NCBI RefSeq assembly: GCF_003933735.1 | Contig: NZ_RSED01000005.1 | Coordinates: forward strand, 124,001-188,000 | Direction: 5' to 3' | Source of the DNA: Aquabacterium soli | Lineage (GTDB): Bacteria > Pseudomonadota > Gammaproteobacteria > Burkholderiales > Burkholderiaceae_C | DNA length: 64,000 nt | Shown: positions 1 to 64,000 of the stretch, piece after piece | Position numbering within the stretch: the stretch's first letter is position 1 | Layout: each line of letters starts with the position of its first letter | Program-made: the position numbers and the translations under genes | The notes under the pieces: generated by a model | What the model was told of the DNA's origin: nothing | Seen by the model: only the letters and a program-made list of their open reading frames with translations | Databases searched by the model: none

Positions 1-141
1 CCACCCGATGTCGGGCACTACATGCATGAACACATGCCCGGCAGCGCCCTGCAGGTGCTGCCCGAGGCGGGACACTGCCCGCACCTGAGCCATCCAGACG
101 ACACCATCACCGCCATCCGCGACCATCTGCTGGTGCATTGA
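1..141 (+). CDS. C-terminal end of an RsbQ-like alpha/beta hydrolase (partial)
   Basis: Only the last 46 codons are in the window, in frame 1, ending with TGA at 139-141. The peptide contains EAGHCPHLSHPDDTI, which matches the end of RsbQ-type alpha/beta hydrolases, where the His in the GHCPH stretch is the catalytic histidine. The nucleophile serine and acid lie upstream, outside the window. It is followed 45 bp later by a PAS-containing sensor kinase on the same strand. RsbQ-type hydrolases are often paired with PAS sensors (RsbP in Bacillus), for which they are thought to supply a small hydrophobic ligand, so a shared signalling role is inferred. The family call rests on a short tail only. 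Confidence 0.65.
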   Translation, partial: PPDVGHYMHEHMPGSALQVLPEAGHCPHLSHPDDTITAIRDHLLVH

Positions 142-186
142 GCCGCCCAGGCGGCATCCGGGCCCAAGAGCCCCAGGGGGAGGACC

Positions 187-2151
187 ATGAGCTGTCTCCA
201 GGAGATGCTGATGACGATGCACGAGGTGCCCTGCGGGGCACTGGCCCTGCTGGACGACGGACGCATCCTGGCGGCGAACCGCGCCATGGTGGAGATGATG
301 GGCGGCGAGCGGGCCGACCTGGCCGGGCGCCATGTCGATGAGCTGCTGCCGCCGGCCTCGCGCCTGCTGTTCCACACCTACCTGTTTCCCTTGCTCAAGC
401 TGCAGGGCCACGTCGACGAGATCGCCCTGCCCATGCGCACCGTCGACGGCCATGGCATCGACACCCTGGTCAACGTGTCGCGCGTGGTCGAATCCGACGG
501 GCGCGCCGTGGTGCGCTGCGCCGTGTTCCGTCTGCGCGAGCAGCGCCGCCTCGAAGACCAACTGCTGCACGCCAAGCGCGCGGCCGAGCAGGTGCCCGGC
601 CTGCTGTTCCATCTGCGGCGAGAACCCGATGGCGAGCTGCGCTTTCGGTACGCCAGCGATGCGCTGCGGGGCTTGTTCGGGGTGGCCCCGCGCGAGGCCG
701 CGGCCAGTGCCAACCATGTGCTGGCCACCATCCATGCCGACGACATCCAGGCCGTGCTGATGGCCCTGCAGCAGTCGGCCGACCGGCTGGAGCCCTGGCA
801 CATGGAGTACCGCGTCAGCCTGCCGGGTGGGGTGCAGTGGCGCGAGACCCATGCCACGCCGCAGCTCGACAGCGATGGCGGCATCTCGTGGCATGGCTAC
901 ACCTTCGATGCGACCGAGCGCAAGACCATGGAGGCCGTGCGCCGTGACAAGGATGCGGCCGAGCGCGCCAGCCGGGCGAAAAGCGAGTTCCTGGCCCGCG
1001 TGAGCCACGAGTTGCGCACGCCGCTCAACGGCATCCTGGGTTTTGCGCAGATCCTGCTGATGGACCCGCGTGCGCCGCTGGATGAATCCCAGCGCCGACG
1101 TGCCCTGTGCATCGAATCCGCCGGCCAGGCGCTGCTGGGGCTGATCAACGAGGTGCTGGACATCGCCCGCATCGAGGCGGGTGGCGTGCGCGTGGACATG
1201 GGCGACGTGGACGTGGCGGCGGTGGTGCGCGAGGTGTCTGCGCTGATCGAGCCGATGGCCGCGCGCCGCGGCGTGACGGTGCAGCTGGACGTGGCGGCGG
1301 AGTGCGTGGCCCGGGCCGATCCCCAGCGCCTGGCCCAGGTGCTGACCAACCTGCTGAGCAATGCGATCAAGTACGGGCCGCAAGGCGGGCTGGTGCGGGT
1401 GTACGCGGCGGCCGAGGGGCCTTGGACACGGTTGATGGTGAGCGACCAGGGGCCGGGCCTGAGCCCCGAGCAGCAGACTCAGCTGTTCCAGCCCTTCAAC
1501 CGCCTGGGCGCCGAGCGCACGCAGACCGAAGGCCACGGCCTGGGCCTGGTGATCACGCGCGGCCTGGTCGAGCTGATGGGCGGGCGCATGCTGGTCAACA
1601 GCACGCCGGGGCAGGGGGCCTGTTTCGGCCTGCTGCTGCGCGCCGGCACGCCGGGTCTGGCCGCCGACCCGCTGGCCGGTGGCGCGCGCCTGCAGCCTTT
1701 GGTGCTCGAAGCGGCGGATGACCTGCCCGAGGCCCGCGTGCTGTACGTGGAAGACAACCCCATGAATGCCGAGCTGATGGTCTCGCTGTTCGCACTGCGG
1801 CCCAGCTACCGCCTGCTGGTGGTGGACACGGCCTGCCGCGCGCTGTCCGTGGCGCGCGATTTCCAGCCCGATCTGCTGCTGCTGGACATGCAGCTGCCCG
1901 ACATGGATGGGCGCCAGCTGCTCGACAGCCTGCGGCAGTTGCTGGACGATCCGGCCCCCGGCAAGCCGGCCTGGTCGCGGGTGCCGGCCGTGGCCGTGTC
2001 GGCCGATGCCGTGGCCGAGCATGTGGCGCAGGCCCGGGGCGCCGGCTTCGCGGATTACTGGACCAAGCCCCTGGACCTGCCGCAGGTGCTGCCCGGCCTG
2101 GACGGTCTGTTGCGCCGCAGCCGGGCGGCTAGCGGCACAATGGCGGTCTGA
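187..2151 (+). CDS. Cytoplasmic PAS hybrid sensor histidine kinase / response regulator
   Basis: A 654-residue soluble hybrid kinase; I see no signal peptide or membrane segment. Order of parts: an N-terminal PAS domain (about 10-115), a second PAS/PAC-like domain (about 130-245, ending GYTFDATERK), and a short coiled linker. Then HisKA with the phospho-acceptor motif RVSHELRTPLNG (His274), HATPase_c with NLLSNAIKYG, DQGPGLS and GHGLGLVI (about 388-485), and a C-terminal receiver domain (about 516-645). The receiver has acidic pocket E522/D523, phospho-acceptor D567 in LLLLDMQLPDMDG, and K627. The ATG has a purine-rich GGGGGAGG just upstream. It would sense a cytoplasmic signal and phosphorylate its own receiver; the output partner is not in the window. 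The preceding RsbQ-like hydrolase suggests ligand supply to the PAS domain, which is inference. Confidence 0.9.
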   Translation: MSCLQEMLMTMHEVPCGALALLDDGRILAANRAMVEMMGGERADLAGRHVDELLPPASRLLFHTYLFPLLKLQGHVDEIALPMRTVDGHGIDTLVNVSRVVESDGRAVVRCAVFRLREQRRLEDQLLHAKRAAEQVPGLLFHLRREPDGELRFRYASDALRGLFGVAPREAAASANHVLATIHADDIQAVLMALQQSADRLEPWHMEYRVSLPGGVQWRETHATPQLDSDGGISWHGYTFDATERKTMEAVRRDKDAAERASRAKSEFLARVSHELRTPLNGILGFAQILLMDPRAPLDESQRRRALCIESAGQALLGLINEVLDIARIEAGGVRVDMGDVDVAAVVREVSALIEPMAARRGVTVQLDVAAECVARADPQRLAQVLTNLLSNAIKYGPQGGLVRVYAAAEGPWTRLMVSDQGPGLSPEQQTQLFQPFNRLGAERTQTEGHGLGLVITRGLVELMGGRMLVNSTPGQGACFGLLLRAGTPGLAADPLAGGARLQPLVLEAADDLPEARVLYVEDNPMNAELMVSLFALRPSYRLLVVDTACRALSVARDFQPDLLLLDMQLPDMDGRQLLDSLRQLLDDPAPGKPAWSRVPAVAVSADAVAEHVAQARGAGFADYWTKPLDLPQVLPGLDGLLRRSRAASGTMAV

Positions 2152-2241
2152 GCGCCCTGGTGCGCCGGCCCTGGCGCAGGCATTGCGCGGGCCGGCCGCG
2201 GCCGGGGCGGGCCGTCCATCCGATTTTTCCGCCGCGCCGAC

Positions 2242-3150
2242 ATGACTTCCGCCCTGCACACCTCCAGCCTGCAATCCCTGCCCCTGCTTGCCCGCGGCAA
2301 GGTGCGCGACAACTACGCCGTCGGCCACGACCGCATCCTGATGGTGGCCTCCGACCGCATCAGCGCCTTCGACGTGATCATGGGCGAGCCCATCCCGGGC
2401 AAGGGCGCGCTGCTGACGAAGATGGCGCTGTTCTGGTTCGAGCTGCTGAAGGATGTCGCCCCCAACCACCTGACCGGGGACGACCCTGTCAGCGCGGTCA
2501 AGCCCGAGGAGCGCGCCCAGGTCGAGGGCCGCGCCATGCTGGTCAAGAAGCTCAAGCCCCTGCCCGTCGAGGCCGTGGTGCGCGGCTACCTGGCCGGCAG
2601 CGGCTGGAAGGAGTACCAGCACAACGGCGAGGTCTGTGGCGTGAAGCTGCCGGCCGGCCTGCAGAACGCCAGCAAGCTGCCCGAGCCCATCTTCACCCCG
2701 GCCACCAAGGCCGACGTGGGCGACCACGACGAGAACATCAGCTACGACAAGATGGTCGAGATCATCGGTGCCGATCTGGCCGAGCAGGTGCGTGCGCTGG
2801 CCATCAAGCTGTACAAGACGGCCGCCGACTACGCGCTGACCAAGGGCATCATCATCGCGGACACCAAGTTCGAGTTCGGCCTGGACGAGCAGGGCACCCT
2901 GACCGTGATGGACGAGGTGCTGACGCCCGATTCATCGCGCTTCTGGCCGGTGGAGGGCTACGAGGCCGCCTTCAAGGCCGGCGCCAACCCGCCCAGCTAC
3001 GACAAGCAGTTCGTGCGCGACTGGCTGGAACAGGCCACCGTGAACGGCCAGCCCTGGGACAAGACCGCGCCTTCGCCGGCCCTGCCCCAGGATGTGATCG
3101 AGAAGACGGCGGCCAAGTACCAGGAAGCGCTCACGCGCCTGCTGGGCTGA
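2242..3150 (+). CDS. purC: Phosphoribosylaminoimidazole-succinocarboxamide synthase PurC
   Basis: A 302-residue SAICAR synthetase, catalysing the ATP-dependent joining of aspartate to CAIR in de novo purine synthesis in the cytosol. The sequence shows the family landmarks in order: [14 protein letters not shown] near the N-terminus, [13 protein letters not shown] (about residues 34-46), [14 protein letters not shown] (about 112-125), and [17 protein letters not shown] (about 217-233). It belongs to the longer (~300 aa) version usual in proteobacteria and yeast rather than the ~240 aa form. The last 20 bp overlap the 3' end of the convergent engB gene. Confidence 0.97.
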
Positions 3151-3994
3151 CCTCGTCGTCCGGGCCGTCGCCGTTGTCGGCGGCGCCTCCGTCGCCATAG
3201 GGGCCCTCAGCGTCCCGCTCGGCGGCGGCCTGACGGTGTGCGGCGGCCAGGGCCTGGGCCAGCTCCGGCGGCGCGGCCCAGCTCTTCAGGATCTCGGCCA
3301 CATCGGCCACGCCGACCTTCTTGAGCGCCGAGAACAGCGTGACGCTGATGTCCGATTCTTCGGTGCTCAGCTCGCCCAGCACCTCTTGTGCCTGGCGCAG
3401 GGCCTCGGTCGATTCCTTGCGGTTGAGCTTGTCGGCCTTGGTCAGCAGCACCAGCAGCTTGACCTCGCCGTTGCGCACGCGCGGCGCCACGAACTCCAGC
3501 AGTTGCCTGTCCAGCTCGGTGAAGCCGTGGCGCGAGTCGATCATCTGCACCACGCCGGACAGGCTGCGGCGGATCTCCAGGTAATTGGCCATCACCTGCT
3601 GCCAGCGGATCTTGGCCGCGCGCTCGACCGCGGCATAGCCGTAGCCGGGCAGGTCGGCCCAGAGCATGTCGGCCGCGTCCATGGACCCGACCCGGAACAG
3701 GTTGATGTGCTGGGTGCGCCCGGGCTTCTTGGAGGCGTAGGCCAGCTGGCGCTGCTGGGCCAGGGTGTTGATGGCGGTGGACTTGCCCGCGTTGGAGCGG
3801 CCCACGAAGGCCACTTCCGGCAGCTCGTTGAACGGCAGCTGGTCGATCTTGGCGGCCGTGATGTAGAAACGGGCGCTGTGAGCCCAGGCCAGGGCGAGCT
3901 CGCCAGGGGTGGCCGGGCCCCTGCGCGGGGCCTGTGGTGTCTTGTGGACGGGACGCGGTGCGCGCTTGGAGGCCGGATGGGATGCTCGATTCAT
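3131..3994 (-). CDS. engB: Ribosome-biogenesis GTPase EngB/YsxC (YihA)
   Basis: A 287-residue TrmE-Era-EngA-EngB-Septin family GTPase needed for assembly of the 50S ribosomal subunit. Motifs: G1 GRSNAGKST (65-73), G3 DLPGYGY (from D114), G4 TKAD (185-188). The N-terminal 35 residues are basic and the C-terminal ~30 residues form an acidic, low-complexity tail. The frame is open upstream to 4030, but the ATG at 3994 is preferred because the upstream part reads into the probable promoter of the divergent cytochrome gene. The stop lies inside the end of purC (20 bp convergent overlap). The divergent pairing with a cytochrome c4-like gene and ccsBA is common in Betaproteobacteria. Confidence 0.95.
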
Positions 3995-4003
3995 GGGACA
4001 TTG

Positions 4004-4029
4004 TAGAATCCCTCGAAGCGGTGTTGACA
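4004..4029 (+). promoter_or_regulatory. Possible promoter elements upstream of the cytochrome c gene
   Basis: Two good single hexamers lie here: TAGAAT (4004-4009), resembling a -10 box, and TTGACA (4024-4029), a perfect -35 box. Neither has an obvious well-spaced partner, so the exact promoter is unresolved. The region sits between the divergent engB and cytochrome genes, where a promoter is expected. Confidence 0.3.
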
Positions 4030-4065
4030 TTCCTCAATGCCCCGATCACCCCCACTGATCAAATC

Positions 4066-4698
4066 ATGCTCATGCGCTTTACTCCCCTGATTGCCGCAGT
4101 TGCCATGACCGCCACCCTGTCGGGGCTGGCATACGCCGCTGAAACACCCAAGGCCGCCAAGCCCGACCTGGCCGCTGGCGAAGCCAAGGCCACCCAGGTG
4201 TGCGCCGCCTGCCATTCGGCAGATGGCTCCCGGGGCCTGGCCGCCAACCCGATCCTGCAGGGCCAGCACCCGCAGTACCTGGCCAAGCAGCTCGAAGACT
4301 TCAAATCCGGCAAACGCAAGAACGCCGTGATGCAGGGCATGGCGGCGCCGCTGAGCGAGGCCGACATCCGCAACGTGGCCGCCTTCTACGCGGGCAAGAA
4401 GGCCAAGGACGGCTTCGCCACCAACAAGGATCTGGTCGGCCTGGGCGAGAAGATCTACCGTGGGGGCATCGCCGCCAAGGGCGTGCCCGCCTGCGCGGGT
4501 TGCCACAGCCCCAACGGAGCCGGCATCCCGGCCCAGTACCCGCGCCTGGGCGGCCAGCACGCCGACTACACCAAGGCACAGCTGACCGGGTTCCGCCAGG
4601 GCGACCGCCACAACAGCGCGCCCATGGTCACGATCTCGGCCAACCTGAGCGACAAGGAAATCACCGCACTGGCCGACTACATCGCCGGCCTGCGCTGA
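4066..4698 (+). CDS. Periplasmic di-heme cytochrome c (cytochrome c4-like)
   Basis: A 210-residue exported cytochrome with two class I heme c domains. The N-terminus MLMRFTPLIAAVAMTATLSG is a signal peptide, with likely cleavage after AYA (about residue 24). Heme-binding motifs are CAACH (46-50) and CAGCH (143-147). The halves repeat each other, including Q-G/Q-H-P-x-Y and G-G-Q-H-A-D-Y before a later Met (AVMQGMA, APMVTIS) that probably provides the sixth iron ligand. Cytochrome c4 shuttles electrons to terminal oxidases. The ATG at 4066 (or 4072) is chosen because it starts directly at the signal peptide; the open frame extends further upstream without coding character. Two System II cytochrome c maturation genes follow. 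Confidence 0.9.
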   Translation: MLMRFTPLIAAVAMTATLSGLAYAAETPKAAKPDLAAGEAKATQVCAACHSADGSRGLAANPILQGQHPQYLAKQLEDFKSGKRKNAVMQGMAAPLSEADIRNVAAFYAGKKAKDGFATNKDLVGLGEKIYRGGIAAKGVPACAGCHSPNGAGIPAQYPRLGGQHADYTKAQLTGFRQGDRHNSAPMVTISANLSDKEITALADYIAGLR

Positions 4699-4899
4699 CC
4701 GACGACCTGGCCGCAGCAGTGGCCGCAGCACCAGGGGGCGGGTGTGCCTCCTTTTAAGGCAACTGGGCAATAACCCGGGGTGCGCGCGCCCACGCCGTGG
4801 GAAACTCCGCCCCGTGTTTTCCCTTGATCCGTCGCATGAACGACGGTCGCGATGGCGGGCACACTCCTACAGTGCCCGCTGTCCCCTTTGCCCCGCCCC
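4699..4899. other. Intergenic region before ccsB with a leader hairpin
   Basis: About 200 bp without a supported gene. It contains a short tandem repeat (TGGCCGCAGCA twice, near 4709-4732) and an 8-bp inverted repeat GCGGGCAC / GTGCCCGC (4855-4862 and 4872-4879), 20 bp before the chosen ccsB start. No uridine tract follows, so it is not a clear terminator; it may be a leader hairpin or chance. Confidence 0.35.
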
Positions 4900-7140
4900 A
4901 TGACCGCCGCTGTTGATTCCCTGCCGCCCCTGCCGGCCCGTTCCGCCCGCGCCGATGCGCTGGAACTGCTGGCCTCGATGCGCTTCGCGATCGCGCTGCT
5001 GACGGTGATCTGCATCGCCTCGGCCATCGGCACGGTGCTGCAGCAAGGCCAGCCCCTGGTCAGCTACGTGGATGCCTTCGGGCCGTACTGGGCCGAGGTG
5101 TTCGGCGCGCTGGGGCTGTTCCACATCTACAGCTCGCCGTGGTTCCTGGTGATCCTGGCCTTCCTGGTGGTGTCGACCAGCCTGTGCATCGCGCGCAATG
5201 TGCCCAAGATCCTGGCCGACCTGCGCACCTACAAGGAAGGCGTGCGCGTGAAGGCGCTGGACGCCTTCCACCACAAGGCGCATGGCGCGGTCGAAGGTGA
5301 GCCCGCCGCTGTGCGGGATCAGGTGCTGGCGCTGCTGGCCGGCCTGGGCTGGCAGGTCAAGACGCAGGACCGCCTGGGCGGCACGGGCGCCGGTGATGTG
5401 CCCGGCACCATGATCGCGGCGCGTCAGGGGCGGGCCAACAAGCTGGGCTACATCGCCGCGCACTCGGCCATCGTGCTGGTGTGCCTGGGTGGCCTGTTCG
5501 ATGGCGAGATGGTCACCAAGACCCAGGCCTGGTGGCAGGGCCTGGAGCCCTTCAAGAGCGGCAACCCCGGCCCGCGCAACAGCCTGGGCGTGGACAACCC
5601 GGCCTACCGGGCGCAGTTGTTCGTGCCTGAAGGCCAGCGCTCGGGTGCGGCCGTGCTGAACCTGGAGCAGGGCATGCTGGTGCAGCCGCTGCCCTTCGAG
5701 GTGGAGCTGCGCAAGTTCATCGTCGAGTACTACGACACCGGCATGCCCAAGCGCTTCGCCAGCGAGATCGTGGTGCATGACCCTCGCGACAAGTCCGTGC
5801 ACGCGGCCACGGTGGAGGTCAACAAGCCCTTCGTCTACGACGGCGTCACGATTTTCCAGTCCAGCTTCGAGGATGGCGGCTCCAGCGTGGAGCTCAAGCC
5901 CTATCCGCTGTATGGCCAGCGCGTGCAGGCCAGCGAGCTGTTCAAGGGCACCGTGGGCGGCGGCTCCCTGGCCGTGCCGCCTTCGCTCAGTCCGCGCGAA
6001 TCGCTGAGTGTGGAGGTCACGGGCCTGCGGCCGATCAATGTGGAAGACCTGGCCCAGGCCGATGGCGCCCGCAGCGACGAGCCCGCCACAGCGGGCGGCG
6101 GATCGACCGATGCGCGTGGCGTGAACTTCCAGGAGCTCGGGCGCCAGTTGGGCTCGGACCACAAGAGCGCGGCCGACCGAAAGCTGACCAACATCGGCCC
6201 CTCCGTGACCTACAAGCTGCGCGATGCCGCCGGCCAGGCGCGTGAGTACCAGAACTACATGGTTCCTGTGAACATCGGTGGCCAGCCGCTGTTCCTGCTG
6301 GGTGTGCGCAGTGCACCGTCGGAGCCCTTCCGCTTCCTGCGCGTGCCCGCCGATGACCAGATGCAGCTGACCGGCTGGCTGCGCCTGCGCGAGGCCCTGG
6401 CCGACCCGGCCATGCGCCAGCAGGCCGTGCAGCGCTTTTCCACGCGCGGCGTGCCCCAGGGCGAGCGCAGCGAGCTGGTGGACCAGCTGGCGCTGTCCTC
6501 GCAGCGGGTGCTGGAGCTGTATGCCGGCGTGCACAACGTGGTAGACCCGGCCCGTGCCGATGGTGCGCCGCCGCCCGAGCCCACCGCAGGCTTTCAGGCC
6601 CTGTCGGATTTTGTGGAGAAGGCCGTGCCCGAGCCCGAACGCGAGCGTGCGTCGGCCACCCTGATCCGCATCCTCAACGGCACCTTGTTCGAGCTGCTCA
6701 ACGTGGTGCGCGAGCACGATGGGCTCAAGCCCCTGTCGCCCGACGAGCCAGCCACCTCGGCCTTCATGACGCAGGCGGTGCTGTCGCTGTCGGATGCGAA
6801 CGCCTACCCGGCGCCGTTCATCCTGCTGCCCTCGAGCTTCGAGCACCGCCAGGCCAGCGTGTTCCAGGTCACGCGCACCCCGGGCCGCAACGTGGTCTAC
6901 CTGGGCTGTGTCTTGCTGATCGTGGGCGTGTTCTCCATGCTGTATGTGCGCGAGCGCCGCGTGTGGGTCTGGGTGCGGGCCGATGAGGCCCAGCCCGGCC
7001 AGACCGCGCTCACGCTGGCGCTGTCGTCCACCCGGCAGACCCTGGACACCGATGCCGAGTTCGAGCGCCTGAGGCAGACTTTGCTGCCCGCGGCCCAGCC
7101 TTCCACGCCGTCCCCGGCCGATCACCGCGAGGTCATCTGA
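4900..7140 (+). CDS. ccsB: System II cytochrome c biogenesis protein CcsB (ResB)
   Basis: A 746-residue inner-membrane protein of the ResB family. With CcsA it exports heme and attaches it to apocytochromes c in the periplasm. Predicted membrane segments: about 21-45, 68-97, one around the AHSAIVLVCLGG stretch near residue 190, and a C-terminal one in NVVYLGCVLLIVGVFSMLYV. Between the third and fourth lies the large periplasmic domain typical of CcsB. The ATG at 4900 is preferred over the in-frame 4852 ATG because family members begin shortly before the first membrane segment and the upstream codons overlap a leader hairpin. The ccsA start follows 1 bp after the stop, so the two are co-transcribed. 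Confidence 0.92.
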   Translation: MTAAVDSLPPLPARSARADALELLASMRFAIALLTVICIASAIGTVLQQGQPLVSYVDAFGPYWAEVFGALGLFHIYSSPWFLVILAFLVVSTSLCIARNVPKILADLRTYKEGVRVKALDAFHHKAHGAVEGEPAAVRDQVLALLAGLGWQVKTQDRLGGTGAGDVPGTMIAARQGRANKLGYIAAHSAIVLVCLGGLFDGEMVTKTQAWWQGLEPFKSGNPGPRNSLGVDNPAYRAQLFVPEGQRSGAAVLNLEQGMLVQPLPFEVELRKFIVEYYDTGMPKRFASEIVVHDPRDKSVHAATVEVNKPFVYDGVTIFQSSFEDGGSSVELKPYPLYGQRVQASELFKGTVGGGSLAVPPSLSPRESLSVEVTGLRPINVEDLAQADGARSDEPATAGGGSTDARGVNFQELGRQLGSDHKSAADRKLTNIGPSVTYKLRDAAGQAREYQNYMVPVNIGGQPLFLLGVRSAPSEPFRFLRVPADDQMQLTGWLRLREALADPAMRQQAVQRFSTRGVPQGERSELVDQLALSSQRVLELYAGVHNVVDPARADGAPPPEPTAGFQALSDFVEKAVPEPERERASATLIRILNGTLFELLNVVREHDGLKPLSPDEPATSAFMTQAVLSLSDANAYPAPFILLPSSFEHRQASVFQVTRTPGRNVVYLGCVLLIVGVFSMLYVRERRVWVWVRADEAQPGQTALTLALSSTRQTLDTDAEFERLRQTLLPAAQPSTPSPADHREVI

Positions 7141-7141
7141 C

Positions 7142-8500
7142 ATGACAACGACCGCCCACCGCCTGCCCGCCGCGCCCGCCCCCACGCGGCGCACCGCCTT
7201 CGACTGGGTCTTTGCCGCCCTGGTGCTGCTGGGGGCTGTCTGGGGATTCCAGCGCTATGGCGCCTCGATGGACGTCTACGAGAAGGGCATCGCGGCCTGT
7301 GCGGTGCCGGCGGCCATCGCGCTGGGCTGGTTCTGGGCGCCGCTGCGCCCCCTGATGCTGCTGGTGGCGCTGACCTCGGGCGCGGCCATGGCGCTGTACC
7401 TGCGGGCCACAGATGATTTCGGCGTCGACCTGGCCCAGGGCGAGCAGGTGTTCTGGCTCAAGTACATGCTGTCCAGCCAGAGCGCCATTTTGTGGATGAG
7501 CCTGCTGTTGTTCATGAGCACGGCCTTCTACTGGTCCGGCCTGGTGCTGCGCCGCGACACGCCCACCTTGCTGGGCAGCAAGCTGGCCTGGGCCGGGGTG
7601 TTCATGGCCCTGGTGGGGACGCTGGTGCGCTGGTTCGAGAGCCACCAGATCGCACCCGACATCGGCCACATCCCGGTGAGCAACCTGTACGAGGTGTTCG
7701 TGCTGTTCTCGTGGATGACCACGCTGTTCTGGCTGTACTACGAAGACCGCTACCGCAAGGCCGGCCAGCCGCTGGGCGGCCTGGGTGCCTTCGTGATGCT
7801 GGTGGTCAGCGCGGCCGTGGGCTTCCTGCTCTGGTATGCGCTGACACGCAACGCCCATGAGATCCAGCCCCTGGTGCCTGCGCTGCAGAGCTGGTGGATG
7901 AAGATCCACGTGCCGGCCAACTTCGTGGGCTATGGCACCTTCGCCCTCGCGGCCATGGTGGCCCTGGCCTACCTGCTCAAGACCGCCACGCCGCGCGCGC
8001 TGTGGGTGGGCCTGGTGGGCGTGCCGGGCGTGCTGATCGCGCTGCCGCTGCTGGGCTTTGCGCTGCTGGGCGATCTGCAGCCCGACACCTTCGGCGCGGT
8101 GGCCAAGAGCCTGCGCATGATCGGCGTGCTGCTGGCCTTCTTCATCGTGGTGATCGCCGCGCGCGGCTGGATCAACCCCCGCACGCCGAGCCCCGAGGTG
8201 GCCGACGACGTGATGTACAAGGCCATCGCCGTGGGCTTCGCCTTCTTCACCATCGCCACCATCCTGGGCGCCTTCTGGGCCGCCGAGGCCTGGGGCGGCT
8301 ACTGGAGCTGGGACCCGAAAGAGACCTGGGCCCTGATCGTCTGGCTGAACTACGCCGCCTGGCTGCACATGCGCCTGATGAAAGGCCTGCGCGGCACCTT
8401 CGCGGCCTGGTGGTCGCTGGTGGGCCTGGTGGTGACCACCTTCGCCTTCCTGGGCGTGAACATGTTCCTGTCGGGCCTGCACAGCTACGGGCAGCTCTGA
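7142..8500 (+). CDS. ccsA: System II cytochrome c biogenesis protein CcsA (ResC)
   Basis: A 452-residue polytopic membrane protein of the heme-handling protein family. It carries the tryptophan-rich WWD signature WGGYWSWDPKET (384-395), which presents heme on the periplasmic face. Conserved histidines flanking it (for example in the AAWLH stretch after the motif and near the PVSNLYEVF segment) are candidate heme ligands. Many hydrophobic segments span the protein. It begins 1 bp after ccsB and ends 3 bp before the Crp/Fnr-type regulator, so the three probably form one operon. Together with CcsB it forms the cytochrome c synthase serving the di-heme cytochromes on either side. Confidence 0.95.
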   Translation: MTTTAHRLPAAPAPTRRTAFDWVFAALVLLGAVWGFQRYGASMDVYEKGIAACAVPAAIALGWFWAPLRPLMLLVALTSGAAMALYLRATDDFGVDLAQGEQVFWLKYMLSSQSAILWMSLLLFMSTAFYWSGLVLRRDTPTLLGSKLAWAGVFMALVGTLVRWFESHQIAPDIGHIPVSNLYEVFVLFSWMTTLFWLYYEDRYRKAGQPLGGLGAFVMLVVSAAVGFLLWYALTRNAHEIQPLVPALQSWWMKIHVPANFVGYGTFALAAMVALAYLLKTATPRALWVGLVGVPGVLIALPLLGFALLGDLQPDTFGAVAKSLRMIGVLLAFFIVVIAARGWINPRTPSPEVADDVMYKAIAVGFAFFTIATILGAFWAAEAWGGYWSWDPKETWALIVWLNYAAWLHMRLMKGLRGTFAAWWSLVGLVVTTFAFLGVNMFLSGLHSYGQL

Positions 8501-8503
8501 GGT

Positions 8504-9274
8504 GTGCCAGCCTTGAACGACCTCGCCCCTTCATCCTGGATCACGCCTGAAGTGCGCGCCCTGCTGCGCAAGGACCCGTGGTTCGGCAGCCTGCCGCCCG
8601 AGCTGGAAACCGCCTTGCTGCAACTGGCCACGCCGCGCCGCCTGCGTTCGGGCGAGGCCCTGTTCCTGCGCGGCAGCCCACCTGACGGGCTGTACGCGGT
8701 GCTGGAAGGCTCGCTGCGCATCTCGGGCGTGACCGAGGCCGGCAAGGAAGCCATCCTGGCCATGGCCGAGCCGCCCAGCTGGATCGGCGAGATCGCGCTG
8801 TTCGACAACCTGCCGCGCACGCACAACGTGGTGGCCGAAGGCGCCACGCGCCTGCTGCACGTGCCGCTGGCCAGCCTGCACGAGCTGCTGGCGCGGGTGC
8901 CGCTGTTCTGGCGCGAGTTCGGCGTGTTGATGGCGCTCAAGCTGCGCCTGGCCTTCATCGGCATGGAAGACCTGGCGCTGCTGCCCGCCGAGGGCCGCCT
9001 GGCGCGGCGCCTGCTGCTGCTGGCGCAGACCTCGACGCTGACGCATGAAGGGCCCTGCGTGGTGCCCATCAGCCAGTCGCAGCTGGGTATGATGCTGTCG
9101 CTGTCGCGCCAGACCACCAACCAGGTGCTGCAGGGCTTGCAGGACCAGGGCGTGCTGCAGGTGGCCTACGGCCGCATCGAGGTGCTGGACATGGACAAGC
9201 TGATGAGCGTGGCCGGCCTGTCGAGCACCGAAAAGCGCATCCTGGGGCAGATGCAACCCGTGGCGCGTTCCTGA
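8504..9274 (+). CDS. Crp/Fnr-family transcriptional regulator
   Basis: A 256-residue regulator with an N-terminal cyclic-nucleotide-binding-like beta-barrel (about 35-150, FLRGSPPDGLYAVLEGSLR and WIGEIALFDNLPRTHNVVAE) and a C-terminal Crp-type winged helix (about 175-245, SQSQLGMMLSLSRQTTNQVL). I see no cysteine cluster, so it is unlikely to be an FNR-type iron-sulfur oxygen sensor. The effector is unknown. The likely start is GTG at 8504 (an in-frame TTG at 8513 is possible), 3 bp after ccsA. A 7-4-7 inverted repeat lies 50 bp past its stop and ahead of the next gene, and could be a site for this protein. Confidence 0.88.
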   Translation: MPALNDLAPSSWITPEVRALLRKDPWFGSLPPELETALLQLATPRRLRSGEALFLRGSPPDGLYAVLEGSLRISGVTEAGKEAILAMAEPPSWIGEIALFDNLPRTHNVVAEGATRLLHVPLASLHELLARVPLFWREFGVLMALKLRLAFIGMEDLALLPAEGRLARRLLLLAQTSTLTHEGPCVVPISQSQLGMMLSLSRQTTNQVLQGLQDQGVLQVAYGRIEVLDMDKLMSVAGLSSTEKRILGQMQPVARS

Positions 9275-9323
9275 CGGCTGCTGCGCGCACCCACGGGTCC
9301 ACCCTCTGAGGTGTTTCCCTGGT

Positions 9324-9341
9324 CTGTCGGGCGGCCGACAG
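9324..9341. promoter_or_regulatory. Inverted repeat CTGTCGG-N4-CCGACAG, candidate operator
   Basis: A perfect 7-bp inverted repeat with a 4-bp centre lies between the Crp/Fnr-type regulator and the di-heme protein gene, 73 bp before the latter's start. Dyads with a 4-bp centre are usual for Crp/Fnr dimers, although this is not the canonical TTGAT-N4-ATCAA. It could equally be a hairpin ending the upstream transcript, but no T-run follows on either strand. Confidence 0.35.
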
Positions 9342-9414
9342 CTTCGGTTCAGGGCAAAACGGATCATGCGAGCACGCCGGCAGACACGACCGGCGCGTCC
9401 GCAGGAGACCGCCC

Positions 9415-11742
9415 ATGACCACCATCCCCCTGGCCACCCCCGCCAGACACCTTCCCCGCCTGGGGCTGCTCGCCCTGGCCGTCCAGGCCCTGTGCGCGCA
9501 CGCCGCGCCCAACTTCCCCGACCAGGAGGTGGTCTGCAGCTTCAATGGGGCGCGCGAGCAGCAGCGCGCCGCCTCGGCGCAGAACTTCGCGCAGCCGGTG
9601 GTGCAGCAGATGCTGGTCAACGGTGCGCTGGTGTGGACGGCCGGCAGCAACGCCACACCCACGCTCAAGCCGGGCGACACCGTCACGCTCAAGGGCAGCG
9701 GCTTCGGCGCGGGCACCGACATCGACTTCAGCAAGATCATGGTCGGCAACAGCCGCGTGCTGGAGACCGACCTCACCATGTACGAGCAGAAGCTCGACAT
9801 CCTGGCCAGCGCCAACTACGAGACCGGCAAGGTGACCAGCCAGTGGCCCAAGGACGTGCTGGCCTGGAGCGACAGCCAGGTCGAGTTCCGCGTGCCGGCG
9901 CATGCCAGCAAGGGGCCCTTGAAGCTGCAGGTGCAAAAGCGCACCGGCTACCACCTCTCGCTTCGCAAGCCCGGCCAGCCGCACAACGTGATCGACGCGC
10001 AGCTGCAGCGCCTGGAGGCGCCGGCCAACCCCAACTGCGACATCGTCTCGACCCTGACGGACGACACCCGCGCCATCGCGCCGATCAACGTCAACGTGAA
10101 CAACGCCAGCTTTGCCGAAATGGTGAAGCTGGGCCGGCAGATCTTCTGGTCGTACGACTACGGCCTGGGCGTGGCCCACAAGTTCAAGAGCCTGGACTGG
10201 GACAAGATCTTCTCGGGCAAGGCCATCGACCCGTACACCCGCAAGGCGGCCGACCCGACCCTGCTGTTCGGTGCGCACAAGACGGTGGCCGGCCAGGTGC
10301 CCGATGAAGCCATCGCCGATGTGAGCTTCGATCCCTACCCGCAGGAGAGCCCCATCCCCGGCTTCCTGCTGGTCGACAAGCAGCTGACCGCCGGCAAGAC
10401 CAGCAACAGCGGCTGGGTGGGCTACCGCTATGCCGAGTCATCGCACCCGCTGCTGGGCCGCGGCAAGTGGATCGGCTTCAACTGCGCCTCGTGCCATGGC
10501 TACAAGATCAGCTATGGCAAGGGATCGGGCAGCATCACCAAGGTGTTCCCGGGCCTGCCCAACCCGCTGTGGACACAGCGCTGGACGGTGCTGGGCGACA
10601 AGACCACGGACACCACCGCCACCTTCGCCTACATCGTCGACAACGAGCCGGGCCCGAGCTGGTCCACCGGCACCAAGAAGGTGGACAAGACGCCGCTGCT
10701 GTACCTGATGCCCGGCGGCGCCACCGAATCGACGCTCACGCGCAAGGCCGGCGAAGGCACGCAGTACGACAACGACTATGTGTTCGCGCCGATGGTGATC
10801 CCCAACGTCACCAACCACCTGCCGATCCGCCGCTCGCTGTCGCACACCGAGTCCTACGTGGGCTTCGAAGGCTCGTACGTGCATGCGCAGGAGCCCGAAG
10901 GCGCCATGGGCTCGATGGACCAGAAGTCGCTCAAGGCCCTCACGGCCTACATGTCGGTGCTGGACCAGGACGACGACGACCTGCGCAATGTGGGCCTGTT
11001 CCGCTGGCTCAAGGCCAACGGCAAGTTGTCGCAGACGGGCAGCAGCGCCACCACCGAAGGCGCCTTCGTGCAGAAGACCTGGCAGCAGTACCCGCGTGTG
11101 GCGGGCGCGGTGGCGCAGGGCAAGGCGGCCTTCGACCAGGCCTGCGCCTCGTGCCACTCGGACAAGCTGGGCGCGAACACCAACGAGAAGATGATGCCGC
11201 TCAGCGAAGTGGGCCGCTTCTTCGCGCCGTCGGATTTCCAGTACAAGCAGCAGTCGATCCGCGTGACCTTCCTGCGCAACCTGTACTGGGTGCAGTCGCG
11301 CGGCCTGCTGACCGATGGCCACGTGCGCAACCTGGAAGACCTGGTGAGCCCGGCGCGCTGCACCGAGGGCTCGGCCCTGTACAACCAGTACTACACGCTG
11401 CATGCGCCGGCGCGCCCCGCCTTGGGATCGCCAGACCAGCCGGCCGTGTTCCCGGACCTGAACCGCAAGGGCGATGTCTTCCGTGTCTACAAGGCCAAGA
11501 AGAAAAACATCTTCGACACCACCTCGGACGCACGCAACCTGTTCGTCGAGCGCCACAAGTACTTCGTGAGCGTGCCCTGGGACACCGGCCACTACTACTG
11601 GGACTACCAGAAGCTGCGCCGCGAGTTCGGGCCCGAGATCGGTGCACCCGGCCCCATCGGCCTGCCCGCCTCGCCCCATCCCTGGTGCGCGAAGTCATCG
11701 AACGACGTGTCGAATCTGGTCCAGTACTTGCTGACACTGTGA
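9415..11742 (+). CDS. Periplasmic di-heme c-type protein (MauG/CCP-like) with N-terminal IPT-like domain
   Basis: A 775-residue exported protein with a signal peptide of about 30 residues ending in CAHA. Residues about 75-180 look like an IPT/TIG beta-sandwich (PGDTVTLKGSGFGAG; LAWSDSQVEFRVP). Two heme c motifs follow, CASCH at 357-361 and CASCH at 577-581. After the second heme, LRNLYWVQSRGLLTDGHVRNLEDLV resembles the LRN...HDG...TLEE block of bacterial di-heme peroxidases and MauG-like proteins. The length is far above CCP or MauG (330-400 aa) and closer to rubber oxygenases RoxA/RoxB, which are also two-heme relatives, but I cannot confirm that kinship. The substrate is unknown. CcsBA upstream would load its hemes; a good terminator lies 38 bp downstream. 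Confidence 0.75.
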   Translation: MTTIPLATPARHLPRLGLLALAVQALCAHAAPNFPDQEVVCSFNGAREQQRAASAQNFAQPVVQQMLVNGALVWTAGSNATPTLKPGDTVTLKGSGFGAGTDIDFSKIMVGNSRVLETDLTMYEQKLDILASANYETGKVTSQWPKDVLAWSDSQVEFRVPAHASKGPLKLQVQKRTGYHLSLRKPGQPHNVIDAQLQRLEAPANPNCDIVSTLTDDTRAIAPINVNVNNASFAEMVKLGRQIFWSYDYGLGVAHKFKSLDWDKIFSGKAIDPYTRKAADPTLLFGAHKTVAGQVPDEAIADVSFDPYPQESPIPGFLLVDKQLTAGKTSNSGWVGYRYAESSHPLLGRGKWIGFNCASCHGYKISYGKGSGSITKVFPGLPNPLWTQRWTVLGDKTTDTTATFAYIVDNEPGPSWSTGTKKVDKTPLLYLMPGGATESTLTRKAGEGTQYDNDYVFAPMVIPNVTNHLPIRRSLSHTESYVGFEGSYVHAQEPEGAMGSMDQKSLKALTAYMSVLDQDDDDLRNVGLFRWLKANGKLSQTGSSATTEGAFVQKTWQQYPRVAGAVAQGKAAFDQACASCHSDKLGANTNEKMMPLSEVGRFFAPSDFQYKQQSIRVTFLRNLYWVQSRGLLTDGHVRNLEDLVSPARCTEGSALYNQYYTLHAPARPALGSPDQPAVFPDLNRKGDVFRVYKAKKKNIFDTTSDARNLFVERHKYFVSVPWDTGHYYWDYQKLRREFGPEIGAPGPIGLPASPHPWCAKSSNDVSNLVQYLLTL

Positions 11743-11780
11743 GCGTGTTTTCTCCTCAGGCGTTGCACGACGTTCTGTTC

Positions 11781-11808
11781 GCCGCCGGATGCCCTCCGGC
11801 GGCTTTTT
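11781..11808 (+). terminator. Rho-independent terminator after the di-heme protein gene
   Basis: A perfect 9-bp GC-rich stem (GCCGCCGGA at 11781-11789, TCCGGCGGC at 11795-11803) with a 5-nt loop is followed directly by TTTTT (11804-11808). It stands 38 bp after the stop of the di-heme gene. Confidence 0.9.
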
Positions 11809-11854
11809 CCATGGCGGCAAGCGGCATGGCATGGCGGGCACGAAAGGCGCGGCC

Positions 11855-12355
11855 ATGAGGCGCCCCCTCTTTTGGGCGATGACGCTGGTGCCGTTGTTGG
11901 TGGCCATCGTGCTGGCATGGCGGGGCTGGGGCGGCGACGGCGATGCGGTGCCTGGCTCGCCCGTCGATCATGCCGCGTCCGGGCTGCAGGCCGCGACGCC
12001 CTCGGCGCCCGTCGTGATGCCGCCGCCCGTGGCCGACGCCGCCTCGGCCGTGTCACCCGCCGGGCTGATGGCCGACTACCGAGACAGCGGTGGCCGTTCC
12101 CATGCGAAGCATGCCGGCAAGCGGCTGGGCCTGCAGGGCACGGTGACCGCGGTGGAGACGGGTCAGGGCGGCCTGGTGATGCTCAGCCTGGACGCCGGCC
12201 CCGATCTGCCGCCCGCGCGGGCCGTGATGGCCGCCAGCGACACCGCCCGTGTCCGCGATTGGCAGGCGGGCAGGGCCGTGGTGCTCGATTGTGCGAACCA
12301 GGGCCTGCTGATGGGCGAGCCTTTGCTGGCAGACTGCAGGGCGGTGAAAGATTGA
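11855..12355 (+). CDS. Small membrane-anchored or exported OB-fold (tRNA_anti-like) protein
   Basis: A protein of 166 residues with one N-terminal hydrophobic segment (LFWAMTLVPLLVAIVLAW), then a Pro/Ala-rich linker and a C-terminal domain of about 105 residues. That domain has the pattern of the tRNA_anti-like OB-fold family: a D-Y-R-D-S helix, GKRLGLQGTVTAVETG, then GRAVVLDC and a closing LLADC. Members are typically small periplasmic or membrane proteins of unknown function. The two cysteines near the end (in LDC and ADC) could form a disulfide. The ATG at 11855 has AAAGG 8 bp upstream and starts at the signal/anchor; in-frame ATGs at 11789 and 11831 are less likely because the first sits inside the terminator hairpin. 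Confidence 0.6.
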   Translation: MRRPLFWAMTLVPLLVAIVLAWRGWGGDGDAVPGSPVDHAASGLQAATPSAPVVMPPPVADAASAVSPAGLMADYRDSGGRSHAKHAGKRLGLQGTVTAVETGQGGLVMLSLDAGPDLPPARAVMAASDTARVRDWQAGRAVVLDCANQGLLMGEPLLADCRAVKD

Positions 12356-12403
12356 GTTCAGTTTCAATCCTTCTTTCGCTCACCGTTTGACGTAAAGGTT
12401 CTC

Positions 12404-13270
12404 ATGCAAGCCGATGTCGCATCGACCATCCTGCTGCCGGCTGTGCTGGCATTCATCATGTTCTCGCTGGGCCTGGGGCTCACGGTGGCGGATTTCCGCC
12501 GCATCGTGCAGCAGCCCCGCGCGCTGCTGGTGGGCGTGCTCTGCCACTTCATCCTGCTGCCCCTGGTGTGCTTCGGCATGCTCAAGCTGACGGGACTGAC
12601 GGGCGCCTTCGCCGTGGGTTTCATGATCCTGGCGGCCTGTCCCACGGGCAGCACCTCGAACCTGCTGACTTACCTGGCACGCGGTGACGTGGCGCTGGCG
12701 CTGAGCTTCACGGCCGTGGCCAGCGTGCTGACGATCTTCACCCTGCCTTTCATCGTGGCCTGGTCACTGGCGTACTTCAGCGGGGCCGCGCAGGCGGTCG
12801 ATGTGCCTGTGGGCATGATGATGGTCCAGGTCTTCCTGATGATGGGCCTGCCGGTGGCGCTGGGCATGGCGCTGCGGGGCTGGCGCGAGTCGCTGGCCCT
12901 GCGCCTGGAGCCGCGCTTCACCAAGGTGGCCACGGTGCTGTTCGTGCTGGTGGTGATCGCGGCTATCTCGAAGAACTGGGATGTGGCCCGGACGGCCTTC
13001 CCCACGCTGGCCCCGCTGGCCCTGGGGCTCAACCTGACCATGCTCGCCTGCGGTTTCGCGGTGGCCTGGCTCTCGCGCCTGTCGCGACGCCAGAGCGTGA
13101 CATTGGGCATCGAGACGGCGGTGCAGAACGCCACGCTGGCGCTGGTGATCGCCGGGACCGTGCTCAAGGATGGCAACATGGCCATCCCCGGCGCGGTCTA
13201 TGGCATCGTGATGTACGTGGGCGGCCTGGCCTTCGCGCTGCTGATGCGTCGCTTCACCGCAGGGCGCTGA
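12404..13270 (+). CDS. Bile acid:sodium symporter (BASS) family transporter
   Basis: A 288-residue polytopic membrane protein with about nine hydrophobic segments. The N-terminal FSLGLGLTVADFRR stretch and the AACPTGSTSNLLTYLARGDVALA motif (about 78-98) are characteristic of the BASS fold, where the latter lies at the sodium-binding crossover. A second crossover region is GIETAVQNATLALV (about 236-249). Bacterial BASS proteins take up organic anions or precursors such as pantoate or pyruvate with sodium; the substrate here cannot be told. It starts 48 bp after the OB-fold protein, with no clear terminator between. Confidence 0.85.
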   Translation: MQADVASTILLPAVLAFIMFSLGLGLTVADFRRIVQQPRALLVGVLCHFILLPLVCFGMLKLTGLTGAFAVGFMILAACPTGSTSNLLTYLARGDVALALSFTAVASVLTIFTLPFIVAWSLAYFSGAAQAVDVPVGMMMVQVFLMMGLPVALGMALRGWRESLALRLEPRFTKVATVLFVLVVIAAISKNWDVARTAFPTLAPLALGLNLTMLACGFAVAWLSRLSRRQSVTLGIETAVQNATLALVIAGTVLKDGNMAIPGAVYGIVMYVGGLAFALLMRRFTAGR

Positions 13271-13357
13271 TCCCGGGCACCCCTGGTTTCAAGTTCGCGC
13301 TCGGGCGGTCGATAGCTGGGATAGAGTCTGCCCACCACTCCTGCACACCTTCACACC

Positions 13358-13753
13358 ATGCGCTACGTTCTGCGTGATGACGCCGGCAAGATCAGCAGCC
13401 TGCACCTCGAGCCGGTGCCGGGCGCCGAGGCCCTGCCGGTCGACCACCCCGAGGTGCGCGCCTTCGTGGCCGTGGTCGATGAGGAGCGCTCCTTCGCCGG
13501 GCTGGATGCCAACCTGGTGCGGGTGCTGGAAGACCTGATCGATGTGCTGATCGAGCGCAACGTGCTGCGCATCACCGACCTGCCGGCCGAAGCGCAGCAA
13601 AAGCTGTTCGACCGCAAGCACTTCCGCAGCCGGGTGCAGAAGAAGTCGCTGCAGTTGTTCGGCACGGAGTTCGGCGGATCACCGTCCCCGTCGGGCGGCG
13701 TGCTGCCGGACGTCGGCCTGCTGCCGCCGGACGACGGCATGCCCAAGCTCTGA
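13358..13753 (+). CDS. Conserved hypothetical protein (family often mislabelled tryptophan synthase subunit beta-like)
   Basis: A 131-residue soluble protein. It begins MRYVLRDDAGKI and has a central conserved block VRVLEDLIDVLIERNVLRITDLPAEAQQKL (read as two adjoining parts, about residues 54-83), followed by an Arg/Lys stretch and a Gly/Pro/Ser-rich tail. Proteins of this pattern occur widely in beta- and gammaproteobacteria under the misleading name above; they have no resemblance to TrpB and no known function. It stands alone, convergent with the flavoprotein pair 33 bp downstream. Confidence 0.65.
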   Translation: MRYVLRDDAGKISSLHLEPVPGAEALPVDHPEVRAFVAVVDEERSFAGLDANLVRVLEDLIDVLIERNVLRITDLPAEAQQKLFDRKHFRSRVQKKSLQLFGTEFGGSPSPSGGVLPDVGLLPPDDGMPKL

Positions 13754-13785
13754 ACCCTCGACGCAGAACGTCTCCAGCGTGCGCA

Positions 13786-15003
13786 TCAGCCGGCTTGCGT
13801 AGCGGCCTGATCGCCCTGGCTGGCGGCGATCGCCCGGCTGATCAGCCGGGCCTCGCGCGCGATTTCACGCAGCATGCCGGTGGGCGACACGTAGAAGCCG
13901 CACAGGTGCAGGCCCTCGGGCAGGCCTGGCTGCGGGCTGGGCACCTGCTTGTCGGGCAGCGGGATCTGTCCGTCTTCGAGCCAGTGGCCGACCTGCGACC
14001 TGTAGCCGGTGGCCAGCACCACCGCATCGAATGATTGGGCCCGTCCGTCGGTGAAGACGACGCCATCGGGTGTGAAGCGCTCGATGCCCGGGTGCACGCT
14101 GACCTGGCCGCGCTTGACCAGGTCGATGGTGCCGATGTCGATGAAGGGCACCTTGCCTTCCTGGCGCACCTGCGCGATCGGCCCCAGCCGTGGCTTGGGC
14201 AGGCCGTACCGTGTCAGGTCGCCCACCAGCAGGCGCGTGGCCGGCGCATTGAGCGCATCGGCCAGCCAGGCCGGCCATGAGCGCTGCAGGATGCCCATGG
14301 TGAGAAAGGGCGTGCCCATCACCTCGCGCGGGATCACGTTGACGGGGCTGCGCACGGCCAGGCTGGGCCGGGCCTGGTGCTCCCACAGGTCGATGGCGAT
14401 CTCGCCGCCGGAGTTGCCCAGGCCGACCACCAGCACCGCCTTGCCGGCCCACCGGGCGCCGTTCTTGTACTCTGCGCTGTGCACGATCTCACCCTGGAAG
14501 GTGTGCTGGCCGGGCCAGTGCGGCCGGTGCGGATCGTGGTTCACGCCGGTGGCCAGCACCAGGTGGTGGGTGCTGTAGCGGGTGTCCTGCGTGTTGACCT
14601 CCCAGCAGGGCTGGCCGGCCTCGGTGCCTTCGCCGCTGAACACGCGCCGGGCGGACACCACCTGCTGCTGGAAGCGCGGTGCGATCTGGAAGTGCCGGGC
14701 GTAGTCCTGCAGGTAGTCGACCACCTGCTGGCGAGAAGGGTAGCGCGGGTAATCGGCCGGGAAGGGGCGGTAGGGCAGCTCCGAGTGGCCCTTGTCGGTG
14801 TGCAGGTGCAGGCGCTCGTAGTGGCGCATCCACGAATGGCCCACGTCGCCGGCCTGCTCCAGGATCTCGAAGGGCAGCCACAGGCGGCGCAGGCAGGCGG
14901 CCACGGCCAGGCCGGCCGGGCCGCTGCCCACGATCAGCGTGGGCGTGAACGGCGCCTGGCGCAGCGGGCCGGGTGCCGTGGCGTCGGAGGGCAGGGCGCT
15001 CAT
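13786..15003 (-). CDS. FAD/NAD(P)-binding flavin monooxygenase-like protein
   Basis: A 405-residue two-dinucleotide-binding flavoprotein related to flavin-containing monooxygenases (YUCCA/Baeyer-Villiger-like). The FAD-binding GSGPAGLAVAACLRR motif lies at about 26-40. A typical DVGHSWMRHYERLHLHT region (about 53-69) follows, and the NADPH-binding VLVVGLGNSGGEIAIDL motif is at about 190-206. A C-terminal VLATGYRSQVGHW (about 332-344) closes the FAD site. There is no signal peptide. Its ATG overlaps the stop of the upstream amine oxidase by 4 bp (ATGA), so the two are translationally coupled. The substrate is unknown; the pairing suggests sequential oxidation of an amine. Confidence 0.8.
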   Translation of the reverse strand: MSALPSDATAPGPLRQAPFTPTLIVGSGPAGLAVAACLRRLWLPFEILEQAGDVGHSWMRHYERLHLHTDKGHSELPYRPFPADYPRYPSRQQVVDYLQDYARHFQIAPRFQQQVVSARRVFSGEGTEAGQPCWEVNTQDTRYSTHHLVLATGVNHDPHRPHWPGQHTFQGEIVHSAEYKNGARWAGKAVLVVGLGNSGGEIAIDLWEHQARPSLAVRSPVNVIPREVMGTPFLTMGILQRSWPAWLADALNAPATRLLVGDLTRYGLPKPRLGPIAQVRQEGKVPFIDIGTIDLVKRGQVSVHPGIERFTPDGVVFTDGRAQSFDAVVLATGYRSQVGHWLEDGQIPLPDKQVPSPQPGLPEGLHLCGFYVSPTGMLREIAREARLISRAIAASQGDQAATQAG

Positions 15004-16484
15004 CGGGCCAGCACCTCCTGAGCCGCGCGCTCACCCGAGCGCACGGCGCCTTCCATGTAGCCCGTCCAGATGGTGGCGGTTTCGGTGCCGGCCCAGTGCA
15101 CACGGCCTGTCGGTGGGCGCAGGGTGTGGCCGTAGGCGGTGAGCACGCCCGGCGGGAAATGGCCGGTGGGCCCGCCACCGCTGAAGTTCTCGGCCTGCCA
15201 GTTCATCTCCAGGTAGCCGGTGGGCGAGGCGGCCTTGGCGCCGAAGTAGGCGGTGAAGGCCTCGATCACCTTGCGCTTGCGCACGGCCGGCGTCATCAGG
15301 AGCGCCTCGCGCGCATCCTGCCCGTCGATGAAGCCCATCAGCGCACCGGGCGCGCCCGGCTCGGGCGGGGTGTTGTCGAAGGTGACGCGCGTGATGAAGT
15401 TGTCGCTGGTGACCTGGCCGTTGAGGCCGTCGTCGCGCCAGAAGGGGCGGTCGTACAGGCAATGCACTTTCCAGATCGAGCCCATGGGCACGCGCTGCGC
15501 CATCTGCAGGCGGGCCTGGGTGGGGCCGTCCAGCGGCGCCACGTTCAGGCGCGAAGCCATCCACGGCGACATGGCCACCACGGCGCGTTGGGCACGCACG
15601 CTGAAGCCGTTGCCCTCCACGGTGACACCGCCCGCATCCTGCGTGAGCGACTGCGCCTGGGCATTGAACAGCAAGCGCGACGTGCCGAGCTCGCGCGCCA
15701 TGGCCAGCGCGATGGCCTGCGAGCCACCGACGATGCGGTCCTGCTGGCCGCCGCCCGTGGTGCTGAGCAGGGGCGTGAGGCCGCCACCGCTGTTCACGTA
15801 GAACAACAGATAGAGCAGCGAGATGTCCTGCGGCTCGGTCGACAGCAGCGAGAGCACGGCCAGGCGCAGCAGGTTCTTGGAATCCTTGATGAAGAGGTTG
15901 GCGTCGATCCAGGACTGCACGGTCTGCTTGTCCCATTCGGCGGCCTTGGCGGCCGTCCAGGGCGCATCGAGCGGCACCTGCTTGGCCATGGCGTCGATCT
16001 TGAGCATGGCCAGGCCCACTTCGCCTGCGGCCAGCAGGTTGTTGAGCGGCAGCACGCCGTCGTAAGTGCTGCGCCGGCCGTTGGCCCAGTTGACCAGCTT
16101 GCCGGTGGTGTAGGCCGTGTGGGTGCGCAGGCCCAGTTGCTGGACCAGTTCGTACATGCGGGTCTGGCCCGGGCCGATGAACTCGGCGCCGCCTTCGACC
16201 ACGAAGCGGTCGTGAGGGGCGGGCAGCGCCTGGTTGAGGCAGCGGCCGCCCACGCGGTCGCGGGCTTCGAGCACCAGCACCTGGCGGCCGGCGGCCACCA
16301 GGGCGCGCGCGCAGGCCAGGCCCGAGTAGCCCCCGCCGATCACGACGACGTCGGTGTCGTGGTGGCCGCTGGCCGAGGGGCCCGTGGCGGCCTGGGCCGG
16401 TCGGTGCGTGGCCAGCAGGCCGGAAGCCGCGGTGGCGGCGGAAGCAGTCAAACCAGACAACAGGCGGCGGCGCGTCGTGCTCAT
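15000..16484 (-). CDS. Flavin monoamine oxidase family protein, Tat-exported
   Basis: A 494-residue FAD-dependent amine oxidase. The N-terminus STTRRRLLSGLTASAATAA is a twin-arginine signal with cleavage near PAQA (about residue 32), so the folded flavoprotein is exported to the periplasm. FAD site: DVVVIGGGYSGLACARAL (about 45-62) and EARDRVGGR (about 73-81). The C-terminal block HWAGTETATIWTGYMEGAV (about 461-479) is the usual flavin-contact motif of monoamine and polyamine oxidases. It overlaps the downstream FMO-like gene by 4 bp. Upstream, on the same strand, is a strong intrinsic terminator 107 bp before the start. The substrate is not predictable from sequence. Confidence 0.85.
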   Translation of the reverse strand: MSTTRRRLLSGLTASAATAASGLLATHRPAQAATGPSASGHHDTDVVVIGGGYSGLACARALVAAGRQVLVLEARDRVGGRCLNQALPAPHDRFVVEGGAEFIGPGQTRMYELVQQLGLRTHTAYTTGKLVNWANGRRSTYDGVLPLNNLLAAGEVGLAMLKIDAMAKQVPLDAPWTAAKAAEWDKQTVQSWIDANLFIKDSKNLLRLAVLSLLSTEPQDISLLYLLFYVNSGGGLTPLLSTTGGGQQDRIVGGSQAIALAMARELGTSRLLFNAQAQSLTQDAGGVTVEGNGFSVRAQRAVVAMSPWMASRLNVAPLDGPTQARLQMAQRVPMGSIWKVHCLYDRPFWRDDGLNGQVTSDNFITRVTFDNTPPEPGAPGALMGFIDGQDAREALLMTPAVRKRKVIEAFTAYFGAKAASPTGYLEMNWQAENFSGGGPTGHFPPGVLTAYGHTLRPPTGRVHWAGTETATIWTGYMEGAVRSGERAAQEVLAR

Positions 16485-16837
16485 GGGGGCTCCCTCCCGA
16501 GGTGTGGCGCCATGATGGCCTCAAGCAGGCCTTGCAAGTGTCTAGTGCCTGACAGTGCAGGGGTTTCCAGCACGGCCGTGCCCGTGCCGGAAAAAAAACG
16601 CCGGGACAGGCCCGGCGTTGAAAGGGCGTCAGTGCACGCCCGAGGAGACGCCGCACTAGGCGACGCATGAAACAAATGACGCAGAGGTGTGTGTGCGGTG
16701 ACCCGTCCTGGGCAAGGTCATTGACCACCCTGCGAGACTTCAGGATGCACGAAGCTCCACGAAGTGATCACGAAAATAATCAGATGCGAAGAATTGTGAC
16801 CTCACGGCGTATCAGATCGACCCTGGAAATCCCTTGA
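16485..16837. other. 353-bp divergent intergenic region
   Basis: The region lies between the divergent amine oxidase and TonB-dependent receptor genes. It holds one clear element, a minus-strand intrinsic terminator (16591-16619), and a comparatively A/T-rich part (about 16735-16835) expected to contain the receptor promoter. I see no confident -35/-10 pair and no good Fur box; AAATAATCAGATGCGAAG near 16773 is only a weak resemblance. An open frame on the minus strand across the terminator (16481-16675) looks non-coding. Confidence 0.5.
16591..16619 (-). terminator. Intrinsic terminator on the minus strand in the amine-oxidase leader
   Basis: The inverted repeat AACGCCGGG (16597-16605) / CCCGGCGTT (16611-16619) has a 5-nt loop. 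Reading the minus strand, it is followed by eight consecutive T (plus-strand A-run 16591-16598, sharing two bases with the stem). This is a strong rho-independent terminator for transcripts entering from the right, and it stands upstream of, not after, the amine oxidase gene. Confidence 0.85.
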
Positions 16838-18964
16838 ATGACGTTCAATTTGTTTCGTAAAACGCCGTTCATTTGTTGCGTGGCGCTGGTGGCAGCCCCT
16901 ACGCTGGCGCAAACCGGGCCGGACATGGGCACGGCCGAGGCCTTGCCTGAGGTGGTCGTCAGCGCCACCCGCACACCCGAAGACCGGCGCGACGTGGCGG
17001 CTTCCGTGGACACGGTCGACGCCGTCACGCTGCGCCAGATGGGGCCGCAGATCAACCTGTCCGAGGCGCTGCAGCGCGTGCCGGGCCTGGGCGTGCTCAA
17101 CCGCCAGAACTACGCGCAGGATCTGCAGATCTCCAGCCGGGGTTTCGGCGCGCGCTCCACCTTCGGGGTGCGCGGGGTGCGCCTGTATGCCGACGGCATC
17201 CCTGCCACGATGCCGGATGGGCAGGGTCAGAGCGCTTCGTTCGACCTGGGCTCGGCCGAACGCATCGAGGTGCTGCGCGGCCCGGCCTCGGCGCTCTATG
17301 GCAACGCGGCCGGCGGCGTGGTGCAGGTGTTCACCGAGGACGGGCCGCCTTCGCCGGAACTGTCGCTCGGCCTGGCCATCGGGCCGGACGGACTGCGGCG
17401 CCAGCAGCTCAAGCTGGGCGGGCAAAGCGGGGCGGTCAACTACCTGGTCAATTTCAGCCACTTCGAGACCGACGGCTGGCGCCAGCACAGCGCCGCCCAG
17501 CGCGACCAGTTCAACACCAAGCTGCGCTGGCAGTTGCCTGATCGGGCCACGCTCACCCTGGTCGGCGGCTACCTCAACATGCCCGGGGTGCAGGATCCGC
17601 TGGGCCTAACGAGGGCGCAACTGGCCGCCGATCCCAGACAGAGCGATGCCAATGCCCTGCGCTACAACACCCGCAAGGACATCGAAAACGGGCAACTGGG
17701 CCTGGTCTACGAGCGCCCGGTGGGCGATGACGACAGCCTGCGCCTGATGGCCTATGGCGGCAGCCGCCAGGTGCGGCAGTTCCAGTCCATTCCTGCGGGT
17801 GTTCAGTCGGCCGCCACGCACCCCGGCGGCATCATCGATTTCAGCCGCGACTACCAGGGCCTCGACGCCCGCTACACCTGGCGCACACGCCTGGCCGAGC
17901 GGCCTTTCACGCTGACCGGCGGCGCCAGCCTGGACGAGGTGACCGAGCAGCGCCAGGGCTACCAGAACTTCATCGGCAGCACGCTGGGCGTGGTGGGCGC
18001 CCTGCGCCGCGACGAGCGCAACCGTGCGCGCAACAGCGATCAGTACCTGCAGGCCGACTGGGCCGTGGCCGAGCGATGGTCGGTGGGCGCGGGCCTGCGC
18101 CACAGCCGCGTGCGCTTCAGCTCGCGTGACCAGTACATCGTGCCAGGCAACGGTGATGACAGCGGCGCGATGCGATTCCAGGCGACGACCCCGCTGGCTT
18201 CGGTGATGTTCAAGCCTTCCGACGCACTGCACCTGTATGCCAGCGCCAGCCGCAGCTTCGAGACGCCCACACTCAACGAAGTGGCCTACCGCCGCAATGC
18301 GGGCACCGAGCCCGGCTGGAACCTAGGGCTGAAAGCCAGCCGTGCCCGGCACCTGGAGGTCGGGCTCAAGAGCCGGCCCCTGCCGCGCGCCACGCTGGAT
18401 GTGGCCGTGTTCAGCATCCACACCGATGACGAGATCGCCGTGGACAGCAACCAGGGCGGGCGTTCAACCTTCAAGAATGTGGGGCGGACCCAGCGCGAGG
18501 GGGTTGAAGCCTCGTCCCGCTGGACGCTCAACCGCGCCTGGAGTGCCTACAGTGCGCTCACCCTCAACCGTGCGCGCTACCAGGATGCCTTCAACACGGT
18601 GGCCGCTGGCAACACGCTGCCGGGGGTTCCCAGCCGCACGGCCTATGCTGAACTGGCCTGGCGCCCTGCATCGACCGGCTGGCAGGGCGCGCTGGAGCTT
18701 CGCCACAGCGGCCGCCTGTGGGCCAACGATGTCAATGACGAGTACGCCCCCGCCTACACCGTGTGGGCGCTGCGCGGCGGCTGGCGCCAGGTATGGGGCC
18801 AGGGTGACCAGGCCTGGCGGCTGGACACGCTGGCCCGCATCGACAACCTGCGCGACACCCGCCATGTGGGCTCGGTCATCGTCAACGAGGGCAACCGCCG
18901 CTACTACGAGGCGGCGCCAGGGCGCACGTTGATGGTGTCTGCCACGTTGACGCGGGCTTTTTGA
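16838..18964 (+). CDS. TonB-dependent outer-membrane receptor
   Basis: A 708-residue receptor with a signal peptide ending about ALVAAPTLA-Q (residue 24). A plug domain follows (about 38-160): VVVSATRTPEDRRDVAASV, LQRVPGLGVLNRQN, RGFGARSTFGVRGVRLYADG, IEVLRGPASALYGNAAGGVV. A 22-strand-type barrel ends in the C-terminal aromatic residue (TLTRAF). There is no N-terminal signalling (STN) domain between signal peptide and plug, so it should not act as a FecA-type transducer even though an ECF sigma gene follows. The ligand is unknown; location next to the siderophore locus makes a ferric chelate likely. The start is fixed by the signal peptide. Confidence 0.9.
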   Translation: MTFNLFRKTPFICCVALVAAPTLAQTGPDMGTAEALPEVVVSATRTPEDRRDVAASVDTVDAVTLRQMGPQINLSEALQRVPGLGVLNRQNYAQDLQISSRGFGARSTFGVRGVRLYADGIPATMPDGQGQSASFDLGSAERIEVLRGPASALYGNAAGGVVQVFTEDGPPSPELSLGLAIGPDGLRRQQLKLGGQSGAVNYLVNFSHFETDGWRQHSAAQRDQFNTKLRWQLPDRATLTLVGGYLNMPGVQDPLGLTRAQLAADPRQSDANALRYNTRKDIENGQLGLVYERPVGDDDSLRLMAYGGSRQVRQFQSIPAGVQSAATHPGGIIDFSRDYQGLDARYTWRTRLAERPFTLTGGASLDEVTEQRQGYQNFIGSTLGVVGALRRDERNRARNSDQYLQADWAVAERWSVGAGLRHSRVRFSSRDQYIVPGNGDDSGAMRFQATTPLASVMFKPSDALHLYASASRSFETPTLNEVAYRRNAGTEPGWNLGLKASRARHLEVGLKSRPLPRATLDVAVFSIHTDDEIAVDSNQGGRSTFKNVGRTQREGVEASSRWTLNRAWSAYSALTLNRARYQDAFNTVAAGNTLPGVPSRTAYAELAWRPASTGWQGALELRHSGRLWANDVNDEYAPAYTVWALRGGWRQVWGQGDQAWRLDTLARIDNLRDTRHVGSVIVNEGNRRYYEAAPGRTLMVSATLTRAF

Positions 18965-19049
18965 TCCTGCCCAGCGATGTCAGCGGTGTGGCATCGCAGA
19001 GATGCCCCCGTCGGCAACAGGCTGAAACAAACCGTTCAGTATGGCTCCC

Positions 19050-19071
19050 TATAATGATAATAATTATCATT
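19050..19071 (+). promoter_or_regulatory. Fur box overlapping a -10 element, upstream of the ECF sigma gene
   Basis: A perfect 9-1-9 inverted repeat AATGATAATAATTATCATT (19053-19071) matches the Fur consensus closely, and a TATAAT (19050-19055) overlaps its left edge. No good -35 is visible. The site is 48 bp before the sigma-factor ATG. Iron-loaded Fur bound here would block the promoter, so the sigma factor and through it the whole locus should be induced by iron starvation. Confidence 0.92.
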
Positions 19072-19118
19072 CAATATGGGGCCTGGCGGCGCTGTCCGGG
19101 CCCTGAAAGGAGCGGCAG

Positions 19119-19637
19119 ATGCTTACTCTGAACGAGCAGCAGGGGCTGGATCTCGGTGCCCTGTTCGTCACGCAGCGGTCCCAGCTCAAGGCTGCGGCGC
19201 TCAAGATCCTGGGCAATGGTCAGCGCGCCGAAGATGTGGTGCAGGACGCCTACCTCAAGCTGGTCGAGTCACCGGTGGCGGCCGAGGTGCGCCAGCCCGT
19301 GGCCTATCTGTTCCAGATGGTGCGCAACCTGGCCATCGACCGGCACCGCCGCACCGCGCTCGAAACGCAGGTCTTTGCGGCAGAAGAAGACGGTGCGCAT
19401 GTGCCCCACCAGAACGGCAGCCCCGAGATGCAGGCCATGCACCGGCAGCAGTTGCGCCTGGTGGCCCATGCGTTGTCGACACTGCCCGAGCGCACGCGCC
19501 GTGCCTTCGAACTCTATCGCCTGGGCGGACTCACGCAGCGCGAGGTGGCCGATGAGCTTGGCATCTCGACCACCTTGGTGAACTTCATGATCCGCGATGC
19601 CATGACCTGCTGCCGGGACGCGCTCGGCCAGAGCTGA
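19119..19637 (+). CDS. ECF RNA polymerase sigma factor, iron-starvation (PvdS/OrbS/FecI) type
   Basis: A 172-residue sigma-70 family ECF factor. Region 2 runs about 20-85 (ILGNGQRAEDVVQDAYLKLVE; AYLFQMVRNLAIDRHRR) and region 4 about 115-165 (LSTLPERTRRAFELYRLGGL; QREVADELGISTTLVNFMIR helix-turn-helix). The SD GAAAGGAG (19105-19112) sits 6 bp before the ATG. A near-perfect Fur box covers its promoter. Three TAAA-N17-CGTC elements, the promoter type recognised by OrbS and PvdS relatives, stand before the biosynthesis, tailoring and export genes of this locus, so this protein is very likely their activator. Its possible regulator, a FecR N-terminal-domain protein, is the next gene. Confidence 0.93.
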   Translation: MLTLNEQQGLDLGALFVTQRSQLKAAALKILGNGQRAEDVVQDAYLKLVESPVAAEVRQPVAYLFQMVRNLAIDRHRRTALETQVFAAEEDGAHVPHQNGSPEMQAMHRQQLRLVAHALSTLPERTRRAFELYRLGGLTQREVADELGISTTLVNFMIRDAMTCCRDALGQS

Positions 19638-19814
19638 TGCGGGTGGCGGCTGGTGGCGGTCTTGGCCGCGACCTCTTTTCCCATGCGGGCAGGCGCGGGT
19701 GCGCTTGTCGCCGCGGGATCCCTAGAATCGGAGCACCGGATCATTCCTGATGAATGCCCGGCGACCTCGGCCGTCCTTGTCCACAGGAACGGCCTGTTCC
19801 GATCGGAAGGGACC

Positions 19815-20054
19815 ATGACGGGATCTGGACAAGACAACGGCGCCGGCGAGGGCGCACAGAATACGCCGAAGGACGATGCCGTGTGGCAGATCGCGCTCGA
19901 CTGGGTGATGCGCCAGCACGAGCAGCCGCTGGACGCTGATGGCGTGGCAGACCTGCGGACCTGGCTCGATGCCGCATCTGCGCACCGCGAGGCCTACGAG
20001 CAGGCCTTGCAGGTCTGGCGCCTCACGGGAGCGAAGCCGTCCTCGGCCGACTGA
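19815..20054 (+). CDS. Stand-alone FecR N-terminal domain (DUF4880-like) protein, putative sigma regulator
   Basis: A protein of 79 residues. After a Gly/Asn-rich start, residues about 22-70 match the cytoplasmic N-terminal domain of FecR/PupR anti-sigma factors: AIDW-like IALDWVMRQH, a VADLRTWLDA helix, then SAHREAYEQALQVW. Full-length FecR proteins (about 320 aa) continue with a membrane segment and a periplasmic domain; here the frame simply ends, and I see no membrane segment. The ATG at 19815 has GGAAGGG upstream; the frame opens at 19653, but those codons look non-coding. It follows the ECF sigma gene by 177 bp. It could modulate the sigma factor in the cytosol, as an anti- or pro-sigma factor. 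Confidence 0.72.
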   Translation: MTGSGQDNGAGEGAQNTPKDDAVWQIALDWVMRQHEQPLDADGVADLRTWLDAASAHREAYEQALQVWRLTGAKPSSAD

Positions 20055-20083
20055 GCCAGCGCGCGGGCCAAGGCATTCGCCAC

Positions 20084-20108
20084 TAAATTCTCGCGGCCTC
20101 CATTCGTC
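20084..20108 (+). promoter_or_regulatory. OrbS/PvdS-type promoter (TAAA-N17-CGTC) for the NRPS operon
   Basis: TAAA at 20084-20087 and CGTC at 20105-20108 are separated by exactly 17 bp, and the element also fits TAAAT-N16-CGT, the iron-starvation box of Pseudomonas PvdS promoters. It ends 77 bp before the MbtH start codon. Two more exact copies precede the acyltransferase operon and the exporter gene. Confidence 0.8.
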
Positions 20109-20185
20109 AATGGTGCATACCGGCGGACGGCCGGGGTTGTCTCGACCCTGGCGTCCACCGACTCCATCCGTACGAGGGCGCCGCC

Positions 20186-20416
20186 ATGACAAGTTGTTTC
20201 GACCGCGAAGACACGATCTTCCGCGTACTGGTCAACCATGAAGAGCAGTATTCGCTGTGGCCTGAATGGAAGGCCATCCCCGCGGGCTGGCGCGACACTG
20301 GTGTGCAGGGCGACAAGGCCACCTGTGTGGCCCACGTGGACCAGGTCTGGACCGACATGCGCCCCTTGTCGCTGCGTCGCTTCATGGACGAGCAGGCTGC
20401 GGTCGAGGCGCGCTGA
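20186..20416 (+). CDS. MbtH-like NRPS accessory protein
   Basis: A 76-residue MbtH family member. The family signature is evident: [10 protein letters not shown] (18-27), IPAGW (31-35), then a Trp-containing [12 protein letters not shown] stretch. MbtH proteins bind NRPS adenylation domains and are needed for their solubility and amino-acid activation. It is the first gene downstream of the TAAA-N17-CGTC promoter. Its stop codon TGA overlaps the ATG of the thioesterase gene (TGATG), giving translational coupling into the megasynthase operon. Confidence 0.95.
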
Positions 20417-21153
20417 TGCCGGCCCCCGTCTCGCTGCTGTGCCTGCCCTGCGCAGGTGGCAGCGCCACCATGTACCTGCGCTGGAAGCGCCTGGTGCCCG
20501 CCTGGCTGCGCATCGTGCCGGTCGAGCTGCCAGGGCGTGGCGCGCGCCTTGACGAGCCGTGCGAAGCCGCCTTTGACACCCTGGTGGCGCGCCTGTGCGA
20601 CGAGCTTCAGGCCGAACTGGCCGGCCCGCATGCGCTGTTCGGCCACAGCATGGGCGGCTTGCTGGCCCATGGCATCGCGCGGCGCCAACGCCACCTGATT
20701 CGGCGTCTGCCCGAGGCCTTGTTCGTCTCGGCCAGTCCCGCGCCGGCCTGTCGCGATCCAGGCCGTTTTGCCGGCCGCCATGATGACGCCTGGCTCGAAA
20801 GCGATCTGCGCCGCCAGGGCGGGACGCCCGAAGAAGTGCTGGCCGATGCCGAACTGCGGCGCCTGACGCTGAACGTGTTGCGCGCCGACTATGGTGTCTG
20901 CGAGAGCTTCAGCCACCGTCCGCAGGATCCGCCGCTGGAGGTGCCCCTGCACGCTTTCGGCGGACGCGATGACGAGATAGGCGCGCAGCGCCTGACGCCC
21001 TGGCGCGACGAGACGCTCGGCCCCTTCGCCCTGCACTGGTTCGATGGCGGTCACTTCTTCATCCGCCAGCACGAGGCTCTGGTGCTGGACATCGTCGCGC
21101 GAACGCTGTCGGCCGGGCCGGCCAGCACCGCGCCCGAGCCGGTGGCCGCCTGA
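20416..21153 (+). CDS. Type II thioesterase for NRPS/PKS editing
   Basis: A 245-residue alpha/beta hydrolase of the GrsT/type II thioesterase family. The N-terminal LLCLPCAGGSATMYLRW carries the oxyanion-hole region. The nucleophile is Ser78 in GHSMGG, and the C-terminal FDGGHFFI supplies the catalytic His. Such enzymes remove wrong or stalled acyl groups from carrier proteins. The start codon overlaps the MbtH stop by one base. The NRPS start follows after a 113-bp gap in which I see no promoter or terminator. Confidence 0.92.
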   Translation: MPAPVSLLCLPCAGGSATMYLRWKRLVPAWLRIVPVELPGRGARLDEPCEAAFDTLVARLCDELQAELAGPHALFGHSMGGLLAHGIARRQRHLIRRLPEALFVSASPAPACRDPGRFAGRHDDAWLESDLRRQGGTPEEVLADAELRRLTLNVLRADYGVCESFSHRPQDPPLEVPLHAFGGRDDEIGAQRLTPWRDETLGPFALHWFDGGHFFIRQHEALVLDIVARTLSAGPASTAPEPVAA

Positions 21154-21266
21154 TGCAGCGCACCTGATCCCCGCGGCGGCTTGCCGCCCACCCCCACCTC
21201 CCAACCACACCACCGCGTGTCCATCGTTGCCTCGGGCGACATGGCCGCCGGCACGAGGATCCCGCG

Positions 21267-24200
21267 ATGAGCACGATGGATGCAAGCGAGCACGACACCC
21301 TGGTGTGGCGTCTGCGGCAACTGGCCGCCACCCGCCCCGACGACCTGGCGCTCACCGTCGTCAAGGCCGAAGGCGAGCACGATGCCGAACTCACGCTGAG
21401 CTATGCCCAGCTCGACACGCGCTGCCGCGCCGTGGCCGCCGTGCTGCAAGGCCGTTGGGCACTGGGCGAGCGGGTGCTGCTGCTGATGGACAACGACGAG
21501 CACTACGTGGTGGGCTTCATGGCCTGCCTGTACGCCGGCCTGGTGGCCGTGCCGGTGTTTCCGCCCGAATCACTGCGGGAGCAGCACCTGGCCCGTCTGC
21601 GCGCCATCGCCACGGATGCGCAGGCGTGCGGCGTGCTGAGCACCGAGGCCATGCTGCCGCTGATCCAGCCGCTGCTGGCCCCCGGCGTGGGCCTGGTGGC
21701 GGTGGATGCCGCTTCGCACTGGCCTGCCGCCGACTGGCGCCCCCACGCCCCGCGTGAAGGGGATCTGGCCTTCCTGCAATACACCTCGGGCTCCACCGCC
21801 AGCCCCAAGGGGGTGATGGTCAGCCACGGCAACCTGTCGGCCAACGAGCGGGCGATCGCTGAGGGTTTCGATGTGCGGCCGGACGACGTGGTCGTGTCCT
21901 GGCTGCCGCTGTTCCACGACATGGGGCTGATCGGTGGATTGCTGCAGGCGCTGCATGCCGGTGTGCCGACGGTGCTGATGTCGCCCAGGTACTTCCTGGA
22001 GCGCCCGCTGCGCTGGCTCAAGGCCATTGAGCGCCACCGCGGCACCGTGAGTGGCGGCCCCGACTTCGCCTACCGCCTGTGCCTGGAGCGCATCACCGAT
22101 GCGCAGCGTGACGCGCTGGATCTGTCCAGCTGGCGCCTGGCCTTCTCTGGGGCTGAACCCATCCGGTACGACACGCTGGAGGGCTTCGTGCGCCGCTTCG
22201 CGCCAGCGGGGTTGCGCGCGACGGCCGTCTACCCCTGCTATGGCCTGGCCGAGGCCACGCTGTTCGTCACCGGCTCGCGCCGAGACCAGGGCATGCGCAC
22301 CGCCACCTTCGATGCGCCGGCCCTGGCCCAGGGGCGGGGGGCTGCGGCCGACCAGGGCCGCACGCTGGTGGCCTGTGGCCAGCCGGTGTCCCGACATGCC
22401 CTGCGCATCGCCGATCCGGGGGATGGCCGGGCGTTGGGCGACAGCCAGATCGGCGAGGTGTGGGTGCGCGGGCCCAGTGTGGCGCAGGGCTACTGGGCGC
22501 GGCCCGAGGCCAGTGCCGAGGCCTTCGTGCAGCGCGAGGGGGGGCGCTGGCTGCGCACCGGGGATCTGGGCTTGTGCCATGAGGGGCAGCTTTACATCAC
22601 AGGGCGGCTCAAGGACGTGATCATCGTGCGCGGCCAGAACCTGTACCCCCAGGACATCGAGCGTGCCGTGGAGGCCGGCGTGCCCGAGGTGCGCAAGGGC
22701 CGTGTGGCGGCGTTCGCGGTCGATGGCGTCGGCGGCCTGCCGGGCGAGGGCATCGGCGTGGCGGCCGAGGTGCCGCGCAAGCAGCAGGGCCATGTCTCGC
22801 CGCTCGCGCTGGCCGAGGCCATCGGCAGGGTGCTGGGCGGGCTGTGTGGCGAGCCGGTGTCGGTGGTGGTGCTGCTGCAGCCGGGCGCGTTGCCCAAGAC
22901 TTCCAGCGGCAAGCTGCAGCGCCAGGCGTGCCGGCAGGGCTGGCGTGAGGGCCTGCTCGACACCTTTGCCGTGGTCGAGCATGGGCAACTGGTGCGTGGG
23001 GCCGATGGTGCCTCGGGCGATGCAGGCGCGAACGCTTTGGCGCCCGTGGCGCTCGATGACGACGAACGCGCCCTGACCACGCTGTGGCACGAGGTGTTGC
23101 TGCGCTGGCGGCCGGGCCTGCCGCTGCCCGGCCCCGATGCGCACTTCTTCGTGCTGGGCGGCAACTCGCTGGCCGCCGCGCAGCTGGCCATGCGCATGGG
23201 GGCGCAGTGGGGGCGCGAGGTGCCGCCCCGCCTGCTGTTCGACCACCCGGTGCTGCGTGACTGCACGCGGGCGTTGCTGGCGCTGCCGACGCTGGCGGGG
23301 TCCCAGGGCGTGCAGGCCGATGTCCCGGCATCGGGCGGTCCTGTCTTGCGACCCTTGCCGGCCGAGGCGCGAGCCCGTCCGCAGCCTCTGTCACACGCGC
23401 AGCAGCGCCTGTGGTTCCTGTGGCAGCTCGAGCCGGGCAGCACGGCCTATCACGTCAGTGGTGCCTTGCGCCTGCGTGGCGGGCTGGACATGCGGGCTTG
23501 CCGCTCGGCATTGAACGCACTGGTGGCAAAGCATGAGTCGCTGCGCACGGTGTTCCGCGCCGGGAGCGACGGAGAGCCGCTGCAGCATGTGCAAGCCGCC
23601 GCCTCGATGGCGCTGGCCGAGTGCGATCTGCGCGGTGTGCCATCCGCCGAGCGCGAGGCGCGCGTGCAGGCCTGGGCTCAGGCCGAGCAGGCTCAACCGT
23701 TCGATCTGCGTGAAGGGCCGCTCGTGCGCGCCGCGCTGGCCCGCCTGGCCGATGACGAGCACGTGCTGCTGCTGGTGCTGCACCACATCGTCTGCGATGG
23801 CGAGTCGATGCAGGTGCTGGTGGTGGATCTCGCAGACGCCTACGCTGCCACGCTGGCCGGCACCCCGGTGCCCTTGCCCGCGTGGCCGGCACTGCAGTAC
23901 GCCGACTACGCCGTCTGGCAGCGGGCGTGGCTGGCCGAGGGGCATGCCCGTTCTCAACTGGCGCACTGGCGCGCGCAGCTTGGTGGTGAACAGCCCGTGC
24001 TGGCGCTGCCCACCGACCACCCGCGGGGCCCGGTGGCGGCCTATCGCGCCGCACGGCTGGTTCTGGCGTTGCCGGTCGAGCTGTCGTCGGCGCTGGCACA
24101 GCAGGCCCTTGCACAGGGGGCATCGGTCTTCATGCTGCTGCTGACCGCCTGGCAGGCCCTGCTGTACCGCTGGACGGGCCAGCATGACATCCGCGTGGGG

Positions 24201-26702
24201 GTTCCCGTGGCCAACCGGCACCACGCCGGCACCGAGGGCGTGGTGGGCTTCTTCGTCAACACGCTGGTGATGCGGGCCCGGCTGCAGGGGCGCCTGTCAT
24301 TGCGCGAGGCCTTGCAGGCGGTGCGAGAACAGGCCCTGCAGGCCCAGCAGCACCAGGATCTGCCCTTCGACCAACTGGTCGAGGCGCTGCAGCCAGAGCG
24401 CAGCCTGAGCCACACGCCGCTGTGCCAGGTCACCGCCAACCACCTGAGGCAGGATTGGGCCCAGCATGCCGCGCTGCCGGGCCTGTCGGTCGAACAGCTC
24501 GACCTGCCCGAGGTGGCCGCCCAGTTCGAGCTGACGCTGGAGACGCGCGAGCGCCCCGACGGCACCTTGGGCGCGCACCTGGTCTACGCTGCCGAGTTGT
24601 TCGAGCCGGCCACCATCGAGCGCCTGGGCCAGGGCTGGCTGCGCCTGCTGGAGGCGCTGGCGCACCGGCCTGATCAACCCATGGGCGATGTGGCGCTGCT
24701 CGGCCCCGACGACCACACGTTGCTGGCCGATTGGGGACGTGGCGACCTGCCCGTGACGGGCGCGGATGCCTCTGCCGGAGCCCTGGCGACGCTGCCGCCA
24801 GCGCGTCCACCGTGGGCCCATCAACGCATCGAGGCCGTGGCGCGCCGCCATCCGCATGCCGTGGCGCTGGCCATGGGCGCCACCTCGCTGAGCTTCGGCG
24901 AACTGAACCGTCGTGCCAACCGCCTGGCCCACCGTCTGATCGGCCTGGGCGTGAGACCCGAGGCCAGGGTGGGGGTGGCGCTGGACCGCTCCATCGACCT
25001 CGTGGTGGCCCTGCTGGCCGTGCTCAAGGCGGGTGCCGCCTATGTGCCGCTCGACCCCGACTATCCGCGCGACCGGCTGGACCACATGGTGACCGACAGC
25101 GGGATCGCCTGGGTGCTGACACAGGCCTCGGCCCGCGCGCGGCTGTCGCTGCCGGCCGGGCCGTTGCTGCTGTCTCTGGATGAAGAGGGCGCACAAGGCA
25201 TGCTGCCCGGCACGCATGACGAGAATCCCGCGGTGCCTTTGCACCCGCAGCATCTGGCCTATGTGATCTACACCTCGGGTTCCACCGGCCGGCCCAAGGG
25301 CGTGGCCGTGGCACACGGTCCCCTGGCCATGCACCTCGATGCCATCGCCCAGCGCTACGATGTGCGACCCGGCGACCGCGAACTGCTGTTCTTCTCGATG
25401 AACTTCGATGCGGCCGTCGAGCAGTGGATGACGCCATTGTGCGGTGGCGCTGCGCTGGTGCTGGCCGAGCGTGAGCAACTGGCCATCGAGTCCTTCGCGC
25501 GGCTGATCGCCGAGCAGAGGATCACCACCTTGCACCTGCCGCCGGCTTATCTTCGCCTGCTGGCGCCTGCACTCCAGGGCCGCGATACCCGCGTGCGCAA
25601 CTGCATCGTTGGCGGCGAGGCCTGGTCCGAGGCGGACCTGGCCGACGCGCGTGCGGCCTTGCCGGCCCAGCGTTTCGTCAACGCGTATGGTCCCACCGAA
25701 ACCATCATCACTCCCACCGCCTGGGTGGGTGGTCCCATGGCCGCGGAGGACGGGCCGTCAGGCCTGCGCGTCCAGGGCGCCGTGCCCATCGGCCGGCCCG
25801 TGGGCGACCGCCGTGCCTGGGTGCTCGATGAAGACCTCAACCCCGTGCCTCCCGGCGCCTGTGGCGAGCTTTACATCGGAGGCTTGGGCCTGGCACGCGC
25901 CTACCACGCCAGGCCGGGCCTCAGTGCCGAACGCTTCGTGGCCGATCCCTTCGACACGCAGGGGGGGCGTCTCTACCGCACCGGTGACCGCGTGCGCTGG
26001 CGAGCCGATGGGCAGCTCGACTACCTGGGCCGTCTCGACCAGCAGGTCAAGATCCGGGGGTTCCGCATTGAACTGGGCGAGATCGAATCCGTGCTGCGCG
26101 CACAGCCTGGCGTGGCCGAAGCCGCCGTGCTGGCCCGCACCGGCCCGAGCGGCCCGCGCCTGGTGGGCTACGCCACTGCGCGCGAAGGCGAGGTGATCGA
26201 GGCCGCGGCACTCAAGGCTGCGTTGTCGGCCCGTCTGCCCGACTACATGGTGCCCGGCACGCTGGTGCTGTTGAGCGCCTTGCCGCTCAACCCGAACGGC
26301 AAGGTCGATCGCGCCGCGCTTCCCGAGCCTGCCGCCCAGCCGGACAGCGCTCAAGAGGCCCCCAAGGGCACGGTGGCCTCGGTGATCGCCGGCATCTGGG
26401 CCCAGGCCCTGGGCCTGCCCCGAGTGGGCCTGCACGACAACTTCTTTGACCTGGGTGGCCATTCGCTGCTGCTGATGAAGGTGCAGCGCCAGCTGGAGCA
26501 GGCGCTTGATGCGCGCGTGTCGGTGATCGACCTGTTCCGCTGCACCACGGTGGCCACGTTGGCCGCCCACCTCGAAGCGCAGGCGCGTGGCGACGGCGTT
26601 GCTGGCGTCGAAGCCGGCCTGCAACAGCACCAGGCCCGCGCTCGCCGCCAGCGCCGCGCCTTCCTGCCCCGCAAACCGACCGTCGAAAGGACCCCGTCAT
26701 GA
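21267..26702 (+). CDS. NRPS 1: FAAL-PCP-C-A-PCP (fatty acid loading and first amino acid)
   Basis: An 1811-residue megasynthase. Residues about 1-575 are a fatty-acyl-AMP ligase (QYTSGSTASPKGV near 171-183, LFHDMGLIGGL). A carrier protein follows (Ser634 in LGGNSLA). The condensation domain (about 708-1140) has HHIVCDG at 839-845, the adenylation domain (about 1200-1650) has [12 protein letters not shown] at 1335-1346, and the second carrier has Ser1733 (LGGHSL). Pocket residues aligned by eye to GrsA read D-A-E-H-I-G-A-I-T; the Glu suggests a basic amino acid such as ornithine or arginine, but I cannot assign it. The enzyme thus activates a fatty acid and joins it to the first amino acid, making a lipid tail. 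It overlaps the PKS gene by 4 bp (ATGA). Confidence 0.93.
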   Translation: MSTMDASEHDTLVWRLRQLAATRPDDLALTVVKAEGEHDAELTLSYAQLDTRCRAVAAVLQGRWALGERVLLLMDNDEHYVVGFMACLYAGLVAVPVFPPESLREQHLARLRAIATDAQACGVLSTEAMLPLIQPLLAPGVGLVAVDAASHWPAADWRPHAPREGDLAFLQYTSGSTASPKGVMVSHGNLSANERAIAEGFDVRPDDVVVSWLPLFHDMGLIGGLLQALHAGVPTVLMSPRYFLERPLRWLKAIERHRGTVSGGPDFAYRLCLERITDAQRDALDLSSWRLAFSGAEPIRYDTLEGFVRRFAPAGLRATAVYPCYGLAEATLFVTGSRRDQGMRTATFDAPALAQGRGAAADQGRTLVACGQPVSRHALRIADPGDGRALGDSQIGEVWVRGPSVAQGYWARPEASAEAFVQREGGRWLRTGDLGLCHEGQLYITGRLKDVIIVRGQNLYPQDIERAVEAGVPEVRKGRVAAFAVDGVGGLPGEGIGVAAEVPRKQQGHVSPLALAEAIGRVLGGLCGEPVSVVVLLQPGALPKTSSGKLQRQACRQGWREGLLDTFAVVEHGQLVRGADGASGDAGANALAPVALDDDERALTTLWHEVLLRWRPGLPLPGPDAHFFVLGGNSLAAAQLAMRMGAQWGREVPPRLLFDHPVLRDCTRALLALPTLAGSQGVQADVPASGGPVLRPLPAEARARPQPLSHAQQRLWFLWQLEPGSTAYHVSGALRLRGGLDMRACRSALNALVAKHESLRTVFRAGSDGEPLQHVQAAASMALAECDLRGVPSAEREARVQAWAQAEQAQPFDLREGPLVRAALARLADDEHVLLLVLHHIVCDGESMQVLVVDLADAYAATLAGTPVPLPAWPALQYADYAVWQRAWLAEGHARSQLAHWRAQLGGEQPVLALPTDHPRGPVAAYRAARLVLALPVELSSALAQQALAQGASVFMLLLTAWQALLYRWTGQHDIRVGVPVANRHHAGTEGVVGFFVNTLVMRARLQGRLSLREALQAVREQALQAQQHQDLPFDQLVEALQPERSLSHTPLCQVTANHLRQDWAQHAALPGLSVEQLDLPEVAAQFELTLETRERPDGTLGAHLVYAAELFEPATIERLGQGWLRLLEALAHRPDQPMGDVALLGPDDHTLLADWGRGDLPVTGADASAGALATLPPARPPWAHQRIEAVARRHPHAVALAMGATSLSFGELNRRANRLAHRLIGLGVRPEARVGVALDRSIDLVVALLAVLKAGAAYVPLDPDYPRDRLDHMVTDSGIAWVLTQASARARLSLPAGPLLLSLDEEGAQGMLPGTHDENPAVPLHPQHLAYVIYTSGSTGRPKGVAVAHGPLAMHLDAIAQRYDVRPGDRELLFFSMNFDAAVEQWMTPLCGGAALVLAEREQLAIESFARLIAEQRITTLHLPPAYLRLLAPALQGRDTRVRNCIVGGEAWSEADLADARAALPAQRFVNAYGPTETIITPTAWVGGPMAAEDGPSGLRVQGAVPIGRPVGDRRAWVLDEDLNPVPPGACGELYIGGLGLARAYHARPGLSAERFVADPFDTQGGRLYRTGDRVRWRADGQLDYLGRLDQQVKIRGFRIELGEIESVLRAQPGVAEAAVLARTGPSGPRLVGYATAREGEVIEAAALKAALSARLPDYMVPGTLVLLSALPLNPNGKVDRAALPEPAAQPDSAQEAPKGTVASVIAGIWAQALGLPRVGLHDNFFDLGGHSLLLMKVQRQLEQALDARVSVIDLFRCTTVATLAAHLEAQARGDGVAGVEAGLQQHQARARRQRRAFLPRKPTVERTPS

Positions 26703-29700
26703 CCTCTTCACCCGCCCTTGGCGCCGACCCCTTCCTGGATGACGTCGCGCGCGACGGCAACGAGACCGACATCGCCGTGGTCGGCATGGCCGGCCGCTTC
26801 CCCGGGGCCCCGGACGTGGCCACCTTCTGGGCCAACCTGCGCGATGGCGTCGAATCCATCCGTCCCCTGAGCGACGATGAACTGCGCGAGCGCGGCGTGC
26901 CCGAGGCCAGCATTGCCGACCCGGCCTATGTGAAGGCCGCTGCGCGCCTGGAGGGCGTGGACCGCTTCGATGCCGCCTTCTTCGGCTATTCGCCCCGAGA
27001 AGCCCAGGACATGGATCCGCAGCACCGCCTGTTCCTGGAAACGGCCTGGGAAGCACTGGAGGCCGCGGGCTATGACGGCGGTGCCTGGCCGCGCCCCATC
27101 GGGGTGTACGCGGGCACCGGCGTCAACACCTACCTGCTGCTCAACCTGATCGGCAGCGGGCGCTTCTCGGACCTGCGCGACATCTCCTCGCTGCAGGGCC
27201 TGATGAACGGCAACAACAAGGATTCGATGACGACCACGGTGTCGTACAAGCTCAACCTGCGGGGGCCGGGGGTCACGGTGCAGACGGCCTGCTCGACATC
27301 GCTGGCATCGGTGCACGTGGCCTGCCGCGCTCTGCTGAACCACGAGGCCGACATGGCCCTGGCCGGCGGCTCGTGGGTGAACCTGCTGCACGATGACGGC
27401 TACCGCCACCAGGACGGCGCGATCCTTTCGCCCGATGGCCACTGCCGAGCCTTCGATGCGCAGGCCGCCGGCACCGTGATCGGCAGCGGCGTGGGCATCG
27501 TGGTGCTCAAGCGCCTTGCCGATGCGCTCGCCGAAGGCGACACGATCCATGCCGTCATCAAAGGCTCGGCCATGAACAACGACGGCTCGGCCAAGGTGGG
27601 CTACACCGCGCCCAGCGTCGAAGGCCAGGCCGAAGTGATCCTGGCCGCGCAGGCCATGGCCGGCGTGCAGGCCGACAGCATCGGCTACATCGAGGCGCAC
27701 GGCACGGGCACCACCATGGGCGATCCCATCGAGATCGCCGCGCTGACCCAGGCCTTTCGGGCCACCACGCGCCGCACGGGCTACTGCGGCATCGGGTCGG
27801 TCAAGAGCAATGTGGGCCATCTGGACGCGGCCGCCGGCGTGACGGGCCTGATCAAGGCCGCGCTGTCGCTGGAGCACGGCGTACTCCTGCCCAGCCTGCA
27901 CTTCAAGACGCCCAATCCGCGCATCGATTTCGATCGCAGCCCGTTCTACGTCAACGCGGTGCTGAAGGACTGGCCTGAGGACGACGGGCCGCGCCGCGCA
28001 GGCGTGAGCTCCTTCGGCATCGGTGGCACCAATGTGCACGTGGTGCTGGAACAACCACCCCAGCGCGAGGCCAGCAGCGGCTCTCGCGGCTGGCAGGTGC
28101 TGCCGCTGTCGGCGCGCACGCCCGCTGCGCTGGTACAGATGGGGCAGCGTCTGGCCGCACACCTGCGCGCACACCCCGGTGTGCCGCTGGCCGATGTGGC
28201 CCACACCCTGCAGGTGGGGCGCAAGCGCTTCGGGCACCGTGCTGCCGTGGCCTGCCGCAGCGTGGACGAGGCCATCGCCGCGCTGGAGGGCCGCGACGCG
28301 CGCCGCCATCTGGCGCAGGACAACGGCCCCGCGCAGGAGGCGCCACGCGTGGCCTTCATGTTCCCCGGGCAGGGTGCGCAGCATGTGGACATGGGGCGCG
28401 AGCTCTACGAACGTGAACCCGTTTTCCGCGATACCGTGGACCATTGCGCCCTGGCGCTGCGGGCCCCGCTGGGCCTGGACCTGCGCGAGCTGCTCTATCC
28501 TGCCCCTGGCACCGAGGCTGAAGCCACTGCGCGCCTGGGCCAGACCGCATTGACGCAGCCGGCACTCTTCGTGGTGGAGTACGCCATGGCGCAGCTGTGG
28601 CGCTCGTGGGGGCTGCAGCCCGCGGCCATGATCGGCCACAGCATCGGCGAGTACGTGGCGGCCTGCGTGGCCGGTGTCTTCTCACTGGACGACGCGCTGC
28701 AGCTCGTGGCCACGCGCGGACGCCTGCTGCAATCGATGCCCGCCGGGACCATGGTGGCCGTGACCTGGCCCGAGTCGCGTGTGCAGGCCTTGCTGGAAGC
28801 GTCGGGCGCCGCGTGCGATCTGGCGGCCATCAATGCCGAGGAGCTGTGCGTGCTGGCCGGGCCGGCCGAGGCCATCGAGGCCGTCTCGCGCGATCTGCTG
28901 GCGCAGGGCGCCTCGGTGCATCGCCTGCACGTGTCCCATGCCTTCCATTCGGCCACGGTCGAGCCCATGCTGCCGGCTTTCGAGCAGGCCTTGCGTGGTG
29001 TGGAGCTGCGCGCACCCGCCATCCCCTTCGTTTCGAATGTGACGGGCCGCTGGATCACACCCGGGGAAGCGACCGACCCGGCCTACTGGCTGCGCCATCT
29101 GCGCGGCACCGTGCGCTTTGCCGAGGGCGTGGGGCAGCTGCTGGCCGATCCGTCGCTGGTGCTGCTGGAGGTCGGCCCGGGCCAGACGCTGACGGGCCTG
29201 GCGCAGCGCCATGCACGGGCCCAGGGCGCCGATGGGCGGCTGGCGCGGGCCGTGGTGCCATCGGCGCCGCGCATCGCGTCGCAAGCCGGCCCTCAAGAAG
29301 GCGGCGAGGACACGCTGGCACGGGCCGTGGCGCGCCTGTGGCTGGCGGGCGTCGATCTTGACTGGACGGCACTGCGTGCCAATGAACGGCGCCGCCGTGT
29401 GCCGCTGCCCACCTACCCCTTCGAGCGCCAGCGTTTCTGGGTCGAACCGGGCTCACAGGCCGGTGCCTTGCTCAGTGGCCAGGGCGCCCGCGGCGGCGCG
29501 CTGACGCTGGCCGATGTGGTGCGTGGCCCCGATGACTGGTTCTCCGTGCCGTCATGGACGCGCGTGGCCCCGGCGGCCTTGGCTCGGGCCGATGAGCGCC
29601 CCGGCTGCCGGGTGGTGTTCGCCGATCGCCACGGGCTCGGTGACCTGCTGGCCGCGCATTGGCGTGGCGAGGCCGGCCAGGCCAGGCCCGTCGTCATCGT

Positions 29701-31420
29701 GCGTGAAGAGGGTGGACAGAAGGCCGTGCGCGGCGAGCACGTGCTGCGCCCCGGTGTGCGCGAGGACCATGAGCGCGTATTGCGAGCCATCGCCGACGAG
29801 CATGGCCCCATCGCCCACATCGCCCACCTCTGGGCGGTGGGGCCGGACGCCGCGGCACGGGAGCGCGCGTTCCACAGCCCGCTGTACCTGGCGCAGGCAC
29901 TGGACGCCGATCCTTCCCTGGCCACGGCCGGAGCCCCTCTGGCGTTCACCGTGGTCACCACCGGCCTCGCCGATGTCACGGGCCAGGAGGTCATCGATGC
30001 AGACAAGGCCACCGTGCTCGGCCTGCACAAGGTGATGGGGCAGGAGTGCCCAGGCGTGGCCTGCCGCGTGCTGGACGTGGTGCTGCCCGCGCCGGACAGC
30101 GCCGATCAGGTGCGCCTGGTCGGGCAGATCGCTGCCGAAGCTGCCTTGCCGGCCGAGGCCATGGTTCTGCCGGGAGAAGGCATCCCCGCGCAGGCCCTGG
30201 TGGCCTTGCGCGGCCCGCACCGCTGGACCGAGAGCTACCAGCCGCTGCGCCTGGATGCGCCACCCACGGTGTCGTTGCGCCATGACGCCGTCGTGCTGAT
30301 CACCGGTGGCCTGGGCGGTGTGGGCCTGGCCGTGGCCAGGCACCTGGCCTCTCGCGGACCGGTGCGCCTGGCCTTGCTGGGCCGCACGGCCTTGCCGCCG
30401 CGCGCGCAGTGGGATGCCCTGCTGGCCGGGTCATCCGATGGGGACGAGGACTGCGCCCGCCAGGCTGCGCAGGCGCGCGAGGTGCTGGCCATCGAGGCCC
30501 TGGGTGCCCAGGTGCTGCTGCTGTCGGGCGATGTGGCGCACGAGGCGGATGCACGCGCGGCCTGGCAGGCCACCGCGGAGCGCTTCGGCGCTCTGCACGG
30601 CGTGGTGCATGCGGCGGGCGATCCTGGCGGTGGCCTGATCGCGCAGCTGTCGGCCGAGCAGGTCGAGCGCACCTGGGCCGCGAAGGTCGAGGGCGCGCGC
30701 CACCTGCTGGCGCTGGTGGACGAGCAGCCGCGTGCGTTGGACTTCGTCGTGCTGTGCTCGTCCATGGCCACGGTCGCGGGCGGCCTGGGCAAGGCGGCCT
30801 ACGCGGCCGCCAATGCCTGGCTGGACGCCGCGGCACGCGCGGCGGCGCAGCGCCAGTCGCCCACACCGGTGTGGGCCATCGGCTGGGACAGCTGGCGCGA
30901 TGTGGGCATGGCCGGCCACATGGCGATGCCCGAGGGCGTGGGCATCGCGCCGGAGCAGGGCGGGCGGGCGCTGGTGCGCATCGTTGAAGGTCCTCGCGTG
31001 GCGCGGGTGGTGGTGTCGACCGTGGACCTGGGTGCACGCCTGGATCCGCGCCGCAACGACCTGCTCAGTCAGCCTGGCCTGGCCGACGCCGCGCCGCGCG
31101 CGCAGGGCCATGCCCGCCCGCCGCTGGACACGCCTTTCGTGGCGCCCGAGGGCGAACTCGAGACCCGCCTGGCCGACATCTGGCAGGTGCTGCTGGGCAT
31201 CGACGCCATCGGCATCGACGACAACCTGTTCGAACTTGGCGGCGATTCCCTGCTCGGCATCCAGCTGCTGTCACGCGTGAAGGCAGCCTATGCCGTCGAA
31301 CTGCGCCCGGCCGACTTCTTCAAGCAGCCCACCATCGCCGCCTTGGCGGCCCTGGTGGAAAGCCGCCTGATCGACGAGATCGAACAGGGCCACGGTGCTG
31401 GCCTGACGGAGGCGCCGTGA
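26699..31420 (+). CDS. Type I PKS module: KS-AT-KR-ACP
   Basis: A 1573-residue polyketide synthase module. The ketosynthase (about 20-450) has Cys198 (TACSTS), His334 (EAHGTG) and His374 ([10 protein letters not shown]). The acyltransferase (about 550-860) has Ser648 in GHSIGEY and HAFH (747-750), the signature of malonyl-CoA selection. The ketoreductase (about 1195-1380) has TGGLGGVG plus a Ser/Tyr pair ([14 protein letters not shown]) and lacks the LDD motif of B-type KRs. The carrier Ser is 1517 (LGGDSL). No dehydratase, enoylreductase or methyltransferase is seen. It should lengthen the first amino acid by two carbons and leave a beta-hydroxyl. It overlaps both neighbouring NRPS genes by 4 bp. 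Confidence 0.93.
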
Positions 31421-34400
31421 GCACCCTTCCGCCTGATGACCTGGCCCGCCGCCGCGCGCGGCTGAGCCCCGAACAGCAGGCCGCGCTGGCACGTCGGCTG
31501 CAGGGGACGCGCAGCGCCGCCACGGCAACCGTGACGATGCCTGCCCGCGTCTACCCGCATGCAGGGCCACTGTCTTTCGCGCAACGGCGCCAGTGGTTCT
31601 ACTGGCGCCTCGACCCGTCCAGCACGGCCTATCACCTGGGCGGGACCATGCACTTCGAGGGCCGGCTGGACCTGGACGCGCTGCGGCGTGCGTTCGATGC
31701 GCTGGTCGCCCGGCACGAAGGCCTGCGCACCGTGCTGCGAGAGCACGACAGCGGCCATGTGGAGCAGGTGGTGCAGGCCGCCATGCCGCTGGAGATCCCG
31801 CTCATCGACCTGGCAGGACTGCCAGCCGCCGAGCAGGCCGCGCGCGCCGCCACCGAGGTGGCCCGCCTGCAGGAGCAGCCCTTCGACCTGCGCACCGGGC
31901 CCATGCTGCGCGTGGCGGTGGTGCGCCTGGCCGAGCATCGCCACACGGTGACGGTGGTGATGCACCATGCCGTCACGGACGCGTGGTCCAAGCAGATCGT
32001 GCTGGCCGAGTTCGTCGCCAACTACACTGGCCTGGTGCGCGAAGGCCGCCTGCCCGCGCTGCCTCCCCTGGACCGGCACCTGGTGGACCACGCCCGTGAC
32101 CAGCAGGCCTGGCTGGGCTCGCCCGAACAGCCCCGGCAGATGGCCTTCTGGCGGGCACAGCTGGACGATGGCAGCGGTGACCACCCCGTGCTGCGCCTGC
32201 CAGCCGACGCGCCACGTGCATCACGCGGCGAGAGCAGCCGGTCGGTTGAGCTGGCACTGCCCGTGCCGCAGGACCTGGCCGAACGCCTGCGCCGCATCGC
32301 CCAGGATCAGGGCAGCACGGTGTTCGTCACGCTGCTGGCCGCGTTGCAGGCGATGCTGCACCGGTTCACCGGTCTTACCGACATCCGTGTCGGCGTGCCC
32401 ACGGCCAACCGACACCGGCTCGACAGCGAAGGCGTGGTCGGCCTGTTCGTCAACACCCTCGTGATCCGCAGCCGCATCGACGGCCGCACGCCGATGGCCT
32501 CGGTGCTGGCCCGTGCCAGCGAGGCCCTGCTTCAGGCGCAGGCCCACCAGGACCTGCCGTTCGACCAGCTGGTCGAGGCCCTGCAGCCCGGCCGCGGTGG
32601 CCAGCACCACCCGCTGTTCCAGGTGATGTGCAATCACCTGCGCGAAGACCATCGCGCACTCGACGGGCTGCCCGGCCTGCGGCTGCTGCGCTACGAGCTG
32701 GCCGAGCAGCACGCCAAGTTCGACCTCACGCTCAACACGGTGGAAGACGCCCAGGGTCGGCTGGAGGCTCGTTTCGGCTGGCCCGAGGGGCTCTTCAAGC
32801 CGGCCACGGTGCAGCGCTTCGCCGATGCCTGGCTGGCCTTGCTCGGCGCGCTGGCCGGCTCGCCCGACGTGGCCGTGGCCGAGGTGCCGCTGGGGGCGCA
32901 AGCGCAGCGGCTGCTCGCCGCCTGGCGTGCAGCGCCGGCCCTGGGCCCTGGCCAACATGCCACGGTGCTGCAAATCATCCAGGCTCTGGCCGTGGCCGGG
33001 CCCCAGGCGCTGGCGGTGTCCTGCGGTTCTCAACACCTGACACGTGCGGCACTGCAGGCCGAAGCGCATCAGCTGGCCGGTCGGCTGGTGTCGCTGGGCG
33101 TGGCGCCGGAATCGCCCGTGGCCCTGGCCCTGCCCCGTTCGGTCGATCTGGTGGTGGCCTGGCTGGCCGTGTGGATGGCGGGGGGCGCGTGCGTGCCGCT
33201 GGACACGGCCCAGCCCGCGCCGCGCCTGCGCCGGATGATCGAAGGCATCGGTTGCCATTGGGTGCTGGCCGATGGCCCGGCGCCCGCCGATCTCATGGCG
33301 ATGCCTGGTGTGGCCTGGTTGCAGATCGGCCGCCGGAGCGGCGCCGTGCCTGATCCATCGCCCAATCTGGCGCCGGAGGCGATCACGCTCCCGCCGGTGC
33401 GTCCCCAGGCGCTGGCGCACATCATCCACACCTCGGGCTCCACGGGCCAGCCCAAGGGCGTGGGGGTGACGCATGCGGCGCTGGCCCATTACGTGAACGC
33501 AGTGCTGGCGCGCCTGGCCCTGCCGGCCGAAGGCGGCGCGATGGCCATGGTCTCCACGCCCGCCGCGGACCTGGGCCACACCACCCTGTTCGGGGCATTG
33601 TGTGCTGGCCGCCCGCTGCACCTGGCCGAGCCGGGCCATGAACTGGATGCCGTTCGCCTGGCCGAGAGCCTGCGCCGCGACCAGGTGGCGGTGCTCAAGA
33701 TCGTGCCCAGCCACCTGCAGGCGGTGATGCAGGCTCTGGCATCGGCGGGGCTGGACCCGGCCGACGCCCTGCCTTCCCACACGCTGGTGCTGGGCGGCGA
33801 AGCCACCCCCTGGTCGCTGGTCGATCGCCTGCACGGGCTGCGGCCCGGTCTTCGCCTCATCAACCACTACGGACCCACCGAGACCACGGTGGGCGTGTTC
33901 ACCCAGGCCGCCGACACCGCCTGCCGCGAAGCCGCCACCTTGCCCGTCGGCCGGCCGTTGCCCGGCACCACGGCCCACGTGCTGGACGAGGCGTTGCACC
34001 CGGTGCCGCCGGGCTGCGAAGGTGAGCTCTACCTCGGTGGGCCAGGCCTGGCGCGTGGCTACCTGGGGCAGGGCGGCCTGACGGCCTCGCGCTTCGTGGC
34101 CGACCCCTTTGGCGGCGCCGGCGCTCGCCTGTACCGCACGGGCGACCGCGTGCGCTGGCGCGCATCGGGTTCAGACGACGAACAGGGCCAGCTCGAATAC
34201 CTCGGCCGCACCGACCACCAGCTCAAGATCCGGGGATTCCGGGTCGAGCCGGGAGAGGTCGAATCCGTGCTGGCCGCCCAACCGGGCGTGGCGCAGGCCC
34301 TGGTGGTGGCCGAATGGCCCAACGATGGTGTGGGTGGTGGCGAGCCGCGCCTCGTGGCCTATGTGGTGCCCTTGGGCAGCGTGACGCTCGATGGCACGGC

Positions 34401-34899
34401 CTTGCGCGCTGCGCTGGCCCGCGCCTTGCCCGACGCGCTCGTGCCCTGCGCAGTGGTCGTGCTGGGTGCCTGGCCGCTCAATGCCAACGGCAAGATCGAC
34501 CGGCGTGCCTTGCCGCCGCCGCCGAGCGGCCGGGCGGCCGGGCACGAGCCGCCCCAGGGCGACACGGAAGCGCTGCTGGCCACGCTGTGGCACGAGGTGC
34601 TCGGCGATGCCTTCGATGACGGGTTCGCGGCCACGGGCACCTCGCCACACACACCGTCACTGGCCATCGGTCGCCATGACCGCTTCTTCGACCTGGGTGG
34701 CCATTCGCTGGGCCTGGTACGCGTGCAGGCGGCCGTGCAGCGCCGCCTGGGCGTGCAACTGCCCCTGCGGGCCTATGTGGACAACCCCACGCTGGCCGAA
34801 CTGGCCGCCACGCTCGCGGCCGCGCAAGGCAGTGCCGCCACCGAAGACGACGCCGCCTTGCGCGACATGGCCGCCCTGCTCGAATCCCTGGAGAACTGA
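31417..34899 (+). CDS. NRPS 2: C-A-PCP, predicted aspartate-activating
   Basis: A single 1160-residue module. The condensation domain (about 45-480) accepts the polyketide-extended chain; its catalytic motif reads HHAVTDA (183-189), with Ala instead of the usual last Gly. The adenylation domain (about 545-1000) has [12 protein letters not shown] at 671-682 and the carrier Ser is 1097 (LGGHSL). Pocket residues aligned by eye to GrsA are D-L-T-K-V-G-H-V-G, nearly identical to the established aspartate code DLTKVGHIG(K). Aspartate in such siderophores is often beta-hydroxylated to form an iron-binding group, but no hydroxylase domain or gene is visible here. The next NRPS starts immediately after its stop. 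Confidence 0.93.
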
Positions 34900-37800
34900 A
34901 TGGAACTGGACAAGCACGCCATCGCGCGGCGTTTCGGCGCGCTGGCGGCCGACAAGCAGCAGGCCTTCCTGGCAGCCCTGGCCCGCCAGGGCATCGATTT
35001 CGCGCGCCTGCCCATCGTGCCCAGGCCCGAAGGGGCCCATGCCGTGCTGTCCCACGCACAAGAGCGCCAGTGGTTCCTGTGGCGGCTCGATCCTGCCGGC
35101 ACGGCTTATCACATCACCGGCGCCTTGAGTCTTCGCGGCAAGCTGGACGTCGGCGCCCTGCGACGGGCCTTGCACTGCTTGTTCGAGCGTCACGCCAGCT
35201 TGCGCACCGTGTTCCAGCCGCTGGATGACGGGCTGGCCCAGCCTGTGCTCATCGAGGCGGCCCATGCAGGCGATGCGCCGATCGAGCTGATCGACCTGCA
35301 GCGCGCCGACGGCGGCGCGCCTGCGCCGGAGGAGATGAGCGAGGTGGCCGACCGCATCGTCGCCAGGCCGTTCGACCTCACGCAGGGCCCGTTGCTGCGC
35401 GTGGCCCTGGTCCGCCCATCGCCGCAGGAGCATGTGCTTGTCGTGGTGCTGCACCACATCATCAGCGACGGCGTGTCCATGCAGATCCTGCTGGGCGAGC
35501 TGGTCGCGCAGTACCGCGCCCAGGTGGAGGGCACCGAGCCTGCGCTTCAGGCCGCCGCGCCCATCGCCTATGCCGACTACGCGCAGTGGCAGCGCCACTG
35601 GCTGGCGGCCGGCGAGCAGGAGCGTCAGCTGGCCTACTGGCGAACGCAGCTGGCACACGATGGCGATGAGCCACCCGTGCTGCAACTGGCCAGCGACCAT
35701 CCGCGCCAGACCGTGGCCGCCTACCCCGCCGCCCGCCACGCCTTCGACCTGCCCGATGCGCTGGCCGCAAGCCTGCACCGGCGCGCGCAGGCCGAGGGCA
35801 CCACTGTGTTCACCGTGCTGCTGGCCGGCTGGCAGGCCTTGCTGCACCGCTACACCGGCCTGACGGACATCCGCGTGGGCGTGCCCATCGCCAACCGCCA
35901 GCGGCCGGAAACCGAATCGGTGGTGGGCTTCTTCGTCAACACCCAGGTGCTGCGCGCGCGCGTGCATGGCCGCATGCCGCTGCAGGCCCTGCTGTCCCAG
36001 GTGATCGACGCCACGCGCGGTGCCCAGGCCCACCAGGACCTGCCCTTCGAGCAACTGGTCGAGGCCCTGCAACCCCAGCGTGTATTGGGCCAGGCGCCGC
36101 TGTTCCAGGTGCTGCACAACCACCAGCGCAAGGACCTGCGCGCACTGGCGCAATTGCCGGGCCTGACCATCGAGCCCTTCGAGCTCGGGGATCGCCTGGC
36201 GCAGTTCGAACTCACGCTGGACACCATCGAGCGCCCGGGCCAGGCCCTGGGCGTCCTGATCACCTATGCGGCGCCGCTTTTCGAGCCGGCCACCATCGAG
36301 CGCCTGGGTCGCCATTACCAGCGGCTGCTGGCCGCGCTGGCCGATCAGCCCGCGCAGGCGCTGTCCGATGTGCCTCTGCTGCACGATGACGAGCGCAGCC
36401 TGCTGGCCGCCTGGGGCGCGCCCCAGCCCGGCGTGCCCGGCGATTTCACGCCCGTGCATGCGCTCGTCGAAGCACAGGCCCTGCAAAGGCCGCACGGCCC
36501 GGCGCTGATCATGGGCGAGACCGTCTGGTGCCATGCCGAGCTGAACGAGCGGGCCAATCGACTGGCCCACCACCTGATCGCCGCCGGCGTGCGGCCCGAA
36601 TCGCGTGTGGGCATCGCCGTGGAGCGCAGCCCTGACATGCTGGTGGCGCTGATCGCCGTGCACAAGGCCGGCGGGGCCTATGTGCCGCTGGACCCGGGCT
36701 ACCCGGCTGAGCGCCTGGCTTTCATGCAGGCCGACAGCGGGGTGCGCTGGGTGCTCACCCAATCCCACCTGGCCGACCGCCTGCCTCCGCTGGAGGGCGT
36801 GCAGACGCTGTGCCTCGACCGCCTGCCGCTGCAGCACGAGCCCACCACCAACCCGGGCGTGGTGCTTCACCCCGGCCACCTGGCCTACCTCATCTACACC
36901 TCGGGTTCGACCGGCCAGCCCAAAGGCGTGGCCGTGCCCCATGGCCCGCTGGCCATGCACGTGCGGTGCATCGGCGAGCTCTACGGCATGACGCCGGACG
37001 ACCGCGAGCTGCAGTTCGCCTCCATCAACTTCGATGGTGCGCACGAGCGCCTGTGGGTGCCGCTGGCCTTTGGCGGCGCCGTCATGCCCCGTGACCACGA
37101 GCCCTGGTCCGTCGAGCGCACCTGCGCCGAGATCGAGCGCCATGGCATCACCGTGGCCTGCTTCACGCCCAGCTACCTGCACCAGATCGCCGAGCTGGTG
37201 GGCGAGGGCGCTCGCCAGCTGCCCATCCGCTCCTACACCGTGGGCGGTGAGGCCATGTCGCGCGCCAGCTTCGAGCTGGTGCAGTCGGTGCTGCGCCCGC
37301 CGCGCATCGTCAATGGCTACGGGCCCACCGAGACCGTGATCACGCCGTTGATCAGCCGGGCCTACCCGGGCGACACCTTCGATGCGGCCTACATGCCCAT
37401 CGGCCGGCCCGTTGGGGAGCGCACCGCGCACGTGCTCGATGCCGATCTGCAGCCCGTGCCACCGGGCGTGCCCGGCGAGCTCTACATCGGCGGCACGGGC
37501 CTGGCGCGCGGCTACCTGGGCCGCGCCGGCCTCAGCGCCGAGCGCTTCGTGGCCGACCCCTTCGGCGCGCCCGGCAGCCGCCTTTACCGCACGGGCGACT
37601 GGGTGCGCTGGGGCCTGGACGGACAGGTGCAGTACCTGGGCCGTGTGGACCACCAGGTCAAGGTGCGTGGGTTCCGCATCGAGCTGGGCGATGTCGAGGC
37701 GCAGTTGTTGCGACAGCCCGGCGTGCGCGAGGCCGTGGCGGTGGTGCGGCCCTCGCCCTCGGGCAGCCGCCTGGTGGCCTATGTGGGCCTGGGCGAACAG

Positions 37801-40800
37801 GGCGCGTCCAAGCCCCAGGCGGCGGCCACCCTGCGCGCCGCCCTGGCCGAGGCGCTGCCCGAGCACATGGTGCCCTCGGCCATTGTCGTGCTGGCCGCGC
37901 TGCCGCTGAACCCCGCCGGCAAGGTCGACCGCAAGGGCCTGCCCGAGCCGGCCATCCGCCAGGACGACCACGCCGAAGCGGAGGGGCCGATCGAGCAGGC
38001 GCTGGCCGCCGTGTGGGCCACCGTGCTGGGCCTGCCACGCGTGGGCCGCCATGACAACTTCTTCGAGCTGGGCGGTGATTCCATCCTCAGCCTGCAGATC
38101 GTGGCGCGTGCCCGCCAGGCTGGCTGGCGCCTGACGCCGCGCCAGCTGTTCGAGCGCCAGACCATCGCCGCGCTGGCCGCCGTGGCCCGGCCCGTGGACA
38201 CGCGCGCTGCACGCCCCGCCGAGCGGGCCCAGGGCCAGGCGCCCCTGCTGCCGATCCAGGCTGCGTTCTTCGATGCCGCGGTGCGGGATCGCCACCACTG
38301 GAACCAGGCCGTGCTGCTGCACAGCGCAGTTCCCATCGACGCACCGGCCCTGGTGTGTGCCGTGGCTGCGGTACTGCGCACGCACGACGCGCTGCGCCTG
38401 CGTTTCAGCTGCGTGGACGCCCGCGCCGTGCCGCCGTCGCGCGGCTGGTCACAGGCCTATGCGCCGCTGGACGCCCTGGGCGATCCGGCGGCGCTGGTGT
38501 GGCAACGCCAGGCCGATGGCGAAGCGGCTCTGGCCGCGCATGGTGCCGAGGCCCACCGCAGCCTCGACATCGAGCACGGGCCGCTGCTGCGCGCCGTGGC
38601 CATCGCCATGGCCGATGGCAGCGCGCGCCTGCTGCTGGTGGTCCACCACCTGGTGGTGGACGGCGTGTCGTGGCGCATCCTGCTGGACGACCTGGGCAGC
38701 GCATATGCGCAGGCCCGGGCGGGCCGGCCCCTGCCGGCCATCGAGTTGCCTGCGCCCACCGACAGCGTCCAGGCCGCCGCATTGCGCCTGCAGGGCGACC
38801 CGGCCCGCCATGCCGACGAGCGCGCGCACTGGCACGCCCTGGCCCAGGTGCCCGCGAGCCTGCCCTGCGCCCGCCCGGACGGCGACGCCCGGCTTGGCCG
38901 CCACACCCGCCTCACGCTGTCGCTGGACGCGGCCCGCACCCAGGCCTTGCTCAAGGCCGCGCCCACCGCCTACCGCGCGCACGCGCAGGACCTGCTGCTC
39001 ACTGCGTTGGGCCGTGCCTTGTGCGCCTGGAGCGGCCACGAACAGCTGCTGATCGACCTGGAGGGCCATGGCCGCGAAGGCCTGGGCGACGACCTCGACC
39101 TGTCACGCACGGTGGGCTGGTTCACCAGACTCTACCCGGTGGCCCTGGCGCCCCTGGGTTCGCCGGAAGAGGCCCTCAAGCGCGTGAAAGACGGCCTGCG
39201 CCGCGTGCCGCGCAAGGGCCAGGGCTTCGGCCCGCTGCGCGCCGAGACACCCGATGCCGCCTGGCCGCGCGCCCAGCTGGTCTTCAACTACCTGGGCCAG
39301 TTCGACGCCAGTTTCGACGCCGATGCGCCGTGGCGCCCGGCCCAGGAATCCTCGGGCGAGGCGCTCGATCCCGCCGCCACGCAATGGCACGAGTTCAGCG
39401 TCAACGGCCAGGTCTATGGTGGCGAGCTGCGCCTGAGCGTGTCCTTCAGCCCCGATCGCCACGACACGGCCGCGGTGCAGGCCTGGATCCATGCCTGGCG
39501 CGACGAACTGCACGCCCTGATCGGGCACTGCACGCGTGGCGATGCCCAGGGCGCCACGCCCAGCGACTTTCCGCTGCTGGCGCATTGGCCGCAGGCCATG
39601 CTCGATGCCTGCCTGCACGCGCTGCCCGTGCCGGCTGCGCAGGTGGAGGACCTCTACCCGCTGACGCCCATGCAGTCGGGCATGCTCTTTCACAGCCTGT
39701 TCGACACGCAGGCCGAGGGCGCCTGCCTCAACCAGTTGCGCGTGGATGTCGAGGGCCTGCATGTGGACCGCTTCGAGGCCGCCTGGCGCGGTGCCCTGGC
39801 CCGCCACGAGGTGCTGCGTACCGGGTTCTTGCACAGCGTGGACGGGCAACCCGAGCCGCTGCAATGGGTGGCCCGCACGGTAAGGTTGCCGATCAGCGTG
39901 CTGGACTGGCGTGACCGCGCCTGCGCGCCCGTCGACGATGCCATGGATGGCCTGCAGGCCGAACTGGACACCTTGGCCCGAGATGAACTTGCCCGGGGCT
40001 TCGACCCCCTGCGTCCGCCGCTCACGCGCTTGCTGCTGGTGCGCACGGCCGACACGCGCCACCACCTCGTGTGGACCGTGCACCACCTGCTGATGGACGG
40101 CTGGAGCGCTTCGCAGCTGATGGGCGAGGTGCTGCGTGGCCATGCCGGTCTCGACGTGGCCACGCCCGACGGGCGATACCGCGACCATGTGCAAGCCCTG
40201 CGCCGGCACGACGCGTCGGCGGCCGAAGGGTATTGGCGCCACTGCTTGGCCGCGCTGGACGAGCCCACGCGTCTGGCCGAGGCCTGGCTGCCGCCCGCAT
40301 CGTCTCCCTCGGCGGCGGATGCCGCTGCAGAGTTCCCACTCCTGGGCGAACACCTGCTCGTGGTCGACGAGGCCGCCACCACGGCGTTGATCGAGACCGT
40401 GCGGCGCGAGCGCGTCACGATCAACACGCTGGTGCAGGCCGCCTGGGCCCTGGTGCTGGCGCGCTGCACCGGCAGAGACCGCGTGGCCTTCGGTGCCACC
40501 ACCGCAGGCCGTGGCGATGCGGCCACCGATGGCCAGGGCCCGGCCGCCGTGCTGGGCCTGTTCATCAACACCGTGCCCGTGCTGGCCGAGCCCCGGCCCC
40601 AACAGCACACGGGTGACTGGCTGCGCGCGCTGCAGGCGCAGAACCTGGCCTCGCGCGAGCACGAGCACACCCCGCTGGCCGACATCCAGCGCTGGCTGGG
40701 CCGCCCAGGCCAGGCCCTGTTCGACACGCTGCTGGTGTTCGAGAACTACCCCATCGACCAGGCCTTGCGAGGCGACGTGCCCGGCGGCATCGCCTTTGCG

Positions 40801-43800
40801 AACGTGCACAACCGCGAGGACAGCAGCCACGCGCTCACGCTCACCGCCTCCTCGTCGTCCACCGTGCAACTCAAGCTGCGCCACCAGCGTCGCCTGCTGG
40901 CCGACGGCACCGTGGCCCTGCTCGCCCGTGAGCTGGAGGCCGTGCTGCGCGCGCTGGCCCGTTTGCCCCGCGATGCCGCGCACCCGCTCGGCGCCGTGCT
41001 GGCCGAGGCGGCCGGCCAGACGGCCGGTGCACGGACCCAGGCCATCGCCCCCGCCGTGGTGGCCGCCTCACGCCCGCTGCACCAGCAGATCGCCGAACAG
41101 GCCGCGCGCCGCCCCGAGGCCACGGCCCTGAGCTTCGGCGATGCCACGCTCAGCTATGGCGAGCTCGAGGCACGCGCCAACCGGCTGGCCCACCGCCTGC
41201 GCGCGGCCGGCGTGCGCCCGGAGGCCCGCGTGGGTCTGGCGATGGAACGCTCGCCCGAACTCATCGTCGCGCTGCTGGCCATCCTCAAGGCTGGCGGGGC
41301 CTACGTGCCGCTCGATCCAGCCTACCCCGCCGAGCGCCTGGCCTTCCTCGCGCAGGACAGCGGCATCCAGTGGTTGCTGACCCATTCGCAGCTGCGCGCC
41401 AGGCTGCCCGACACGCCCGGCGTGGCGGTGTGGTCGCTCGACACGCTCGATCTGTCGGCCGAGCCTGCCCACGCCCCCGAGGTGGCGGTGCGCGCCGACC
41501 ACCTGGCCTACGTCATCTACACCTCCGGCTCCACCGGCCGGCCCAAGGGCGCGCAGCTCACCCACCAGCACGTGGCGCGCCTGCTCACGTCCACCCAGCC
41601 CTGGTTCGGCTTCGACGCCGACGATGTCTGGACGCTGTTCCACTCCTACGCCTTCGACTTCTCGGTGTGGGAGATCTTCGGCGCCCTGTGCCACGGCGGC
41701 CGCCTGGTGATCGTGCCCCATGTGGTCAGCCGCTCGCCCGATGAGTTCCTGGCCCTGCTGCGCCGCGAGCGCGTCACCGTGCTCAACCAGACCCCCTCGG
41801 CTTTCCGCCAGCTGATGCAGGCCGAGGGCCTGTACGCTCAGGGCGGACGTGACCTGGCCTTGCGCTGGGTCGTGTTCGGAGGCGAGGCGCTGGAGGTGGA
41901 GACCCTGCGCCCCTGGTTCGACCATCTCGGCGACCACCGTCCGCAATTGGTCAACATGTACGGCATCACCGAGACCACGGTGCACGTCACGTGGCGCCCC
42001 ATCGGCCGAGCCGACCTGCCGGCACCCGGCACCATGGCGCGCAGCCCCATCGGTGGCCGCATCCCCGATCTGGGCCTGTACGTGCTCGACGCCAACCTGT
42101 GTCCTGTGCCGCCTGGCGCCACCGGCGAGCTGCACGTCTCGGGCGCGGGTCTGGCGCGCGGCTACCTGCACCGTGGCGGGCTGAGCGCCGAGCGCTTCAT
42201 CGCCGATCCGTTCAATGGCGCCGGCGGCCGCCTCTACCGCACGGGCGATCTGGCGCGCTGGCATGCCGACGGCCAGATCGACTACCTCGGCCGCATCGAC
42301 GACCAGGTCAAGGTGCGGGGCTTCCGCGTCGAACTCGGCGAGATCGAGGCCCGCCTGCTGGCGCTGCCCGGCGTGCGCGAGGCCGTGGTGCTGGCGCGGC
42401 CTTCGGCCGGCGGCATCCGCCTCGTGGCCTACGTGACAGCCCGTGCCGGCCGGCCCGCGCACGATGCCGCGGCGCTCAAGGCCCAACTGGCGCAGACCCT
42501 GCCGGAGCACATGCTGCCCGCGACCATCGTGTCGCTCGATGCCCTGCCGCTGACGCCGCATGGCAAGGTCGACCGCCGTGCGCTGCCCGAACCTTCGGCG
42601 CAAGCCGGCACCGGCGAGGCACGCGCGCAGGAAGCGCCGCAAGGCGAGGCCGAGCGGGCCGTGGCACAGGCCTGGCGCGATGTCCTGGGCCTGGCCTTCG
42701 GGGGCCGCCAGGACAACTTCTTCGAGGCAGGGGGCGATTCCATCCTGAGCCTGCAGATCGTGGCGCACCTGCGGCGCCAGGGCTGGCGCGTGTCGCCCCG
42801 CCAGGTGTTCGAGCAGCAGACCGTGGCCACGCTGGCCGCCGTGCTGGCCCGTGATGCGAGCCAGGGACCCGAGGGCGGCGCTGTCGACGGCCAGACATCG
42901 TCCGGTGGCGCGCCCTCCGGGCAGCCGCTCGCGCGGCTGGATGCGCCGCAGACCCTGCGCGATCACCTGGGTGACGCCCTCGCCACCGAACTGGCGTTGG
43001 CCCACGGCTGGACGGACGCGCTCATCGAGGACGTCTTCCCACTCTCGCCCATGCAGGAGGGCATGCTCTTTCACAGCCTGGCCTCGCCGGGCACGGGCCT
43101 GTACGTCAACCAGCTCAGCGTCGAGGTGCACGGCCTGGACGCCGAACGCTTCGCCCAGGCCTGGCGCACGATGGTGCAGCGCCATGCCACGCTGCGCACC
43201 GCCTTCCTGTGGCGCGATGGCCTGGCGCGTCCGCTGCAGGTCGTGCTGCGCGAGGCCCACGCGCCGGTCGCGCTGCTCGACTGGCGGAGGCTCGACGCGC
43301 AGGCGCAGGCCGCGCAACTGGCCCGGCTCACCGACACCGAGATCCGCCAGGGCGTGGCGTTCGACGCCGCGCCCCTGTCCCGCCTGAGCCTCATCGACCT
43401 GGGGGGGCAGCGCCACCAGCTGGTGTGGACCTTCCACCACCTGCTGCTCGATGGCTGGGCCCAGTCGCGCCTGATCGGCGAGTGGCTTCAGGCCTATGGT
43501 GGCGAGCCGCTGGGCGATGCCGGCCCCGCGTATGGCCGCTACGTGCGCTGGCTGGCCGCGCAGGATGCCGAGGCCTCGCGCGCCTTCTGGACCGGTGCGC
43601 TGGCCGGGATCGACGGCCCCACGCTGCTGGCCGATGCGGCGCGGCCCGATGCCGCGCGCCATGGGTTCGAGCAGATCTACACACGCCTGGATGCCGACGA
43701 GACCGCGCGTCTGCGTGCCTTCGCCCAGCGCGAGCGCGTCACGCTCAACACCGTGGTCCAGGCCGCCTGGGCCCTGCTGCTGCAACGCCACACCGGCCGC

Positions 43801-46800
43801 GACGATGTGGTCTTCGGCGCCACCGTGGCCGGCCGGCCCGACACCCTGCCAGGCGCGCAGGACATCCTGGGCCTGTTCATCAACACCATCCCCGTGCCGG
43901 TGCGACGCCGTCCCGGGCAGCGCGTGGGCGAGCACCTGCGTGACCTGCAGGCGCTCAACCTGCGCCTGCGCGAGCAAGAGCACAGCCCCCTGGCCGAGAT
44001 CCAGCGCTGGGCCGGCTCGCCCGGCCGGCCGCTGTTCGACAGCATCATCGTGTTCGAGAACTACCCGGTGGACCAGGCCCTCAAACGCCACGAGCGCCAC
44101 GGCCTGCGCTTCGGCGAGGTGGCCGGGCGAGGCCTCACGGGCTTCGCGATGGACCTGCAGGTGGTGGTCGGCGACACGCTGGAGATCGAGTACAGCTTCG
44201 GCCGGCGCGAGTTCTCCGGTGGCTTCGTGCAGGCCCTTCGCGCACAGATGGAGCAGCTGCTGCGCCAGATGTCGCGCGATGCCGGCCAGGCCATGGGCGC
44301 GCTGGACTGGCTCGATGCGGCCACGCAGGCCGATCTGCAGGCGCTGGGGCAGGGCAAGCGCACAAAGAGCTCCCTCCACCCACCCGTGCACACCCTGATC
44401 GAGCAGCAGGCCCGCACGCGTCCCGAGTCCACTGCGCTGATGATGGGCGGTGAGCGCTGGACCTATGCCGAACTCAACGCACGTGCCAACCGACTGGCCC
44501 ACCACCTGATCGCCTTGGGCATCGGGCCCGAGTGCCGGGTGGGGGTGGCCATGGCACGCAGCCTGGACACCTTCGCGGCTTTGCTGGCCGTGCTCAAGGC
44601 TGGCGGCGCGTACGTGCCGCTGGATGCGGCCTACCCGGCCGAGCGCCTGCGCTTCATGATGGACGACAGCCAGCTGGCCGTGCTGCTCACGCACCAGGCT
44701 CTGCTGGACAAGCTGCCCACGCCGGCCGGGCTGCCCACCTTGGCCGTGGAGGCGCTGGACCTGTCGCACCTGCCGGACACCAACCCGGCCCGCGCCACGG
44801 CCCAGACGCAGATGGCCTATGTCATCTACACCTCCGGCTCCACCGGGCGGCCCAAGGGCGTGGCCGTCACCCACGGGCCGCTGTCCATGCACTGCCAGGC
44901 CACCGCGCGCCTGTACGGCATGGACGAGACCTCGCGCGAGCTGCTCTTCATGTCCCTGGCCTTCGATGGCGCGCACGAGCGCTGGCTGACCACGCTGTGC
45001 ACCGGCGCGGCCCTGTCCGTGCGCGACGATGAGCTGTGGACGGCCGAGCAGACCTGCCGCACCCTGCGCCGCCATGGCATCACGCAGGCCGCCTTCCCGC
45101 CGGCCTACCTCGGCCAGGTGGCCGACTGGGCCGCGCAGCAAGGCGATGCGCCGCCGGTGGACCTGTACGTGTTCGGCGGCGAGGCCATGCCTCGCGCCAC
45201 CTATGACAAGGTGCGCCAGGCGCTGCGGCCGCGGTGGCTGATCAACGGCTATGGCCCGACCGAAACCGTGGTCACCCCGCTGATCTGGAAGGTGGATGCG
45301 GGCCAGGGCTTCGACGGGGCGTACGCGCCCATCGGCCGCCCGGTGGGGGATCGCACCGCGCATGTGCTCGACGGCGATCTGCAGCCCGTACCGCAAGGCG
45401 CGGTCGGTGAGCTCTACATCGGGGGCCTGGGCCTGGCGCGTGGCTACCTGGGCCGCCCGGGGCTGACGGCCGAGCGTTTCATCGCCGATCCCTTCGATGC
45501 CACTGGCGGTGCGCGCCTGTACCGCACCGGCGATCTGGTGCGCTGGCTGGACGATGGCCAGATGGAATACGTGGGCCGGGCCGACCACCAGGTGAAGGTG
45601 CGCGGATTCCGCATCGAACTCGGTGAGATCGAGGCCCTGCTGCTCGCCCAGCCGGGCGTGACCGAGGCGGCGGTGGTGGCGCACGAAGCGCCCACCGGCC
45701 GGCAGCTGGTGGCCTATGCCGTGTCGGCCCAGCCGCAGGCTGGTGACCAACCGGCCCTGCTCAAGGCCGCCCTGGCGGCGGCCCTGCCAGAGCACATGGT
45801 GCCCGCCCACATCCTGGTGCTGCCACGGCTGCCGCGCCTGCCCAATGGCAAGCTCGACCGCCACGCGCTGCCCGAGCCGGGCGCGGCCCGGACCCAGGCC
45901 GAAGGCCGGCCCTTCGTGCCGCCTTCCACCGACGCCGCGCGGCGCCTGGCCGGCCTGTGGCAGGAGGTTTTGGGCGTCGAGCGCATCGGCGAGCAGGACA
46001 ACTTCTTCGAACTGGGGGGGGATTCGCTGCTCAGCCTGAAGGTGATGTCACGGCTGCGGCAATGGCGCGATCCGGCCCTGGATTTCAAGCTGCGAGACCT
46101 GATGCAGCGGCCGACCATCGCGGGGCTGCTGAGACTGGGGGAGGGCGCGACCACCTCTGCGGCGCCTTCGCCACCGCTCTCCCCATCGCGTGAGGCGCCT
46201 GCCCTGGTCGAGCTCAACGCCCGCATCGACGGCCCGCCGCCCCTGTTCTGCCTGCATGCGGGCGTCGGCACGGTCTTCGACTACCAGCCGCTGGCGCGCC
46301 GGATGCAAGGCCACCGGTCGGTGTTGGGCCTGCCCTGCCGCATGCTCACCGATCCTGCGCACCGCGACACCTCGCTCGTGCAGATGGCCGATGACTACGC
46401 GCGCCTCATCCACGCGGCGCATCCCGAGGGCCCCTGCCATCTGCTGGGCTGGTCGCTGGGCGGTGCGCTGGCGATGCTGGTGGCACAGCGGCTCGAAGCG
46501 CGTGGGCGGCGCATCGGCCTGCTGGCCCTGGTCGATCCCTTCGTGCCCGCGGTGGCGGCCTCGCGGCCCGGGCCGGTGTCCGCCGAAGCCGATGACCTGG
46601 CCGCCGGCCTGGCGGCCACGCTCGCCACCGGCATGGACGCCGACGAACTGGCCCGCATGGCCCTGGTCGCGCGGCACCTCGGCGAGCTGTCGGCCCAGGC
46701 CGGTGAACTGCCGCGGGTCGGCGCCGCGCCGCGCCTGTGGTGGGCGTCCCGCCGCGACCCGGCGCACCGCGAGGCGCTGGCCCGCCAGAGTGGACATGCC

Positions 46801-46917
46801 GGTGCATGGTCGCGAGAGATCGAGGCCTCGCACTTCGAGCTGCTGCGTCATGCCGGCGTGCTGGCTCAGATCGAAGGGGCCCTGCGGCAGGACGAGGCCG
46901 GTGCTGCCGGCGCGTGA
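34900..46917 (+). CDS. NRPS 3: C-A-PCP-E-C-A-PCP-C-A-PCP-TE, three modules with chain release
   Basis: 4005 residues. Module 1: C (HHIISDG 185-191), A ([12 protein letters not shown] from 666), carrier Ser1061, epimerase (HHLVVDGVS from 1249, EGHGRE 1388-1393, VGWFT, NYLGQFD). Module 2: C (HHLLMDG 1728-1734), A (from 2207), carrier Ser2614. Module 3: C (HHLLLDG 2846-2852), A (from 3310), carrier Ser3709. A type I thioesterase closes the protein (GWSLGG, Ser3852). By-eye pocket residues: module 1 D-G-E-C-T-G-G-I-T, module 2 D-F-W-N-V-G-M-V-H (essentially the threonine code), module 3 D-G-E-A-V-G-G-V-T. Modules 1 and 3 look alike, with Glu for a basic side chain, most simply (N5-hydroxy/acyl) ornithine given the monooxygenase nearby; the module 1 residue would be D. 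Confidence 0.94.
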
Positions 46918-46960
46918 TGGCGCCAGCACAGGAAAGAACGCGAGGAAGGATGCGGCGAAC

Positions 46961-46982
46961 GATGCGCGCAAGAACGCGCGTC
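46961..46982. terminator. Weak hairpin between convergent genes
   Basis: GATGCGCG (46961-46968) can pair with CGCGCGTC (46975-46982), with one T-G wobble and a 6-nt loop, in the 67-bp gap between the end of NRPS 3 and the end of the minus-strand small membrane gene. No T-run follows on either strand, so a terminator role is tentative. Confidence 0.3.
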
Positions 46983-46984
46983 GC

Positions 46985-47224
46985 TCAGCCGCGCCGCCAG
47001 GCGAACCACAGCCCCACCACCAGCGGCAGCGACAGCGTGGCCCACGACACCGCGTCCCACACGCCGTCGCCGACCAGTGCCGAGACCAGGCCCGCCGCGC
47101 TGGCCAGGCCGATCAGCAGCGGCCAGCGGAACACCCGCCACAGGCCGTGGCGGCGCGCCTGGCGCCGTGCGGCACGGCTGGAGGCTTCTTGGGGCGCGGC
47201 ATGGCGTCGAGAAGACGCACTCAT
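46985..47224 (-). CDS. Small two-segment membrane protein at the end of the receptor/PepSY operon
   Basis: A 79-residue protein. The first 28 residues are Arg/Ala-rich and soluble; two hydrophobic segments follow (WPLLIGLASAAGLVSALVG and VSWATLSLPLVVGLWFAW), with an Arg-Arg C-terminus. Its ATG overlaps the stop of the PepSY gene by 4 bp, so it is translated with it. I do not recognise a named family with certainty; small proteins of this build accompany PepSY-type iron reductases in siderophore loci. A supporting role in the ferric-siderophore reductase complex is inferred from context only. Confidence 0.7.
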   Translation of the reverse strand: MSASSRRHAAPQEASSRAARRQARRHGLWRVFRWPLLIGLASAAGLVSALVGDGVWDAVSWATLSLPLVVGLWFAWRRG

Positions 47225-48366
47225 GGCGCGGCTCCCGACGGTTGACCGGCCGACGCGCGTGCAGGCGTGCCCGGCACGGCCCGCTTGCGCGCCACCCACA
47301 GGTACAGGCCGCTGCCCAGCACCACGATGGTGGCGATGTCCAGCAGCGCCCAGACGATCTGCAGCGGCAGGCCGCCGTAGTCGCCGAAGTGAAGCGGCTG
47401 CGAGACCAGCAGGGCCTTGAGGTACCAGGGCAGTTCGCGGCTGTCGGTCACCTGGGCGGTGCGGGCGTCCACCAGCACGGGTTTGACCAGCCGCGAGGTC
47501 AGCGGCTCGTGCCCGCGCATGAAGACCGCATAGTGGTGCGGACTGGAGAAGGCGCTGCCCGGGAAGGCCACCAGCGCCACGGCCATGCCCGGCTCCAGCG
47601 CCTGCGCGCCCTGCACCGACTGCTGCACCGAACCCAGCTGCGTGGGCACGGGCAGGCCCTTGTAGCGCGCCGTCATCGCGCCCAGCTCCTTGTATTGGTA
47701 GTACTGCACCATCAGGTCGGCCCAGGTGTTGATCACGCCCGTGGCGCCAACCACCAGGGCCCAGGCCACGGTGACGATGCCCAGCAGGTTGTGCAGGTCC
47801 AGCCAGCGGATGCGGCGCGAGCGTTCGCGCCGCACGGTGCCGAAATCGAGCTTGCGCATGAAGGGCGCGTACAGCACCACGCCCGACACGATGGCCGCCA
47901 CCAGCAGCAGGCCCATCAGCCCCAGGAACAGCTTGCCCGGCAGGCCCGCGAACAAGTCCACGTGCAGGCGGAACATCAGGTTCACGAAGCCCTTGCCCAG
48001 CTCGGGCTCGGCCAACACCTGGGCGGTGCGCGCGTCCACCGCCACGGATTTGCGCAGCGTGGTCGCATCGGGCGTGTCGGCCAGCGTCACGAACCAGAAG
48101 GTGTCGTCGTCTGCCTCGCGTGACAGGAACTGCACCACCTTGCCCGGGTGCCGCGCCTGGGCCACGGCGATCACGCGGTCCAGGTCGGCGCGTGGCGTGT
48201 CGGCGGGCATGGCGGGGGCCTCGATGGCATCGCCCAGCAGGTGCTCGATCTCGTGGTGGAAGATCAGCGGCAGGCCGGTCAGGCACAGCAGCAACATGAA
48301 GACGGTGCACACCAGGCTGGACCACGTGTGTACCCAGGCCCAGCGGCGCAGGGAGGTGGGGGTCAT
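47221..48366 (-). CDS. PepSY-associated transmembrane protein (putative ferric-siderophore reductase subunit)
   Basis: A 381-residue inner-membrane protein of the PepSY_TM family with four main hydrophobic segments: WSSLVCTVFMLLLCLTGLPL near the N-terminus, FLGLMGLLLVAAIVSGVVLY, TVAWALVVGATGVINTW, and a C-terminal WALLDIATIVVLGSGLYLWV. Conserved His residues border them (FHHEIEHL, FRLHVDL, DLHNLLG, PLHFGD), as expected for heme or metal handling. Relatives (FpvG, FoxB, PiuB) reduce ferric siderophores in the periplasm or membrane to release iron. It overlaps its neighbours on both sides by 4 bp. Confidence 0.85.
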   Translation of the reverse strand: MTPTSLRRWAWVHTWSSLVCTVFMLLLCLTGLPLIFHHEIEHLLGDAIEAPAMPADTPRADLDRVIAVAQARHPGKVVQFLSREADDDTFWFVTLADTPDATTLRKSVAVDARTAQVLAEPELGKGFVNLMFRLHVDLFAGLPGKLFLGLMGLLLVAAIVSGVVLYAPFMRKLDFGTVRRERSRRIRWLDLHNLLGIVTVAWALVVGATGVINTWADLMVQYYQYKELGAMTARYKGLPVPTQLGSVQQSVQGAQALEPGMAVALVAFPGSAFSSPHHYAVFMRGHEPLTSRLVKPVLVDARTAQVTDSRELPWYLKALLVSQPLHFGDYGGLPLQIVWALLDIATIVVLGSGLYLWVARKRAVPGTPARASAGQPSGAAP

Positions 48367-49637
48367 GCGGAGACTCCTTGTTCGAGGGCGGCGGATCGCT
48401 GGCGCAGCAGGGTACGGTGTCGCACGCGGCCCCGGCGCTTCTTCCACCAGATCACCACGCCGGTGATGGACAGCATCGCCACCAGGAGGCCCATCACGGA
48501 CATCACGATGCGCCCCGGCATGCCCAGGATGCGGCCCGAGTGCAGCGGGAACTGCAGCTGCACGAAGACATCGGCGGCCGTGCCCTCCCAGGGGGTGCGG
48601 TCGCCCAGCAGGCGGCCGTCGAGGCCGTCGTAGTAGAGGGTCTTGACGGCCATGCCGCCGCTGACGCGGTCCTGCTCGCCTTCGAAGAAGCGCACGCCGT
48701 ACACACCCAGCCCCTGGGTGTAGAACACATTGCCTGCAGGCTCGGTCCAGCCACGCTTCGCGGCCTCGCCTCTGGCCTGGGCCAACACCTCGGGAAAGCC
48801 CAGGCGCGGGGTGATGGGTTGGTGCTCGGGCGCAGGCTGGCGCAGCTCGAAGGGCCCCGGCGTGACCTTGGACACCATCGACATCACCGGGAAGAACACC
48901 TCGCGGTACAGGTTCAGCGAGAAGGCGGTGAAGGCGATCACCAGCACCAGGGCCCAGGTCCACAGGCCGCCCGCGCGGTGAAGGTCGACGTTGAGCCGGT
49001 AGGGCCCGCCGCCCGTGCGCACGCGCCAGGCCGGCCACCAGCGGCGCCACACGGAGGCCGCTGGCGATGCGTTCGCCGCGCGGGCCTTGCGGCGCACAGG
49101 CCACGTCAGCACGATGGCAACGAAGGCATCGACCAGCCATACCAGCGCCACCGCGCCCATCAGCCACACGCCCCATTCGTCGATGCCCCACACCTCGGGC
49201 AGGTGCAGCGTGTAGTGCAGCTTGTACAGGAAAGGCATCAGGTTCTCGCGCGAGAGCGAGAACACGCCCCACTCGCGCTGGCCCTGGATCTGCCCGGTGA
49301 CCGGGTCGATGAAGACCTGGTTGTAGTCCAAAGGAAAAAGCCGCCCGGTGGCGGCATCGACGCGGGGGCGGACCACGAAGGGCCGCGCCAGGTCGTCACG
49401 CTGATGCAGCGGCACCAGCGTGACCCGGGCCCGCGGGTCGGCGGCTTCGATGAGGGCCGCCAGTTCCAGCGGTGGCTTGTGCGGCCCTTGGCTGCGGATA
49501 TCGAACAACCCGCGGTTGAGCCAGCTGTCGATCTCATGGTCCCAGGAGATCACCGCGCCGGTGAGCCCGGACACCACCAGGAAACCTGCAATGAACAGGC
49601 CGAAGGTGCGGTGCAGCAGGGTCAGGATGGGGCGCAT
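48363..49637 (-). CDS. PepSY-associated transmembrane protein (putative ferric-siderophore reductase subunit)
   Basis: A 424-residue PepSY_TM family protein. The N-terminal segment LLHRTFGLFIAGFLVVSGLTGAV has the usual His just before the helix. Later segments are WGVWLMGAVALVWLVDAFVAIVL, GLWTWALVLVIAFTAFSLNLY and IVMSVMGLLVAMLSITGVVIW. Histidines at LHRTFG, WDHEID, LHYTLHLP and LHRAGG are candidate heme ligands. Two PepSY-like periplasmic stretches lie between the helices. It starts 22 bp after the receptor gene and overlaps the second PepSY gene by 4 bp, so receptor, both PepSY proteins and the small membrane protein form one iron-uptake operon. Confidence 0.86.
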   Translation of the reverse strand: MRPILTLLHRTFGLFIAGFLVVSGLTGAVISWDHEIDSWLNRGLFDIRSQGPHKPPLELAALIEAADPRARVTLVPLHQRDDLARPFVVRPRVDAATGRLFPLDYNQVFIDPVTGQIQGQREWGVFSLSRENLMPFLYKLHYTLHLPEVWGIDEWGVWLMGAVALVWLVDAFVAIVLTWPVRRKARAANASPAASVWRRWWPAWRVRTGGGPYRLNVDLHRAGGLWTWALVLVIAFTAFSLNLYREVFFPVMSMVSKVTPGPFELRQPAPEHQPITPRLGFPEVLAQARGEAAKRGWTEPAGNVFYTQGLGVYGVRFFEGEQDRVSGGMAVKTLYYDGLDGRLLGDRTPWEGTAADVFVQLQFPLHSGRILGMPGRIVMSVMGLLVAMLSITGVVIWWKKRRGRVRHRTLLRQRSAALEQGVSA

Positions 49638-49659
49638 GGCGGCAAGTCTCCGGGGCGGA

Positions 49660-51894
49660 TCACCAACGCACGAGCATGGTCAGGCGTGCGTCACGACCAG
49701 GGCCATACCAGCATTTGGCGGCCCAGCAATCGTAGGTCTTCTTGTCTTCCACGTTGGTGATGTTCAGGATCCATCGGAATGCCCCGATCTCGTAGTGCGC
49801 GCCAACATTGACCAGGTCGAAGGCCGGCACGGTGTAGTAGTTGGCCGGAGCCACCGAGCCGCTGGTGCGTGCGCCGTCGGAGCTGGGGCTGGAGCCGATG
49901 TGCTGCAGGCCTGCGTTGAAGCCCAGCGCACCGGCCGAGCCCAGGCGGATCGTGTAGTCCAGGCGGGCAGCGAAGCTTTCCAGCGGGATGCCGCGCGGGC
50001 GATTGCCCACGTTGAAGCTGTTGCTCTCGGTGATCTCTGGCTTGAGGCGTGTGTACGAGCCGATCAGCTGCAGCGACTTGGTCAGTTCACCCTTGGCCTC
50101 GAGCTCCAGTCCGCGCGAGCGGTACTCGCCCTGCTGCACCTGGTAGAAGGGGTGGGTTGGATCGGGGTCGCGCGTCAACACGTTGGTCTGCGTCGTGTCG
50201 AACAGGGCTGCGGTGAACAGGGCGTTGAACCGCTTGGGCTCGTATTTCACGCCGATCTCGGCCTGCTCGGATTTGCGTGCCTTGAACAGGTTGCCGTTGA
50301 AGTCGGCGCCCGAGGTGGGGGTGAAGCCGGAGGCCAGGCTGATGTAGGGCGTCACACCGATGGGCGACACGTAGCTGAAACCGATGCGGCCTGTCAGGGC
50401 CTGCTCGTTGCGCTCCTTGGTGGTGCTCACGGGCAGCGGCGTGTTGAAGGTGGTGCGGACATCATCGACGCGCAAGCCCGTGGTCAGCACGAACTGTTGC
50501 GCGAACTTGAGCTGGCTCTGGGCATACAGGCCGATCTGGCGCATGCCGATCTGCTGGTCGGTGTCGGGGTTGGCCGGCAGGGCGAAGGGCTGGCCGTACA
50601 CCGGGTCGAAGATGTTGATGGGCGATCCGGCGCCGAAATAGCGAACCTCGCGCAGCGTCGAATTGCGCAAGTCCAGACCCAGCAGCAGGTTGTGGTCCCA
50701 GTCGGCCCCAGTCCAGTGGGCGTTGAACTGGTTGTCCAGCGTGGCCATCTCGGTGCGGCCGAAAGAGCCGAAAGCCCCGCGGTTGTAGAAGAGGTTCGCG
50801 GGTGTGCCCACGGGCAGTGACGCCGTCGGCACATAAGACAGGCCATAGGCCGTCTGGTAGCTCAGGCGAACGCTGCGAAAGCGCAGCGCCTGGCGGAAGC
50901 TCCAGGTGTCGGACAGGCGCTGATCCAGGTCATAGCCTACCGAGGTCTGCTCTTTGCGGTACATGTCGAAACCCGGCTCGCCACCATTGGTCTCGCGGTC
51001 GATCACGCCATTGGCATTGGGCCGCGCGATGCCCGATGCCGGCAGGAAGGCCGAGGTGCCGCCGCTGTGGCCCAGGTCGTCGTTGATGTAGTGGGCCAGC
51101 ACCGTGAGCTTGGTGGCTGCGCTGGGGCTCCAGGTGAGGGCGGGCGCGATGAAGGTGCGGTCGTCGCGCACATACTCGACATCCGTGTCGGCCTTGCGCA
51201 CCAGGCCGGTCACGCGGTAGGACCAGTCGCCCGTGGCGCTCAGGGGGCCACCGAAATCGAAGGCGCCCTCACGCCGCTGGTTGGAGCCGATGGTGAACTG
51301 CAGTTCGCGGATCGGCGTGGTCGTGGGCTTCTTGGTGACCAGGTTGACCATGCCGCCGGCCGGGTTCTGACCGAACAGGGAGGCGGAGGCCCCGTGCAGC
51401 ACTTCCACGCGCTCCAGGCCGTAGGCTTCGCCGCGTGCCAGGCCATAGGTGGTGGCGGGTGTGGCCAGACCGTCGATGAAGAAAGAGTTCCAGTCGAAGG
51501 CGAAGCCGCGGAAGGTGACGTGGTCCTCGCGGTTGTCCACGGCCAGCACCGGCGTGACGCCGGGTGTGTACGCCAGCACTTCCTTGAGGTTGCTGGCACC
51601 GCGCAGCACGATCTCGTCCTTCGTGATCACCGAAATCGCCTGCGGCACCTCGGCGATGGGCGTGTCGGTCTTGGTGGCTGTGGCTGTGCGCTTGGCCACC
51701 ACACCACTGACCGGCCCCCGGCCTTCTTCGCGCTCAGCGTTCGCCTTGACGCGCACTTCAGGCAGTGCCTGCTGCGATTCCGCATTGGCAGCGGTTTCGG
51801 CCGCCAGAGCGGTCGAGGCAGACAGGCTGCCCAGTGTGGCCGTGATGGCCACGGTCAGGACTCGCTGGCGCGATGGAGGAAGGCGGCGGAACAT
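49660..51894 (-). CDS. TonB-dependent siderophore receptor
   Basis: A 744-residue outer-membrane receptor. The signal peptide ends about STALA-AE (near residue 32). The plug has VKANAEREEGRGPVSG, PQAISVITKDEI, LKEVLAYTPGV, RGFAFDWNSFFIDG and ERVEVLHGASASLFGQNPAGG, the pattern of FhuE/FoxA/FpvA-like ferric-siderophore receptors. The C-terminus NVEDKKTYDCWAAKCWYG followed by a terminal Trp is also typical. No STN signalling domain is present. The ATG at 51894 has AAGGAG upstream; the longer in-frame start at 51966 lies in the leader hairpin. A Fur box lies upstream. It is the likely importer of the siderophore made by this locus. Confidence 0.93.
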   Translation of the reverse strand: MFRRLPPSRQRVLTVAITATLGSLSASTALAAETAANAESQQALPEVRVKANAEREEGRGPVSGVVAKRTATATKTDTPIAEVPQAISVITKDEIVLRGASNLKEVLAYTPGVTPVLAVDNREDHVTFRGFAFDWNSFFIDGLATPATTYGLARGEAYGLERVEVLHGASASLFGQNPAGGMVNLVTKKPTTTPIRELQFTIGSNQRREGAFDFGGPLSATGDWSYRVTGLVRKADTDVEYVRDDRTFIAPALTWSPSAATKLTVLAHYINDDLGHSGGTSAFLPASGIARPNANGVIDRETNGGEPGFDMYRKEQTSVGYDLDQRLSDTWSFRQALRFRSVRLSYQTAYGLSYVPTASLPVGTPANLFYNRGAFGSFGRTEMATLDNQFNAHWTGADWDHNLLLGLDLRNSTLREVRYFGAGSPINIFDPVYGQPFALPANPDTDQQIGMRQIGLYAQSQLKFAQQFVLTTGLRVDDVRTTFNTPLPVSTTKERNEQALTGRIGFSYVSPIGVTPYISLASGFTPTSGADFNGNLFKARKSEQAEIGVKYEPKRFNALFTAALFDTTQTNVLTRDPDPTHPFYQVQQGEYRSRGLELEAKGELTKSLQLIGSYTRLKPEITESNSFNVGNRPRGIPLESFAARLDYTIRLGSAGALGFNAGLQHIGSSPSSDGARTSGSVAPANYYTVPAFDLVNVGAHYEIGAFRWILNITNVEDKKTYDCWAAKCWYGPGRDARLTMLVRW

Positions 51895-51963
51895 GAAGGA
51901 ACTCCTTAAGACTTTGGTGGCTTGCTTGCCGGCAAGGTGCGATGGGGACGCAGTCGGGCAAGG

Positions 51964-51988
51964 CACGGCGCCTGCGTTGGGCGCCGTG
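51964..51988 (-). promoter_or_regulatory. Leader hairpin of the siderophore receptor gene
   Basis: A perfect 9-bp inverted repeat CACGGCGCC / GGCGCCGTG (51964-51972 and 51980-51988) with a 7-nt loop lies in the presumed 5' leader, between the Fur box and the receptor ATG. No T-run follows in the direction of transcription, so it is not a standard terminator. Confidence 0.45.
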
Positions 51989-52002
51989 GTGACAGCCGAA
52001 GA

Positions 52003-52024
52003 TGCTAATTGATAATGATTAGCA
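52003..52024 (-). promoter_or_regulatory. Fur box upstream of the siderophore receptor operon
   Basis: Inverted repeat TGCTAAT (52003-52009) / ATTAGCA (52018-52024) surrounds TGATAATG; the core AATTGATAATGATTAGCAA resembles the Fur consensus well. It is about 110 bp before the receptor ATG. The receptor operon lacks a TAAA-N17-CGTC element, so direct Fur control is the visible iron switch. Confidence 0.85.
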
Positions 52025-52069
52025 ATATCTGTGTCATTTGGCCCCCGCCCCCGCGACTGAGGGGCTGGC

Positions 52070-53017
52070 TCAGCGCCAGGCGTCGTTCAGCACCGTGCCG
52101 ATGTCCTGGCGAACCTGTTCGGCGCCATCGGTGATGTCTGCCAGTCGCGCGAAGTCATGCACCATGCCCTCATAGACCGTGGTGCGCACCGGCACACCCG
52201 CCTGGGTCAGGCGCTCGGCGTAGGCCAGGCCTTCGTCAAGCAGCGGGTCGTACTCGGCCAAGGCGATGAAGACGGGCGGCATTGCGTCCAGTCTCGGCGC
52301 GAGCAGCGGCGCGAAGCGCCAATCCTGGCGGTCGCCGGGCGAGCGCAGGTAGTTGGTGTACATCCATTGCAGGGTCTCGCTTTCGAGCAGCAGGCCCTGG
52401 CCATGGGCGCGGTGCGAAGGGGTGTCCTGCTCGGGGGCGGTGCACGGGTAGAGCAGCACCTGGGCACAGGGCAGGGCGGCACCCTCGTCGCGCAGGGCCA
52501 GGCACAGCGTGGTGGCCAGTGTCGCGCCGGCGCTGTCACCGCCGACGGCCAGCCGTGAGATGTCCAGGCCCAGCGCGTCGGCGTGTCGACGCAGCCAGTC
52601 GTGGCTGTCGCGGGCGTCGTCCACCGCGGTCGGGAAGCGGTGCTCGGGCGCGAGCCGGTAGGCCACCGAGAACACGGCGCAGGGCGCCAGGGTGGCCAGC
52701 GCACGGCACAGGCCATCGTGCGAATCGAGCCCGCCGACGCAGTAGCCGCCGCCATGGAAATACAGCAGCACCGGCGCGCGATCAGCCAGGCCGGCTGGGC
52801 GGTACAGGCGCGCCGCAAGCACGTGCCCGTCACGGGTGTCGATGCTCAGGTCCTGCACCAGGGCCACCTCGGCAGGATCGGATTCGAGCACCAGCGACGT
52901 GGTGTCGTACTGCGCCCTGGCATCGGCAGGTGGCAGTTGGTGCAGGAGCGGTCGGCCTTGTTCGCGGCCCAGTTCGGCCAGTTCCAGGAAGGCTTCCAGA
53001 TCGGGGTGGAGCGGCAT
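52070..53017 (-). CDS. HSL-family alpha/beta hydrolase (esterase) of the siderophore operon
   Basis: A 315-residue hormone-sensitive-lipase family esterase. The oxyanion motif HGGG is at 88-91, the nucleophile is Ser162 in GDSAG, and the other triad residues are probably Asp257 (AEYDPL) and His287 (GMVHDF). No signal peptide is present, so it should act in the cytosol. It follows the ornithine monooxygenase by 24 bp on the same strand and is likely the last gene of the acyltransferase-monooxygenase operon. Possible jobs are hydrolysis of the imported ferric siderophore to free iron, or trimming of an acyl/ester bond during synthesis; the sequence does not decide. Confidence 0.85.
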   Translation of the reverse strand: MPLHPDLEAFLELAELGREQGRPLLHQLPPADARAQYDTTSLVLESDPAEVALVQDLSIDTRDGHVLAARLYRPAGLADRAPVLLYFHGGGYCVGGLDSHDGLCRALATLAPCAVFSVAYRLAPEHRFPTAVDDARDSHDWLRRHADALGLDISRLAVGGDSAGATLATTLCLALRDEGAALPCAQVLLYPCTAPEQDTPSHRAHGQGLLLESETLQWMYTNYLRSPGDRQDWRFAPLLAPRLDAMPPVFIALAEYDPLLDEGLAYAERLTQAGVPVRTTVYEGMVHDFARLADITDGAEQVRQDIGTVLNDAWR

Positions 53018-53041
53018 CGGATCGGTGTGCTCGACAGGTGT

Positions 53042-54340
53042 TCAGAACGCCACGGCCAGATGCCGGCTCGGTGCCGTGCCGCGATGCGCGTGCAGCCATT
53101 GCGTCAGTGAATCGACGATCTCGCCCGTGCGCACCGAGGTCACCGACAGCAGCGTGTCGCTCAGCCCATGTGTGAGTTCGCAGCAGCCCTGAAGGAAGAT
53201 GGCCGGGCCGAAGTGCTCGGTCGCCTGCACGCGGTAGTCGCGCGTCACATCCATGTTGCCCAGGTGCTGTGCCAGCGGCTCCAGCAGCGCATGGTGCGTG
53301 TCGCGCACATAGCCGGTGGCCAGCACGATGGCGTCGTAGTGCGCCGTCGTGGTGCCGCCTTGGTCCAGGTCGCGCAGCCGCAAGCTCAGGCCCTCGCGGG
53401 TTTCCGCCACGTGTTCCACCTCGTGCCTGCGCAGGAAGCGGTGGGTCTGGGGCGCGCCCACCTTCTGGCGGTAGAACACCTGGTAGATCTGCTCGATCAG
53501 GGCCAGATCGGGTGCCGCGTAGTTGGTGTTCATGAACTCTTCCAGCAGCGCGGCGCGTTGTGGCTGGGGCTGCTGGTAGACGTAGTCCGTGAACTCGGGA
53601 TTGAAGATCTCGTTGACGAAGGGGCTGTCGTCCGAAGGCTTGATCGAGCGTGCGCGCATGACCAGGTCCACATCGATGCCGCCGCGGTTGTTGAGGTCCA
53701 GGAAGATCTCGGATGCGCTTTGGCCGGCGCCGATCACGGCCATGCGTCGGGGCTGGTTCTGTTGCGCCATGGCGCCCAGGTAGCGGCTGGAGTGGAAGAC
53801 GCGCGGGTCGTCCCTGAACGGGGCGAAGGGCGTGGGCACGTTCGCTGCGCCGCCGACGCTGATCACCAGCGAGCGGGTCAGGCGTTCGCGCACGCCGTGC
53901 TCCGGGTGATGCGATCGCACGCGCAGCAGTGCCACGCGATCACCCTGGAACTCGGGGTGCACCTCGACCACGGCTTCGCCAAAGGCGCACTGGTCGGCGA
54001 AATGACCGGCCGCCCACGACAGGTAGTCGTTGAACTCGTGGCGGCTGGGATAGAAGGTCTTGAGGTTGATGAAGTCCTGCAGGCGGTGCTTGGCGTGCAG
54101 GTAGTTCAGGAAGGTGTAGGGGCTGGCCGGGTTGCGCAATGTGGCCAGGTCCTTGAGGAAGGATATCTGCATGTGCGCGTGGTCCAGCAGCATGTTGGGG
54201 TGCCAGGCGAACTGCGGCTGCTTCTCGATGAACAGGGCGTCCACCGGCGTCTGGCCATCCTGGGTGCGCTCCTGCAGCGCGATGGCCAGGGCCAGGTTGG
54301 AGGGGCCGAAGCCGATGCCGATCAGGTCATGGATGTGCAT
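53042..54340 (-). CDS. L-ornithine N5-monooxygenase (PvdA/SidA/IucD family)
   Basis: A 432-residue FAD- and NADPH-dependent N-hydroxylating monooxygenase that makes N5-hydroxyornithine, precursor of hydroxamate ligands. The FAD motif GIGFGPSNLALA is at residues 8-19, followed by the family stretch FAWHPNMLLDHAHMQISFLKDL read in two parts (about 49-70) and NPASPYTFLNYL. The NADPH motif AVIGAGQSASEI and a C-terminal VLATGYVRD also fit. The ATG at 54340 starts directly before the FAD strand with AGAGGA upstream; the frame opens at 54487, but those codons overlap the acyltransferase gene and are non-coding in character. A 14-bp overlap with the acyltransferase shows one operon. Confidence 0.95.
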   Translation of the reverse strand: MHIHDLIGIGFGPSNLALAIALQERTQDGQTPVDALFIEKQPQFAWHPNMLLDHAHMQISFLKDLATLRNPASPYTFLNYLHAKHRLQDFINLKTFYPSRHEFNDYLSWAAGHFADQCAFGEAVVEVHPEFQGDRVALLRVRSHHPEHGVRERLTRSLVISVGGAANVPTPFAPFRDDPRVFHSSRYLGAMAQQNQPRRMAVIGAGQSASEIFLDLNNRGGIDVDLVMRARSIKPSDDSPFVNEIFNPEFTDYVYQQPQPQRAALLEEFMNTNYAAPDLALIEQIYQVFYRQKVGAPQTHRFLRRHEVEHVAETREGLSLRLRDLDQGGTTTAHYDAIVLATGYVRDTHHALLEPLAQHLGNMDVTRDYRVQATEHFGPAIFLQGCCELTHGLSDTLLSVTSVRTGEIVDSLTQWLHAHRGTAPSRHLAVAF

Positions 54341-55463
54341 GCGGAAGTCCTCTTGGATGTTCTGGTGAAGGAGAGGGCAGGGCGCGCGGACGCCACAGCG
54401 CCTCGTCGAAGAAGCGGTCGCGCAGCAGCATGCCCAGCATGGCCCGCTTGTGCGGGAAGTCGAAAGGCTTGAGGTGCGCATATCCACACAGCGCCAGGCT
54501 GCGCAGCATCTTGTCGTTGTCGATGCGTGGCTCGATCACCAGGCGCTGGGTGCGCGGGTCGTCCAGGAACAGGTGGTGCGACACCGAGGGCATCCAGGCG
54601 CTCACGTACGGCCGGCCGCGCCAGGCGGGCTCGCCCACCAGCACGTGCCAGCCGCGATCGAAATCCTGCACATCGTAGAAGGGGGCGATGCGGTCTTCGC
54701 GGGCCCAGTAGGCTTCCACGTACAGGCAGGGCTGATCGCCGAAACTCCCGATCAGCGCGGTGGTGTGTGCGTCGCGTGCCACCTTGTCGATGTAGGCACG
54801 GTGACGCTCGAGATCGCCGCTTTCCTGCCAGAAGTGGTCCACCACCGGGTCGTTCATCCATCGGTGCAGCAGATCCAGATCGTGGGCGGGCTGCAGCGCC
54901 CGCAGGCTGAAATCCAACCCCAGCCAAGGGATGTGGCGGCGATAGACCTCGCCCTCGGGTTTGGGGGGGCGAAGCGGATGTCGGCGGCCCTCGGTGATCA
55001 CATGGCGTTGTGCAAAGGGCTGGAGGTTGATGGTGGTGGCTTGCCACAGGCGCGCCAGCTGCCAGAGGCTGGCTCGATGAGCGATCAGGCCGTGCCCGCC
55101 TTCTTGCAGGCTGCCATTGGCCAGCAGTGACGGCGCCAGATGCCGGGCCTCGATGGGCAGCGTCACCTGGGCCAAGTCGGGCTGCGTGGCAAAGAGTGCA
55201 TCCAGCGCGGCCAGCACGGCACGCGTGTGCTCACCCGTTGCCGCGTTGTCCGGGTCGGGCCAGGCAGGCTGGGGCGACAGCGTCCAGCCGGTGCTGGTCG
55301 AATCGAGTGCCCACATGGTGCTGCCTGCGGTGTGTCGCACCGTGAGCACGTGACCATCGCGCAGCACCGTCAGCGGACACCCGTCGAGGTGTGACACGAA
55401 GGTGCCGCAGGCGCCGTCTGTGGGCGGTGCAGGGGGCGTGCCGTGGCGTGGATGGGGTGACAT
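54327..55463 (-). CDS. Siderophore acyltransferase (GNAT, IucB/AlcB-like), N5-hydroxyornithine acylation
   Basis: A 378-residue protein. The C-terminal ~200 residues form an IucB/AlcB-type GNAT domain: LDFSLRALQPAHDLDLLHRW, HFWQESGDLERHR, PCLYVEAYWAREDRIAPFYD, RGWHVLVGEPAWRGRPYVSA read in parts, then the conserved RLVIEPRIDNDK. The N-terminal part is the less conserved extension seen in larger members. It should transfer an acyl group (acetyl, formyl-like or fatty acyl) to N5-hydroxyornithine to form the hydroxamate. The start at 55463 (MSPHPRHG) is chosen because the longer frame to 55532 begins only 3 bp after the CGTC promoter element, leaving no leader. It is the first gene of the tailoring operon. 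Confidence 0.9.
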   Translation of the reverse strand: MSPHPRHGTPPAPPTDGACGTFVSHLDGCPLTVLRDGHVLTVRHTAGSTMWALDSTSTGWTLSPQPAWPDPDNAATGEHTRAVLAALDALFATQPDLAQVTLPIEARHLAPSLLANGSLQEGGHGLIAHRASLWQLARLWQATTINLQPFAQRHVITEGRRHPLRPPKPEGEVYRRHIPWLGLDFSLRALQPAHDLDLLHRWMNDPVVDHFWQESGDLERHRAYIDKVARDAHTTALIGSFGDQPCLYVEAYWAREDRIAPFYDVQDFDRGWHVLVGEPAWRGRPYVSAWMPSVSHHLFLDDPRTQRLVIEPRIDNDKMLRSLALCGYAHLKPFDFPHKRAMLGMLLRDRFFDEALWRPRALPSPSPEHPRGLPHAHP

Positions 55464-55534
55464 GCGGGGCAACTCGACGATGGTGTGACAGATGGACGCA
55501 AGGCGGGCCAGCAAGCGGCAGGCCGTCCCCACAT

Positions 55535-55559
55535 GACGAACCAGGGCGCCACTTGTTTA
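55535..55559 (-). promoter_or_regulatory. OrbS/PvdS-type promoter (TAAA-N17-CGTC) for the acyltransferase operon
   Basis: On the minus strand TAAA (55559-55556) is followed after exactly 17 bp by CGTC (55538-55535). It points at the acyltransferase, monooxygenase and esterase genes and leaves a leader of about 65 nt before the chosen ATG at 55463. It is back-to-back with a second copy for the exporter. Confidence 0.8.
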
Positions 55560-55581
55560 GGCAAGGCGATGCCCGCGCCGC

Positions 55582-55606
55582 TAAACATCCGTCCGGCTGT
55601 TTCGTC
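55582..55606 (+). promoter_or_regulatory. OrbS/PvdS-type promoter (TAAA-N17-CGTC) for the exporter gene
   Basis: TAAA (55582-55585) and CGTC (55603-55606) are separated by exactly 17 bp and point toward the ABC exporter. The position rules out the far upstream start of that open frame (55485) and supports the GTG at 55656. Confidence 0.8.
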
Positions 55607-55655
55607 TTGTTCCCATGGGCCGCGTGGGTGGCCGGTGTCGAAAGGCGAGATTGCC

Positions 55656-57284
55656 GTGCTGTCCTTCCTGATCCAACAATCGCGTGGGCGCCTGCTGGCC
55701 GCCTGCGTGGCCAGCGCCGCGGCCGGTGTGTGCGGCGTGCTTCTGGTGGCCCTGATCAACAGTGCGCTCACGGCCGATGCCTCTGCGCGCGGCGGCCTGG
55801 CCTGGCAGTTCGCCGCGGTGGCCGTGGGTGCGATGCTCAGTCGCATGGCCGCCTCGGTGCTGTTCGAGCACCTGCGCCAGAGCGCCAATGCCGATCTGCG
55901 CCGCCACATTGCCCAGCGTGCCAATGCGGCGGGCTTTCGGCAGCTGGAGCAGGTGGGCCCGGCCCGGGTGCAGTCGGCCCTGGCAGAGCACGCGACCAGC
56001 GTGGCGCAGTTCTTCGTCAGCATGCCCACCATCCTCACCAATGCGGTGATCGTGGTGGGGTGCCTGGTGTACTTGGCGCTGCTGTCCTGGCAGGTTTTCC
56101 TGGCGGCCATCTTGGTGATCGGGCTGGGCTCTGTGGGCTATCACCTGGCACACCTGCGCGCCATCCGCCATCTGAACGTGGCTGCGCGCGAGCAGGATCA
56201 GCTGTTCGGCCACTTCAGGGCCATCACCGACGGCGCCAAGGAACTGCGGCTGAACCGCCAAAAGCGCGGGGCCTTCACCGAGGAGGTGCTGGGCGAATCG
56301 ATCGAGACCGTGCGCCGCGAGCGTGCTCTGGGCATGTCCATCTTCGTGGCCTCGACCAGCTGGGGGCACTTCCTGATCTACGCCTTCATCGGCTTGGTGC
56401 TGTTTGCGCTGGTGGGCGGGGATGCACCGGAGCGAACGCGCGTGATGACCGGGTTTGCGCTGGTGTTCGTGTACATGGTGCCGCCACTGGAGGGGCTGTT
56501 GGTCAACATCCCGCATGCCAACCTGGCCCGTTCGGCTTCCAACCGCATCGAAGAAGTCACGCAGGGGCTGGCGAGCGCCGAAGCCGAGGCCGCCGCCGCG
56601 CAGGTGCCCGCAGCCTTCCAGCAGCTGTCGCTGCAAGGCGTACGTCACAGCTATCACCATGAGCAGCGCAACGAGGTGTTCACACTGGGCCCCATCGACC
56701 TGCGCTTCCATCCCGCAGAGGTGGTGTTCCTGGTGGGCGGCAACGGCAGCGGCAAGACCACGCTGGCCAAGCTGATCACCGGGCTTTACGTGCCGGAGCA
56801 GGGCCGCGTGGTGCTCAATGGCCAGCCGGTCGATGACGCCAGCCGCGACCAGTACCGGCAGATCTTCTCGGCCATCTTTTCGGATTTCCACCTGTTCGAC
56901 CGCCTGCTCGAGGCCGCCAGTCCCACGCTGGACGACCAGGCCAACCGCCTGATCGAGCGCCTCCACCTGCAGCACAAGGTGCAGGTCAAGAACGGCGCAT
57001 TCACCACACAGGCCTTGTCACAGGGACAGCGCAAGCGCCTGGCGCTGGTGGCCGCCTGCCTGGAAGACCGCCCGTTCCTGGTGTTCGACGAGTGGGCAGC
57101 AGACCAGGATCCGGCCTTCAAGGACGTGTTCTACAAGGAGGTGCTGCCCGAGCTGCGGGCGCAGGGCAAGACCGTGCTCGTGATCTCTCACGACGACCGC
57201 TATTTTCATCTCGCCGATCGCCTGGTGCGCCTGGAGAGCGGCCAGGTCGTGGACGATGGCGGTGCGCGCGCCGAGGCAGCATGA
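55656..57284 (+). CDS. Cyclic peptide/siderophore ABC exporter (PvdE/SyrD family), fused permease-ATPase
   Basis: A 542-residue half-transporter. Six membrane segments fill about 1-310 (LAACVASAAAGVCGVLLVALI near the start; TNAVIVVGCLVYLALLSW; the last pair around 250-300). The ATPase has Walker A GGNGSGKTTL (361-370), the variant signature LSQGQRKRLAL, Walker B FLVFDEWAADQDP and a switch His (VISHDDRYF). PvdE moves the acylated pyoverdine precursor to the periplasm, and a similar job is likely. The GTG at 55656 is chosen: AAAGGCGAG ends 6 bp upstream and it lies about 50 nt after the promoter; the frame is open to 55485. It overlaps the Fur-like gene by 4 bp. Confidence 0.93.
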   Translation: MLSFLIQQSRGRLLAACVASAAAGVCGVLLVALINSALTADASARGGLAWQFAAVAVGAMLSRMAASVLFEHLRQSANADLRRHIAQRANAAGFRQLEQVGPARVQSALAEHATSVAQFFVSMPTILTNAVIVVGCLVYLALLSWQVFLAAILVIGLGSVGYHLAHLRAIRHLNVAAREQDQLFGHFRAITDGAKELRLNRQKRGAFTEEVLGESIETVRRERALGMSIFVASTSWGHFLIYAFIGLVLFALVGGDAPERTRVMTGFALVFVYMVPPLEGLLVNIPHANLARSASNRIEEVTQGLASAEAEAAAAQVPAAFQQLSLQGVRHSYHHEQRNEVFTLGPIDLRFHPAEVVFLVGGNGSGKTTLAKLITGLYVPEQGRVVLNGQPVDDASRDQYRQIFSAIFSDFHLFDRLLEAASPTLDDQANRLIERLHLQHKVQVKNGAFTTQALSQGQRKRLALVAACLEDRPFLVFDEWAADQDPAFKDVFYKEVLPELRAQGKTVLVISHDDRYFHLADRLVRLESGQVVDDGGARAEAA

Positions 57285-57637
57285 GCGTGGCGAACGAAGC
57301 GGGTGTGGTGGATGCCGTGGACCTGGGCATGGGGGAGGGGACCAAGGCCTTGTCGGGGGAGGCGTTGACATCCTGGCACGGGGTGCCGCTGTCCGGGCTG
57401 CTCAGGCAGGCGGGTGTGCGCGTGACGCTCCCAAGGCTGTTGGTGATGGAGTGCCTGTGGGAATCACCGGGCCAGGTGCTGAACGCCAACGCGCTCTACC
57501 AGTTGCTGCAGGCGCGGCGCCAGCCCATGAGCCTGTCGACCATCTACGCGGTGCTGCAGACCTTGCGGCAGCACCAATTGGTCAAGGTTCATCTGCTGAC
57601 CGCTGGGGTGCAGGGTTTCGCCTCGCTGGAGGGCTGA
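57281..57637 (+). CDS. Fur-family protein reduced to its DNA-binding half
   Basis: A protein of 118 residues. After a poorly conserved 35-residue start it follows the Fur winged helix closely: LLRQAGVRVTLPRLLVMECL, NANALYQLLQAR, LSTIYAVLQTLRQHQLVKVH, then GVQGFASLEG and stop. Ordinary Fur (about 140-150 aa) continues with the HHDH and CxxC metal sites and the dimerisation domain; all of that is missing, and the codons after the stop belong to the convergent amidase gene. It may compete with Fur for operators, heterodimerise poorly, or act as an iron-independent regulator. It is coupled to the exporter by a 4-bp overlap and so should be induced with it. Confidence 0.8.
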   Translation: MSVANEAGVVDAVDLGMGEGTKALSGEALTSWHGVPLSGLLRQAGVRVTLPRLLVMECLWESPGQVLNANALYQLLQARRQPMSLSTIYAVLQTLRQHQLVKVHLLTAGVQGFASLEG

Positions 57638-57647
57638 GCATCAGCCC
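57631..57647. terminator. Palindrome containing both convergent stop codons
   Basis: GGGCTGA (57631-57637) and TCAGCCC (57641-57647) form a perfect 7-bp hairpin with a 3-nt loop. It contains the stop of the Fur-like gene and, on the other strand, the stop of the amidase gene. No T-run follows, so a bidirectional terminator is possible but unproven. Confidence 0.4.
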
Positions 57648-58483
57648 AGCACCCGGTGCGTCAGCGCCGGCAACTGCTCACGCAGCGTGGCCTGCCGTTC
57701 GCGGTCCAGCGTGGCCATGACCACACCTTCGCCTTCGGCCTGAACGGCCAGCACCTGGCCCCACGGATCAATGGCCATCGAGTGCCCGAAGGTGCGCCGG
57801 CCGCTGGCGTGCGTGCCGCCCTGTGCAGGGGCCAGCACATGGCACAGGTTCTCCACCGCGCGGGCGCGCAGCAGCAGCTCCCAGTGGGCCTGGCCCGTGG
57901 TGTGCGTGAACGCCGCAGGCAGCACCAGCAGATCACATGGGGCCTCGCGCGTGAGCTGGCGGAACAGCTCGGGAAAACGCAGGTCGTAGCAGATGCCCAG
58001 GCCCACGCGCCAGGCCTGCCCTGCGCGGTCGGTCAGTGTGAAGGCCACGGGCGTGTCACCCGGGGTGAGCGTGGCGGCTTCGTCGTAGCGGCGCTCGCCA
58101 TCGCTGAAGCAGAACAGGTGGATCTTGTCGTAGCGCGTGGCCAGTTGCCCCTGCGGGCTGTAGACCATCAGGCTGTTGAAGACGCGGTCGGCCTTCGGGC
58201 TGCGCAGCGGCAGGGTGCCACCGATCACCCATACCCCATGCTCCCGCGCGGCCTGGGCCAGCGTGGTCTGGATGGGCGTGCTGGCGCTGCTCAAGGCATC
58301 GTCTGCGGGGTCCTCTGCGATGCGCAGCTTGTCGCTGTCGCGCAGCCCCATCAGGCAGAAATACTCGGGCAGTGCCACCAGCTCGGCCCCGGCCTGGGCG
58401 GCCTGGGCGATCAGGCGGAGGGCGGTGGCGAGGTTCTCGTCCACGTCGGGCGTGGACACCATCTGCAGGGCGGCGACTTTCAT
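57641..58483 (-). CDS. Carbon-nitrogen hydrolase (nitrilase superfamily, Nit1/omega-amidase-like)
   Basis: A 280-residue cytosolic amidase. The Glu-Lys-Cys triad is visible: Glu40 in LVALPEYF, Lys120 in RYDKIHLF and Cys165 in GLGICYDLRFPEL. The set KIHLFCFSDGERRYDE, FPELFRQL and HWELLLRARAVEN fits the Nit1/Nit2 branch, which repairs deaminated glutathione or hydrolyses omega-amides of 2-oxo acids. The gene ends 3 bp from the Fur-like gene on the other strand and lies head-to-head with glcE (17 bp between starts). It marks the boundary of the siderophore locus, as it has no visible link to it. Confidence 0.9.
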   Translation of the reverse strand: MKVAALQMVSTPDVDENLATALRLIAQAAQAGAELVALPEYFCLMGLRDSDKLRIAEDPADDALSSASTPIQTTLAQAAREHGVWVIGGTLPLRSPKADRVFNSLMVYSPQGQLATRYDKIHLFCFSDGERRYDEAATLTPGDTPVAFTLTDRAGQAWRVGLGICYDLRFPELFRQLTREAPCDLLVLPAAFTHTTGQAHWELLLRARAVENLCHVLAPAQGGTHASGRRTFGHSMAIDPWGQVLAVQAEGEGVVMATLDRERQATLREQLPALTHRVLG

Positions 58484-58500
58484 GAGGCCATGGTAGCGCT

Positions 58501-59694
58501 ATGCTTGCGAACATGACGAGCGCCCTCGACCATCCCCCGCCGTCCCTCATGGCCGATGCCGCGCTGGCACCGGTGTCGCCGCCATCGGCGGTGCTGCAGC
58601 TCCAGGACCAGGTGCGCGAAGCCCGCGAGCGGCGTGCCGTGCTGCGGGTGCGCGGGCTGGGCAGCAAGGACGGCATCGGCGACATCCGTGCCGGCGAACC
58701 GATGGACACCCTGGGCTGCCAGGGCATCGTGTCGTACGAGCCCAGCGAGCTGGTGATCACGGCCCAGGCCGGCACCCCGCTGGCCGAGATCGAGGCCGAA
58801 CTGGCCCGGCGCGGCCAGTACCTGCCCTTCGAGCCGCCGCGCTGGGGCCATGTGCCCGGCGGCGGCACGCTGGGCGGGGTCGTGGCCTCGGGGTTCAGCG
58901 GGCCGTCGCGGGCCTCGCGCGGCGCCGTGCGCGACCACGTGCTGGGCGTGCGCATGGTCAACGGGCGTGCGCAGTGGCTGCGTTTCGGCGGCTCGGTGAT
59001 GAAGAACGTGGCTGGCTTCGACCTGGCCCGCCTGATGGCCGGCTCCATGGGCACGCTGGGTGCGCTGACCGAGGTCACGCTCAAGGTGATGCCGCAGCCC
59101 GTGGCCACCTGCACCTTGCGTTTCGAGTGCACGCAGGAAGACGGGATCCTGATGATCAACCGCTGGGGCGGCCAGCCCCTGCCGCTGGACGCCTCGGCCT
59201 GGTGGGACGGCTTGCTGGTGGTGCGCCTGCGGGGGGCTGAAGCGGCGGTCGCTGCTGCGGTGCAGCGGCTGATGCCGGAGGCCGGCGGCGACATCGTGCC
59301 GGCCGAGATGGCCGATGTCTTCTGGCTGGGCCTGCGGGATCACCAGGATGAGTTCTTCGCCCGCGCCCGCGAGCTGGTGATGTCGGGCCGGGCGTCCGGC
59401 GCCACGCTGTGGCGCCTGTCGGTGCCGGCCACCAGCAAGCCCCTGGCCTTGCCGGGCGAAACCTTGATCGAATGGTTCGGGGCGCAGCGCTGGGTATGCA
59501 CCTCGGCGCCCGCGGCCATGGTGCACGAGGCCGCCGCGCGCGCGGGCGGACACGCGCTGGCCTGGGTCAGCACCGTGGCTCAGCCGGTGGTGCTGCCGCC
59601 GGTGCTCACCCGCCTGCATCGGCAGGTGCAGCATGCCTTCGATCCCGATGGCGTGTTCGACACCGGCCGGCTGTGGCCGCGTGCCGGATCCTGA
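58501..59694 (+). CDS. glcE: Glycolate oxidase subunit GlcE (FAD-binding)
   Basis: A 397-residue PCMH-type FAD-binding protein. Landmarks are VLRVRGLGSKDGIG (about 47-60), PSELVITAQAGTPLAEIE (about 81-98), WGHVPGGGTLGGVVASGFSG (about 116-135), RFGGSVMKNVAGFDL and a C-terminal FDPDGVFDTGRLWP. GlcE is the second flavoprotein subunit of glycolate dehydrogenase (GlcDEF), which oxidises glycolate to glyoxylate. The start at 58501 or the ATG at 58513 cannot be separated. GlcF follows directly, but the main flavin subunit GlcD is not upstream as is usual. Confidence 0.93.
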   Translation: MLANMTSALDHPPPSLMADAALAPVSPPSAVLQLQDQVREARERRAVLRVRGLGSKDGIGDIRAGEPMDTLGCQGIVSYEPSELVITAQAGTPLAEIEAELARRGQYLPFEPPRWGHVPGGGTLGGVVASGFSGPSRASRGAVRDHVLGVRMVNGRAQWLRFGGSVMKNVAGFDLARLMAGSMGTLGALTEVTLKVMPQPVATCTLRFECTQEDGILMINRWGGQPLPLDASAWWDGLLVVRLRGAEAAVAAAVQRLMPEAGGDIVPAEMADVFWLGLRDHQDEFFARARELVMSGRASGATLWRLSVPATSKPLALPGETLIEWFGAQRWVCTSAPAAMVHEAAARAGGHALAWVSTVAQPVVLPPVLTRLHRQVQHAFDPDGVFDTGRLWPRAGS

Positions 59695-59713
59695 CATCGC
59701 GCAGACTACCCGC

Positions 59714-60994
59714 ATGCAGACCCGACTGTCCCCCCAGTTCCAGCAGACCGATGAAGGCCGCCGCGCCGATGCAGTGCTGCGCAGCTGCGTGCACTGCGGC
59801 TTCTGCAACGCCACCTGCCCCACCTACAAGCTCACCGGCAATGAGCTGGACGGCCCGCGGGGCCGCATCTACCTGATGAAGCAGGTGTTCGAGGGCCATG
59901 AGCCCACGCGCACCACGCAGGAGCACCTGGACCGCTGCATCGGCTGCCGCCATTGCGAAAGCACCTGCCCCTCGGGTGTGCAGTACCACGAGCTGCTGGC
60001 CGTGGGCCAGGCCGAGGTGGACCGCCAGGTGCGCCGGCCGCTGCCGCAGCGCCTGCGCCGCTGGGGCTTGCGCACGCTGGTGCCCTCACGCCTGTTCGGC
60101 CCCGCCCTGGCATTGGGCCGTGCCTTGCGTCCGCTGCTGCCGGCCGCACTGGCCGAGCAGGTGCCCGTGGCGCCCGCCCTGCCTGCCGGGGCGTGGCCGG
60201 ATGCCAGGCGGCAACTGCACACGCGCCGCGTGCTGATGCCGCAGGGCTGCGTGCAACCCCACCTGCGTCCTCACATCGACGCAGCCACCGCGCGCGTGCT
60301 CGATGCCGTGGGCGTGCGGGCCGTGCCGGTGCGTGGCGCGGGCTGCTGCGGTGCGCTCAAGGGCCACCTGGGCGACGAAGAGGGGGCCCGTGCGCAGGCC
60401 CGCCGCAACATCGACGCCTGGTGGCCGCACCTGCAGGGCGATGCGCCAGCCGAGGCCATCGTGGTCAACGCCTCGGGCTGCGGCGCCTGGGTCAAGGATT
60501 ACGCCAGCCTGCTGGCGGGGGATGCGGCCTATGCCGACAAGGCCCGCCGTGTCGTGGGCCTGGTGAAGGACCCGGCCGAGCTGCTGCCGCAATGGCTGCC
60601 GGCCCTCAAGCGGGCCTTGCACCAGCGTCCGGGGGACGCGAAGGCGCTGGGCGAACTGACCTTCCACCCGCCGTGCAGCTTCAGTCACGCGCTCAAGCTC
60701 AGCGCGGCTGCGCGCCCGGGCCCGGTCGAATCAGGGCTGCGCGAGCTGGGCTTCGAGGTGCGCCTGGCGCGCACCGACAGCCACCAGTGCTGTGGCGCAG
60801 GCGGGGCCTACAGCCTGCTGCAGCCCGAGCTGTCCGCACCGCTGCGCCAGGCCAAGGTGGCGGCGCTGGAAGCCGTGGGCAGCCCCGTCGTGGCCAGCGC
60901 CAACATCGGCTGCATCACGCACCTGCAGGGCGCCATGCGCACCCCGGTCAAGCACTGGATCGAGCTGGTGGACGAGGCCTTGACGGGGCCCTGA
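59714..60994 (+). CDS. glcF: Glycolate oxidase iron-sulfur subunit GlcF
   Basis: A 426-residue electron-transfer subunit of glycolate dehydrogenase. Two [4Fe-4S] motifs lie near the N-terminus: CVHCGFCNATCP (about 25-36) and CIGCRHCESTCP (about 75-86). Two CCG-type cysteine-rich domains follow (GAGCCGALKGH and HQCCGAGGAYSLL), as in GlcF and heterodisulfide-reductase-like proteins. The ATG at 59714 is chosen because it starts the conserved MQTRLSPQF stretch; the open frame to 59633 overlaps glcE. The gap to glcE is 19 bp, so the two are co-transcribed. Confidence 0.95.
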   Translation: MQTRLSPQFQQTDEGRRADAVLRSCVHCGFCNATCPTYKLTGNELDGPRGRIYLMKQVFEGHEPTRTTQEHLDRCIGCRHCESTCPSGVQYHELLAVGQAEVDRQVRRPLPQRLRRWGLRTLVPSRLFGPALALGRALRPLLPAALAEQVPVAPALPAGAWPDARRQLHTRRVLMPQGCVQPHLRPHIDAATARVLDAVGVRAVPVRGAGCCGALKGHLGDEEGARAQARRNIDAWWPHLQGDAPAEAIVVNASGCGAWVKDYASLLAGDAAYADKARRVVGLVKDPAELLPQWLPALKRALHQRPGDAKALGELTFHPPCSFSHALKLSAAARPGPVESGLRELGFEVRLARTDSHQCCGAGGAYSLLQPELSAPLRQAKVAALEAVGSPVVASANIGCITHLQGAMRTPVKHWIELVDEALTGP

Positions 60995-61006
60995 AACCGC
61001 GCAGGT

Positions 61007-61903
61007 TCAGCGCGCCACGGGCCGGTCCGGGTCGGCACACCAGGCGCTCCAGGAACCGGCATACAGGCGCGTGCCATGCAGCCCGGCGATCTCCATGGCC
61101 AGCAGGTTGTGGCAGGCTGTCACGCCTGAGCCGCACTGGTGCACCACGGTGTCCAGCGGGTGCTCACCCAGCAACGCGGTGAACTCGGCGCGCAGCTGAT
61201 CGGCGGGCTTGAAGTTGCCGTCCGGGCTCAGGTTGAGCTGGAAGAATCGGTTGATGGCCCCAGGGATGTGGCCGCCCACCGGGTCGAGCGTTTCGTTCTC
61301 ACCGCGGTAGCGGTCGGGCGATCGGGCATCCACCAGGTGGATCTCGGGCGTGGCGTAGACCAGGCTGTCGAGCACCTGCTGGGTGCTGACGACATGGTCG
61401 GCGTGCGAGGCCAGCACCATGTCCGAGGGCGTGCGTGTGCCGGGTTCGGTGCTGATGGGGGCCTGTTCTGGCGAGGCGTTGTGCAGCGCGCGCCAGGCCA
61501 CCCAGCTGCCGTCGAGCACCTGCACGGCGGTGTGGCCGGCCCAGCGCAGCAGCCACCAGGCGCGGGCTGCGAACATGCCGCCGCTTTCGTCATAGGCCAC
61601 CACGCGGGTGGCGGGGGTCACGCCCCAGCGGCGCAGGGTGGCCTGGAAGCCGCCGTGGGTGGGCAGGGGGTGGCGGCCGTTCTGGCCGGTCTTGGGGCCC
61701 GACAGATCGGCGTCGAGGTGGGCGTAGACGGCGCCGGCGATGTGCCCTTGCGCGTAGGCCTGCTCCCCGCCCAGGGGGTTGGTCAGGCTGAAGCGGCAGT
61801 CCAGGACCAGCAGGTCGGTGTCGGGGGCCTGGATCAGGGCGGCCAGGTCGGCGGCCGAGATCAACGGAGAGAGGGGCGCTGACGGTGAGGTGCTGGAGGG
61901 CAT
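61007..61903 (-). CDS. sseA: Sulfurtransferase of the thiosulfate/3-mercaptopyruvate type (two rhodanese domains)
   Basis: A 298-residue tandem rhodanese. The N-terminal inactive domain (about 15-145) contains LLVLDCRFSLTNP and AYDESGGMFAARAWW. The C-terminal catalytic domain (about 165-298) has LVDARSPDRYRGE, GHIPGAINRFF and the active loop QCGSGVTACHNLLA with catalytic Cys257. The CGSGVTAC loop is typical of SseA-like 3-mercaptopyruvate sulfurtransferases. The ATG at 61903 begins 23 bp before the end of the next minus-strand gene. It converges with glcF (12 bp apart). Confidence 0.9.
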   Translation of the reverse strand: MPSSTSPSAPLSPLISAADLAALIQAPDTDLLVLDCRFSLTNPLGGEQAYAQGHIAGAVYAHLDADLSGPKTGQNGRHPLPTHGGFQATLRRWGVTPATRVVAYDESGGMFAARAWWLLRWAGHTAVQVLDGSWVAWRALHNASPEQAPISTEPGTRTPSDMVLASHADHVVSTQQVLDSLVYATPEIHLVDARSPDRYRGENETLDPVGGHIPGAINRFFQLNLSPDGNFKPADQLRAEFTALLGEHPLDTVVHQCGSGVTACHNLLAMEIAGLHGTRLYAGSWSAWCADPDRPVAR

Positions 61904-61926
61904 ATGACCTCCAGTGTAGCGCCGCC

Positions 61927-62886
61927 TCAGTTCTGCAGGGCGGTCTCCAGTGCACGTGTCACGGTGTCCGGGTCTTCGTGCACCAGCCAGTGCGACAGGC
62001 CCGGCAGGCGGGTGATGCGCAGGTCGGGCACATGGGCCTCCAGGCCTTCGAGCAAGCTGGGCGGCAGGGCCACGTCGGCCTCGCCCCAGATGACGCGGGT
62101 GGGCACGTTCACCCGCAGCAGCGCATCGGGCAGTTGCAGGGTGTGGATGGCGTCCGAGGGCGAGGTGGGCGGGTGCAGGGGCGAGGCGCGGTAGTAATTC
62201 AGCGGGCCGGTCAGCGCCGAGCTCGCGGCGGGGAGGCCGGCCGTGCTGGCGGTGGGCGCCGACCAGGCCTGGCGGTAGCGGTCGCGCAGGGCGGGCGTGA
62301 GCCAGCCGGCGCCGCCAAAGCGCTCGAAGAAGGTCCACATCATCGCGAAATCGTCAGCGGCCAGGCGGGCCTCCACCTCTGGCCGGCGCAGCAGGTTCAT
62401 GTAGCTGCTGGCGGCCTGCTGGGCCGGGTCGTCGCGCAGGGCCTTCAGGAAGGCACCGGGGTGGGGCGCGTTGAGGATGATGAGCTTGTCCAGCAGTTGC
62501 GGCGCCGTGGCGGCCAGGCCCCAGGCCAGCGCGCCGCCCCAGTCGTGGGCGATGACGGCGTGGGCCTTGCCGCCCAGGGACTGGATCAGCCCGGCGAAAT
62601 CACCCAGGATCTGCGGTGCCTTGTAGGCCGACACGTCGGCGGGGGCGAACGAGCCTTCGTAGCCGCGCAGGTTGGGCGCCACGCAGCGGTAGTGCTGCCC
62701 GAAGTGCTGCAGCAGCCCATCCCACACGAAGGCGGCTTCCGGAAAGCCATGCAGGAAGACCAGCAGCGGGGCGTCGGGCTGGTCGGCAGGGCCGGCCAGG
62801 CGGCAGGCCAGCCAGGGCGGCTCCTGGCCGGTGGGCGTGGGCACCCCCACGGGAATGCGTTGCTCGGTGATGGCGGGACGGCTCAT
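61927..62886 (-). CDS. Alpha/beta hydrolase, epoxide hydrolase / haloalkane dehalogenase-like
   Basis: A 319-residue alpha/beta hydrolase with an Asp nucleophile in AHDWGG, the usual nucleophile elbow of epoxide hydrolases and haloacetate dehalogenases. The oxyanion motif is HGFPEAAFVW, followed by NLRGYEGS. Late residues WGEADVAL and LSHWLVHEDPD supply the acid and catalytic His. The YYRASPL cap-domain Tyr pair favours epoxide hydrolase. The ATG at 62886 (MSRPAI) is preferred over one six codons upstream. The physiological substrate is unknown. It is probably co-transcribed with the sulfurtransferase downstream. Confidence 0.85.
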   Translation of the reverse strand: MSRPAITEQRIPVGVPTPTGQEPPWLACRLAGPADQPDAPLLVFLHGFPEAAFVWDGLLQHFGQHYRCVAPNLRGYEGSFAPADVSAYKAPQILGDFAGLIQSLGGKAHAVIAHDWGGALAWGLAATAPQLLDKLIILNAPHPGAFLKALRDDPAQQAASSYMNLLRRPEVEARLAADDFAMMWTFFERFGGAGWLTPALRDRYRQAWSAPTASTAGLPAASSALTGPLNYYRASPLHPPTSPSDAIHTLQLPDALLRVNVPTRVIWGEADVALPPSLLEGLEAHVPDLRITRLPGLSHWLVHEDPDTVTRALETALQN

Positions 62887-62937
62887 GGCCCCAGTATGCC
62901 GCAAACGAAAAAGCCCCCCACCCCTGCGGACGCCTGC

Positions 62938-63918
62938 TCAGAACAGCGCCATGCTCAGCTTGCGCCGGTATTGGTCGATCACCGGGTCTGCCGCGGCCAC
63001 CGCCACCTTGCCGGCGATCTCCAGCTGGGGCTTATCGGCGGCGCCCGGCGCACCGGCCACGGGCTTGCCGCCCGGCGGCTGCTTGGGCTGGGGCTTGGTC
63101 ATCACCTCCAGGATCGCCACGTAGGTCTTGCGCGCGGCCTCGTCCTGCCAGGACTTGTCGCGCATGATGATTTCCAGCAGCTCGTCCATGGCCTGGGTGA
63201 ACTGGCCTGCCGCGAAGAAGATCTGCGCCAGCTCGAAGCGGGCCGCGAAATCGCGCTTGTTGGCGGTGATGGCCTCGGCCAGCTCGCCCGGGCTGCGGCC
63301 CTGGCGCGCGGCCTGCAGAGCGGCGATGTAGCGGCCGAAGGCCACCACGCGTTGCTCGGCCAGCGGGCCGGTGGCGCGGGGGGCCACAGGGTCGAACATG
63401 GCCTGGGCTTCGTCGGCGGCGCCTTCGGCCAGCAGCAGCTTGATCAGCTCGAAGCGGGCCTCGTCGTTGGCCGGGTCCTTGGCCAGCGCCTCCTGCAGGC
63501 GCGCGAAGGCATCGCCAGGTTGACCATCGGCCAAAGAGGCCTCGTCGGCCTCCAGCACGTCGGCTTCAGGGGCCAGATCGCCCTCGGGCACGTGCTTGTC
63601 CAGGAACTCGCGGATCTGCGCCTCGGGCAGGGCGCCCACGAAACCATCGACCGGCTGGCCGCCCGTGAACATCACGCAGAAGGGGATGGAGCGCACGCCG
63701 AACATCTGCGAGAGTTGCCCTGCGATCTCGGGCTGTTCGTCGGCGTTGAGCTTGGCCAGCATGAAGCGGCCGCCATAGGCCTCTTCCAGGCGTTCGAGCA
63801 CCGGGCCGAGCGTCTTGCAGGGGCCGCACCAGGGGGCCCAGATGTCGAGCAGGACAGGCACCTGCGCCGAGGTGGCCAGCAGGTCGGTTTCGAAGTTTTC
63901 GAGCGTGATGTCGATCAT
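62938..63918 (-). CDS. Thioredoxin-domain chaperone, CnoX/YbbN-like
   Basis: A 326-residue protein. The N-terminal thioredoxin domain (about 1-110) has a complete WCGPC active site and a cis-Pro in SIPFCVMF. Tetratricopeptide-like helices follow (about 125-265), with AFARLQEALAKDPANDEARF and FAARFELAQIFFAAGQFTQA. The C-terminus ends YRRKLSMALF, like the end of CnoX/YbbN, after a Pro/Gly/Lys-rich insert. CnoX proteins hold unfolded proteins under oxidative stress and pass them to chaperones; the intact CXXC suggests retained redox activity. No signal peptide is present. Confidence 0.9.
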   Translation of the reverse strand: MIDITLENFETDLLATSAQVPVLLDIWAPWCGPCKTLGPVLERLEEAYGGRFMLAKLNADEQPEIAGQLSQMFGVRSIPFCVMFTGGQPVDGFVGALPEAQIREFLDKHVPEGDLAPEADVLEADEASLADGQPGDAFARLQEALAKDPANDEARFELIKLLLAEGAADEAQAMFDPVAPRATGPLAEQRVVAFGRYIAALQAARQGRSPGELAEAITANKRDFAARFELAQIFFAAGQFTQAMDELLEIIMRDKSWQDEAARKTYVAILEVMTKPQPKQPPGGKPVAGAPGAADKPQLEIAGKVAVAAADPVIDQYRRKLSMALF

Positions 63919-63976
63919 GGTGTGAGACTTGTGGGGGCCGGTGCCGGGGCAACCGCCTAAAATCGGGTTTTGTCCG

Positions 63977-64000
63977 ATGTCTGAACAGGAGCCTGCAGTG
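63977..64000 (+). CDS. Start of a divergent gene cut by the window end
   Basis: A new plus-strand gene probably begins here. Either ATG at 63977 opens MSEQEPAV, or GTG at 63998 is the start with AGGAG (63987-63991) spaced 6 bp before it. A TAAAAT (63958-63963) could be its -10 box. Too little remains to say more. Confidence 0.35.

Follow-up and report, generated by a model that had tools for sequence, protein, structure and literature searches.

The window analyzed here comprises 64,000 nucleotides of the Aquabacterium soli genome. All locus elements named by the original prediction were found in it at their predicted places and without internal stops: Fur box, ECF sigma factor, MbtH-like protein, type II thioesterase, four assembly-line ORFs, monooxygenase, acyltransferase, exporter, receptor, and PepSY pair were identified by Pfam, NCBIfam, and motif searches (Table 1). 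Coding content was far above chance with Pfam E-values down to 1e-290, all large ORFs were intact, and C, E, carrier, KS, AT, KR, and TE motifs were found in the assembly-line ORFs. Additionally, three features were observed that the original prediction had not listed, namely an HSL-type esterase, a FecR-N-like ORF, and an ORF resembling the N-terminal half of Fur.

Table 1. Features of the siderophore locus in the A. soli window.
Feature	Position	Strand	Evidence and remarks
Fur box 1	19050..19068		50 bp upstream of sigma factor gene; 2 mismatches
ECF sigma factor	19119..19637	+	Pfam Sigma70_r2/r4; NCBIfam NF005448 221 bits, cut-off 190
FecR-N-like (DUF4880) small ORF	19653..20054	+	Pfam PF16220; 54% in Aquabacterium relative
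MbtH-like protein	20186..20416	+	Pfam PF03621 1e-23
Type II thioesterase	20416..21153	+	Pfam PF00975 8e-43; start inferred within ORF 20266-21153
NRPS 1: FAAL-PCP-C-A-PCP	21267..26702	+	A code DAEHIGAIT (residue X1)
PKS module KS-AT-KR-ACP	26699..31420	+	malonyl-type AT motif
NRPS 2: C-A-PCP	31417..34899	+	A code DLTKVGHVG (Asp); single C domain, no E, no TauD
NRPS 3: C-A-PCP-E-C-A-PCP-C-A-PCP-TE	34900..46917	+	A codes DGECTGGIT, DFWNVGMVH (Thr), DGEAVGGVT in order
PepSY-TM protein	47221..48366	-	Pfam PF03929 3e-64 on 47221-48363; presumably an iron reductase
PepSY-TM protein	48363..49637	-	Pfam PF03929 4e-58
TonB-dependent siderophore receptor	49660..51966	-	Pfam; TIGR01783 320 bits, cut-off 223.5
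Fur box 2	52011..52029		just upstream of receptor gene; 2 mismatches on minus strand (better strand)
HSL-family alpha/beta hydrolase, possible siderophore esterase	52070..53017	-	Pfam PF07859 4e-70; 48% to hydrolase of a pyoverdine locus
L-ornithine N5-monooxygenase	53042..54340	-	Pfam PF13434 7e-118; start inferred within ORF 53042-54487
Hydroxyornithine acyltransferase (GNAT, Acetyltransf_8)	54327..55463	-	Pfam PF13523 2e-51; start inferred within ORF 54327-55532
Cyclic-peptide/siderophore export ABC transporter	55485..57284	+	TIGR01194 462 bits, cut-off 286; start uncertain
ORF with Fur N-terminal DNA-binding half only	57092..57637	+	Pfam PF01475 positions 2-69 of 121; 56% in relative

The first Fur box was confirmed; the second, upstream of the receptor gene, had been missed. 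Both were scored against what we take to be the Fur-box consensus, and the two sites gave 4 strand-matches as compared to 0.00 expected from 100 shuffles. A Fur box with 2 mismatches likewise precedes the sigma factor gene in the Aquabacterium relative. Furthermore, the traits of a hydroxamate nonribosomal peptide siderophore are present: ornithine N-monooxygenase and acyltransferase genes accompany NRPS hydroxyornithine modules, and the two Fur boxes, from which regulation is predicted, occur together with the TIGR01783 receptor and the TIGR01194 exporter. The siderophore locus is real and intact. A decayed locus, or one directing a non-siderophore lipopeptide, appears highly improbable: the large ORFs are intact, both Fur boxes and the genes for hydroxamate formation, uptake, and export are in place, and the locus is kept in a second Aquabacterium genome with 54-95% protein identity.

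The AT domain of the PKS carries the motif HAFH, which we assume to be malonyl-type. DGECTGGIT and DGEAVGGVT are hydroxyornithine-type codes. In the ORF encoding the Asp module, motif reading revealed HHxxxDA, not HHxxxDG, in the C domain, and the Asp carrier has the motif GGHSL without an E domain or extra C domain. Code reading was validated on tistrellabactin, for which 7/7 codes matched Table 1 of PMC10391617. The predicted chain is fatty acid - X1 + reduced malonate - Asp - D-OH-Orn - Thr - OH-Orn. The codes bear out Asp, Thr, and two hydroxyornithine-type residues in the earlier colinear reading; its queried "basic residue" in the first module may be hydroxyornithine, Arg, or another residue. 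Apart from this residue, the originally predicted residue order is supported, as is a putative assembly line for a lipopeptide siderophore under iron regulation.

A KS-AT tree placed 24 clusters with the X1 code DAEHIGA in one group (98). These clusters come from two Aquabacterium genomes and 22 genomes of an ammonia-oxidizer family, in which the PKS was matched in 42 of 125 genomes and 22 of the 42 clusters were read. DAEHIGA(I/V)T was found in all 24 clusters, with I replaced by V in one, and adjoins a FAAL and a PKS of this one KS-AT group. A-domain counts were taken from a profile-based domain map; six of the 24 clusters end or break behind the PKS or one module further on, and one genome of the group, G487, is 83% complete. 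A terminal hydroxyornithine-type code precedes the TE in 18/18 clusters read to the TE, and 16 of these 18 also have such a code before an E domain. Between the hydroxyornithine-type positions, the 18 clusters differ in their residues (Asp, Gly, Ser, DGEDHGTVT, DADDN-type, Thr, or none), and Asp and Thr occur in the two Aquabacterium clusters only, among the 24 read. This pattern of constant and variable positions highlights a single unit that is likely to provide the third ligand for iron, and shows chemists where to look. In the complete relative G525, Ser stands before the E domain, leaving one hydroxyornithine-type code, X1, and DGEDHGTVT; this cluster does not reach three ligands unless the DGEDHGTVT residue is hydroxylated as well.

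A second KS-AT group, the sister group, consists of nine rows and includes all six clusters with TauD. In the stretches read, TauD was found in 6/9 clusters of the sister group and in 0/24 DAEHIGA clusters. No TauD was present in the A. soli genome, rated 100% complete; genome-wide, 22 of the 24 DAEHIGA genomes had none and the remaining two had one each, on a different contig. Within the sister group, Janthinobacterium fluminis has a single TauD gene, located mid-contig on a contig other than that of its cluster, and Azohydromonas lata has two, both on other small contigs; for G438 the search covered the stretch read. The sister group does not carry TauD throughout, which counts against the TauD pattern, and the association of TauD with X1 follows one deep split, close to a single evolutionary event.

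Beta-hydroxy-Asp was rejected as a constituent, because TauD genes are lacking and the Asp module has neither a following E domain nor an additional C domain. A relative of variochelin, vacidobactin, and crochelin might nevertheless form this residue by a non-TauD enzyme or by a gene located elsewhere: the FAAL-A-PKS start is alike, the sister group on the KS-AT tree holds clusters presumably of this kind, and the Asp A domain carries the usual code. We consider this very unlikely, since the genome lacks TauD, the one hydroxylase family searched genome-wide for this residue, Pfam recognized no oxygenase in the locus besides the ornithine monooxygenase, the Asp carrier has the features described above, and the Asp position is variable across the DAEHIGA group.

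The identity of X1 was analyzed by code and phylogeny. A tentative but plausible specific form of the best explanation is that X1 is N5-acyl-N5-hydroxyornithine, yielding a tris-hydroxamate in which malonate extends the first of the hydroxamate residues; with three hydroxamates, the lack of TauD would be accounted for. In a whole-domain tree the X1 A domain adjoined 12 hydroxyornithine-type domains (100/98), and in a further one it adjoined 33 such domains with a support of 91. Moreover, position 278 is His, as compared to Asp in the Arg consensus, and the N5-modified-Orn code DVWNIGLIH occupies the same slot in the sister clusters of V. boronicumulans (VborC12), A. lata, J. fluminis, and G320. 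However, placement with basic-residue codes was not rejected for the pocket region alone (p-AU 0.33) or for an 88-row whole-domain set including DADDN rows (p-AU 0.34), a single clade of the X1 domain and the sister DVWNIGLIH domains was rejected (p-AU 1.4e-4), and the code itself is nearer to the Arg consensus. Phylogeny was thus discarded as proof of X1, although the first tree had looked decisive. An apparent rejection of the basic placement (p-AU 6.5e-5) was also set aside, because it arose from forcing apart DADDN rows that lie within the basic set.

X1 could alternatively be Arg as in variochelin, a rather doubtful reading, by which the product would contain a guanidino beta-hydroxy-gamma-amino acid and two hydroxamates, either complemented by the beta-hydroxy group and the Asp carboxylate as weaker oxygen donors or binding iron four-fold only. 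DAEHIGAIT agrees with the Arg consensus D(A/V)ED(I/V/L)GA(V/I)(T/D) at 8/9 positions (PMC12283262), and variochelin, in the available text of PMC10999976, has Arg and methylmalonate at its N-terminal acylated end. In a pocket-only tree of 44 rows, Eleftheria terrae DAEDVGAVT (path 2.30) came closest to X1 outside X1's own pair, with a hydroxyornithine-type row almost level (2.32). On the other hand, position 278 is acidic in the Arg consensus and His in 24/24 clusters, and variochelin retains beta-hydroxy-Asp as third ligand, for which the A. soli genome has no TauD. Arg would leave two classical ligands only, which counts against the best explanation. Graminine was also rejected as X1; its code DVHRTGLVAK (PMC10391617 Table 1) matches none of the five amino-acid A domains.

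The best reading of these data, with a probability of roughly 0.55, is that the locus encodes a complete Fur-controlled line for an N-acylated amphiphilic peptide siderophore, belonging to a group distinct from variochelin and crochelin and devoid of an Asp beta-hydroxylase, in which the X1-malonate unit would replace beta-hydroxy-Asp as third iron ligand and Asp would be a spacer. This reading builds on what the sequence shows, namely the genes with their domain order and codes, both Fur boxes, the clade, and TauD absence; from them we infer iron binding, the lipid tail, the third ligand, and the esterase role. FAAL would load the fatty acid and module 1 attach X1, after which the PKS would add and reduce malonate to give a beta-hydroxy-gamma-amino acid. 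Asp, D-N5-OH-Orn, Thr, and the terminal OH-Orn would be added next and the chain released by the TE, the OH-Orn hydroxamates being made by monooxygenase and acyltransferase. Export, uptake, and iron release would involve the exporter, the receptor, the PepSY proteins, and probably the esterase. A bolder and more questionable version holds that X1-malonate may be an undescribed chain-extended iron ligand, either a hydroxamate extended by malonate or a new beta-hydroxy-gamma-amino acid that chelates iron, that this ligand defines a whole group of siderophores, and that the group is a widespread home-made siderophore of ammonia oxidizers which Aquabacterium shares.

According to the available text of a review (PMC9693385), Nitrosomonas europaea does not produce a siderophore of its own, two other ammonia oxidizers are known to have aerobactin genes, and siderophore production by ammonia oxidizers in vitro was uninvestigated; a negative CAS assay is reported for N. 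europaea in the accessible part of PMC3050691. The siderophore family described here is little studied and common in ammonia-oxidizing bacteria. As the PKS is matched in about a third of the family's genomes and all clusters read belong to one group, the question of how these iron-hungry nitrifiers acquire iron can now be tested on a defined set of genes. The ammonia-oxidizer clusters resemble the A. soli locus in KS-AT group, X1 code, PKS, terminal hydroxyornithine-type code, and lack of an adjoining TauD, but differ in the spacer residues.

The original prediction had compared the residue order in general terms to that of amphiphilic Burkholderiales siderophores such as variochelin or vacidobactin. 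This comparison holds for the FAAL/PKS layout and not for the missing TauD, the malonyl-type AT, or the position of the PKS, which falls outside the variochelin/vacidobactin-type, TauD-bearing KS-AT group, represented in the tree by VborC12 and not by variochelin's own PKS. Variochelins of Variovorax share an acylated first residue with PKS extension, two hydroxyornithines, and a lipid tail; as far as described in the part of PMC10999976 available, they differ by beta-hydroxy-Asp made by a TauD domain, a methylmalonyl PKS unit, Pro, and Ser, whereas the A. soli locus has Thr and no Pro or Ser code. Variovorax boronicumulans CC172 was rejected as variochelin reference, as its PKS cluster C12 lacks an Arg- or Pro-like code and its NRPS stretch C9 has no PKS match. 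Acidobactins, vacidobactins, and variobactins of Acidovorax and Variovorax are likewise FAAL-started NRPS-PKS peptides with ornithine residues, according to the accessible text of PMC4598715. VborC12, probably a cluster of this type, differs from the A. soli locus in having TauD fused in an NRPS and in its KS-AT group.

Plasmid cluster L126 of Azotobacter chroococcum has DGECTGGVT at 3/4 positions and Ser at the other, in the order OHOrn-OHOrn-Ser-OHOrn by code. It is probably an amphibactin cluster, judged by what we take to be the amphibactin residue order, and shares with the A. soli locus the hydroxyornithine-type code, a three-hydroxamate logic, and the absence of a TauD match in the 41-kb mapped stretch; unlike that locus, it has no FAAL and no PKS match of its own. 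A second A. chroococcum cluster, presumably that of the crochelins, has the same FAAL-A-PKS start and sits in the sister group. There, X1 is Ser by its code DVWHVSLID, whereas the A. soli code DAEHIGAIT does not match the Ser-malonate gamma-amino acid of crochelin; a stand-alone TauD is present in the crochelin cluster, and the terminal code DVWNIGLIH is preceded by DGEDQTTVT. A gamma-amino acid is reported as crochelin iron ligand in the available text of PMC7947814. The A. soli product probably grips iron differently from those relatives which use the TauD-made ligand.

The locus in the window (G000:C63; assembly of 5.4 Mb in 117 contigs, rated 100% complete) is genuine and belongs to a known class of siderophore loci. 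Domain and ORF mapping recovered every element that the original prediction had listed for a lipid-loading NRPS-PKS siderophore pathway, each of them intact and in the order stated. The assembly line reads FAAL-PCP-C-A-PCP / KS-AT-KR-ACP / C-A-PCP / C-A-PCP-E-C-A-PCP-C-A-PCP-TE, and the motifs of each kind of catalytic domain were present; in the Asp module the C domain carries HHxxxDA and the PKS AT carries HAFH, which we take to indicate a malonyl-type domain. The 64-kb window was scanned with what we take to be the Fur consensus; just two sites with ≤3 mismatches were found, and the second TonB-dependent receptor gene has no box of its own at this threshold. Homologues of the FecR-N-like ORF were observed in the Aquabacterium relative and in genomes G530, G535, and G320.

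Fur boxes and additional reading frames at the siderophore locus
Feature	Position	Strand	Setting	Detail
Fur box 1	19050-19068		ahead of sigma factor gene	2 mismatches on better strand; 0.00 expected
Fur box 2	52011-52029		ahead of receptor gene	2 mismatches on better strand; 0.00 expected
Flavin monooxygenase-like ORF	13786-15003	minus	upstream of siderophore locus	
Second TonB-dependent receptor gene	16838-18964		directly upstream of siderophore locus	
FecR-N-like ORF	19653-20054		adjoins ECF sigma gene	small; FecR N-terminal (DUF4880) domain alone
Fur-like ORF	57092-57637			N-terminal DNA-binding half of Fur protein alone; 56% in Aquabacterium relative

Pocket codes (first nine residues, read by alignment) were, in order, DAEHIGAIT for X1, the residue of the first NRPS module, DLTKVGHVG (Asp), DGECTGGIT, DFWNVGMVH (presumably Thr), and DGEAVGGVT. 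A cluster on an Azotobacter chroococcum plasmid (L126) gave DGECTGGVT, DGECTGGVT, Ser, and DGECTGGVT; these codes fit amphibactin in the residue order that we assume for it, and we infer that L126 is an amphibactin cluster. As a control of code reading, 7/7 codes of the tistrellabactin cluster were obtained as published in Table 1 of PMC10391617. DLTKVGHVGK is given as an Asp/Asn code, and DGECTGGITK, DGEACGGVTK, DGEGSGGVTK, and DVWNIGLIHK are included among the codes for N5-modified Orn (PMC12283262). DGEAVGGVT was called hydroxyornithine-type because it is one letter off DGEACGGVT and because of its placement in the A-domain tree.

The nearest cluster was found in Candidatus Aquabacterium excrementipullorum (L004; genome G007), which belongs to the same genus group. 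Locus proteins are 54–95% identical between the two, and the five amino-acid codes are equal save one I/V exchange. An NRPS match of some kind occurred in 26 of the 42 genomes of the genus search, among which >45% identity to NRPS 2, the Asp C-A-PCP protein, was confined to the window genome and G007. Matches to a PKS fragment were obtained, the window's own counted, in 2/100 family genomes and 8/300 order genomes, and furthermore in 42/125 genomes of f16, a family in the same order. AmoA (PF02461) was detected in 8/10 f16 genomes tested, in 0/2 Aquabacterium, and in 0/14 control genomes; this distribution marks f16 as an ammonia-oxidiser family, by name presumably Nitrosomonadaceae.

Clusters were read for 22 of these 42 genomes (20 fetched, plus G290 and G326). 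X1 has the code DAEHIGAIT in 21 of them and DAEHIGAVT in one (G447), and DAEHIGA(I/V)T is the X1 code in all 24 clusters, the two from Aquabacterium included. In a KS-AT tree (38 rows, quick method, five outgroup rows for rooting), these 24 clusters formed one group with a support of 98, or 94 when rooted on the five outgroup rows. The window and its relative stand beside the 22 f16 clusters, and the sister of the group consists of nine rows holding all six clusters that bear TauD, the Asp beta-hydroxylase family (98).

Eighteen of the 24 DAEHIGA clusters were readable to the TE, the other six being broken or truncated where a contig stops. A terminal hydroxyornithine-type code was present in all 18 (17 DGEAVGGVT, one DGECIGGIT), and such a code precedes the E domain in 16; the exceptions are G525 with Ser and G529, where the position is masked by N. 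The slot preceding the D residue holds Asp (the two Aquabacterium clusters), Gly, Ser, DGEDHGTVT, DADDNGAVT, or nothing; the slot preceding the last residue holds Thr, DGEDHGTVT, a DADDN-type code, Ser, Gly, or nothing. Slot by slot, therefore, D-hydroxyornithine, the terminal hydroxyornithine, and X1-malonate (X1 plus the reduced malonate added by the PKS) show almost no variation, and the remaining residues, Asp among them, differ between clusters. In the cluster of G541 (L199-L200), DGECIGGIT fills both of the hydroxyornithine slots, a pattern that resembles replacement of one module by the other.

The X1 code differs from the published Arg consensus at a single position, 278, where it has His for Asp. 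In whole-domain trees, the X1 A domain stood beside hydroxyornithine-type codes, with support of 100/98 (48 rows) and 91 (88 rows). Placement of X1 with basic-residue codes was not rejected, either for the pocket region alone (44 rows; p-AU 0.33) or for the 88-row set tested with DADDN rows (p-AU 0.34). X1 may thus be hydroxyornithine, Arg, or another residue. DVWNIGLIH domains occupy the slot of X1 in several sister clusters; a clade joining X1 with these domains was rejected (p-AU 1.4e-4).

Variochelin (PMC10999976) and tistrellabactin (PMC10391617) have three bidentate groups each, and the window encodes only two canonical ones. Crochelin reportedly binds iron through a gamma-amino acid (PMC7947814), and 4-amino-3,5-dihydroxypentanoate is named as one of its components (PMC6664392). 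On this indirect argument, X1-malonate may be the third iron ligand. The cluster of G525 is at odds with a simple three-ligand count.

Upon iron starvation, Fur would be relieved at both boxes and the sigma factor would drive the operon. FAAL would load a fatty acid to be extended by the assembly line, with monooxygenase and acyltransferase supplying the hydroxyornithine hydroxamates. Export would proceed via the TIGR01194 transporter, uptake via the receptor, and reduction by the PepSY proteins, which we take to be reductases. The terminal hydroxyornithine may cyclise on release, as reported for terminal hydroxyornithines (PMC12283262). Additionally, an HSL-family hydrolase adjoins the receptor; it is 48% identical to one in a P. 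aeruginosa pyoverdine locus, has 56–60% homologues in five f16 clusters and in G302, and might, at a guess, open an ester. A plasmid-borne pyoverdine locus on P. aeruginosa pHPA0170-2 (L139) has an HSL-type hydrolase adjoining its receptor gene.

Among the matches listed and the excerpts of five papers, the literature on Nitrosospira and Nitrosomonas siderophores contained no chemical study of this cluster, and among the twelve matches listed for Aquabacterium siderophore gene clusters none dealt with the window locus. The excerpts describe a siderophore module of NRPS type in Nitrosococcus oceani AFC132, a gammaproteobacterium (PMC7285500), aerobactin genes in two ammonia oxidisers with no in vitro study (PMC9693385), a CAS-negative N. 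europaea (PMC3050691), and transporters only for N. ureae (PMC4786657). An eLife survey labels eight chelating groups, some PKS-made chelators being missed by its rules (PMC12971057); the proposed X1-malonate unit is not among the groups named in the excerpt. The DAEHIGA group is unstudied, its third ligand unexplained, and its home in nitrifiers unexpected.

The Asp carrier of the window has the motif GGHSL and is followed by no E domain, and beta-hydroxy-Asp is not predicted for the product. TauD was found in 0/24 DAEHIGA clusters in the stretches read. Genome-wide, it was absent from 22/24, namely G000, G290, G326, and 19 of 20 further f16 genomes, among them G487 with a completeness of only 83%; one match each was obtained in G007 and G463, in both cases on a contig that does not carry the cluster. 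In the sister group, TauD accompanies 6/9 clusters (VborC12, A. chroococcum, OB3b, G302, G320, and G277), and the other three (J. fluminis, A. lata, and G438, a 7.6-kb contig) are truncated. The one TauD gene of the J. fluminis genome sits in the interior of a 326,809-base contig and the cluster on a different contig of 213,377 bases, so that this cluster probably lacks TauD; A. lata has two TauD genes on other small contigs. Since the split between the two groups is deep and single, the TauD pattern amounts to one association, not many.

In the sister-group cluster of Janthinobacterium fluminis (L005), DVWNIGLIH occurs ahead of the PKS and a second time further along, with no TauD nearby, which is possibly another loss of beta-hydroxy-Asp. 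Plasmid pOB3b3 of the methanotroph Methylosinus trichosporium OB3b (L133) bears a siderophore-type cluster of TauD-FAAL-NRPS-PKS layout in which three modules have the code DVWNIGLIH. A FAAL-started siderophore-type cluster with TauD on an Eleftheria terrae plasmid (L134) has DAEDVGAVT as its first code, which fits the Arg consensus, and gave no PKS match within the stretch examined.

Variochelin is a lipohexapeptide with Arg plus methylmalonate, Pro, Ser, beta-hydroxy-Asp, and two acetyl-hydroxyornithines, and its beta-hydroxy-Asp is made by an embedded TauD domain (PMC10999976), whereas a TauD search of the window genome gave no match. Unlike the window locus, the Variovorax cluster VborC12 carries a fused TauD domain, placed after a C domain, and the A. 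chroococcum crochelin-type cluster, which we infer to be that of crochelin itself, carries TauD just upstream of its FAAL gene.
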